Below, piece by piece: positions 1 through 64,000 of a DNA stretch of 64,000 nt. The position numbers and the translations under genes are program-made. Positions within the stretch are counted from its first letter, which is position 1. The number at the start of each line of letters is the position of its first letter. Origin of the DNA: Xestospongia muta (lineage: Eukaryota; Porifera; Demospongiae; Haplosclerida; Petrosiidae); NCBI GenBank assembly GCA_963693285.1, contig OY848930.1, positions 4,464,001-4,528,000 of the forward strand, in the 5' to 3' direction. Under the pieces are notes generated by a model. It worked only from the letters and a program-made list of their open reading frames with translations. It was not told where the DNA came from and did not search any database.

Positions 1-129
1 GGGCACTTGCTTACGATGCATTGAGACTATAAATGTTAAAGTTACCAATAGATAAGTACTATAGTAAGTATTTATTGATAAAAAGATTACTACATTGTTT
101 TATCCTTTGATGTAGTACTTACAATAGAA

Positions 130-216
130 ACAAGCAAATTAATTGGTTTCCTTGAGTATCAGTAATTATAACTGTACAATTTAAATATCAGTAATTATAA
201 CTGTACAATTTAAATT
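130..216. repeat. Short tandem duplication of about 28 bp
   Basis: The string ATCAGTAATTATAACTGTAC and its A/T-rich tail occur twice in succession at about 159-186 and 187-214. The rest of 1-525 is AT-rich, with no convincing exon. Confidence 0.7.
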
Positions 217-525
217 TATCTATCATTCATAGTAATATGCCAAAATTAAATCATTTTTTAATCTTAACTTGTATTATTTATTTGAGTATTTGAGTGCTCT
301 AGGATCAACTAGTTTGGGTTTAGATATTTCTAGAAAAAAAGTTAACACATAATGTACATACTAAATGTTAATAATTACAGTTCATAGCCCCAAAATTTTT
401 AAGACGGTTTAAATTCTGGGCAGTAAATAGAATTGTTTCTAATGCTACATAGTTTTTCTATACATGACAGTGAATGTCAGTCAAAAAGAATGTTTACAAA
501 TTGCTTTGTCTGTTACTAGGCTCAG

Positions 526-733
526 TCTGGTGTTGATTATTTATTTTGTTATGGACCTGACGTTGGGGCTATTGACTATCGATCTGCCTTGGAGTCATTT
601 CTCACTGAACAATATCAATCTCCAGTTGATAAGTAAGACTAGATGCGTTTATATACTGGATCTAGATTCCAAAATTCTAGAATGAGAATTTAGGATTCAG
701 TCTATAGATAATTGTTTTTATTATTGTATTTAT

Positions 734-820
<87 letters not shown>

Positions 821-3800
821 CTACACTCAGAGATGATCTAGTGGAAACTGCTGGGGCTACTAATGGTCTCCATCTTCTTAGTACTACTTTCTTTACTCCT
901 GGTGATTTGGTTTTCACAGAAGATTTCACATATTTTTTGGCAATCCAAATGTTTAAAAGAACAATACGATTTAACATTGAAACAGGTAAAATGTACATGT
1001 ATGTCATGATAGGTCTAATCGTAGCTATCCTAGGTCACTGTGGTAAATACTGATGTTCACTAGTCTAGAGCTTACTAATGTAGCTATCCTAGGTCATTGT
1101 GGTAAATACTGATGTTCACTAGTCTAGAGCTTACTAATGGTAGCTATCCTAGGTCACTGTGGTAAATACTGATGTTCACTAGTCTAGAGCTTACTAATGG
1201 TAGTTATCCTAAGTCACTGTGGTAAGTACTGATGTTCACTAGTCTAGAGCTTACTAATGGTAGCTATCCTAGGTCACTGTGGTAAATACTGATGTTCACT
1301 AGTCTAGAGCTTACTAATGGTAGTTATCCTAGGTCACTGTGGTAAATACTGATGTTCACTAGCCTAGAGCTTACTAATGGTAGCTATCCTAGGTCACTGT
1401 GGTAAGTGCTGATGTTAGGTAACCTTCAATTACACAGTAAAAATGGATGAAGATGGTATTGATCCAGATGCTCTAGAGAAAACCATAGAAGCTCATTCTG
1501 CTTCGAGACAACAATGGCAACCTACAGAGTCTAAACCTTACTGGGCTATGCTTTACTTGATACCTCAATTTCAAAATCCAACTGGTTCTTGTCTTTCTCT
1601 ATGTTAGAAAAAACACTTAAGATTAACATCCATCCATTCATCTATCTATCTATCCATTTGAATCTATATCAGCTCATTTATCTGTCCATTGATTCATCCA
1701 TTCATCTATCAATAATTTATCCATCCATTCATCTATCTATCTATCCATTTGAATCTATATCAGCTCATTTATCTGTCCATTGATTCATCCATTCATCTAT
1801 CAATAATTTATCCATCCATTCATCTATCTATCTATCCATTTGAATCTATATCAGCTCATTTATCTGTCCATTGATTCATCCATTCATCTATCAATAATCT
1901 ATCCATCCATTCATCTATCTATCTAATCCATGTATCCATCCTTTTTTCTAACAATTAAAAATAATATTAGTATTTATATTTTGTTCAATGTTTGTGTTTC
2001 TCATCTCGTTTTAGCACGTTCTGAAAGGATAGTCCAACTTGCTCGAAAATATAATCTTCTAGTGGTATGTGACGATGTTTACAATTTGTTATATTTTCCT
2101 GATGCATATCGTGATGGGAAGTGTTCTCAAAGATTGTTTGCATATGATAAAAAGTAATAAATTTCAACTGTTTCTCTATCATTGTTTTTCCTCCCTCTAT
2201 CTCTCAGATCCGATTCAGACTATTTTGGTAATGTCGTATCAAATGGAAGTTTTTCAAAGATTTTTGCACCTGGTATTCGTCTTGGATGGCTAGAAGCACC
2301 AAAACCAGTTATTAAAGGTCTATGCAATGGGTGAGCATCGAGACTAAGATGAGAATCATGAGACTAAATTTAAGTCTTTAATTTGAATTGATTTTAAACT
2401 ATAAAATGTCATAGATCATTACTGTATAGTTTGTGCCATGTTACTATTTTTTTTGGTATAGTGGTGTTCTGGCTTCAGGAGGTGCACCTAATCACATGAC
2501 AGCTGGTCTAATGGCAACAGTAATGGAACGAGGTGATTTGACGAAATTGGTTCATGAAACAAGACTCGAAAATCAAGTGAGAGTTTGGGAGAATGGAGTG
2601 ATGAATGGAGTGATGGATGGATAGATGAATGAATGGATGGATGGATGAATGAATGGATGGATAGTCTTACTTAATACTGTTAATAATACTATATATTTTC
2701 TTTCTTTGTGTCAAGGAGAGAGGTAAAACTGTGAGTAGTATACTTCGTTCTAAAGTGCCATCAGTTCATTTCATTGAACCTAAGGTAACAATGTTAAAGA
2801 GCTGCCCCTTTGTATAGAAATGTCATCAATAAATTACACTAAATTATTAATATGGGACTAGAAGTGTCATAGCAATAGCATGCTGTATCATAGCAACAGT
2901 TACCATAACAATGGCCCTATGATTGTTAGACCTGTAAGAGTAAAACAAATTGCTTTGAGCCTTATATTTTCAACTTTGTACAACCATTGCCAAAACCTAC
3001 CAGATATTTAAGTAATGACCATTGTTTAATTTTCATGCATTATCGGCAATTTTAATCAATGTGGGTGTATACCATTGATGGATTGATTGTAGTATCAATA
3101 GTCCTTTCTTAACCAATGAGAATGGCTATTATGTATGGCCTTTGTGTAATCATTCCTACCTTGCTCATTTCCTTTTTGGCATTACCATTACTATATCTTC
3201 TTGCATTTTTGAAATATAGAGGTTGTATAATACACTAAAATATTAGTATGGGACTAGAACAAGTGTCCTCAATATAGAGGTTGTATAATACACTAAAATA
3301 TTAGTATGGGACTAGAACAAGTGTCCTCAATATAGAGGTTGTATAATACACTAAAGTATTAGTATGAGACTAGAACAAGTGTCCTCAATATAGAGGTTAG
3401 GTCTACTATTTTCAATATACTCAATTCTTTCGTTCACTATTTTAATTCAACCACACCCATATATAAAATGCTTCATTTCAACACCATTAATTAAAAATCA
3501 ATTACTCAACAATCATAGTGAGACAGACACATAGATAACACATTGTATTAACAGAGAGACAACTACGTCAATATCATATATTTTGATAGTAAACAAAGAG
3601 AAGCCTCTTCCGTTATATTAACAGCTGCACAAAATGATTAATTAGATATTATATGTGTGTCTATTGTAATAATAATATGTGCACCGTTGATTCAATGCTA
3701 AAAATAGAACAGTCAATGCTAAAATTAGAAAATCACAATGTACTATAAATAGAAGAAGTGATACTAAAATTAAAAGCAATGCTAAAAATAGAACAAATCT

Positions 3801-5067
3801 TTACAATTATTATAGAATTGGTAAAGTTGTTTTGACAATCTCATTCCTACGTTGCAAGTTTCTAGGAATGAGACTGGAACTTTTAAAGTCTGGGAATGAA
3901 ACTATCAAATGTATATGTTATATTTAAAATCTATTCTCATTTAAAACTCATTTCCGATTTGATAGTATCTGAAAATGAGACTGAGACTATTGTATCATAT
4001 ATATGTGATTAATCACTTATTCTTATCTAGGGAGGTTACTTTGTGTGGTTTACTTTACCAGATGAATTTCCTATGAATGCTACTGGTAAACCCATATTGC
4101 TGTAATACTATGGTATATGTAATATAACTATACACATTAATATTACTGTATGTGATATATATACTCACAATACAACTATATGTAATAGTAATACTGTGAC
4201 ATATGTGATAATATATCCTCTATAATGTTGTATTGATGTTTCATTTCTCAGAATTTATGAATAAATGTATCGAAGATTGTAAAGTGGCCATCTTTTCAGG
4301 AGAGATATACAGGTATACACTAAAGACACAATCTATCGAACTCCGCCCATATTAAAGTTAATTAATATGGGCGGAGTTCTTTCTATTTTGCTAGATATGT
4401 TGTAATTATGATGTCATTATTGTTGTTTAGTTGGCAAAATGTCATCTCATTATTTCATTAGTTATTTCTTTCTAGATTATAGTGTAAATATTTGTGTCTC
4501 ATATAATATAGTACCAGCTGTTTTAAAGAACATATCCCACTTCATACCAAAATTCTTATAACCACATACTTGTACTATGTACCTCTCAAGTTTCATCCAA
4601 TGTAATATCGCTGCATGATTAAAAAAGGGTTGTATCTGTTTAACTTCTTAATAGATTCTTATTAAAGAAAGCCACTTGGATAATGCACAAAGAGTACTTA
4701 GATAATGTACATTGAGCATTGACTGATATCAAGGTGGTGGGTATGTAAAGACAGTTTATATAAATGAAGTGTTTACTCACCCATTTAAGGCCAACTCATT
4801 GTATCAGGTGTTCAATTTGATTTGATATGTAAATTATTAAATTGCGTCACATTTATAAATAACTATATTGTTGCATTATATTACTATTATATTGGTATAT
4901 GTCATTAACACAATATATGTCATATTATTATACATCTTTATACACAATACTGTTTTGTCTCTGAATCTACTGAATAGAGATAGCTATTTTGTATAATGCT
5001 ATTTTGATTTTAATTATGGCAGTAATATTATCTCTACGTAATAGAGATTGGCTATAATTGAAGAGGG

Positions 5068-5100
<33 letters not shown>

Positions 5101-5317
5101 ATTCGGTATAGTTTATGGTTGTCATTCTTATTTGTTCATGTAATGATAAGATATATATTAAAACGTGTTTAATGTATTGTTTGTATTTTACAGTGCCACA
5201 CGTGGTTCCTCTGGTGAACGAGCTTTAAGACTGACGTTCTCGTACTATGAGAAGGAGGAGCTTGAGAGAGCAGTTGGGCTCATTGTGGATTTTATGTTAA
5301 AAGTACTGAAAAAGTAA
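526..5317 (+). CDS. PLP-dependent aminotransferase, class I/II (3' ten exons; 5' end outside window)
   Basis: Exons 526-632, 831-985, 1438-1590, 2015-2153, 2208-2330, 2462-2576, 2716-2784, 4031-4085, 4252-4312 and 5195-5317 join in one frame, giving about 366 residues and a TAA stop. Motifs seen in order: a [18 protein letters not shown] segment, [10 protein letters not shown] (cofactor phosphate region), [16 protein letters not shown] (Asp contacts the pyridine nitrogen, Tyr the O3'), [15 protein letters not shown] with the Schiff-base lysine, and ALRLTFS with the carboxylate-binding arginine. The catalytic set therefore looks complete. Family knowledge: such enzymes move amino groups between amino acids and 2-oxoacids. 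This one resembles the MocR/aminoadipate-aminotransferase-like group, but the substrate cannot be read. The N-terminal 40-80 residues expected for the family are missing and no first exon is convincing in 1-525. The donor after exon 3 (1590/1591, GTCTTT) is weak but preserves NPTG. The introns carry several satellites. Confidence 0.88.
736..820. repeat. (CT)n followed by (CA)n microsatellite
   Basis: About 28 bp of CT dinucleotide run straight into about 55 bp of CA dinucleotide, ending just before the splice acceptor of the aminotransferase exon at 831. The CT tract may double as the polypyrimidine tract. Minus-strand reading frames through it are low-complexity artefacts. Confidence 0.95.
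1021..1417. repeat. 60-bp minisatellite, about 7 units, in an aminotransferase intron
   Basis: The unit begins TAGCTATCCTAGGTCACTGT and continues through GGTAAATACTGATGTTCACT to CTTACTAATGG. Units differ by one to three substitutions. The array fills most of the intron between exons 831-985 and 1438-1590. Each unit contains a donor-like GGTAA(A/G)T, so the array presents repeated decoy splice sites. Confidence 0.93.
1628..1935. repeat. 88-90 bp tandem repeat built from TCCA/TCTA tetranucleotides
   Basis: About three and a half units, each made of an imperfect (ATCC/ATCT) stretch, then TTTGAATCTATATCAGCTCA and a GTCCATTGATTC segment. It lies in the intron between exons 1438-1590 and 2015-2153. 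The reading frame through it (Ile/His/Ser/Tyr-rich) is a repeat artefact. Confidence 0.9.
2592..2663. repeat. (ATGG/ATGA)n satellite just after a splice donor
   Basis: Imperfect ATGG/ATGA tetranucleotide repeats begin about 15 bases past the donor at 2577 in the aminotransferase gene. Confidence 0.9.
3222..3400. repeat. 58-bp minisatellite family, array 1 (about 3 units)
   Basis: The unit reads AGAGGTTGTATAATACACTA, then A(A/G)TATTAGTATGGGACTAG, then AACAAGTGTCCTCAATAT. The same unit recurs near 9450, 14605 and 22834, in either orientation. A partial degenerate unit lies near 2838-2870. It sits in the long aminotransferase intron 2785-4030, which otherwise shows no exon or recognisable element. 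Confidence 0.93.
4338..4379. repeat. Perfect 18-bp inverted repeat (hairpin) in an intron
   Basis: The left arm at 4338-4355 starts GAACTCCGCCCATATTAA. Its exact reverse complement is at 4362-4379, with a 6-base loop. It lies 26 bases after the exon ending at 4312. It could be a foldback/MITE remnant or an RNA hairpin. No larger element is evident. Confidence 0.9.
5073..5098. repeat. (AT)n microsatellite
   Basis: A run of alternating TA dinucleotides in the last aminotransferase intron. Confidence 0.9.
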
Positions 5318-6648
5318 GAAGAATGAATTTAATTGAATTGACATGAAAATAATTGTTATAGTTTTATAACAATATTATTGGCAATTTATTACCAATTTCT
5401 CACTTCATTTGAGATTTTTGAAATATTCTTGTCATTTGGAACATCATTCATTCTCTTTAGAATATCTGTTTGCTCTCACTTACAATTACTTAATTAGCAT
5501 TGTTACTTTAAAAATGCTTTAATTAGAATGACAGCTTCAAAAACAATGAAATAAAGTGGGCGCATAAATTAGACAGTAATGATACAATTTGGCAGCTGGT
5601 CATTATTGTCGTATGCAGTCATTAAACTATATTTGGCATAACTACCCAAAAAAGCACAGTCAACAACCTTAGTTACCACATAATGAGATTAGCGAGGCTA
5701 AGTGTTACAGGAAGTAAAAAGAATGTGCTACATCATGATATGATAGTTTATTAGGATAATATTGACGTCAAATTAACTGGTCAGTGTACGTTTACAATCT
5801 TTACTAGCCAGCTGTTTACAGGATCACTTTCCTCTCATGTAACTCATTGGAATTCCAACCTAAACAAAACCACTCACCACTCTACCACAAAGGGGATTAA
5901 ATCTACTCAATAATCCCTGTAACTTCTATAGCTTCTGAAAATACATGCCAATGATAAAGGTGTGTGTGTCATGAGTTCATCTATATATAGAAATACAGCT
6001 TGTATTCTTGAGAATCTGGTATGACATGTCCATACTATTAATATCCAGCCGTGGGTGGTGTTTACTGCCAGAAACTCTTGGAACATTTGTAATACTTCCA
6101 TGTAAACAACTAACTAATGTCATTATTATTATAGCAGTCTAGTATAACTGGATATTGGTGGTCGAAAATTTAGTATTAGCAGCTGCACTACACTATTAAT
6201 AATATTGCCAAGTCAATTACTTGAAGTTGATCTTTATTTACAAAGCCTAATTACAATAAGAGACCAGCAGGTCACTATGACAGTTATTGTGATGTAATCC
6301 AATTAATGATGCTGTATTATTGACATTCTTCACATAGTATAGTGATTATTTCAGAAAGCACCTCTGGAGAATAACAAGTCACAATAGTAGTTAGTGATTG
6401 TGGGGCTTCTCACCCACACTTGTCAAATATATATCTATAAAAGGACTTCCTATTATCAAGACAAGGGAAGTGTGTTTAAACATACACGCCCAAAAGCTGT
6501 ATACCGTATAGTATAGTGTAATATATGCAAAAATGTTCAGAGATCCAGTTACTATAAATGACAAAGTTTGAGCATCACTCATTTATGAAGATTTATAGAA
6601 TGTTGACAAGATTTTAAAGTGTACTAACTAAGAAGCAGCTAGTCACAG
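5318..6648. other. Intergenic region, no gene seen
   Basis: AT-rich DNA between the aminotransferase stop and the ATG of the Death-SH2-pseudokinase gene. The short open frames here (for example 5907-6101 and 6391-6582 on the minus strand) have no family signature and no splice context. Confidence 0.6.
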
Positions 6649-9600
6649 ATGTCTGAAGAGCAATTACTACAGATACATTCCTCTTACTACGAGGATTGTT
6701 TTGTTCTGAGTATAGATGTACTGATAGACGGAGAAGCACTCCAGTTAGAAGGCCATTCCAAAAGCTTGACATTTCACTGTCCTCATCTCAACTTTTCTAT
6801 CTCCCCCTGTGAGCTGAGAGGAGCAGTTAATGAAGCATGTTTGAAACACCAGGCTCACTTTTTAGGCAGAATGAAGTGCAGTGCTACCCCTCTCTTTGAG
6901 GTAGATTTCAACACAAGCAGATCAGTGCAACTATTTCTTGACTTTTGTAAGAATGAAGATGTACAAACTTCTATTCAAACTAATTTAGTACACTATATTA
7001 GTCAGAAACAAATCAGACCAAGGCGACTTAGTGGCTGTCTCCAACCTGAAGTTAATATTAAGCTCTTTCTTTTAAGTCCCAATGTTGCCACAAGAGATCC
7101 CATTTTAAGATTAGTGACTTTAGAAAATTATCAAGATTGTATTACAATTTTCAAGAGGGGACGAGGTTTCGATTATGGTGCTCTGTTCAGACTTTTCCAA
7201 GAGAAAAAGTACAGAGAAGGTAAGTCTTTTTTAAAAATATACTTTGGAAGTGAATTCGCAATAATCCCACTAGTTATGATAATATGAGGTTAGAGCTAGC
7301 CACACTCCTAGAGCTAGCCACACTCTTAGAGCTAACCACACTCCTAGTTTATAAACAATGAACAGTGCTCATATTAAAGACTTATTAGTAACAATTATAT
7401 ATTTAACTTGACCACACAATTGAATCCCCTATTGGTAATTCTTAGACTGTATATTTTCACGAAATATATATTCAAATGTTGTAAAGCTATATTAAATTGT
7501 TTTTTATTTTATCTCCTTTAGCTCCTGACTTCACAACATTAGCCAACGAACTCAAGGAAGTTGCAAACTGGTTAACATTAGGTGTTAATCTAAGAATACC
7601 GTATCATGAGCTACAGAGGATACAATTAGTACATGGTCTACGATATAGCGGATTACTAGAGATGTTAGATATGTGGTTGAAGAGTGGTCATGCAAGTTGG
7701 GTTAGTTTGACGCAGGCATTGAAGAAGACTGGGTTTCGTACTCTAGCTAAACGGATTGCCCTGACTTATGGTAAGTGATTGGTTGGTTGGATAAACTAGT
7801 ATGATCAATAATGCATTCAAAATTTGAAACATTTTTTGGAATTTAAAAAAAAATAAGTGGATTTAAATTTAACAGTAATGTCTGTTCTTGTTAATATAAT
7901 AACAGTTGATGTTTGTGTGGTCAAATTAGAGAGTATACTCTCAAAGCTGTTTACATTGACTGTGAATTAATTTGTATCATACATATACACACACACATAC
8001 TCTCATACTAGATAATCTATCAACCATAAATTAATTATCCATGCTCTCATTTCGTGCATGATTTCTTCCTCTCTCTTACATGTTATAAAATGAACAGTCT
8101 TTTTGATAATTGAATATCTCGTTATTAAATTACACGATGCTCCTTTATTACTTTATAGGAGTACCCATTCTTGATTCTCCCACACACGGCAGTCCAAGAC
8201 ATATAATGGTACACACAACACACACTCAGTACATTATAATCACTCGTATTACATAATTATAATTATAACTTCGTTAATACAAATATGTAATATATACACA
8301 GACGACTTCTAAATTGTAATGATTTGGATAATGCAGTGTAAACAATGTGGGCAAAATTGTTTCATCAGAGACACTTATGTCAGCAATTATTTTTACTCTT
8401 CCGCGATATTTGTTGTCACTGGTCGTTACAGTTCAGTGCACAGATCAAGTCTGTATTTTTATAAACATTCTTTTTATTTGTATTTTAATCAAATTAATTT
8501 AAGCTATTAGTTGTTATTGTTAAGTTTCCTTACATAATGTTTATATAGTTTGAACTCAGTGATTTCATGCTATTTTTAAAACAAGTACAAACACACACAC
8601 ACACACAATATTATTATTGTATATCTTTAACTATCTTGAACTGGTATTTAGATACTATTTTAGCTAATATGTATTATTGTATTTCAAATCATAATGCTAT
8701 ATTTTCCATTGGTTTGATAATAATGCTATTTTTATTATTTAGGATGACTTCAATGGTTTTGCTCTGACTGACACTAACTCCAGATCTGCCGGAATAGAAG
8801 AGCATGATAGAGAAGCAGCCAGTCTAGAAGAGACTGTCAAAAAGACAGAGAAAAGAGAACACAGACTTAGCAGCTGTTTACATGAAGTCCGAGAGAATCT
8901 AAAAGATGTCACAGAACGACTGAGCCACCTCACCTCACAGCATCAAAAGCTGTGCAACACTTTGGAGAAGAAAAAAAGACAGAGATCCTACTTGTTGACG
9001 CAGACTGAACAGCCTGATGTCTTAAAGGAATTAATTGACGATATAGAAGAGACAATAACAGAAGTACAAGACCAGATCTGCGCTCTAGAAGAGGATATGC
9101 AGCGATGTAAAAACCAAGAGCAAAGACTTCAACGAGAGCTTTCAACAAAACAGAAAGAGTTAGAGGATCTGAGAAGAAATATGCATGAGCTACGAGAGAG
9201 AAATATTAAACTGCAGACAGAGCTTGAAGCTGAAAAGCGAGTTTATGATCTTAAAGTTCGTTCTATGTTAGCAGAAAAACACTCGGATGAAGCATTGAAG
9301 AAAGAACTACGAGTAAGTTATCACTAATGATACCAAAGCAACGTATGTAGTACTAATATGGGTACTATTTATTTATTGGTAATGTATTGTAATTTCCTAC
9401 TGTATTACTACTGTTTCTAACAAATTATTAATACCTTATTAGGTCTTGAACTACACTCTATATTGAGGACACTTGTTGTAGTCCCATACTAATACTTTAG
9501 TGTATTATACAACCTCTATATTGAGGACAGTTGTTCTAGTCCCATACTAATACTTTAGTGTATTATACAACCTCTATATTGAGGACACTTGTTCTAGTCC

Positions 9601-11984
9601 CACACTGATACTTTAGTGTATTATACAACCTTTATATTGAGGACACTTGTTCTAGTCCCACACTAATACTTTAGTGTATTATTCAATCTCTATATTGAAG
9701 AAAGATCTATACTAAGGACAGTTTCCATGGTCACAAAGTGTCCACTGTACTAATATCACTGTAGTTGTCAGTCAAACTTCTTTCTGTTGAGATGTTGATG
9801 TGAAAGGTTGTGGGATCTTTCCCTTTAAAAAGAAGTTCATAATATGCATCTCAATAATGCTGTACTGGCATTGGTTGCCATGGCTATTGGGAAAAGCTAT
9901 TTCTTATTATTAAATAAAGTTATCCCACCAGCTGTTCAGTAAACATTATTATGATTTCTAATTACTATTGGTATCTTGTTTTCTGTCAAAGCAAGGCTTT
10001 GTTTATTAATGTCATTTGGAAACATATGATTAACTATTGTTTGAATTGGTAGTTAATTACCTCTTGTTTCTGTTACAGGAACAAGTTTCTTTTCTAAAAG
10101 ATGAACTCCGTTACAAAAGAAAAGAGATAGACCAGTTGTTACTACACAAAGATAAAAAAGACACACTTCAAACAGTAGAAGAACTTAGGGTAAGAACATC
10201 ACAATGGTTGCTAGTTAGTACAAAACTAACTTCTTAATATTAAAGTATTAATGAACTTATAGATAACTATAGAAAATTCTGATGACCATAGTGCTACATA
10301 TCATTCCCGTTCTCTCTTTCTCTCAGGCACTTGTGGGTCATCTTACACATCGTCTACAGACTACTCAACATCCTACGTCCACCAACCATATCAACCATTC
10401 TAGAGCACATTCTACACCTGCAGCATTAGATTATCCTGATAGTAACGGTTTAGTCTCCTCATCGATGCCACAATGTCCTCAGAAAAATGCCGAAGGAGGT
10501 TACCCTAGTAATCATCGTCAGTTTAATTCAACACTGGAGAGGACTGAACATCGCATTCGTTCTCCACTCTCTCCACCTCCCAGTAAAGTTCCTCCAAGAC
10601 AACTACAAAATAAGACAAACAGTTGCATTACTCTGGGTACTAGACAGTCTCCGTCTCCACTTGAGTATGGTGAGTAATATTGACAAATTTTATTAAGAGT
10701 TGTTAATGCTGCTACTTAATTTGTTTGACTGGCTTTTATCTTTTTAGATTCTCGACAAAATGACTTTTCAAGATCTCGTTCCTTGGATAGAGGTGTATCT
10801 ATTAGACGTACATCTGGATCTGGTTTTGAGTATGTGAAAATAGTTGATACAATTTTACAATTTTCATTATTTCTCTTTAAAGGAACACGCCCTGGTTCTA
10901 TCAAGGAATTGATGAGTATGATGCAGAACGATTATTAACAAGCAACATTTCATTCTCAGTGGGGACGTATTTAGTGCGTGAGACTGCCGGAGAAGCAAAG
11001 TTCAGTCTCTCTCTTTTAGGCAGAGATCAAGTCTATCATATTCCAATTTACTGCACTTACGATAGTCTTTATTATTTTACGAATTCAAAAAGATTTTGTT
11101 CACTTGAGCAACTCATCTTGCATCACCAAGAATACCAAGAAGGACTACCCTGCTGTTTGACTTTTCCTTGTGCTAAACCAATATTTTCAAAGAAAGAAAC
11201 AGATGTAAAGAACTTAATTTTACAACAACAACTTATAAGCGGTAACCAGTCTCATATTTTTAATGGCATTATGAACCAACATCAACTAGTGGTCGTGAAA
11301 GCAAAGAAATTCGAGTCTCCACTTTCCGATTATAGTTTTCTCACCGAAGCTATCCTTCTTCGTAGTTTGCAACACAACAATATCCATCAGTTTATTGCTG
11401 TCACTCAATATGACCAAATGCTATGCATTCTCACAGAACCTGTGTTGAATATAAGTCTTAAAGTTCACCTTGAAAAAACCAAAGGCGCACATATGCCACT
11501 CAGTTTGCAGACCCTTCTCAGTATTGCTACACAAATAGCACGCGGCATGTCTTTTCTGGAGTCTCGTAATTGTATTTTTCGGAATTTGGCTGCCAAAAAT
11601 GTTGTTGTGACTATAAACAATGCTATCAAGATTTCTAACTTCAGCAACGCTTGCTATTCTCCAAGCGGAAAATTATATCGTAAGTCGAAAATTTTACTGC
11701 GATGGAGCGCTCCTGAACTTATTTTTGAGAGCCAATGTAGCTCTAAATCTGATGTGTGGTCGTTTGGTATTACTTTATGGGAAATACTGACTTATGGAGA
11801 CAAGCCGTATGGTGACTTGACCAGTGAGGGTGTTAAAGAACACATCAAATCAGGATATCGTATGCCACAGCTTGATCGATATCCTCATACGTTAAATAGA
11901 CTGATGTCGGAGTGTTGGAAAGAAAAACCGAGAGAGAGACCAAGTTTTAAGAACTTAGTTACTAGTTTGACTCAAATCCAATGA
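6649..11984 (+). CDS. Death domain - coiled coil - SH2 - tyrosine pseudokinase protein
   Basis: Eight exons (6649-7219, 7522-7770, 8159-8208, 8743-9312, 10079-10189, 10327-10669, 10748-10829, 10883-11984) sum to 3078 bases, exactly in frame, for 1025 residues. Order: 1-190 unrecognised; 191-273 Death domain; 291-517 heptad-rich coiled coil; 518-657 Ser/Pro/Gln-rich linker; about 660-755 SH2; about 760-1020 tyrosine-kinase fold. SH2 keeps the phosphotyrosine arginine in TYLVRE. The kinase keeps the beta-3 lysine (VVVKAKK, about K798), WSAPEL, SDVWSFGITLWEIL and the final RPSF. Its HRD motif is FRN (about 891-893), DFG is NFS (about 911) and the glycine loop is degraded, so it is predicted to be catalytically dead. 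Inference: an oligomerising adaptor that joins phosphotyrosine recognition to Death-domain assemblies in the cytosol. The ATG at 6649 opens the first exon; no upstream in-frame exon was seen. Confidence 0.9.
7285..7347. repeat. About 20-bp tandem repeat, 3 units
   Basis: Three near-identical units of AGAGCTAGCCACACTCCT type follow the first exon of the pseudokinase gene, inside the intron. Confidence 0.85.
7522..7770 (+). other. Death-domain exon of the pseudokinase gene
   Basis: This single 249-base exon holds essentially a whole Death-fold domain: LANELKEVANWLTLGVNL (helix 1 and turn), then IPYHELQRIQ, GLLEMLDMWLKSG (helices 4-5, with the Trp and Gly of the family), and a C-terminal FRTLAKRIAL helix. 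One domain per exon fits domain shuffling. Death rather than DED or CARD is judged from the LxxxLxxVAxW and MLxxWLxxG spacing. It could bind other Death-domain proteins, but the partner is unknown. Confidence 0.85.
8589..8609. repeat. (CA)n microsatellite
   Basis: Short CA run in the intron before the coiled-coil exon. Confidence 0.85.
9447..9695. repeat. 58-bp minisatellite family, array 2 (about 4 units, inverted)
   Basis: Same unit as at 3222 but in the opposite orientation: CCTCTATATTGAGGACACTT, GTTCTAGTCCCATACTAATA, CTTTAGTGTATTATACAA. It lies in the intron between the pseudokinase exons 8743-9312 and 10079-10189. The rest of that 766-base intron shows no exon. Confidence 0.93.
10883..11984 (+). 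other. SH2 plus pseudo-tyrosine-kinase terminal exon
   Basis: The SH2 and kinase regions share one uninterrupted 1.1-kb exon. SH2 landmarks: PWFYQGIDEYDAERLL, GTYLVRE, and GLPCCLTFPC at its end. Kinase landmarks: LVVVKAKKF, IARGMSFLESRNCIFRNLAA (HRD aspartate replaced by Asn and His by Phe), KISNFSNA in place of xIxDFGxA, LLRWSAPELI, and ERPSFKNLV at the end. The surrounding fold is well conserved while the catalytic and metal-binding aspartates are both Asn. That points to a maintained pseudokinase rather than a decaying gene, because no frame disruption is present. Confidence 0.9.
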
Positions 11985-12188
11985 ATTCGATTACCTGCCT
12001 GGCTCTGTTGCTTGGATATACAATGCATATAAAAGTACTACTGATAAATTACCTATAGTATCTACTTGTATCGTATATTAAGATTATAAAATGTATATTA
12101 TATTCCAATTAAAATATTCTAATAATTATAATTATTGTAAGAGTGCAGAATAAGTTTAATTTTAATAAAAGGCGTGGCTTAAACCATT

Positions 12189-12933
12189 ATGGCCGGTCAA
12201 GCATCCAACTGTGTGGGTAAGTATCTTTAGCGGGGATTTCTGATATTAAATGCTATATTCTTATTCAAAAAACAGTTCCTAGAAATTTTCGTCTTCTTGA
12301 AGAGTTGGAAGACGGTCAAAAAGGTGGCGGTGACGGTACAATTAGCTGGGGATTGGTAGATGATGATGACATGACACTGACTTATTGGAATGGCATGATA
12401 TTAGGGCCACCTCGAGTAAGATCAGCGTATTAGAGAGAGATTAATATTAGAAATGATCTTAGTAGATGATAGAACAGATAAATGAATCAATGGATTAGTG
12501 GATGAATGATATAGTTTCATTTTCACGTATCTCTTATTTCTAGTCACCTTATGAGGGAAGAATGTATAGTCTTAGGGTGGAATGTGGACCCAGGTATCCT
12601 GATGAGCCTCCTGTTGTTCGTTTCCTAAGTCGTATCAATCTTCCTGGAGTGACTGGCACAGGAGAAGTTAGTATTATTTATAGTTAGGATATGTGAGTGT
12701 GTGGTTATCTACTGTGCTAGGTTGATAGAAGAATTGTGCCTATTCTGTGCAAATGGCAAAGATCTTATACCATTAGGATTGTGCTTCAAGAATTGAAAAG
12801 GTAGGTTCAAGTTTGCGTGTGTGTGTGAGAGAGAGAGAGTATAAGGTTTACTATCTTTCTTTTTTATAATAGATTGATGTCAGCTAAAGAGAATTCAAAA
12901 CTCCAACAACCTCCTGATGGGAGCACTTATTAA
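12189..12933 (+). CDS. UBE2V: Ubiquitin-conjugating enzyme E2 variant (UEV, Mms2/Uev1-like)
   Basis: Five exons (12189-12216, 12276-12415, 12544-12666, 12721-12800, 12873-12933) give 432 bases, 143 residues, about the full length of human UBE2V1/2 cores. Seen: [86 protein letters not shown] and the tail PPDGSTY. As in the family, the catalytic HPN-Cys segment of active E2s is absent. Family knowledge: UEVs pair with Ubc13 (UBE2N) to build Lys63-linked ubiquitin chains in DNA-damage tolerance and in innate signalling. The gene lies 204 bases after the pseudokinase stop, on the same strand, and converges on the formin. No partner UBE2N is in the window. Confidence 0.95.
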
Positions 12934-13699
12934 TATCAAGTAGCCTATCACTGATTTGAACGTTGTTAAAGTTGTATGGGATTTTATAAATGATCGTTGT
13001 TTTTTCTGTGTTAGCTCAACTAGACAATTGTTTTGTTTTTATTTTGTTTATAACTAATGATTTAAAATTAATAATGACATAATTGTTTACAGTGGAGTAG
13101 GAAATGAATAAGATCGGAGGAGATACATTAGAGATTTACATAATATGTATATTGTACAATATATATACTATGTAATTTATTTGACTATTAATTTTACTGA
13201 GTTTGTCAATAAGCAAAGATTCGGGTATGCTCCTTTTTCTCTCAGAAGGTACAACTGTATCAAATATAAATAATACATTTCATTGATTAAAATATCCTGA
13301 TTAAAGGGCCAATCTGAACAGTGAGGCAGAGATCCTATTTAGTATATGCAGGATGGATAGGAGCTATATCTTATTATCAAAAAAATTATCGTTTCTTATC
13401 TTATTATTGTTAGTGATCTCATATATATGTTATTTTAGAACTGATACACCATTTTTATAATTAATAATTTTTATAACATTTTAATTATAAACAACAATTA
13501 TTGATAAACAAATAACACAAACAACATCGAATTTACACACAAACAAACAAAATGTGAAAAATAATATAACCATCGGACAATCAGTGACATTAATAAATAG
13601 TAAATTTTAACCACGAAATTATGTGATAAACCCAAACATAATTATGCATTAATTATTATTTTATATAAATGCAGATCGTTATTTAACACATATATATTA
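12934..13699. other. Convergent intergenic region
   Basis: AT-rich 3' flank shared by the UEV gene (+) and the formin (-). Nothing beyond AATAAA-like A/T runs can be supported. Confidence 0.6.
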
Positions 13700-24448
<10,749 letters not shown>

Positions 24449-24811
24449 CGTTCTTAAAGTTCTAGAACAAACCTTCCACTTGTTGAATGGTCTGCTGAAT
24501 GGCAGGAAATGAGACGAGACAAATAAGATGGAAGAGACAGCTCTACATGATAAGAAAGATGAATCTCTTACAATAAAGAGGTGGATTTAGTGACAAACGT
24601 CTATATCAACCCTAGTCGTTCTAGCAGTTCTATCTATAGTTATAAAGACTTACCTGTACTAATACTGTCTCAATTGGTTCTTGATCTGCTCACAAGTATA
24701 ATTCCTACACTCTATACCCAAAGGAATGCTACTAGTTTTTAACAAATGAATTTTGATCATGAATATTATTAAAAATTAATTATCATTATTGAGCCGCACC
24801 CACTTAAACGA
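24449..24811. promoter_or_regulatory. Probable bidirectional promoter between formin and HEAT-repeat gene
   Basis: Only 363 bases separate the formin start codon (minus strand) from the HEAT gene start codon (plus strand), so both promoters must be in or near this stretch. No TATA box or named factor site is claimed. Confidence 0.55.
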
Positions 24812-27800
24812 ATGGCTGCAACAAAACAAAGGGGAACTCTTCAGAGATCAAGCTCTCTACCATCGAGTGCGTCTTCCAGTGGTACTAATGCAGTTGGAAT
24901 AGCACATAAATACGACCATCTTATTGGAGAGCAGGTTAGCAACTGAAATATACGTATATTGAGGTGTATCATTCTACTGACACCAAATTGCAGAAACTAC
25001 TCGTTTGTAATGCTCAAGAAGGACTGAAACAAGCTCTTTCTATTCTTGAGAAGGCAACCTCCAAGGTATATATGTATTATACGTTTGTGTCTTTTATGCA
25101 AGTATATTAATCCTGTCACTATTGTATTAAATCATGCAAACTGTTGTAGTACCATTTGTGGACCTGAAAAAGACTGTAAAATTGATAGAATGCTCACTTT
25201 ATTATAATTATGTGTCTAAAGTGTTAACTTATTAAATCAATAATCACATTAGCATTAGGAAGAGACTCTCTAAGTTATAGTGTACAGTTGTGAAGATAGT
25301 CCCTTTCCAAAAGCTGCAATGGTTTTGTGCGATAGTATAAATAAAATACCAAATTATCGCTAATAATGACATTGTCTTGGTCTCAAACTTAGGATGAACA
25401 GGAGAGTGCTGGTATGCAAGTCAGTTCTTTACTATCTCGATGTGAAGAACTGATTATGAAACTTAAGGTATGTAGCCACACTGAGTCTGTTGATCATAGC
25501 TGAAATATCTCAACTGTAGTAATGTTGAAATGTCCCTATTGTAGTAATGTTATAATTATCATTATTGTGTAGGTGGTGTTGTATATAAGACATGAGTTAG
25601 AACAAGTTCATGGAGAAATCATTAACAAGAGGAAATTGCAAGAGAATGTGAGACAGACACAACTAAAACTATACAAACTAACTATTTGTACTATTGGCAG
25701 TTTGTGTTGTTGAAAAAAAAATTTCACTATAAAAAGTGACAAGTTGATTTAACCAGTATATCGTTGTAGTTGGTGCAATTTAATAGTAAAAGTAATACAG
25801 TTTGATTACACTAACGTACTATGGAATTGACTGTTATAGCACTTTTCTTTGTCTAAGAATAAAAATATATTCAAACTTTTAAAAACAATCAATTATACGG
25901 GACAATATTTAGTATGTTTATTATCAGTTTGCATCAAATAATTTTGCTACATCCAACCTGTATAACCACCATTGCTTAAATCAACCAATCAATTTTAAAA
26001 ATGGCACAACAAATCTCATTTAGGGTCTTTATCTGCTCTTATTTCTATTTATTGTAGCCTACAAAATTATATTCTCGACAACAATGGTTGGAAGGAAGAA
26101 TAGAAAAACTATTACTTGCTAGACGACGTGGCCGTCCTGGTGCTAGAGGCCAACGAACTACATCACAGGTTTGTCTAAGAATGACATCCTCCATATTCTT
26201 CTAGTCCCATGCTAATACTTATGCAAATTATTCAACTTCTGTGTTATGAACATGCTTAGTTTCTAAGATCTTAAAGTATACACTATAACAATAGTTTGAC
26301 TATGTTATAAAGATATTACACCATTAAACATAAAATACTTTCTTTATTTAGGATAATTCATTAACATCAACTCAACAAGGTCTTCCATCACTTTCCCAAA
26401 GAGGAAGAGGGCCACTTCATCCAGGACGAGTGTCTTTAATTCAAGCTAGATCACATGATTTTAAAGAACATCTTCCTCCATTGCATCAAAAAGCAAACAC
26501 TATAGGAACTCCATCAGATTTTATGTCTACTGTTACTGGAGACAAGGATGAAGACTCCTCTGACAATGCAACATTTATTTCTACTGTTTATAGTCGAAGA
26601 ACTGGTGCTACTCGAAGTGTCGCTACAGAAAGAGACAGTGATGAGTGGTGTAGTGAGAGTGAGGCCAATTGGACAACTATTAATGATTTTACTATAAAGA
26701 AAGACCCAGAACATTGTAACACTAAAGAACAAGGAAGAGAAGTGATACCATCATCAATTGAATATAAAAATATGAGGTACAGTGAAGAGTAGTACATGTA
26801 TTGTACTTTAGTGTTGTAAAGTTTTGAGTAGTGAGATGTCTCATGGAACCTTGCATAGAAACTATTAGAAGTAAAATGCAGTTTTAAATTGGAATTAGAC
26901 TAGAACAAATTTGTCATAATTCACAAAGCATCGATGAAATATTTGATAGCATTGAATTCTAGATATCTTTTAAATAACACTTTGTTTCTGTGTAGTCCTG
27001 TTTCTATTGGAGCTCAAGAGACTTGTTACTCTTTTGAGAGACCTCGTTCCAAAACTATATTTGGGTCTGGTTCATGGAACTTACTGTCTATGGCAAACTA
27101 TACTAATTTATTTAAAGAAGGTTATTATACTAACAAACATATCAAAATATTATGTGAATTATAGATCAATTTGAACTAGCACGAGTACCCAGTGAAGTCC
27201 TTAACAATTCATTACTAGTAAGACTTGGTTTAATCAATTAATCAATGATTTATAAATTAAATAATTATAATCAATTAATCAATCAATTGGTCATCCAGTC
27301 AATAATCAATCATTCACTCATTCATTAAATCAAGTATCAGTCATCATACAATTCAATTACCCAATCTATTCATCTAATCAAGGAATGGTCAATCACTTTG
27401 TCAATGATCATTAGATTTATTGGTAATTGCTTAACTAACAATTGAGTAATTCATATATTCTATTTTATATGATTTATGTGTTTTAATTTAGAATGATGAA
27501 ATAGTCAATTTATGGACTGATATAAAAAGACTTCAAGAACTAGTTATCTCTGCTGCAAAATCTGTCATTTCTATTGGAGGCAAGGTGGTTGTAGCAAAAG
27601 AACGAACTACTTCTCAAAGAAGTGAGAAGGTGAAAAGAGTTACCTTGTCATCTGCAGTACAACAAGAAAGTGGTAAGCTTGTTTAAAAATGGCTGGCTCA
27701 TGTTCTAGCTGAAATTATAAAAAAACTTTAATCATTTCTAAGTATGTAATTGTATGTCACTTACTGATACAGGGAAAAGTGATGTTACCTTTCAAAATGA

Positions 27801-30800
27801 TCTGAAGGAACAGGTACCTCTTTACTCTTCTTAATAAAATTCTAACATTTTAAACCTAGATTTGCAATGCTAGTGCAAAAATTCCTGACCCACACATTGC
27901 AAAACCAAAGTGGTCTAGACAAATATATGGCAAAGAAGTATATAAAGATGAGGAAGTACAAGCTGTTTGAAATATGATTCTTTATAGGTTACTAAAGGAA
28001 GCACTTACCCTCGACCAACTAGTTCTTGGTATCAGACAAGTATTGGTGAAAACGTATCCGTTAAAGTGTCGAGAGAGATTGGAGACATACCCTCACGAAA
28101 ACTAGTTAGTTAGCAATATCCTAAAATATTTTACTGAGTGATAATTCTTGCAGTTCAATAAACAAATGTCTTATAGCAGACAACTATCAAAAGGAAGACA
28201 GTCAAGGTATAAAAGTGTGCTGTACATGTTTATAACTAAGGGCTATGCAAGATTCTTTAATTTTGAGAATATATTAAATTTCTTTATGACTGTATGAATT
28301 TCTTTAGAGCTCGAAGCTCAAGTGCTATGAAGAGAGTTGATCTATCAGGTACAATGCAATATTATATATTTTATAAGATGTAATCCCAGATTTTGTCACT
28401 ATGTATTACATAAATACATAATTATATACTGTTTGTAGGAGATCTAGCTGATTATAAAGAGAAACAAGTTGAGGTAATAATATTCTTGACTACAGTACTT
28501 ATATGTGGAAATCTTAAATAGGATTTAGTTAAAGCCTTGAAAAGCTCAGACATTGTAGAGAGAAGAAGGGATGCTGCACATGTAAGTTCAGTTTTCAGAA
28601 TGTCAAACAGTTCTATTATTTCTCTCACTCATAAAGGCTCTTAGTGTATTGACTAGCGTGGTAAACTACACAACCATTCTTGAAACACTTTCATCAACTG
28701 TCAGTGCATATATATCAAATCCACATTATATATTGTAATACGTTATAGATGTTATCTGATAGTGACCCAGCTGTAAGATATGAAGCAGTGAAGGCATTAA
28801 TGAAACACGGTTAGTTTATATTATGATATACAGTCATTATGGTAAGCATCATATATTATTAACATGAATATGTATTCATATATGTATTTATATTGGTTAG
28901 TTTATGTTGTGATATATAGGAAATCATTGCCACAAATGTATACTATGAATCTTGTTTCTGTGCCTTAGCTATGATTCTTTTAATTAAACAATATTTATAT
29001 AACCTTGCCAAATTCTTGAGTATATAAAGCTGTAAATGCTTACATAGATAGGATAACATGCAGGTTTAATTTGCATAAATAAGTCTATATTCTTTATGTA
29101 GGAGCTTGGACTGATCAACTTGATTGTGTTGTAGCCAAATTACTATCAAATGGTTAGACCTTACAAGTACTATAATAGAATATTCTAGAACAATACTACT
29201 ACAGGAACTTATGACATACAACATGATTTGCTGGGATTACTCATTAATGAGATGGACAAACTAGAGGTATTTTTAATGAAGATCCAAACAACACCAGATG
29301 ATGATAATATAGTATGACATATATTCATTAAAATAAAGTGTAATTTATATTCTTTCTATTGTAGTTTGATAAATCAATGTTATTGAGAACTTTGAGAGAA
29401 TTTTTAGAGAATAAAGATGTCAAAGATAATGTCTCTTTTCAAGCAGCAATTATACTCTCAAACTGCACACATTTTGAACAACTATATGAAGAAAGATTGA
29501 GACGAGCATTAACTGATGGATCACCACATCAGCAAAGTTTGGTAAGTAGTTATGAAAGAATCGAACAGGGGATATGAATATTATTTGCAACCATAACCCA
29601 ATTAAGTTCATATGAATATAGGTTTAATTTTATCAGTTTGCCAATTAAAGATCATGTCGATGCATAGTTGTCCATAGTTATTTGATCTCATATTTCTTGG
29701 CAACAATCTTAAGTGTTTATCACTCTTCAATATTTAGTAGTATTCTCTTCCACATTTTCCACGTATACAACTTGAAATCAATTTTCTTTCTATGTCAGGC
29801 CCTACATACTCTGATTATGAATGCACAAAATATTGATCTGGACATACTAAATAGTGCTTTAAAACAAGCAGATAACATGATTGATTGGAAGGTATGTAAT
29901 AATTGATTGTAAAATTATATCAAAACTTCATACTAGCATCGTTTGAAAGCTGTTAATTGTCTCACACAAACAGGTACGTTTGTACAATATGCGTTTTTAT
30001 TGTAGGAGAGATTAGACTTTAGTTTTAATAGTTATACAATAAAATTAAATCTCTCTACATGGACACCTAGAAACAAAAGATTAAAGTCTCATTATCGTTT
30101 AATGAGCGCATTTATAATAGCCTCTATCAAAGAGAATGATTTTAATCAGTATATATTTTAATAAAAGAGATTCTACCGTATGTAAGGAAATGTTAATAAC
30201 ATAATGTTTGTTATAGGAGTACAGCTGTTATCACAGTATGATGACAATGACATTCTTCAATTTGTATTAAAGAGACTTGCCAATGAACCAATACAGGTAT
30301 TACCAATATATCAGAGACTGCAGTATATAATTGTATGACTCATAATTATTTCAAGTGGTGTTTCTATTATTTAGGTTATTAAAGTATCTTTGGGAGGTCT
30401 GGCTACTAATCTTGGACTTAGACCCAGATGTGAATCTGATCTGTATAAGTGAGTATGGAAAATCTAATTTATGAACATGTGAACACATTGATAATAGGAG
30501 ATTAGAGAGTGCAGATGAGATCCAGAGAGCCGAGGCAGTTGTGTCACTGGTAATGAAAGAACTTGTATATAGATGTTTTAATAATAACTACATTACATAA
30601 TAGAGTGGTTTTGTCACTGCTAATAGCCGTGTACAAAATGTATTGATGGATACTGTAGAACTCGACCCCAGTACATATGTCAGACTAGCAGTAGGTTGAA
30701 ATATTCAGTACATTATTACATTATAGTATATTTTGTTGTCTTTAGGCTGCCTCTGTTTTAAGTAAATCAAAACGTCTAAATAGTTTAGTGATGTCTCGTT

Positions 30801-31021
30801 TAATGTCAAGATGTGAAGGATCTGGACCAGTAGCTAGGTAAAACTATAGGATAATGAATAATAGAACAGACTCATTCAGTATCTCTCTCTTTGTCTCTGT
30901 CTCTCTCTCTCACACACGTGCACACACACACAATACACACAGGCAATGCAGAAATGTTTTTAAAACTCTCTCAACTCCTCAATTATTATTATATCAACAT
31001 AATACAAGTAGCAAACAGTAG
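24812..31021 (+). CDS. HEAT/ARM-repeat protein (possibly HEATR4-like)
   Basis: About 29 short exons give roughly 895 residues. Clear exons include 24812-24934, 24994-25065, 25393-25467, 25573-25647, 26058-26168, 26352-26776, 26996-27120, 27165-27217, 27492-27672, 27989-28105, 28521-28580, 28749-28809, 29365-29540, 29799-29891, 30217-30297, 30374-30448, 30603-30690, 30746-30838 and the last, 30942-31021. The N-terminal third is basic and low-complexity. The C-terminal half from about 28440 is helical repeats: MLSDSDPAVRYEAVKALMKH is a textbook HEAT unit (D-P-x-V-R-x-E-A), followed by VSFQAAIILSNCTH, ADEIQRAEAVVSLSGFVT and PSTYVRLAAASVLSKS. HEAT repeats form a solenoid for protein binding, so the partner is unknown. 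The HEATR4 suggestion rests on overall layout only. It starts 363 bases from the divergent formin. Its 3' exons are duplicated downstream. Confidence 0.8.
30900..30936. repeat. (CT)n(CA)n tract before the last HEAT-gene exon
   Basis: TCTCTCTCTC followed by CACACA forms the pyrimidine tract of the final intron. An equivalent tract is at 33426-33472 in the duplicated copy. Confidence 0.85.
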
Positions 31022-31106
31022 TTTGTAAGAAAAATAAAATTTTCAGCAGATTTTACATTCTGCATGAAATACAAAATACAATTTTATAAGTTCATGAGAA
31101 CTTAAA

Positions 31107-31480
31107 CTACACAGTGACCCATTGAGTCTTCAAAGTATCATTATCCTGGACTGGCAAAGGAGAGATATAGATCCAGTCATCATTAATATTCACAGAGTTA
31201 GTGGCATAGCCATAGCTGTTAGGAGAAAAGACAAGTTCTGCATCTTGTTTTCCCTGGTCTATAGCCAGTACTGCGTTTCTGTATCGAATATTTTCTTGGT
31301 AATTATAAACCAATAATAAATAATATAAGTAATGTTATTATTTATACAGATATATTTCCTCTTTTTAATTAGTGGACTTACTTGAAATTTTCCATACAAA
31401 TCAAAATTTCCTGTTTGACAGTTAGCGCAACAGGGATAGTGAAATGTAGGTGTAGTTTGTGTTACTATAAATAGTAACAC
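31107..31480 (-). CDS. Small unknown ORF, copy 1 (antisense, downstream of HEAT gene)
   Basis: On the minus strand 31107-31270 encodes VLAIDQGKQDAELVFSPNSY, then YATNSVNINDDWIYISPLPV and DNDTLKTQW, with a stop at 31107. A near-identical frame exists at 33689-33934. A possible upstream exon (31480-31387) encodes a Cys-rich CCANCQTGNFDLYGKF segment ending in a GTAAG donor, but the joint is not secure. The frame is conserved between the copies over about 55 codons with only two or three amino-acid changes, which mildly favours a real protein. The family is not recognised. Confidence 0.35.
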
Positions 31481-31620
31481 TAGCGCATGCGCATAAACAC
31501 GAAATTACTGCCCACCCACGTATATTTTCAGGGTGGAGTGGTTGCGTTTCAGCTGTTGTTGACGCGGAAAGGGTTAAAAATATCATAACCATCATATTAT
31601 GCATGTATGTTAGATCTACA

Positions 31621-32437
31621 TCTTTACAACAATCTTAAGTGTTTATCACTTTTCAATATTTAGTAGTATTCTCTTCCACATTTTCCACGTATACAATTTA
31701 AAATCAATTTTCTTTCTTCATCGGGCCCTACATACTCTGATTATGAATGTAGAAATTATCAATCTGGACATACTAAATAGTGCTTTAAAACAAGCAGAAC
31801 ACATGAAGGAAGGTATGTCATAATTGATTGTAAAATTGTATCAAAACTTCATATTAGTATTGTTTGAGAGCTGTTAATTATCTCACACAAACAGGTATTT
31901 TGTATAATATGTTTAATTCCACTGCAAGGAAATCTTAATAACATAATGTTTGTTATAGGAGTACAGCTGTTATCACAGTATGATGACAATGACATTCTTC
32001 AATTTGTATTAAAGAGACTTGCCAATGAACCAATACAGGTATTACCAATATATCAGAGACTGCAGTATATAGTTGTATGACTTATAATTATTTCAAGTGG
32101 TGTTTCTATTATTTAGGTTATTAAAGTATCTTTGGAAGGTCTGGGTACCAATCTTGGACTTAGATCCAGATGTGAATCTGATCTGTATAAGTGAGTATGG
32201 AAAATCCAATTTATGAACATGTGAACACATTGATAATAGGAGATTAGAGAGTGCAGATGAGATCCAGAGAGCCGAGGCAGTTGTGTCACTGGTAATGAAA
32301 GAACTTGTATATAGATGTTTTAATAATAACTACATTACATAATAGAGTGGTTTTGTCACTGCTAATAGCCGTGTACAAAATGTATTGATGGATACTGTAG
32401 AACTTGACCCCAGTACATATGTCAGACTAGTGGTATG
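31621..32437 (+). pseudogene. HEAT-gene 3' exons, duplicated copy 2 (truncated)
   Basis: This block matches 29700-30690 of the HEAT gene with a deletion in the middle. The first exon (equivalent of 29799-29891) has lost its acceptor AG (CGG instead of CAG at about 31724) and several codons. The equivalents of 30217-30297, 30374-30448, 30498-30550 and 30603-30690 remain open. It has no terminal exon; at 32431 it switches into sequence homologous to 29892. It lies downstream of the stop at 31019-31021 and is probably not part of the mature protein. Confidence 0.75.
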
Positions 32438-33557
32438 TAATAATTGATTGTAAAATTATATCAAAACTTCATACTAGCATCGTTTGAAAGCTGTTAATTG
32501 TCTCACACAAACAGGTATGTTTGTACAATATGCGTTTTTATTGTAGGAGAGATTAGACTTTAGTTTTAATAGTTATACAATAAAATTAAATCTCTCTACA
32601 TGGACACCTAGAAACAAAAGATTAAAGTCTCATTATCGTTTAATGAGCGCATTTATAATAGCCTCTATCAAAGAGAATGATTTTAATCAGTATATATTTT
32701 AATAAAAGAGATTCTACCGTATGTAAGGAAATGTTAATAACATAATGTTTGTTATAGGAGTACAGCTGTTATCACAGTATGATGACAATGACATTCTTCA
32801 ATTTGTATTAAAGAGACTTGCCAATGAACCAATACAGGTATTACCAATATATCAGAGACTGCAGTATATAATTGTATGACTCATAATTATTTCAAGTGGT
32901 GTTTCTATTATTTAGGTTATTAAAGTATCTTTGGGAGGTCTGGCTACCAATCTTGGACTTAGACCCAGATGTGAATCTGATCTGTATAAGTGAGTATGGA
33001 AAATCCAATTTATGAACATGTGAACACATTGATAATAGGAGATTAGAGAGTACAGATGAGATCCAGAGAGCTGAGGCAGTAGTGTCACTGGTAATGAAAG
33101 AACTTGTATATAGATGTTTTAATAATAACTACATTACATAATAGAGTGGTTTTGTCACTGCTAATAGCCGTGTACAAAATGTATTGATGGATACTGTAGA
33201 ACTTGACCCCAGTACATATGTCAGACTAGCGGTAGGTTGAAATATTCAGTACATTATTACATTATAGTATATTTTGTTGTCTTTAGGCTGCCTCTGTTTT
33301 AAGTAAATCAAAACGTCTAAATAGTGTTGTGATGTCTCGTTTAATGTCAAGATGTGAAGGATCTGGACCAGTAGCTAGGTAAAACTAGAATAATGAATAA
33401 TAGAATAGACACATTCAGTATCTCTGTCTTTGTCTCTGTCTCTCTCTCTGTCACACACACACACACACACAATACACATAGGCAATGCAGAAATGCTTTT
33501 AAAACTCTCTCAACTCCTCAATTATTATATCAACATAATACAAGTAGCAAACAGTAG
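32438..33557 (+). pseudogene. HEAT-gene 3' exons, duplicated copy 3 (with terminal exon)
   Basis: Homologous to 29892-31021. Exon equivalents at about 32478-32512, 32757-32837, 32915-32989, 33038-33090, 33145-33232, 33287-33379 and a terminal exon ending with TAG at 33555-33557 are all open, with few substitutions (for example RLNSLVMS becomes RLNSVVMS). The copy 2/3 junction keeps splice phase, so copy 2 could be spliced into copy 3. Without its own start it is called a 3' fragment. Use as an alternative 3' end of the HEAT gene cannot be excluded. Confidence 0.65.
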
Positions 33558-33688
33558 TTTGTAAGAAAAATAAAATTTGCAGCAGATTTTACATTCTGCA
33601 TAAAATACAAAATACAACTTTATAAGTTCATGAGAACTTAAACTACACAGTGACTACAAACAATAAAGTTGGTTAACATTGCACGGTT

Positions 33689-33934
33689 TTAAAGTACCCA
33701 TTGAGTCTTCAAAGTATCATTATCCTGGACTGGCAAAGGAGAGATATAGATCCAGTCATCATTAATATTCACAGAGTTAGTGGCATAGTCATAGCTGTTA
33801 GGAGAAAAGACAAGTTCTGCATCTTGTTCTCCCTGGTCTATAGCCAGTACTCCATTAATTGCAACATGTACATTGTCTTGTAAAACCATTGCAACCAATA
33901 TTAGAAACATAATTATGATCACAATCAGGACCAT
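33689..33934 (-). CDS. Small unknown ORF, copy 2, with N-terminal hydrophobic segment
   Basis: An ATG-initiated 81-codon frame. Residues 1-18 are strongly hydrophobic (MVLIVIIIMFLILVAMVL), consistent with a signal peptide or anchor. The rest is the same acidic segment as in 31107-31270 (DAELVFSPNSYDYATNSVNI, DDWIYISPLPVQDND). It lies in the same relative place downstream of the duplicated HEAT terminal exon. The sequence upstream of the shared part differs from copy 1, so one copy has gained or lost its 5' end. The family is unknown. Confidence 0.42.
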   Translation of the reverse strand: MVLIVIIIMFLILVAMVLQDNVHVAINGVLAIDQGEQDAELVFSPNSYDYATNSVNINDDWIYISPLPVQDNDTLKTQWVL

Positions 33935-35121
33935 ATTGTCTGCAAGGAAAGATTAATACTATACCAGTTCCATGCAGGCAGACATACTTTCTTCCTTTTA
34001 ACTATATACTTGACTTACATGAAATCTTCCATTCAAACGAAATTAATAGATCCATCACTAATAATTGGTAATTAGTTAAGGCTCTTTTTATACCTTATAT
34101 GGAAGTTCCAACGTGACGTAATACGGAACGTGGGAGGCAGGATGCAGAATTGAACTGAATAGGTGTGGTATACTTCGCCCACAAATAGGGGTGGTGCTAC
34201 TGGCTTTTAATCTTTTCTACTAGATATCCTATCACCATAATAACTTTATAGTAAAATAAAGAAAAGTTCATTTACGGCGGTACACGCTGAATCTATGGCT
34301 GAATGAATGTATGTGGTACGGTGACCGTTAGTGCGCCTTATATTCCATTTAAACGTAACTAAAAAATTGAAACTCCTTTTGAGCAGAAAGTTATACGCTG
34401 AATATAGCCTGTGTTGTAACATGTTAAGAGCTCTCAACTTGCGAAGGGGCTCAGGTAGTCAATAGAGGCTTGTATGATTGATCAACAAGAACTGATCTAC
34501 GTCGCATTCCCTGTATTAATTAATCATTGGCTATATCATCAGTTGAGAAACATTTATTGTATATATTTTGTTAGCAATGCATATATATATAGTCTCATCC
34601 CCAGACTTCCTGACATTTGGACAGAAAGGGTTTGGAGACAAGACTGGTATACATATTGAGTTAGTAGATCAGCAAATGTTAGAACTGCTGCTATTATGTA
34701 GTCTGCGTTTATGTACATGATTTTACATATAGATATAGCTAGCCACCTTTAGACCTTGTCCAATATAATTGTATTAATACTATTTACCACTGGGATATAT
34801 ACATGCTGAGCTTCTACGATAGATACCTAATACAACACAGTGTCCTGTAAGTTCCAGCTTGCCCCACAATACCCTACATTTAGCCTAGTTTACTGTTATA
34901 TATGATATAACAGTCAGAGGTGGTTCAATGCAGATGAAAATAGGTGTGTTGAAGGCAGTTATAGACACCAGAGCTTAGCTAGTGAGTGAGCATGTTAATA
35001 CATTTGAGGTGAGCATAGAATTATATTATTAGTAGATAATTATAATAGACAACATTTAATACAGCATATAACAGTGCAATATATCATGAAGAATGACTGA
35101 GTATTATCTTCTGAGACAAGT
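33935..35121. other. Intergenic region, no gene seen
   Basis: AT-rich DNA between the duplicated block and the 3' end of the UBL7-like gene. Short frames at 34246-34437 (-) and 34474-34659 (+) show no recognisable family. Confidence 0.55.
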
Positions 35122-38100
35122 CTACCTTCCATTTCCAAGAAGCAGTTCTAAAGCAGCATTGATATCACCATTAGTGGCCTCTAGTGCATGTAGACAAGCA
35201 ATATCATCAGATACCACACCCATAGAATGAAGTTGATGTAGCTACAATAAGAGAGAGACCTATCATAACGAAATGCACTAAAGTGCATGTAGAGTACGTT
35301 ATACATTCCACAAACTTAAAGGTATGGTAAATTATTAATGGCTCAGCTTTACTCTGACAATAGTCAACTTACTGGCCAATTTGCAAACTAATTGACCATA
35401 AGAGACTACCAAGCAAATTTCTTTATTCTTTTCTCACTTTAAAAAAATCCTCACTTAAGTTGGAAAATGTCATAAGCTGTATGCAGGGCGTTTTTATTGA
35501 ATTCTTGAGTCTTCACTGAAAGCTGTGTTTTTTTTTTCAAAGGTTTTTCAGACTTTTAAAGCTTTTTGTTCATTTGAGAAGTTTTGCTACAATCCACTAT
35601 AATTTGGTGGCTACCAGTGCCGTGTTTGCCGAGTTAAAGCAGTTCAAAGCCATTTGCCCGGGTAACAGACACACACACACACACACCGACAGACTACAGT
35701 ACCCTCGCTATGTGCCCACACACAGCGAGGTTAATTATATTTATATTAGAATAACTCAACAACCAACAGCTGCTTTTACATGTGTGGAGGGAGGGTCTAT
35801 GCTCCATGTAATGATTACATAATAAGGTGTACTATAAATAGTAACAATCAATACATGTTACTATATTAGGAAGGTTTAGCTGGCTAATGACAGTACCATA
35901 AAGTTAGTGCATTGTTAAATAGTGACATGACATCGAGGTGTGTTTGGTAGATGGGTTGGAATTTTGGGTTTTCAAGTTTTGAATCAACAGAACTTCAGAG
36001 ATTCCTGTGAAATCAGCTATGTTTGTCAAGGGGTTATCATGATAAAGAAATGAGATAATAATAAGTCTAGGGCTTGTTGATTATATAATATTTTGTATTG
36101 TTGCATGCAGAAACAGTCCACCTCACATATCAGGGATGTTCCAGCTATATAGGATTGTTATAATAATATTCATAGCTCTATTGACCACTCCCATTTCCCA
36201 TACCTGTGCTCTATAACGGTGGTGTCGTCCTGATCTGTGTGATCGATGGGAAGAGTCACGATGATGAGACTGTTGCTCTATAGGAGAATTCTAATGAAAG
36301 AAGACAACAGAAAATTAAACCCAGTTATCCATTTTATTATCTATCCATCCATTTGTATATCCATCGAACTTTCTATCCATCCATTAGCAGTGGCTTACTG
36401 TAACAACAGATTGTAATGCCACTTGAAGATCCATTGGAGACACACCACTAGAGCCTGGTTGACTTGAAGACCGTCCAGGAAGACTACTGGGCCCACTCGA
36501 GGACTCCTCTTCTCTACCATACGTCAGTGATGAAGACAGACTACTTGGTCCTGACATAGAAGGTAATGGAGATTGACGAAAAGATGCTCCTGATGATGTA
36601 GAAGGTAAACTACTAGGTCCCGAAGGAGGAGAAATAGTAGCTAGAGCACTTGCTAACATGTTCTGAGTGATGCCAGGACTAACCGCTGTAGGATGGTGTG
36701 TGCTACTACTATCTATAGAAAAGGAACAACAGAGGACATGTGATAGAGGAAAATGAATGTAGTAACTGTTTATGGATAATGCCTATTACTGTAATTTTGT
36801 GTATATGAGTAGGATAATGAGTCTATAGGATTACTAGTTAGTGTACACTTAAAGGGAGTGGCTACTATTAAGGGCATGTTATGTACAATCTAATGGTTAC
36901 CAGGTTGTCTTTATTGGAATGAAGTATAACAGGAATAACACATGTTGTGGTTATGATAGCCAAGGGTGTCTTTAAGGATATCCTATACAAAATGGCTTTT
37001 TCTAATTTTGTAAATAATTAAGTGCCAAACTTAATTTTAACAGGTATATGTAGAGTCAATATTTATATACTGACCTTTATTGTAATCCTGATATGTTATA
37101 ATGCCTACTACTGTAATATTGTGTACATGAATGGGATAATTAGTCTATAGGATTACTAGTTAGTGTACACTTAAAGGGAGTGGCTACTATTTAGGACTTC
37201 TTATATATCTAGTGGTTACCAGAAACTAGACATGGATGGATGGATGGATGGATGGATGGCAGGACAAAATATATGAATAGAACAACTGAATGATGGATGG
37301 ATAGATGGATGAATGGATGGATGGACAGATGAATGGATGGATAGATAAATGGATGGATAGATAGATAGATGAATGGATAGATAGATGAACGGATAGATGG
37401 ATAGATAGATGGATGAATGGATAGATAGAAGGATGAATGGATGGATAGATGGATGAATGGATGGATAGAAGAATGAATGGATGGATAGATGGATGAATGG
37501 ATAGATAGAAGGATGAATGGATGGATAGATGGATGAATGGATAAATAGACAGCCTGATAAATGGACAATTGGGTTGATGCATACCTTGTCCAACAGGTTG
37601 AGGAGGGGGTGTGGCACCTATCTCCATACTCTGTTGGCTGCTTGCTTGACTTTGTTGGTGAGCAAGAATAGCTTGGGAATCTTGATGCATCTAACGAGAG
37701 AGAAGATACAATGAGAACAACATCACTCAATCATCCATCCATTTTCCCATCTGTTCATCCATTCATCATCCATTGATCCATACTAGTCATGTCTTACTTG
37801 ATCTTGAGCATCGGCTAATCCTTGATCTTCTTCCTGATCTTCTTCCTGATCTTCTTCCTGTACTCCTTCTCCATCTAAAAACTCCATTCCTTCCTCCACG
37901 GTCTGTTGAAACATATCGACAATATCTTCGTCGGCAATTTGGTCTCGATCACACCCTCTTTCTTCAGCTGCAACTGTTCCAATAGCTCGTAAAATCTCTT
38001 CAACAATGGCCACCTCTTCTGGATTGGACTCAAGCTTACTATAAATAAAAGACACTTGTTACAACTATGTTAAATAACTAACATCATATTATTCTGTAAA

Positions 38101-38798
38101 CATACAACATAGGTGTAGGAACCAGGGGGGGGGCACTGGGACATGTGCCCCCCCCCCAAAATTTCATGGTACACCAAGCCCACGTTACACGTGTAAGTGT
38201 ATTGCCATATCTGCTAAACCAAGTAGTGTTGCTATCTCTACTCCTCTGCCAATCAAGAAGTTTAAGCAAACTAAGCTTTCCTTTCATACAACTACCCAGT
38301 TGGACCTGTCAACAACATCTATGAGCCACCTACTTAAGAGCTACAATGTTATAACCATTACTTAACGACACAATGCTTCTTTTAGAGACAGGACAGATGA
38401 ACTTGACATTATCACGCTAGCAAATAGTTTCATCCACATAAATGACAGAAGAAGAGGTTATTTTGGTAATGTGTAACTGTATCTTGCATTGCAGTTATAA
38501 TCAAGTTATTTATAATTATAACATTGTTGTTTAAAAACATTTTACACTGACCACGTCCAATGTTTATAGCTACCACTCCATGTAGCTAATGTTATCAAAA
38601 AGTACCATTATTACATGCCTTTTGCTTCACCAACTGTACCCCTCCCAGTCATAAAATCATTCCTATGTCTATGTACAAGAACCATAGAGGATACTCCTCC
38701 AGATTGATGTAGTATACCAAATATGTGCAGTATTAAGAAGCTTGCAAGTCATTGGAATGTGGGATATAATTGTATAATGTACTATCATTATATTATTG

Positions 38799-38834
<36 letters not shown>

Positions 38835-39832
38835 CTACCTAATCATATCTTCTACATCTGAATAGGTTCTTGTCCCAGCCTCATTTAACAAACCTAGCAA
38901 CATAATACATACATTTCATAACACTTTAAAACTCAATGATCTGTTAGTTGCTTAGCGACTTACTTTGAATACTAGGATGGTTCTCTAGGAGAGTTCCTCT
39001 AATCAACGATGTTAATAGCATTGGATTACCAATAATACGACTTAACTAATTAATAGAAAAATACATGTAACAATACATTAAACATATAATTATACGTGTG
39101 ATATACATGTGATGTACATGTGATATACATGTGATGTACATGTGATGTACATGTGATGTACATATGGCTATATATTCTATTGGCTTACAATTTGATGAAC
39201 TCTTGGATCACGAGCTAATCGTCTTATTTGTGACATTGATTCCTTTTCAGTGGTTTGAATTGCCTGATTGGTTTGTTCTAATTATAGGAAAAGTAAAATT
39301 GAAAACACGGATCATAGGAATGAATCATTTTAGTAGACAAAACTGGAAAGTCTTAAAGTTTGGGAATCAGATTTAAAATCAATAAAACAAACTGCCTTAC
39401 TACATGGGAATGAGGTTTGTTTGCTATGAGAGTGCTGACAATTAATGTTACATAATATTACGTAATATTATGTAATATTACTTAATATTACAAGTACCTT
39501 TCCTCTTCATATAGAACACAGTTACTCCAGATACGATTTGATACTGACCAAGAGTGTTGTCAGATTTAAGAATACGTCCCCCATACATCAATACTATAAA
39601 ATAATGAAAGATAGAAATCATTTTAAAATAAACAACTCAATAATGTCCAGCTAAACAATTACACCACACCCTTCTCCACCATTAATTATTTCATACTCAA
39701 TTGTCCTAGTGGTATCTTGACTTTTTCTGAAACAAGAATCTTAAACATTTGAACAGACATATCACTGGAAGTCTTCACTGCAATCTCAGTTCTGTAGCGC
39801 TCGTGAGGTGACTTCAAGTATATTACAGACAT
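35122..39832 (-). CDS. UBL7: Ubiquitin-like / UBA domain protein, UBL7-like
   Basis: Ten exons (39832-39697, 39593-39498, 39277-39189, 39045-38964, 38893-38839, 38038-37798, 37690-37585, 36712-36399, 36290-36204, 35241-35122) total 1326 bases, 441 residues, in phase throughout. Residues 1-80 are a ubiquitin-like domain ([20 protein letters not shown], then [20 protein letters not shown] and [12 protein letters not shown]). The middle has a helical segment [21 protein letters not shown] as in UBL7/ubiquilin proteins, an acidic [12 protein letters not shown] tract and a Ser/Pro/Gln-rich linker. The last exon is a complete UBA domain ([20 protein letters not shown], then [12 protein letters not shown]). 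UBL-UBA proteins shuttle ubiquitinated clients to the proteasome. UBL7 rather than ubiquilin is favoured by length and by the single UBL and UBA without STI1 repeats. The start lies 339 bases from the divergent array gene A. Confidence 0.82.
36781..37222. repeat. Direct repeat pair of about 120 bp
   Basis: About 36781-36903 and 37100-37220 share CTATAGGATTACTAGTTAGT and GTACACTTAAAGGGAGTGGC with matching flanks, both in the intron between UBL7 exons 37690-37585 and 36712-36399. Confidence 0.85.
37230..37550. repeat. ATGG/ATAG satellite, about 320 bp
   Basis: Near-continuous GATGGATGGATAGATGGATG-type repeats ending about 35 bases from the donor of UBL7 exon 37690-37585. Long Ser/Ile/His/Pro reading frames on the minus strand are repeat artefacts. 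Confidence 0.95.
38100..38672. mobile_element. Possible degraded DNA transposon in a UBL7 intron
   Basis: The left end reads CATAGGTGTAGGAACCAGGG, followed by a G-run and a C-run (GGGGCACTGGGACATGTGCC centre). The right end, read in reverse complement from about 38672, starts CATAGGAATGATTTTATGAC and then TGGGAGGGGTAC. The ends share CATAGG and a downstream G-rich block, as in some hAT-like termini. No transposase frame is present and target-site duplications were not established. Confidence 0.3.
38800..38832. repeat. (CA)n microsatellite
   Basis: CA dinucleotides immediately beyond the donor of UBL7 exon 38893-38839. Confidence 0.93.
39100..39165. repeat. 12-bp tandem repeat ATGTGATGTACATGTGAT
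   Basis: Five or six copies of a 12-bp unit, TACATGTGAT(A/G)T, in the UBL7 intron near exon 39277-39189. Confidence 0.85.
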
Positions 39833-40171
39833 GTTTAAATCGAGGTTTAGATGTTTTGAAGGGAGCAATATTATTTCTTACGATAATTATTGGTAATTCT
39901 GGTATTTCCATAATTAGGTCTAACATTTCTTTACGGTATTTGCAAACTGTTCTTACACAATTTCCGTTCTTGTTAGTTTCATTGTTGTGATTGTTGGAAA
40001 GGTGATGCTGGAGCTATCATCTCAAAGAAAGATCAAATTTGAGTAAGGGATTGAAGAAAATTGTTAGTAGTAATATTATTAACTACTAATAATTCAATAT
40101 CATTTTAATGATTATAATATTGAGCTTTATTATATTATCACTCACTGTCTTTAGGTTATTATAATATTAAA
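39833..40171. promoter_or_regulatory. Bidirectional upstream region of UBL7 and array gene A, with a conserved 5'UTR splice acceptor-like site
   Basis: Separates the UBL7 start codon (minus) from the gene A start codon (plus). The last 70 bases (AATATCATTTTAATGATTAT, then CTGTCTTTAGGTTATTATAA up to the ATG) are preserved upstream of all five array genes. The TCTTTAG|G looks like a splice acceptor about 18 bases before the ATG, so a 5'UTR intron is likely. Confidence 0.5.
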
Positions 40172-43100
40172 ATGAACGTTCCACTCTTACTTGGCTATAT
40201 TGCCTTGGCAATGGTAGTACTTGGAGCCAGCACTCCAGTCAATGGGTTTGATCATCAGATCTACGTGAGTTGTTCCTCTTCAGAAACTATTGGTAATGAT
40301 ACTTGTAGACCATCACATGATGGTTTACATTGTACTACACTTGACCAGGCTCTTAAAGAACTACAATACAATTCTACCGTTGTCTATATTAAGTCAGGTA
40401 TCTGTAGTCTAAGTAAAGAAGTGCATTTTCAATACAAAACTGATATAGCTATCATTGGTGATAATGATGGTGGCACTAATGTGGTTATAGAGTGTTCAGA
40501 TTATACTGGTCTTTCATTTTCTTATTCAAGTAACATCATACTGGAATCTCTTACATTACGTCAATGTGGTGCCTTTCAGAACAGCACTAGTAGAAACATA
40601 AGGAAGGATATAGTTTTTAAATACTTTTGTTTTACATCAGCTTTATATATGTTATTTTGTGCTAACGTTACTCTGATTGATGTACACTTACATCACTCCA
40701 ATGGTGTTGGTCTTGTTTTGTATAACACTGTGGGTAATGTGACTATTAAAGGTTGTGTTTTTTTTAATCAGAGTGATGCCTTTCCTAATCAAACAACAGT
40801 AGTTGGAGGAGGAGGACTTCAGATTGAGTTCTCGTATTGTATACCGGGTAATCTCAACTGTTTAAAAAGTGGCCATTCTCAAGTAGATAGTCAGTACTCA
40901 TCTGGTGCTTTTTATGTAATTACAGACTCCATTTTTAAATTGAATCAAGCCCATAGAGGTTCTGAATTTGTTTTCAAGTTGAGCAATGAGGAATCTAGTT
41001 ATTTTGCATTTGGTAAAGGGGGTGGGTTATCAATTATCTTAAAAGGTAATGCACATGGTAATAATTTCTTGATCAATAATTGTACTTTCTATAAAAACTA
41101 TGCTCATTATGGTGGAGGATTCTATGTTGCATTCCATGATCAATCTCGGGCTAATCGTGTATCAATTACTAATTGTAATATCACTGCTAATGAAAACTTT
41201 GATATACATTATAATGTCTTGGATTTTGACAGTGGTGGTGGCGGAGGTATGATTGTCTTTTTGTCTGGTACCAATGATACTAATGTCTTCCAAATACATG
41301 ACAGTACATTTCATGATAATGTGGGTCTCTCTGGTGGAGGACTAGCTGTAGAAGCTATAGCAAATTTTGAAAAACTCAATGGTTCATTAAGTTTAGATAA
41401 TCTTGTGTTTCAAAACAATTCAGCTTTTCTTGGTTCAGCTATTTACTTTTTTCAGGACAACAGTAATTGTCAATTCAAACTAGTGGTTAATATCAGCAAC
41501 AGTTCATTTATAAACAACTCACCAATCTGTTCTAAAAAGAAAGCTAGATCTTTTGCTAGTCTTGTTTGCTCTGGTATTGTCTACTCCAATGCACAAGACC
41601 TTCAACTAACTGGTGAACTATTATTTACAAACAACACTGCATCAGCTCTGGAAATTCGTTATTCAAGAGTCAATGTATTAGATGGTGCAAAACTAGTTTT
41701 TCAAAATAACACAAGTATTTATGGTGGAGGTCTAGCCTTGTATGAATGTAGCTTCATAGAGGTGTATCCTCAGACTCAGTTCATTTTTGACAATAATAGT
41801 GCTACTAAATATGGTGGGGCTATATATTCTGGTCCATGTGCCCAGTCTGCTCAATCATCAATATTATCAATGAAATGTTTTATATCATACTTCAACCGCT
41901 CAACAATTCCTGATGATTGGGATACTGAATTCAATTTCACTAATAATGTAATTAGAACAGACTCCTCAACTAATTCAGTGTATGCCAGCTCTATTACTTC
42001 TTGCTTGTGGCCAGATGGCTATGACACATTCAAAATTGACTACAACAGAACCTTTTGCTGGAATCCCTTCCATTATTATCCAGATAATTGTACTGATAGT
42101 ATAGACTCTGGTCCTGCATTTCTAAGCTACAGTAATAAAGGTTTTGTGATATTTCCTGGTCAAACTATCAATTCACCTGATGTTTATAATGGTTTTAAAC
42201 GTAAGATTAAGGATCCTCCTATTCAAGCTTGTATAAAATTTGGTTCAGCTTCTCTAGACAATTCTCAAATGAAAAAATGTATGAGGTTTCCATCAACAGG
42301 TGTACTCTATGTATACCAATACGGCAGCGGCGACTTTGTGACATCTGATATCATTTATTTGACTACTACAACAATAACACCAGAACATCTTCAGTCTACA
42401 TTTAAAATAACTTTCAAAAACTGTTCTTGGCCATTTCAATTTGATACCAAGCAGTGCTCATTTCTCTTACCTTATTTTTGTTGTTCTGACGGTTGTGGTG
42501 AACAATGTGGTATTGGATCAGTGATTCATCCAAATGAGCGTTACTGTATTTACTGTAACAATGATTTAGATTTAATTGTTGGTCGTTGTCCATTTGCTTA
42601 CAGTAACAAGCCAAAGTTTGTATTCAGTTACTCTAATAAGTCTTTTTCTGAACTGCAAGTTTGTGCCAATAATCGTACAGGCCCACTTTGTGGACAGTGT
42701 GAAAAAGATCTTGGTATTCCTATTAATTCTGTCTATTTTGAGTGTAAAGACTGTCATGGAAATATCATACTAAAAAGTTGGTTCATCTTTATATTACTAG
42801 AGCTGCTTCCATTGACAGTAATGGTGGTCATCATTTTGGTTTTCAATATCAGATTGACTGATGGATTTTTCGCTGGTCTTGTTTTGTATGCTCAAATCAT
42901 ATCAGTAGATTTCCAGGGTTGGTATTATCCAGCTTGGCTGACTGTACAGCAAGATACTTCATTTAAGGGAGACTATCTTACATACATTAGTACAAGTCCC
43001 TATAGTATTTTAAACTTAAACTTTTTGCGTATGCTTGGACCATCTTGGTCTAATCCAGTCTGTTTAACAAGTGACATGGGACCATTGGCTGTCTTTACAA

Positions 43101-44335
43101 CATGGTACTGTATAGCTTTTTATCCTTTTTTCTTACTGTTATTGCTATTAATATTGCAAACATTATATGACAATGGTTCCTTGTGTGTCTTTATTGTTTT
43201 TAAATGCATTCGCAAAATGCTAGCACGATTTCAACAATTCTTAAACATTCAGGCATCTTTGATGGAGTTTGCAGCATCAATATATGTGCTATCATTTACA
43301 CAGTTTGTTTCTTTATCTTATAAAATGTTACACTATAGTACTTGGCAAAGTATGACAAATGAGAATTTAAAGGGTAGAGTTTTCTTTTATGATGCTAGTT
43401 TAAACTATTTTGGGTGGCCTCATGCATTTTTTGGAATATTTGCATTCACCATTCTATTTTTCATTATATTATTACCAACTTTGTTCCTTAGTCTCTATCA
43501 ATTTAAATGGTTCCATCAATTTCTGACCCTTTGCAAATTGAGATACCAATTTCTAGTGTCTTTTGGTGATGTGTTTTCAGGATCTTTAAAGAATGGTACT
43601 GGTAATAGCAAACTTGACTTTCGTTCATTTGCTGGTTTCTATCTTGTCTTTCGAATCATTGCTATGCAATTTTATTATATAACAAGTGACCCAAAAATTG
43701 TCCTCTACTGTGAGACATGTTTATCACTTTTGTTTGCTGGTTTCATCATGATCTTCAGACCCTATAAAAAGAAAATTGTTAATTTTGCAGAGTTTACTGT
43801 ATTTTCCGTTTTGGGATTAATGAGTGCTATTTGTCTCTCTCAACGGCAAGGAGGAAGACATATTTGTGTGGTGGCCATTATGCATATACCCATTGTTCTA
43901 TTACTAGTCTACATTGTTTATAGGATTGTAACAAAAGTGTATCAACACTTTAAAAATTGTTGTCCTTTACAAGATGGAAATGATAACTGCTCTAATGAAG
44001 AGTTTCAAGACTCGATGACAATGGACACATTTCCAGATCGTGTTCTCAATCCCACTGAATACCAGGAGCGTCATGTTGGATTTGTCTCTTCTGAGTCTAC
44101 TCCATCTTCACTTAATAGTTCTCAGATTCATCTCCAGAATCCAGCTAGTGGTCATAGCAGTAATGATAGTCAAACAAATGACACCAGATTTGAAACCAGT
44201 TCCAGAACCACTGTACAAATTGGTAACACTGCTAAGACTAATACCACAAGTCGTACTACATTTCAGACCAGTATTAGATCCAGTGTTAGAAATACAACCA
44301 GTGATTATGGCAGTGCAAGAACTGATGATAGCTGA
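40172..44335 (+). CDS. Array gene A: PMP-repeat beta-helix, multi-pass membrane protein
   Basis: A single 1387-codon exon. Residues 1-27 are a signal peptide (LLLGYIALAMVVLGASTPVN). About 40-600 is an ectodomain rich in Asn-X-Ser/Thr with recurring beta-helix units: CTFYKNYAHYGGGFYV, DSTFHDNVGLSGGGLAV, LVFQNNSAFLGSAIYF, LVFQNNTSIYGGGLALY, FIFDNNSATKYGGAIYSG, matching the FxxN...GG[AIL] pattern of chlamydial PMP repeats. About 765-860 is Cys-rich (CCSDGCGEQCG, RTGPLCGQCEKDLGI, FECKDC). Hydrophobic segments start near 866, 898, 970, 1030, 1086, 1152, 1176, 1205 and 1231, with RPYKKKIVNFAEF between the seventh and eighth. The last about 135 residues form a Ser/Thr/Asn-rich cytoplasmic tail. Similar beta-helix, GPLCG.C and multi-TM layouts occur in protist proteins of unknown function. 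Inference: cell-surface receptor, adhesion or channel protein. AATAAA runs follow about 170 bases after the stop. Confidence 0.88.
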   Translation: MNVPLLLGYIALAMVVLGASTPVNGFDHQIYVSCSSSETIGNDTCRPSHDGLHCTTLDQALKELQYNSTVVYIKSGICSLSKEVHFQYKTDIAIIGDNDGGTNVVIECSDYTGLSFSYSSNIILESLTLRQCGAFQNSTSRNIRKDIVFKYFCFTSALYMLFCANVTLIDVHLHHSNGVGLVLYNTVGNVTIKGCVFFNQSDAFPNQTTVVGGGGLQIEFSYCIPGNLNCLKSGHSQVDSQYSSGAFYVITDSIFKLNQAHRGSEFVFKLSNEESSYFAFGKGGGLSIILKGNAHGNNFLINNCTFYKNYAHYGGGFYVAFHDQSRANRVSITNCNITANENFDIHYNVLDFDSGGGGGMIVFLSGTNDTNVFQIHDSTFHDNVGLSGGGLAVEAIANFEKLNGSLSLDNLVFQNNSAFLGSAIYFFQDNSNCQFKLVVNISNSSFINNSPICSKKKARSFASLVCSGIVYSNAQDLQLTGELLFTNNTASALEIRYSRVNVLDGAKLVFQNNTSIYGGGLALYECSFIEVYPQTQFIFDNNSATKYGGAIYSGPCAQSAQSSILSMKCFISYFNRSTIPDDWDTEFNFTNNVIRTDSSTNSVYASSITSCLWPDGYDTFKIDYNRTFCWNPFHYYPDNCTDSIDSGPAFLSYSNKGFVIFPGQTINSPDVYNGFKRKIKDPPIQACIKFGSASLDNSQMKKCMRFPSTGVLYVYQYGSGDFVTSDIIYLTTTTITPEHLQSTFKITFKNCSWPFQFDTKQCSFLLPYFCCSDGCGEQCGIGSVIHPNERYCIYCNNDLDLIVGRCPFAYSNKPKFVFSYSNKSFSELQVCANNRTGPLCGQCEKDLGIPINSVYFECKDCHGNIILKSWFIFILLELLPLTVMVVIILVFNIRLTDGFFAGLVLYAQIISVDFQGWYYPAWLTVQQDTSFKGDYLTYISTSPYSILNLNFLRMLGPSWSNPVCLTSDMGPLAVFTTWYCIAFYPFFLLLLLLILQTLYDNGSLCVFIVFKCIRKMLARFQQFLNIQASLMEFAASIYVLSFTQFVSLSYKMLHYSTWQSMTNENLKGRVFFYDASLNYFGWPHAFFGIFAFTILFFIILLPTLFLSLYQFKWFHQFLTLCKLRYQFLVSFGDVFSGSLKNGTGNSKLDFRSFAGFYLVFRIIAMQFYYITSDPKIVLYCETCLSLLFAGFIMIFRPYKKKIVNFAEFTVFSVLGLMSAICLSQRQGGRHICVVAIMHIPIVLLLVYIVYRIVTKVYQHFKNCCPLQDGNDNCSNEEFQDSMTMDTFPDRVLNPTEYQERHVGFVSSESTPSSLNSSQIHLQNPASGHSSNDSQTNDTRFETSSRTTVQIGNTAKTNTTSRTTFQTSIRSSVRNTTSDYGSARTDDS

Positions 44336-44756
44336 GTTAGTTTGTAATATATTACTGAAAACTACAATGATTGAGTGTAGTTTGTAATAACTCCTTTATT
44401 ATATCTTTGTAATGTATTTTTGTGTGCCTCATTTATAATTGATTTTCTCATCTTTCTTTAATAATTTTGTACACTTAACAAAAATAACAATAATGTATCA
44501 TTAAATAAATAAATTAAATAAAATTAAAATTACATCACAAGTGGTTTATTTGTACAAAAACAAATACTAAATATTTGTACTATACCAATGGTACCAGACA
44601 ATGGTCATGAAAGAGATATTACATATACACAAAATTTTAAAATATTGTTTTAGTGTTGTTAAGATCTGATATAAAATTATTAATAGTTATTTCAATAACA
44701 TACAATCAATCTATACAGTCAATGATGTCAGTAAAATTTGACTAATAGTACAGGTT

Positions 44757-44880
44757 CACTATTCTAGGTATCTAGTTTGGAGATTTTTAAAGAGATCATG
44801 TCCAGCTTCTAGTGGTCCACCCAGTATTGTACCATTGGGAGATTCTTGTTTTTCTTCAAGACAATACATGCATATCACTG
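44757..44880 (-). pseudogene. Tyrosine-kinase tail fragment in spacer A-B
   Basis: Homologous to the last exon of the kinase fragment at 50160, but keeps only the C-terminal tail (SPNGTILGGPLEAGHDLFKN-type codons). The homology breaks off after TTCTTCAAG, so the kinase part is deleted. Confidence 0.7.
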
Positions 44881-45099
44881 CAAAAAATGACTGGTTCACT
44901 GTAAAAATTGATTGGTTGAACTAACTAACACAGGGTTATACAGGTTGAATGTACAAAATGTAAAGTGTTGTCAGAGAACACATCCTGTGTACATCAATGC
45001 TCTAAAATACAGACAGACAGACTTTATTTTTAAATAGAAAACTTTATAATTTTTCATAATAATAAAATTATGTCACACCATTCTCCGCCCATTAATTAT

Positions 45100-45238
45100 T
45101 TCGTACTCATTGTAGTGGTATCTTGACTTTTTCTGACACAAGACTCTTAAACATTTGAACAGACACATAACTGCAAGCGTCCACTGTAATCTCAGTTCTG
45201 TATCGCTCGTGAGGCGACTTCAAGTAAATTACAGACAT
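45100..45238 (-). pseudogene. Dead copy of UBL7 exon 1 in spacer A-B
   Basis: Read on the minus strand from 45238: [17 protein letters not shown], as in UBL7 exon 1 (39832-39697), then substitutions (TVDACSYVS) and an indel near IPL that gives an in-frame TGA. It lies at the same position relative to gene B as the real exon does to gene A. Confidence 0.88.
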
Positions 45239-45565
45239 GTTTAATGTTACTGAAGAGAAAAATACTATTTCTTACGCTATTAGTGCTTATTCTGGTACTT
45301 CCATAATTAGATCTAAGCATATCTTTATGGTATTGATGCCAAAGCTTTCCTTTATAATACACAATGCGTTTCCTTCAATCATTATTATGATTCTGATTCG
45401 TCTCCTCCAGTAGCTACTATCCCAAGGAAAGATCACTTTTGAGTAAAAATTGTAGTAAATTGTTAGTAGTAACTTGATACTAATAACTCAATATCATTTT
45501 AATGATTATAATATTAACCTTTATTATATTATCCCTCATTGTCTTTAGGTTATTATCATATTAAA

Positions 45566-48500
45566 ATGAATGTTCCACTCTTACTTGGCTATATTGCCTT
45601 GGCAATGGTAGTACTTGGAGTCAGCATTCCAGTCAATGGGTTTAATCATCAGATCTACGTGAGTTGTTCCTCTTCAGAAACTATTGGTAATGATACTTGT
45701 AGACCATCACATGATGGTTTATATTGTACTACACTTGATCAGGCTTTTAAAGAACTACAACACAATTCTACTGTTGTCTATATTAAGTCAGGTATCTGTA
45801 GTCTAAGTAAAGAAGTGCATTTTCAATACAAAACTGACATAGCTATCATTGGTGATGATGATGGTGGCACTAATGTGGTTATAGAGTGTTCATATTTTGC
45901 TGGTCTTTCATTTTCTTATTCAAGTAACATCATACTGGAATCTCTTACATTACGTCAATGTGGTGCCTTTCAGAACAGCTCTAGTAGAAACATAAGGAAG
46001 GATATAGTTTTTAAATACTTTCGTTTTACATCAGCTTTATATATGCTATTTTGTGCTAACGTTACTCTGATTGATGTACACTTACATGACTCCAATGGTA
46101 TCGGTCTTGTTTTGTATAACACTGTGGGTAATGTGATTATTAAAGGTTGTGTTTTTTTTAATCAGAGTGATGCCTTTCCTAATCAAACAACAGTAGTTGG
46201 AGGAGGAGGACTTCAGATTGAGTTCTCGTATTGTATACCGGGTAATCTCAACTGTTTAAAAAGTGGCCATTCTCAAGTAGATAGTCAGTACTCATCTGGT
46301 GCTTTATATGTAATTACAGACTCCATTTTTAAATTGAATCAAGCCCATAGAGGTTCTGAATTTGTTTTCAAGTTGAGCAATGAGGAATCTAGTTATTTTG
46401 CATTTGGTAAAGGGGGTGGGTTATCTATTATCTTAAAAGGCAATGCACATAGCAATAATTTCTCAATCAGTAATTGTACTTTCCGTAAAAACCATGCTCA
46501 TTATGGTGGAGGATTCTATGTTGCATTCCATGATCAATCTCAGGCCAATAATGTATCAATTACTGATTGTAATATCATTGCTAATAAAAACTTTGATATA
46601 CATAATAATGTCTGGGATTTTGACAGTGGAGGAGGAGGAGGTATGATTGTCTTTTTGTCTGGTACCAATGATACTAATGTCTTCCAAATACATGACAGTA
46701 TATTTCATGATAATGTGGGTCTCTCTGGTGGAGGACTAGCTGTAGAAGCTATAGCAAATTTTGGAAAACTCAATGGTTTATTAAGTTTGGATAATCTTGT
46801 GTTTCAAAACAATTCAGCTTTTCGTGGTTCAGCTATTCACTTTTTTCAGGACAACAGTAATTGTCAATTCAAACTAGTGGTTAATATCAGCAACAGTTCA
46901 TTTATAAACAACTCACCAATCTGTTCCAAAAAGAAAGCTAGATCTTTTGCTAGTCTTGTTTGCTCTGGTATTGTCTACACTAACACACAAAACCTTCAAG
47001 TAACTGGTAAACTGTTTTTTGCGAACAACACTGCATCAGCTCTGGAAATTCGTTATTCAAGAGTCAATGTATGGGATGGTGCAAAACTAGTTTTTCAAAA
47101 TAACACAAGTATTTATGGTGGAGGTCTAGCCTTGTATGAATGTAGCTTCATAGAGGTGTATCCTCAGACTCAATTCATTTTTAACAATAATAGTGCTACT
47201 AAATATGGTGGGGCTATATATTCTGGTCCATGTGCCCAGTCTGCTCAATCATCAATATTATCAATGAAATGTTTTATATCATACTTCAACCACTCAACAA
47301 TTCCTAATGATTGGGATACTGAATTCAATTTCACTAATAATGTAATTAGATCTAGAACAGACTCCTCACCTAATTCAGTGTATGCTAGTTCTATTACTTC
47401 TTGCTTGTGGCCAGATGGCTATGACACATTTAAAGTTGACTACAACACAACCTTTTGTTGGAGTCCCTTCCATTATGATCCAGATAATTGTACTGATAAT
47501 ATAGACTCTGGTCCTGCATTTTTAAACTACAATAAGGAAAATTTTGTGATATATCCTGGTCAAACTATCTATTCACCTGTTGCTTATAATGGTTTCAAAC
47601 GTAAGATTGAACATCCTCATATTCAAGCTTGTATAAAATCTGGTCCAGCTTCTCTAGACAATTCTCAAATGAAAAAATGTATGAGGTTTCCATCAACAGG
47701 TGTACTCCATGTATACCAATATGACAGCAGTGACTTGGTGACATCTGATACCATTTATTTGACTACTACAACAGTAACACCAGAAAGTCTCCAGTCTACA
47801 CTTGAAATAACTTTCAAAAACTGTTCTTGGCCATTTCAATTTGATACCAAGCAGTGCTCATTTCTCTTACCTTCTATTTGTTGTTCTGACGGTTGTGGTA
47901 AACAATGTGGTATTGGATCAATGATTCATCCAGATGAGCGTTACTGTATTTACTATAACAATGATTTAGATTTAATTGTTGGTCATTGTCCATTTGCTTA
48001 CAGTAATAAGCCAAAGTTTGTATTCAGTTACTCTAATAAGTCTTTTTCTGAACTACAAGGTTGTGGCAATAATCGTACAGGCCCACTTTGTGGACAGTGT
48101 GATAAAGATCTTGGCATTCCTATTAATTCTGTCTATTTTGAATGTAAAGACTGTCAAGGGAACATTATACTCAAAAGTTGGTTCATCTTTATATTACTAG
48201 AACTACTTCCATTGACAGTAATGGTGATCATCATTTTGGTTTTCAATATCAGATTGACTGATGGATTTTTCGCTGGTCTTGTTTTGTATGCTCAAATCAT
48301 ATCAGTAGATTTCCAGGGTTGGTATTATCCAGCTTGGCTGACTGTACAGCAAGATACTTCATTTAAGGGAGACTATCTTACATACATTAGTACAAGTCCC
48401 TATAGTATTCTTAACTTGAATTTTTTGCGTATGCTTGGTCCATCTTGGTCTAATCCAGTCTGTTTAACAAGTGACATGGGACCATTGTCTGTCTTTACAA

Positions 48501-49735
48501 CATGGTACTGTGTAGCTTTTTATCCTTTTTTCTTACTGTTATTGCTATTAGTATTGCAAACATTGTATGACAATGGTTCCTCATGTGTCTTTATTGTTTT
48601 TAAACGCATTTGCAAAATGCTAGCACGATTTCAGCAATTCTTAAAGATTCACCCATCTTTGATGGACTTTGCAGCATCAATATATGTGCTATCATTTACG
48701 CAGTTCGTTTCTCTATCTTATAGAATGTTACACTATAGTACATGGCGAAGTATGACAAATGAGAATTTAAAGGGTAGAGTTTTTTTTTATAATGCTAGTC
48801 TGACTTATTTTGGGTGGCCTCATGCATTTTTTGGAATATTTGCATTCACCATTCTATTTTTCATTATATTATTACCAACTTTGTTCCTTAGTCTCTATCA
48901 ATTTAAATGGTTCCATCAATTTCTGACCCTTTGCAAATTGAGGTATCAATTTCTAGTGTCTTTTGGTGATGTGTTTTCAGGTTCTTTAAAGAATGGTACT
49001 GGTAACAGCAAACTTGACTTTCGTTCATTTGCTGGTTTCTATCTTGTCTTTCGAATCATTGCTATGACATTTTATTATATAACAAGTGACCCAAAAATTG
49101 TCCTCTACTGTGAGACATGTTTATCACTTTTGTTTGCTGGTTTCATCATGATCTTCAGACCCTATAAAAAGAAAATTGTTAATTTTGCAGAGTTTACTGT
49201 ATTTTCCGTTTTGGGATTAATGAGTGCTATTTGTCTCTCTCAACGGCAAGGAGGAAGACATATTTGTGTGGTGGCCATTATGCATATACCCATTGTTCTA
49301 TTACTAGTCTATATTGTTTATAGGATTGTAACAAAAGCGTATCAACACTATAAAAATTGTTGCCTTTTACAAGATAGAAATGATAACTACTCTAATGAAG
49401 AGTTTCAAGACTCGATGACAATGGAGAAACTCCCAGATCGTGTTCTCAATCCTACCGAATACCAGGAGCGTCATGTTGGATTTGTCTCTTCTGAGTCTAC
49501 TCCATCTTCACTTAATAGTTCTCAGATTCATCTCCAGAATCCAGCTAGTGGTCATAGCAGTAATGATAGTCAAACAAATGACACCAGATTTAAAACCAGT
49601 TCCAGAACCACTGTACAAATTGGTAACACTGCCAAAGCTAATACCACAAGTCGTACTACATTTCAGACCAGTATTAGATCCAGTGTTAGAAATACAACCA
49701 GTGATTATGGCAGTACAAGAACTGATGATAGCTGA
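45566..49735 (+). CDS. Array gene B: PMP-repeat beta-helix, multi-pass membrane protein
   Basis: An intact single exon of 1389 codons from the ATG at 45566. The open frame extends nine codons upstream (SLGYYHIK) but without an ATG, and it crosses the conserved TTTAG site. Same architecture as gene A. It follows gene A in the N-terminal ectodomain (QSDAFPNQTTVVGGGGLQ, FKLNQAHRGSEFVF) and in the C-terminal QRQGGRHICVV, but follows C and D in GVLHVYQYDSSDLVTSDT and shares FYNASLTYFGWPH with D. A two-codon insertion (IRSRTDSS) is private to B. One Cys of the membrane-proximal module is Tyr (CIYYNND instead of CIYCNND), a possible loss of a disulphide. Confidence 0.88.
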   Translation: MNVPLLLGYIALAMVVLGVSIPVNGFNHQIYVSCSSSETIGNDTCRPSHDGLYCTTLDQAFKELQHNSTVVYIKSGICSLSKEVHFQYKTDIAIIGDDDGGTNVVIECSYFAGLSFSYSSNIILESLTLRQCGAFQNSSSRNIRKDIVFKYFRFTSALYMLFCANVTLIDVHLHDSNGIGLVLYNTVGNVIIKGCVFFNQSDAFPNQTTVVGGGGLQIEFSYCIPGNLNCLKSGHSQVDSQYSSGALYVITDSIFKLNQAHRGSEFVFKLSNEESSYFAFGKGGGLSIILKGNAHSNNFSISNCTFRKNHAHYGGGFYVAFHDQSQANNVSITDCNIIANKNFDIHNNVWDFDSGGGGGMIVFLSGTNDTNVFQIHDSIFHDNVGLSGGGLAVEAIANFGKLNGLLSLDNLVFQNNSAFRGSAIHFFQDNSNCQFKLVVNISNSSFINNSPICSKKKARSFASLVCSGIVYTNTQNLQVTGKLFFANNTASALEIRYSRVNVWDGAKLVFQNNTSIYGGGLALYECSFIEVYPQTQFIFNNNSATKYGGAIYSGPCAQSAQSSILSMKCFISYFNHSTIPNDWDTEFNFTNNVIRSRTDSSPNSVYASSITSCLWPDGYDTFKVDYNTTFCWSPFHYDPDNCTDNIDSGPAFLNYNKENFVIYPGQTIYSPVAYNGFKRKIEHPHIQACIKSGPASLDNSQMKKCMRFPSTGVLHVYQYDSSDLVTSDTIYLTTTTVTPESLQSTLEITFKNCSWPFQFDTKQCSFLLPSICCSDGCGKQCGIGSMIHPDERYCIYYNNDLDLIVGHCPFAYSNKPKFVFSYSNKSFSELQGCGNNRTGPLCGQCDKDLGIPINSVYFECKDCQGNIILKSWFIFILLELLPLTVMVIIILVFNIRLTDGFFAGLVLYAQIISVDFQGWYYPAWLTVQQDTSFKGDYLTYISTSPYSILNLNFLRMLGPSWSNPVCLTSDMGPLSVFTTWYCVAFYPFFLLLLLLVLQTLYDNGSSCVFIVFKRICKMLARFQQFLKIHPSLMDFAASIYVLSFTQFVSLSYRMLHYSTWRSMTNENLKGRVFFYNASLTYFGWPHAFFGIFAFTILFFIILLPTLFLSLYQFKWFHQFLTLCKLRYQFLVSFGDVFSGSLKNGTGNSKLDFRSFAGFYLVFRIIAMTFYYITSDPKIVLYCETCLSLLFAGFIMIFRPYKKKIVNFAEFTVFSVLGLMSAICLSQRQGGRHICVVAIMHIPIVLLLVYIVYRIVTKAYQHYKNCCLLQDRNDNYSNEEFQDSMTMEKLPDRVLNPTEYQERHVGFVSSESTPSSLNSSQIHLQNPASGHSSNDSQTNDTRFKTSSRTTVQIGNTAKANTTSRTTFQTSIRSSVRNTTSDYGSTRTDDS

Positions 49736-50159
49736 GTTAGTTTGTAATATATTACTGAAAACTACAATGATTGAGTGTAGTTTGTAATAACTCCTTTATT
49801 ATATCTTTGTAATGTACTTTTGTGTGCCTCATTTATAATTGATTTTCACATGTTTCTTCAATAATTTTGTACACTTAACAAAAATAACAATAATGTATCA
49901 TTAAATAAATTAATAAAATAAAATTGAAATTACATCACAAGTGGTTTATTTGTACAAAAAAAATAATAAATATTTGTACTACCAATGTGGTACCAGGCAA
50001 TGGTCAAGAAAGAGATATTGCATATACACATAACTTTTAAATATTGTTTTAGTGTTGTTAAGATCTGATATAAAATTATTAATAGTTATTTCAATAACAT
50101 ACACTCAATCCATGGATAGTCAATGATGGCAGTAAAATTTGACTAATAGTACAGGTTCA

Positions 50160-50496
50160 CTATTCTAGGTATCTAGTTTGTAGATTTTTAAAGAGATCAT
50201 GTCCAGTTTCTAGTAGTCTACTCAGTATTGTACCATTGGGAGATTCTTGTTTTTCTTCCTCACTGAGTCCATGTTCTAAGAGTTGTTCTTTAGTTTGTGA
50301 GAGATATTGGAACACTGATGTGAAAGATGGTCGCTCAGTTCCTCTGGATGCCAAATAGATGAACAGATGGATAAATAGATTGATGGTTGTATGAATAGAC
50401 AGATACTTACCAACAATTTATCATTAGTTGATATATAAGACGTGGACAGCCAGGAGGAGGAGGAAGACATTCTCCTTCATCCATTTGTTCAATATG
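50160..50496 (-). pseudogene. Tyrosine-kinase 3' end fragment in spacer B-C
   Basis: Two exon remnants. 50496-50411 reads IEQMDEGECLPPPPGCPRLI then YQLMINCW with a GTAAG donor, the kinase C-lobe end. 50345-50160 reads ERPSFTSVFQYLSQTKEQLL, then a tail ending LFKNLQTRYLE and a stop. The acceptor of the second exon is damaged (TTTGG where the other copies have TTAGA) and the HPE-xx-RP linker is out of frame. No upstream catalytic exons are present in the window. Confidence 0.78.
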
Positions 50497-50930
50497 CTAT
50501 ATAAATTAAGATTGTTATGGTCATCCAGCTGTCTGCCTATTTATCTATTCATCAATCTATCCTTTCGTCAGTCTATCATTAAAATTATCCTTATCAATAA
50601 TATCTATGGATGCTATTGTAGAGAAAAATGCTATTTCTTATGCTATTTAGTGCTAATTATGGTATTTCAATAATTAAGTCTAACATTTCTTTACGGTATT
50701 GATAAGCCACTTTCCCTCCTTGTTATTATAAATACTTTCATTGTTGTGACTGTATTGTATTACCTCCAGTAGCTACTATCTCAAGGAAAGGTCAAATTTG
50801 AGTAAGAAATTCTAGAGAATTGTTGGTAGTAATATTATTAACTACTAATAATTCAATATCATTTTAATGATTATAATATTAAACTTTACTATATTATCCC
50901 TCATTGTCTTTAGGTTATTATCATATTAAA

Positions 50931-53900
50931 ATGAACGTTCCACTCTTACTTGGCTATATTGCCTTGGCAATGGTAGTACTTGGAGCCAGCACTCCAGTCA
51001 ATGGGTTTGATCATCAGATCTACGTGAGTTGTTCCTCTTCAGAAACTATTGGTAATGATACTTGTAGACCATCACATGATGGTTTACATTGTACTACACT
51101 TGACCAGGCTCTTAAAGAACTACAACACAATTCTACTGTTGTCTATATTAAGTCAGGTATCTGTAGTCTAAGTAAAGAAGTGCATTTTCAATACAAAACT
51201 GATATAGCTATCATTGGTGATGATGATGGTGACACTGATGTGGTTATAGAGTGTTCAGATTATACTGGTCTTTCATTTTCTTATTCAAGTAATATCATAC
51301 TGAAATCCCTTGCATTGTATAACTGTAGTGCTGTTCAGATAAGTACAAGTAGAAACATAAGCATTACAGTTTTTGAATACATTCACTTTACATCAGCTTT
51401 ATATATGCTATTTTGTGCTAACGTTACTCTGATTGATGTACACTTGTACAGATCCAAAGGTGTTAGTCTTGTTTTGTATAACACTGTGGGTAATGTGATT
51501 ATTAAAAGTTGTGTTTTTTAATCACAGTCACGCCTTTCCTCATAAACCAGTTGGTGGAGGAGGACTCCAGATTGAGTTCTCATACTGCATACCAGGCAAT
51601 ATCAACTGCCCAAACAGTGGTAATTCTCAAGTAAACAGTCAATATTCATCTGGTGCTTTTTATACAATTACAGACTCCATTTTTGAAAAGAACAGAGCAC
51701 TAGCACACAAAGCAGACAAACAGAGTTTTACATTTTTCAAGTTGAGCAATGAGGAATCTGGTTATTTTGCATTTGGTAAAGGTGGTGGGTTATCAATTAT
51801 CTTAAAAGGTAATGCACATGACAATAATTTCTTGATCAGTAATTGTACTTTCCATAAAAACTATGCTCATTATGGTGGAGGATTCTATGTTGCATTCCAT
51901 GATCAATCTCAAGCTAATAATGTATCAATTACTGATTGTAATATCACTGCTAATGAAAACTTTAATATTATACATAATAATATCTGGGATTTTGATAGTG
52001 GTGGTGGCGGAGGTATGATTGTCTTTTTGTCTGGTACCAATGATACTAATGTCTTCCAAATACATGACAGTACATTTCATGATAATGTGGGTCTCTCTGG
52101 TGGAGGACTAGCTGTAGAAGCTATAGCAAATTTTGAAAAACTCAATGGTTCATTAAGTTTGGATAATCTTGTGTTTCAAAACAATTCAGCTTTTCTTGGT
52201 TCAGCTATTTACTTTTTTCAGGACAACAATAATTGTCAATTCAAACTAGTGGTTAATATCAGCAACAGTTCATTTATAGACAACTCACCAATTTGTTCTA
52301 AAAAGAAAGCTATATTATTTGCTAGTCTTATTTGCTCTGGTATTGTCTACTCCAATGCACAAGACCTTCAAGTAACTGGTGAACTATTTTTTACAAACAA
52401 CACGGCATCAGCTCTGGAAATTCATTATTCAAGAGTCAATGTATCAGATGGTGGAAAACTAGTTTTTCAAAACAACACAAGTGTTTATGGTGGCGGTCTA
52501 GCTTTGTATGAATGTAGCTTCATAGAGGTGTATCCTCAAACTCAGTTCATTTTTGACAGTAATAGTGCTACTAAATATGGTGGGGCTATATACTCTGGTC
52601 TATGTGCCCAGTCTGCTCAATCATCAATATTATCAATGAAATGTTTTATATCATACTTCAACCGCTCAATAATTCCTGATGATTGGGATACTGAATTCAA
52701 TTTCACTAATAATGTATTTGGAACAGACTCCTCACCTAATTCAGTGTATGCTAGTTCTATTACTTCTTGCTTGTGGCCAGATGGCTATGACACATTTAAA
52801 GTTGACTACAACACAACCTTTTGTTGGAATCACTTCCATTATTATCCACATAATTGTACTGATAGTATAGACTCTGGTCCTGCATTTTTAAGTCACAGTA
52901 ATAAAAGTTTTGCGATATTTCCTGGTCAAGCTATCTATTCACCTGTCGTTTATAATGGTTTTAAACGTAAGATTAAGGATCCTCCTATTCAAGCTTGTAT
53001 AAAATCTGGTCCAGCTTCTCTAGACAATTCTCAAATGAAAAAATGTATGAGGTTTTCATCAACAGGTGTACTCCATGTATACCAATATGACAGCAGTGAC
53101 TTAGTGACATCTGATACCATTTATTTGACTACTACAACAGTAACACCAGAAAGTCTCCAGTCTACACTTGAAATAACTTTCAAAAACTGTTCTTGGCCAT
53201 TTCAATTTGATACCAAGCAGTGCTCATTTCTCTTACCTTCTATTTGTTGTTCTGATGGTTGTGGTAAACAATGTGGTATTGGATCAATGATTTATCCAGA
53301 TGAGCGTTACTGTATTTACTGTAACAATGATTTAGATTTAATTGTTGGTCATTGTCCATTTGCTTACAGTAACAATCCAAAGTTTGTATTCAGTTACTCT
53401 AATAAGTCTTTTTCTGAACTACAAGGTTGTGCCAATAATCGTACAGGCCCACTTTGTGGACAGTGTGAAAAAGGTCTTGGCATTCCTATTAATTCTGTCT
53501 ATTTTGAATGTAAAGACTGTCGAGGGAACATCATACTCAAAAGTTGGTTCATCTTTGTATTACTAGAGCTGCTTCCATTGACAGTAATGGTGGTCATCAT
53601 TTTGGTTTTCAATATCAGATTGACTGATGGATTTTTCGCTGGTCTTGTTTTGTATGCTCAAATCATATCAGTAGATTTCCAGGGTTGGTATTATCCAGCT
53701 TGGCTGACTGTACAGCGAGATACTTCATTTAAGAGAGACTATCTTACATACATTAGTACAAGTCCCTATAGTATTCTTAACTTTAATTTTTTGCGTATGC
53801 TTGGACCATCTTGGTCTATCCAGTCTGTTTAACAAGTGACATGGGACCAATGGCTGTCTTTACAACATGGTACTGTATAGCTTTTTATCCTTTTTTCTTA

Positions 53901-55090
53901 CTGTTATTGCTATTAGTATTGCAAACATTATATGACAATGGTTCCTCATGTGTCTTTATTGTTTTTAAACGCATTTGCAAAATGCTAGCACGATTTCGGC
54001 AATTCTTAAACATTCAGCCATCTTTGATGGAGTTTGCAGCATCAATATATGTGCTATCATTTACACAGTTCGTTTCTTTATCTTATAAAATGTTACATTT
54101 TAGTACATGGCAAAGTATGACAAATGAGAATTTAAAGGGTAGAGTTTTCTTTTATGATGCTAGTCTGAACTATTTTGGTTGGCCTCATGCATTTTTTGGA
54201 ATATTTGCATTCACCATTCTATTTTTCATTGTATTATTACCAACTTTGTTCCTTAGTCTCTATCAATTTAAATGGTTTCATCAATTTCTGACCCTTTGCA
54301 AATTGAGATACCAATTTTTAGTGTCTTTTGGTGATGTGTTTTCAGGTTCTTTAAAGAATGGTACAAACTTGACTTCCGTTCATTTGCTGGTTTCTATCTT
54401 GTCTTTCGAATCATTGCTATGACATTTTATTATATAACAAGTGACCCAAAAATTGTCCTCTACTGTGAGACATGTTTATCACTTTTGTTTGCTGGTTTCA
54501 TCATGATCTTCAGACCCTATAAGAAGAAAGTTGTCAATTTTGCAGAGTTTACTGTATTTTCCATTTTGGGATTAATGAGTGCTTTATGTCTTTCTCAAGG
54601 ACAAGAAGGAAGACACATTTGTGTGGTGGCCATTATGCATATACCCATTGTTCTATTACTAATCTACATTGTTTATAGGATTGTAACAAAAGTGTACCAA
54701 CACTATAAAAATCATCGCCCTTTACAAGATGGAAATGATAACTGCTCTAATGAAACGTTTCAAGACTCAACAACAACAGACACATTCCCAGATCGTGTTC
54801 TCAATCCCACTGAATATCGGGAACGTCATGTTGGATTCACTTCTTCTGAGTCTGCTCCATCTTCACTTAATAGTTCTCAGATTCATCTCCGGAATCCAGC
54901 TAGTGGTCATAGCAGTGATGATAGTCAAACAAATGACACCAGATTTGAAACCAGTTCCAGAACCACTGTACAAATTGGTAACACTGCCAAGGCTAATACC
55001 ACAAGTCGTACTACATTTCAGACCAGTATTAGATCCAGTGTTAGAAATACAACCAGTGATTATGGCAGTGTAAGAACTGATGATAGCTGA
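50931..55090 (+). pseudogene. Array gene C: frame-disrupted copy of the beta-helix multi-pass gene
   Basis: Homologous over its full length to A, B and D, but with three breaks: one extra T in a T-run at 51514-51519 (T6 here, T5 in D and E), one missing A at about 53816-53820 (TCTATCC against TCTAATCC in the others), and a 10-base deletion at about 54364 (GGTACAAAC against GGTACTGGTAATAGCAAAC). The first two could be sequencing errors; the 10-base deletion is hard to explain that way. Coding signal and flanks are otherwise preserved, so inactivation would be recent. ATG at 50931, stop at 55088-55090. The repeats, Cys module and hydrophobic segments are as described for A. Confidence 0.82.
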
Positions 55091-55571
55091 GTTAGTTTGT
55101 AATATATTACTGAAAACTACAATGATTGAATGTAGTTTGTAATAACTCTTTTATTATATCTTTGTAATGTATTTTTGTGTGCCTCATTTATAATTGATTG
55201 TATGTCATATGATTTAATTGATTTTTGTAAGCTTATCTATCAAAAATAATGATTTTCTTGTGTGTCTTCAAAAATTTTATATACTTGACAAAAATAATAA
55301 TAATGTATTATTAAATAATGAATTAAATAAAATTGAAATTACATCACAAGTGGTTTATTTGTACAAAACAACAAATAATAAATAGTTGTACTACCAATGT
55401 GGTACCAGACAATGGTCAAGAAAGAGATATTGCATATACACATAATTTTAAAATATTGTTTTAGTGTTGTTAAGATCTGATATAAAATTATTAATAGTTA
55501 TTTCAATAACATACACTCAATCCATGGATAGTCAATGATGTCAGTAAAATTTGACTAATAGTACAGGTTCA

Positions 55572-55914
55572 CTATTCTAGGTATCTAGTTTGTAGATTTT
55601 TGAAGAGATCATGTCCAGCTTCTAGTGGTCCACCCAGTATTGTACCATTTGGAGATTCTTGTTTTTTTTCCTCACTGAGTCCATGTTCTAAGAGTTGTTC
55701 TTTAGGTTGTGAGAGATATTGGAACATAGATATGAAAGATGGTCGCTTAGATGCTTCTGGATGTCTAATAGACGAACAGATGGATAAATAGATTGATGGT
55801 TGTATGAATAGACAGATACTTACCAACAATTTATCATTAGTTGATATATAAGACGTGGACAGCCAGGAGGAGAGGAGGAGGAAGACATTCTAATTCATCC
55901 ATTCGTTCAATATG
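55572..55914 (-). pseudogene. Tyrosine-kinase 3' end fragment in spacer C-D
   Basis: Same two exon remnants as at 50160-50496. The tail exon is open (KRPSFISMFQYLSQPKEQLL to TRYLE, stop at 55572). The C-lobe exon has a 5-base insertion in its CTCC-rich part (GAGGAGAGGAGGAGG on the plus strand), so its frame fails before YQLM. Confidence 0.78.
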
Positions 55915-56345
55915 CTATATAAATTAAAGAGTGTTGTAGTCATCCAGCTGTCTGCCTATTTATCTATTCATCAATCTATCCTTTAGTCTATCATTAAAAT
56001 TATCCTTATCAATAATATCTATAGATGCTATTGAAAAGAAAAATGCTATTTCTTATGCTAATTAGTGCTAATTATGGTATTTCAATAATTAGGTCTAACA
56101 TTTCTTTACGGTATTGATAAGCCACTTTCCCTCCTTGTTATTATAAATACTTTCATTGTTGTGACTGTATTGTATTACCTCCAGTAGCTACTATCTCAAG
56201 GAAAGGTCAAATTTGAGTAAGAAATTCTAGAAAATTGTTAGTAGTAATATTATTAATTACTAATAACTCAATATCATTTTAATGATTATAATATTGAGCT
56301 TTATTATATTATCCCTCATTGTCTTTAGGTTATTATCATATTAAA

Positions 56346-59300
56346 ATGAACATTCCACTCTTACTTGGCTATATTGCCTTGGCAATGGTAGTACTTGGAG
56401 CCAACACTCCAGTCAATGGGTTTGATCATCAGATCTATGTGAGTTGTTCTTCAGAAACTATTGGTAATGATACTTGTAGACCATCACATGATGGTTTACA
56501 TTGTACTACACTTGATCAGGCTCTTAAAGAACTACAACACAATTCTACTGTTGTCTATATTAAGTCAGGTATCTGTAGTCTAAGTAAAGAAGTGCATTTT
56601 CAATACAAAACTGATATAGCTATCATTGGTGATAATGATGGTGACACTGATGTGGTTATAGAGTGTTCAGATTATGCTGGTCTTTCATTTTCTTATTCAA
56701 GTAATATCATACTGGAATCCCTTGCGTTGTATCACTGTGGTGCTGTTCAGATAAGTACAAGTAGAAACATAAGCATTACAGTTTTTGAATACATTCACTT
56801 TACATCAGCTTTATATATGCTATTTTGTGCTAACGTTACTCTGATTGATGTACACTTGTACAGATCCAAAGGTGGTGGTCTTGTTTTGTATAACACTGTG
56901 GGTAATGTGATTATTGAAAGTTGTGTTTTTAACCATAGTCACGCCTTTCCGTATAAATCAGTTGGTGGAGGAGGACTCCAGATTGAGTTCTCATACTGCA
57001 TACCGGGCAATATTGAGTGCCGAGACAGTGGTAATTCTCAAGTAAACAGTCAATATTCATCTGGTGCTTTTTATACAATTACAGACTCCATTTTTGAAAA
57101 GAACAGAGCACTTTCCCCCATAGCACACAAACGGAGTTTTACATTTTTTAAGTTGAGCAATGAGAAATCGAATAATTTTGCATTTGGCAAAGGTGGTGGG
57201 TTATCAATTATCTTAAAAGGCAATGCACATGACAATAATTTCTTGATCAGTAATTGTACTTTCCATAAAAACTATGCTCATTATGGTGGAGGATTCTATG
57301 TTGCATTCCATGATCAATCTCAGGCTAATCATGTATCAATTACTAATTGTAATATCACTGCTAATGAAAACTTTGATATACATAATAATATCTGGGATGA
57401 TGATAATGGTGGCGGAGGTATGATTGTCTTTTTGTCTGGTACCAATGATACTAATGTCTTCCAAATACATGACAGTACATTTCATGATAATGTGGGTCTC
57501 TCTGGTGGAGGACTAGCTGTAGAAGCTATAGCAAATTTTGGAAAACTCAATGGTTCATTAAGTTTAGATAATCTTGTGTTTCAAAACAATTCAGCTTTTC
57601 TTGGTTCAGCTATTCACTTTTTTCAGGACAACAGTAATTGTCAATTCAAACTAGTGGTTAATATCAGCAACAGTTCATTTATAGACAACTCACCAATTTG
57701 TTCTAAAAAGAAAGCTATATTATTTGCTAGTCTTATTTGCTCTGGTATTGTCTACACTAATACACAAGACCTTCAAGTAACTGGTGAACTATTTTTTACA
57801 AACAACATGGCATCAGCTCTGGAAATTCATTATTCGAGAGTCAATGTATTAGATGGTGCAAAACTAGTTTTTCAAAACAACACAAGTATTTATGGTGGAG
57901 GTCTAGCCTTGTATGAATGTAGCTTCATAGAGGTACATCCTCAGACTCAGTTCATTTTTGACAGTAATAGTGCTACTACATATGGTGGGGCTATATACTC
58001 TGGTCCATGTGCCCAGTCTGCTCAATCATCAATATTATCAATGAAATGTTTTATATCATACTTCAACCGCTCAATAATTCCTGATGATTGGGATACTGAA
58101 TTCAATTTCACTAATAATGTAATTGGAACAGGCTCCTCACCTAATTCAGTGTATGCTAGTTCTATTACTTCTTGCTTGTGGCCAGATGGCTATGACACAT
58201 TTAAAGTTGACTACAACACAACCTTTTGTTGGAGTCCCTTCCATTATTATCCACATAATTGTACTGATAGTATAGACTCTGGTCCTGCATTTCTAAGTCA
58301 CAGTAATGAAAGTTTTGTGATATTTCCTGGTCAAGCTATCTATTCACCTGTCGTTTATAATGGTTTTAAACGTAAGATTAAGGATCCTCCTATTCAAGCT
58401 TGTATAAAATTTGGTTCAGCTTCTCTAGACAATTCTCAAATGAAAAAATGTATGAGGTTTTCATCAACAGGTGTACTCCATGTATACCAATATGACAGCA
58501 GTGACTTAGTGACATCTGATACCATTTATTTGACTACTACAACAGTAACACCAGAAAGTCTCCAGTCTACACTTGAAATAACTTTCAAAAACTGTTCTTG
58601 GCCATTTCAATTTGATACCAAGCAGTGCTCATTTCTCTTACCTTCTATTTGTTGTTCTGAAGGTTGTGGTGAACAATGTGGTATTGGATCAATGATTTAT
58701 CCAGATGAGCGTTACTGTATTTACTGTAAAAATGATTTAGATTTAATTGTTGGTCATTGTCCATTTGCTTACAGTAACAAGCCAAAGTTTGTATTCAGTT
58801 ACTCTAATAAGTCTTTTTCTGAACTACAAGTTTGTGCCAATAATCGTACAGGCCCACTTTGTGGACAGTGTGAAAAAGGTCTTGGCATTCCTATTAATTC
58901 TGTCTATTTTGAATGTAAAGACTGTCGAGGGAACATCATACTCAAAAGTTGGTTCATCTTTATATTACTAGAGCTGCTTCCATTGACAGTAATGGTGGTC
59001 ATCATTTTGGTTTTCAATATAAGATTGACTGATGGATTTTTCGCTGGTCTTGTTTTGTATGCTCAAATCATATCAGTAGATTTCCAGGGTTGGTATTATC
59101 CAGCTTGGCTGACTGTACAGCAAGATACTTCATTTAAGGGAGACTATCTTACATACATTAGTACAAGTCCCTATAGTATTTTTAACTTGAACTTTTTGCG
59201 TATGCTTGGTCCATCTTGGTCTAATCCAGTCTGTTTAACAAGTGACATGGGACCATTGGCTGTCTTTACAACATGGTACTGTATAGCTTTTTATCCTTTT

Positions 59301-60506
59301 TTCTTACTGTTATTGCTATTAATATTGCAAACATTATATGACAATGGTTCCTCATGTGTCTTTATTGTTTTTAAACGCTTTCGCAAAATGCTAGCACGAT
59401 TTCGGCAATTCTTAAACATTCAGCCATCATTGATGGAGTTTGCAGCATCAATATATGTGCTATTATTTACACAGTTCATTTCTTTATCTTATAAAATGTT
59501 ACATTTTAGTACATGGCAAAGTATGACAAATGAGAATTTAAAGGGTAGAGTTTTCTTTTATAATGCTAGTCTAACTTATTTTGGGTGGCCTCATGCATTT
59601 TTTGGAATATTTGCATTCACCATTTTATTTTTCATTATATTATTACCAACTTTGTTCCTTAGTCTCTATCAATTTAAATGGTTCCATCAATTTCTGACCC
59701 TTTGCAAATTGAGGTATCAATTTCTAGTGTCTTTTGGTGATGTGTTTTCAGGTTCTTTAAAGAATGGTACTGGTAATAGCAAAATTGACTTTCGTTCATT
59801 TGCTGGTTTCTATCTTGTCTTTCGAATCATTGCTATGACATTTTATTATATAACAAGTGACCCAAAAATTGTCCTCTACTGTGAGACATGTTTATCACTT
59901 TTGTTTGCTGGTTTCATCATGATCTTCAGACCCTATAAAAAGAAAATTATCAATTTTGCAGAGTTTACTGTATTTTCTGTTTTGGGATTAATGAGTGCTT
60001 TATGCCTTTCTCAAGGACAAGAAGGAAGACATATTTGTGTAGTGACCATTATGCATATACCCATTGTTCTTTTACTAATCTACATTGTTTATAGGATTGT
60101 AACAAAAGTGTACCAACACTATAAAAATCATCGCCCTTTACAAGATGGAAATGATAACTGCTCTAATGAAACATTTCAAGACTCAACAACAATAGAGAAA
60201 TTCCCAGATCGTGTTCTCAATCCCACTGAATATCAGGAACGTCATGTTGGATTCACTTCTTCTGAGTCTGCTCCATCTTCACTTAATAGTTCTCAGATTC
60301 ATCTCCGGAATCCAGCTAGTGGTCATAGCAGTGATGGTAGTCAAACAAATGACACCAGATTTGAAACCAGTTCCAGAACCACTGTACAAATTGGTAAGAC
60401 TGCTAAGACTAATACCACAAGTCGTACTACATTTCAGACCAGTATTAGATCCAGTGTTAGAAATACAACCAGTGATTATGGCAGTGCAAGAACTGATGAT
60501 AGCTGA
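56346..60506 (+). CDS. Array gene D: PMP-repeat beta-helix, multi-pass membrane protein
   Basis: An intact single exon of 1386 codons from the ATG at 56346. Same layout as A. The ectodomain belongs to the C/D/E type (SHAFPYKSVGGGGLQ, FEKNRALSPIAHKRSFTFFK). It lacks one Ser in the CSSETIG segment and carries a shortened DDDNGGGG loop where the others have DFDSGGGGG. It shares QGQEGRHICVV with C and FYNASLTYFGWPH with B. The tail ends SARTDDS. The conserved upstream block with TCTTTAGG is present 18 bases before the ATG. Confidence 0.88.
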   Translation: MNIPLLLGYIALAMVVLGANTPVNGFDHQIYVSCSSETIGNDTCRPSHDGLHCTTLDQALKELQHNSTVVYIKSGICSLSKEVHFQYKTDIAIIGDNDGDTDVVIECSDYAGLSFSYSSNIILESLALYHCGAVQISTSRNISITVFEYIHFTSALYMLFCANVTLIDVHLYRSKGGGLVLYNTVGNVIIESCVFNHSHAFPYKSVGGGGLQIEFSYCIPGNIECRDSGNSQVNSQYSSGAFYTITDSIFEKNRALSPIAHKRSFTFFKLSNEKSNNFAFGKGGGLSIILKGNAHDNNFLISNCTFHKNYAHYGGGFYVAFHDQSQANHVSITNCNITANENFDIHNNIWDDDNGGGGMIVFLSGTNDTNVFQIHDSTFHDNVGLSGGGLAVEAIANFGKLNGSLSLDNLVFQNNSAFLGSAIHFFQDNSNCQFKLVVNISNSSFIDNSPICSKKKAILFASLICSGIVYTNTQDLQVTGELFFTNNMASALEIHYSRVNVLDGAKLVFQNNTSIYGGGLALYECSFIEVHPQTQFIFDSNSATTYGGAIYSGPCAQSAQSSILSMKCFISYFNRSIIPDDWDTEFNFTNNVIGTGSSPNSVYASSITSCLWPDGYDTFKVDYNTTFCWSPFHYYPHNCTDSIDSGPAFLSHSNESFVIFPGQAIYSPVVYNGFKRKIKDPPIQACIKFGSASLDNSQMKKCMRFSSTGVLHVYQYDSSDLVTSDTIYLTTTTVTPESLQSTLEITFKNCSWPFQFDTKQCSFLLPSICCSEGCGEQCGIGSMIYPDERYCIYCKNDLDLIVGHCPFAYSNKPKFVFSYSNKSFSELQVCANNRTGPLCGQCEKGLGIPINSVYFECKDCRGNIILKSWFIFILLELLPLTVMVVIILVFNIRLTDGFFAGLVLYAQIISVDFQGWYYPAWLTVQQDTSFKGDYLTYISTSPYSIFNLNFLRMLGPSWSNPVCLTSDMGPLAVFTTWYCIAFYPFFLLLLLLILQTLYDNGSSCVFIVFKRFRKMLARFRQFLNIQPSLMEFAASIYVLLFTQFISLSYKMLHFSTWQSMTNENLKGRVFFYNASLTYFGWPHAFFGIFAFTILFFIILLPTLFLSLYQFKWFHQFLTLCKLRYQFLVSFGDVFSGSLKNGTGNSKIDFRSFAGFYLVFRIIAMTFYYITSDPKIVLYCETCLSLLFAGFIMIFRPYKKKIINFAEFTVFSVLGLMSALCLSQGQEGRHICVVTIMHIPIVLLLIYIVYRIVTKVYQHYKNHRPLQDGNDNCSNETFQDSTTIEKFPDRVLNPTEYQERHVGFTSSESAPSSLNSSQIHLRNPASGHSSDGSQTNDTRFETSSRTTVQIGKTAKTNTTSRTTFQTSIRSSVRNTTSDYGSARTDDS

Positions 60507-60976
60507 GTTAGTTTGTAATATATTACTAAAAACTACAATGATTGAATGTAGTTTGTAATAACTCCTTTATTATATCTTTGTAATGTATTTTTGTGTGCCT
60601 CATTTATAATTGATTGTATGTCATATGATTTAATTGATTTTTGTAAACTTATCTATCAAAAATAATGATTTTCTTGTGTGTCTTCAAAAATTTTATATAC
60701 TTAACAAAAATAATAATAATGTATTATTAAATAATGAATTAAATAAAATCGAAATTACATCACAAGAGGTTTATTTGTACAAAAAACAAATAATAAATAT
60801 TTGTACTACCAATGTGGTACCAGACAATGGTCAAGAAAGAGATATTGCATATACACATAATTTTAAAATATTGTTTTAGTGTTGTTAAGATCTGATATAA
60901 AATGTTATTTCAATAACATACAATCAATCTATACAGTCAATGATGTCAGTAAAATTTGACTAATAGTACAGGTTCA

Positions 60977-61319
60977 CTATTCTAGGTATCTAGTTTGGAG
61001 ATTTTTAAAGAGATCATCTCCAGCTTCTAGTAGTCTACCCAGTATTGTACCATTTGGAGATTTTTGTTTTTCTTCCTCACTGAGTCCATGTTCTAAGAGT
61101 TGTTCTTTAGGTTGTGAGAGATATTGGAACATAGATGTGAAAGATGTTCGCTTAGATGCCTCTTGATGTCTAATAGATGACGAGATGGATAAATAGATTG
61201 ACGGTTGTATGATTAGACAGATACTTACCAACAATTTATCATTAGTTGATATAGAAGATGTGGAGAGCCAGGAGGAGAGGAGGAGGAAGACATTCTCCTT
61301 CATCCATTTGTTTAATATG
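60977..61319 (-). pseudogene. Tyrosine-kinase 3' end fragment in spacer D-E
   Basis: Same remnants as at 55572-55914, including the same 5-base insertion in the C-lobe exon. The conserved RPSF is RTSF here. The tail again ends LFKNLQTRYLE with a stop at 60977. Confidence 0.78.
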
Positions 61320-61758
61320 CTATATAAATTAAGAGTGTTATAGTCATCCAACTGTCTGCCTATTTATCTATTTATCAATCTATCCTTTAGTCTATCATTA
61401 AATTATCCTTATCACTCTAGTATCTATGGATGCTATTGAAAAGAAAAGTGCTATTTCTTATGCTATTTAGTGCTAATTCCGGTATTTCCATAATTAGGTC
61501 TAACATTTCTTTACGGTATTGATAAGCCACTTTGCCTTCTTGTTATTATAAATACTTTCATTATAGTGGCGCTATTGTATAATCTCCAGTAGCTACTGTC
61601 TCAACTTTTCAAGGAAAGGTCAAATTTGAGTAAGAAATTGTAGAGAATTGTTAGTAGTAATATTATTAATTACTAATAATTCAATATCATTTTAATGATT
61701 ATAATATTGAGCTTTATTATATTATACCTCATTGTCTTTAGGTTATTATCATATTAAA

Positions 61759-64000
61759 ATGAATGTTCCACTCTTACTTGGCTATATTGCCTTGGCAATG
61801 GTAGTACTTGGAGCCAGCACTCCAGTCAATGGGTTTGATCATAAGATCTATGTGAGTTGTTCCTCTTCAGAAACTATTGGTAATGATACTTGTAGACCAT
61901 CACATGATGGTTTACATTGTACTACACTTGATCAGGCTCTTAAAGAACTACAACACAATTCTACTGTTGTCTATATTAAGTCAGGTATCTGTAGTCTAAA
62001 TAAAGAAGTGCATTTTCAATACAAAACTGATATAGCTATCATTGGTGATTATAAAGGTGACACTGATGTGGTTGTAGAGTGTTCAGATTATGCTGGTCTT
62101 TCATTTTCTTATTCAAATAATATCATATTGAAATCCCTTGGGTTATATCACTGTGGTGCTGTTCAGATAAGTACAAGTAGAAACATAAACATTACAGTTT
62201 TTGAATACATTCACTTTACATCAGCTTTATATATGCTATTTTGTGCTAATGTTACTCTGATTGATGTACACTTGTACAGATCCAAAGGTGTTGGTCTTGT
62301 TTTGTATAACACTGTGGGTAATATTATTATTAAAAGTTGTGTTTTTAATCATAGTCACGCCTCTCCATATAAACCAGTTGGTGGAGGAGGACTCCAGATT
62401 GAGTTCTCATACTGCATACCGGGCAATATTGAGTGCCCAAACAGTGGTAATTCTCAAGTAAATAGTCAATATTCATCTGGTGCTTTTTATACAGTTACAA
62501 ACTCCATTTTTGAAAAGAACAGAGCACTAGCACACAAAACACACAAACAGAGTTTTACATTTTTCAAGTTGAGCAACGAGAAATCGAATAATTTTGCGTT
62601 TGGTAAAGGTGGTGGGTTATCAATTATCTTAAAAGGCAATGCACATGACAATAATTTCTCTATCAGTAATTGTACTTTCCATAGAAACTATGCTCATTAT
62701 GGTGGAGGATTCTATGTTGCATTCCATGATCAATCTCGGGCCAATCGTGTATCAATTACTGATTGTAATATCACTGCTAATGAAAACTTTGATATACATA
62801 ATAATATCTGGGATTTTGATAGTGGAGGAGGAGGAGGTATGATTGTCTTTTTGTCTGGTACCAATGATACTAATGTCTTCCAAATACATGACAGTATATT
62901 TCATGATAATGTGGGTCTCTCTGGTGGAGGACTAGCTGTAGAAGCTATAGCAAATTTTGAAAAACTCAACGGTTCATTAAGTTTGGATAATCTTGTGTTT
63001 CAAAACAATTCAGCTTTTCTTGGTTCAGCTATTTACTTTTTTCAGGACAACAGTAATTGCCAATTCAAACTAGTGGTTAATATCAGCAACAGTTCATTTA
63101 TAAACAACTCACCAATCTGTTCCAAAAAGAAAGCTAGATCATTTGCTAGTCTTGTTTGCTCTGGTATTGTCTACTCCAATGCACAAGACCTTCAAGTAAC
63201 TGGTGAACTATTTTTTACAAACAACATGGCATCAGCTCTGGAAATTCGTTATTCAAGAGTCAATGTATTAGATAGTGCAAAACTAGTTTTTCAAAACAAC
63301 ACAAGTATTTATGGTGGAGGTCTAGCCTTGTATGAATGTAGCTTCATAGAGGTGTATCCTCAGACTCAGTTCATTTTTGACAATAATAGTGCTACTAAAT
63401 ATGGTGGGGCTATATACTCTGGTCTATGTCCCCAGTCTGCTCAATCATCAATATTATCAATGAAATGTTTTATATCATACTTCAACCGCTCAATAATTCC
63501 TAATGATTGGGATACTGAATTCAATTTCACTAATAATGTAATTAGAACAGACTCCTCACCTAATTCAGTGTATGCCAGCTCTATTACTTCTTGCTTGTGG
63601 CCAAACAGTTATAAAACATTTGAAGTTGACTACAACACAACCTTTTGTTGGAATCCCTTCCATTATGATCCAGATAATTGTACTGATAGTATAGACTCTG
63701 GTCCTGCATTTCTAAGCTACAGTGATAAAAGTTTTGCGATATTTCCTGGTCAAGCTATCTATTCACCTGATGCTTATAATGGTTTTAAACGTAAGATTAA
63801 GTATCCTCCTATTCAAGCTTGTATAGACTCTGGTCCAGCTTCTCTAGACAATTCTCGAATGAAGAAATGTATGAGGTTTCCATTAAAAGGTGTACTCCAT
63901 GTATACCAATATGACACCAGTGACTTAGTGACATCTGATACCATTTATTTGACTACTAAAACAGTAACACCAGAAAGTCTGCAATCTACATTTAAAATAA
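61759..64000 (+). CDS. Array gene E: beta-helix multi-pass gene, 3' truncated by window end
   Basis: Open from the ATG at 61759 to the last base (about 747 codons), covering the signal peptide, the full beta-helix repeat region and part of the membrane-proximal domain. No frame break was found. The ectodomain is of C/D type in the N-terminal third (SHASPYKPVGGGGLQ, FEKNRALAHKTHKQ) but A/B type at NNSPICSKKKARSFASLVCS and NVIRTDSS. It has private changes such as IGDYKGDTD and WPNSYKTFEVDY. It starts 5413 bases after gene D, keeping the array period. Confidence 0.85.
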   Translation, partial: MNVPLLLGYIALAMVVLGASTPVNGFDHKIYVSCSSSETIGNDTCRPSHDGLHCTTLDQALKELQHNSTVVYIKSGICSLNKEVHFQYKTDIAIIGDYKGDTDVVVECSDYAGLSFSYSNNIILKSLGLYHCGAVQISTSRNINITVFEYIHFTSALYMLFCANVTLIDVHLYRSKGVGLVLYNTVGNIIIKSCVFNHSHASPYKPVGGGGLQIEFSYCIPGNIECPNSGNSQVNSQYSSGAFYTVTNSIFEKNRALAHKTHKQSFTFFKLSNEKSNNFAFGKGGGLSIILKGNAHDNNFSISNCTFHRNYAHYGGGFYVAFHDQSRANRVSITDCNITANENFDIHNNIWDFDSGGGGGMIVFLSGTNDTNVFQIHDSIFHDNVGLSGGGLAVEAIANFEKLNGSLSLDNLVFQNNSAFLGSAIYFFQDNSNCQFKLVVNISNSSFINNSPICSKKKARSFASLVCSGIVYSNAQDLQVTGELFFTNNMASALEIRYSRVNVLDSAKLVFQNNTSIYGGGLALYECSFIEVYPQTQFIFDNNSATKYGGAIYSGLCPQSAQSSILSMKCFISYFNRSIIPNDWDTEFNFTNNVIRTDSSPNSVYASSITSCLWPNSYKTFEVDYNTTFCWNPFHYDPDNCTDSIDSGPAFLSYSDKSFAIFPGQAIYSPDAYNGFKRKIKYPPIQACIDSGPASLDNSRMKKCMRFPLKGVLHVYQYDTSDLVTSDTIYLTTKTVTPESLQSTFKI

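What the first reader, a model, noticed from the sequence alone, without database searches (positions are those of the whole stretch)
40172..64000. Tandem array of giant beta-helix, Cys-rich, multi-pass membrane proteins
Five head-to-tail single-exon genes, in a region where every other gene is split into many small exons, encode signal peptide, PMP-like beta-helix ectodomain with many glycosylation sites, Cys-rich module, eight or nine membrane segments and a Ser/Thr-rich tail. A large diversifying ectodomain on a conserved membrane and tail module is what a recognition or adhesion receptor family would look like. The beta-helix repeats (FxxN...GG[A/I/L]) resemble chlamydial PMP adhesins. The function is inference. 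Intronless coding may reflect retroposition or an origin by transfer from a protist or bacterium for the ectodomain.
Basis: partly seen in the sequence, partly recalled or inferred. Interest (0 to 1): 0.88.

Follow-up and report, generated by a model that had tools for sequence, protein, structure and literature searches.

The report
Huge beta-helix membrane receptor-like gene family
An animal chromosome, very likely a sponge's, carries head-to-tail single-exon genes for large cell-surface proteins with a rod-shaped outer part on nine membrane helices; they belong to a very large, unstudied family shared with corals and sea anemones that looks built to sense or grip things outside the cell.

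The parts
40172..44335 (+). copy 1, intact single-exon gene, 1387 aa
45566..49735 (+). copy 2, intact single-exon gene, 1389 aa
50931..55087 (+). copy 3, broken copy: overlapping open pieces with in-frame stops (pseudogene, or assembly error)
56346..60506 (+). copy 4, intact single-exon gene, 1386 aa
61759..64000 (+). copy 5, intact in the chromosome (1386 aa) but cut by the window end
40172..40243 (+). copy 1 signal peptide, about residues 1-24
   Evidence: hydropathy
40244..42001 (+). copy 1 right-handed beta-helix ectodomain, about residues 25-610 (residues spanned by a fifth or more of the VIA rows: 25-541)
   Evidence: AF2; Foldseek/VIA
42002..42763 (+). copy 1 membrane-proximal beta and Cys-rich module, about residues 611-864 (C831, C843, C858 conserved)
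42764..43921 (+). copy 1 nine-segment membrane domain, residues 865-1250
43922..44332 (+). copy 1 cytosolic Ser/Thr-rich tail, mostly disordered, with DRVLNPTEYQERH and terminal SDYGS motifs
40529..41002 (+). mosaic tract in the beta-helix (alignment codons about 120-282, copy 1 coordinates): 21% divergent between copies 1/2 and copies 4/5 against 5% outside

Best explanation
These are single-exon genes for cell-surface receptor-like proteins of an animal, by its relatives a sponge. A secreted, glycosylated right-handed beta-helix rod stands outside the cell, a Cys-rich stalk couples it to a nine-helix membrane domain (N-terminus out, C-terminus in), and a disordered tail with a conserved DR..NP..Y motif faces the cytosol. 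I propose that the beta-helix binds surface glycans or particles (microbes, food, or neighbouring cells), that binding or pull on the rod is passed through the stalk to the membrane domain, which acts as a TRP-like (Pkd2-like) cation channel or signalling core, and that the tail handles sorting or signalling. The repertoire grows by tandem duplication with sequence exchange between copies. Shown by computation: gene structure, domain layout, fold of the rod, number of membrane segments, family size, spread, mosaic tract. Inferred: ligand, coupling, channel activity, tail function.
Against: No expression, ligand or conductance data. Pfam TRP (PF06011) was not among the 25 of 30 families shown for 31 diverse members at E <= 10, not found for 44 members at E <= 0.1 nor in the genome search (whose controls were silent too). 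No PDB match for the membrane part at E <= 0.001. Purifying rather than diversifying evolution. A receptor family with many ligands would be expected to vary most in the helix, but in the window copies and in three of four other gene sets the membrane-proximal module has the higher dN or omega. Two sequons of copy 1 fall in loops that the nine-segment topology puts inside.
Confidence: 0.45

Rival explanations
1. Adhesion or self/non-self markers: the rod binds its like or glycans on other cells of the animal, and the nine-helix part is mainly an anchor that couples to the cytoskeleton through the tail motif.
For: Repertoire size, tandem arrays and mosaic exchange; the PfbA adhesin is among the fold matches.
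Against: A nine-helix domain conserved from sponges to corals is far more than an anchor needs; the short forms keep it and drop most of the rod.
Confidence: 0.2
2. Nine-helix TRP-like mechanosensitive channels in which the rod is a passive tether, without a ligand repertoire.
For: Pkd2-like layout; the top match in the viral-structure library is an annotated TRP channel of a giant virus (E 0.023, Foldseek probability 1.00), the second an uncharacterised giant-virus protein (E 0.075); one Amphimedon relative is named 'TRP C-terminal domain-containing'.
Against: More than 100 copies for one mechanical task is odd; the viral matches are weak (none at E <= 0.001; best TM-score 0.26/0.37); no PF06011 match seen.
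Confidence: 0.2
3. Membrane-tethered glycan-processing enzymes: the beta-helix cleaves or remodels polysaccharide.
For: Many of the closest folds are lyases, epimerases and glycosidases.
Against: The match is to the general fold at 6-17% identity; the catalytic site was not tested; most of the rod is dispensable in the short forms.
Confidence: 0.1
4. A tandem gene family under weak constraint (birth and death), largely without individual function.
For: One broken copy in the window; other stop-bearing copies; omega 0.43-0.68 over the whole gene.
Against: 65 of 68 long loci keep open frames of at least 1250 aa, and omega under 1 shows constraint, most of all in the membrane part of the window copies.
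Confidence: 0.05

Closest known systems
Chlamydial polymorphic membrane proteins (Pmp; Pfam Chlam_PMP, NCBIfam TIGR01376)
   Same: repeats of the FxxN / GG[AIL] kind that build a right-handed beta-helix facing outside
   Different: Pmp proteins are autotransporters with a C-terminal beta-barrel (recalled); here the C-terminal part is alpha-helical membrane segments and a cytosolic tail
Fission-yeast Pkd2 / fungal TRP-like proteins (Pfam PF06011)
   Same: outer N-terminal domain, nine-helix membrane domain, cytosolic tail (PMC11277609 passages)
   Different: outer domain is a beta-helix rather than a lipid-binding domain; no PF06011 match seen
Beta-helix polysaccharide lyases and epimerases, phage tailspikes, PfbA adhesin
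   Different: secreted, virion-borne or cell-wall-borne proteins without a nine-helix membrane domain (recalled); sequence identity 6-17% in the rows shown
Uncharacterised relatives in Amphimedon, Ephydatia, Dysidea, corals and Nematostella
   Same: same layout; a coral relative aligns over residues 10-1220 of copy 1
   Different: separate expansions; the anthozoan group forms one clade (100/100), and the one coral row tested lacks the DR..NP..Y tail motif
18-member putative novel sponge domain cluster of SECOM (PMC3386278, Table 3)
   Same: 2 of 18 proteins carry the pectin-lyase fold; may be an earlier glimpse of this family (section 11 read)
   Different: no membrane part, arrays or function described in that section; identity with this family not shown

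Membership tests
Chlamydial Pmp adhesins | Pmp repeat motif | tested here: met
   TIGR01376 24.5 bits, cut-off 15, copy 1; Pfam Chlam_PMP under its cut-off in the five window pieces scanned, over it at two own-genome paralogues (150 of 655 candidates scored), and matched by 26 of 31 diverse members at E <= 10
Chlamydial Pmp adhesins | C-terminal autotransporter beta-barrel | tested here: not met
   C-terminal half is alpha-helical; no autotransporter hit in Pfam
Right-handed beta-helix proteins | right-handed parallel beta-helix fold | tested here: met
Beta-helix polysaccharide lyases/hydrolases | catalytic residues in the groove | not tested
   no residue-level superposition was made
TRP-like channels (PF06011, Pkd2/FLC) | match to the PF06011 profile | tested here: not met
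   not among the 25 of 30 families shown for 31 diverse members at E <= 10 (HMMER filters drop most weak hits), not among the 9 families for 44 members at E <= 0.1; own genome 0 matches, but the 14 controls were silent too, so that search alone shows nothing
TRP-like channels (PF06011, Pkd2/FLC) | outer domain, nine membrane helices, cytosolic tail | tested here: met
   description of Pkd2 from PMC11277609 passages; segment 2 is short and the least certain
TRP-like channels (PF06011, Pkd2/FLC) | structural match of the membrane part | tested here: inconclusive
TRP-like channels (PF06011, Pkd2/FLC) | ion conduction | not testable with these tools
   needs electrophysiology
G-protein-coupled receptors | seven membrane helices and a GPCR profile | tested here: not met
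   nine segments; no GPCR family among the Pfam families shown

The most novel reading that the evidence does not exclude
Sponges and anthozoans carry an unrecognised recognition system: more than a hundred mostly single-exon, tandemly amplified nine-helix channels, each opened by its own beta-helix rod, diversified by tandem duplication and sequence exchange, and used to tell microbes, food or other individuals apart; a pre-bilaterian counterpart of olfactory or innate immune receptor repertoires.
Probability: 0.25. Interest if true: 0.92.

Novelty: new variant of a known kind. Interest (0 to 1): 0.74.

Why it matters
How sponges and corals tell microbes, food and neighbours apart without adaptive immunity or, in sponges, neurons is open. 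This family has at least 121 loci in one genome, is shared by sponges and anthozoans, was not found described in nine paper searches, and has a layout (glycan-type beta-helix on a nine-helix membrane domain) that gives direct tests: surface localisation, glycan arrays with single ectodomains, and patch clamp. Single-exon frames make the genes easy to clone.

Tried and rejected
Transfer from bacteria: the rod search returned 116 proteins (only the 7991 candidates sharing most words were scored), mostly 1200-1450 aa, and the rows that name an organism are sponges and a coral; labels such as 'predicted outer membrane repeat protein' look automatic. No bacterial donor was seen, but no dedicated donor search was made, so an ancient transfer is not excluded. 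Recent retroposition: not supported, because the arrays are about 5.4-kb units whose spacers are alike too (74% for the first spacer against the other three, 93.5-95.3% among those three; the flank upstream of copy 1 only 52-64%, about what unrelated AT-rich DNA may give). An ancient intronless founder is not excluded.

Full report
OBSERVATION. Three complete ATG-to-stop frames of 1387, 1389 and 1386 aa and a fourth cut by the window end stand head to tail on the + strand from 40172. The fourth is complete in the chromosome, 1386 aa. The third unit of the array (50931-55087) is broken into overlapping pieces with in-frame stops. Outside the array no open frame is longer than 367 aa; that one is an SH2 plus tyrosine-kinase stretch, and another holds a PH domain. 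So the array lies among ordinary animal-type genes and is unlikely to be contamination. Starts are about 5.4 kb apart. The first spacer is 74% alike to the other three, and these are 93.5-95.3% alike among themselves: the array grew by tandem DNA duplication.

FAMILY SIZE. Copy 1 as query gives 35 matches in the own genome (34 of 718 candidates scored); two relatives as queries give 37 each (37 of 811, 37 of 782). After dropping the four pieces of the broken copy and merging overlaps there are 68 distinct long-form loci, 65 with open frames of at least 1250 aa (of the 37 rows I entered the six that were not plainly the same as; three of them were new). 59 of the 68 lie in nine groups of two or more with gaps under 30 kb, eight of these groups on one strand; the largest has 20 genes (C6:2.708-2.882 Mb). 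A short-form query adds 23 loci with open frames of at least 500 aa and no stop in the matched part, counted by hand from 67 rows (48 of 678 candidates scored), 21 of them on C2; stop-bearing or shorter pieces were left out, so this count says nothing about how many are intact. Only 7 of the 23 have frames of 858 aa or more; for the rest the N-terminal part is not in the same frame as matched and single-exon structure is not shown. A distant relative adds 30 loci, open frames 1102-2064 aa, none overlapping the former by eye, with only 30 of 1080 candidates scored. The sum, 121, is a lower bound. Of 27 loci read in full (5 of 32 fetched loci, fragments or repeats, left out), 24 have a start codon and hydrophobic N-terminus inside the same open frame; 3 (L021, L022, L023) do not.

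SPREAD. Homologues were found with the membrane half (105), the rod (116) and a coral membrane half (140, of which 120 listed); searches scored only the candidates sharing most words. Named ones are Amphimedon, Ephydatia (eukprot labels Em..., species recalled), Dysidea, Montipora, Oculina, Acropora, Stylophora, Orbicella, Desmophyllum and Nematostella; the names are 'uncharacterized', 'hypothetical' or 'predicted protein', or a domain name ('TRP C-terminal domain-containing', 'Right handed ...'). In a tree of 41 rows (last 720 residues) the nine rows of the anthozoan group (seven named, two not) form one clade (100/100); 15 own-genome rows are spread over several other clades. P0197, Dysidea P0207 and P0211 group with the anthozoans (100/98), on long branches whose place is unsure. 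The three short forms in the tree fall inside a 17-row clade that otherwise holds long forms (100/100; forks inside it partly open). Of five short forms compared with copy 1, all match the membrane part and three also the N-terminal cap, for example P0012 at 11-168 and 686-1352: the rod was mostly lost there and the membrane part kept.

EVOLUTION. Among the four intact copies whole-gene omega is 0.43-0.68; membrane part 0.20-0.45, helix 0.42-0.54, residues 611-865 0.63-1.05. In other gene sets mean omegas are helix 0.50, 0.54, 0.41; membrane-proximal 0.39, 0.68, 0.62; membrane 0.43, 0.53, 0.44 (six genes of C3 and C8, five of C6, four of C6), and for one C2 pair 0.23, 0.23, 0.31. So the ectodomain is not consistently the faster part and nothing shows robust positive selection. 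The membrane-proximal module has the highest dN in the first three sets, not in the C2 pair. Between copies 1/2 and 4/5 a tract at codons about 120-282 is 21% divergent against about 5% outside (scores 29-35; maximum of 500 shuffles 7.6-11.3), while 1 against 2 and 4 against 5 show no such tract. This is the mark of sequence exchange between paralogues inside the beta-helix, either import of a divergent stretch or evening-out of its flanks.

TAIL. The pattern DR..[NHR]P..Y is in 20 of 27 own loci and, with a slightly looser pattern, in 32 of 43 homologues; it is missing in distant branches, the one coral row included. A YG[ST] motif is in the tails of 14 of 27 own loci.

WHAT IT IS AND HOW IT MAY WORK. 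The layout (outer domain, nine helices, cytosolic tail) is that described for fission-yeast Pkd2, which passes Ca2+ when the membrane is stretched and whose tail is dispensable (PMC11277609, passages only). The membrane model's best viral-library match is a giant-virus protein annotated as a TRP channel, weak (E 0.023, TM-score 0.26/0.37), the second an uncharacterised giant-virus protein; one Amphimedon relative bears the name 'TRP C-terminal domain-containing'. Against this, no PF06011 match was seen (25 of 30 families shown, silent controls), and no PDB fold matches. I therefore say it may work like a Pkd2-type channel, not that it is a member. Many of the rod's fold neighbours act on or bind glycans, which makes glycans or microbial surfaces the likeliest ligands; this is inference.

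PRIOR KNOWLEDGE. Nine full-text searches found no description of the family (call numbers under Tried and rejected). A 2012 method paper lists an 18-member putative novel sponge domain, 2 of 18 with the pectin-lyase fold (PMC3386278, section 11 read); it may be a glimpse of this family.

Noticed in passing
window 10881-11981 (+): Open stretch with SH2 and tyrosine-kinase domains in a row (PF00017, PF07714): a tyrosine-kinase gene near the array.
   Followed up: partly
window 15520-15719: A run of 200 N, an assembly gap next to simple repeats.
   Followed up: no
window 13703-14371 (-): PH domain preceded by a long in-frame SIHPF-type simple-repeat translation; similar repeats recur at 18553-19158 and 37212-37730.
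   Followed up: no
G000 C2:10.76-11.21 Mb: Large cluster of short forms that lost most of the beta-helix but kept the nine-helix part; whether they have introns is not settled.
   Followed up: partly
G000 C6:2.708-2.882 Mb: Twenty long-form genes in a row on one strand, the largest run seen.
   Followed up: partly
G000 C6:7.03-8.45 Mb: More distant relatives with open frames up to 2064 aa and extra beta-helix repeats.
   Followed up: no
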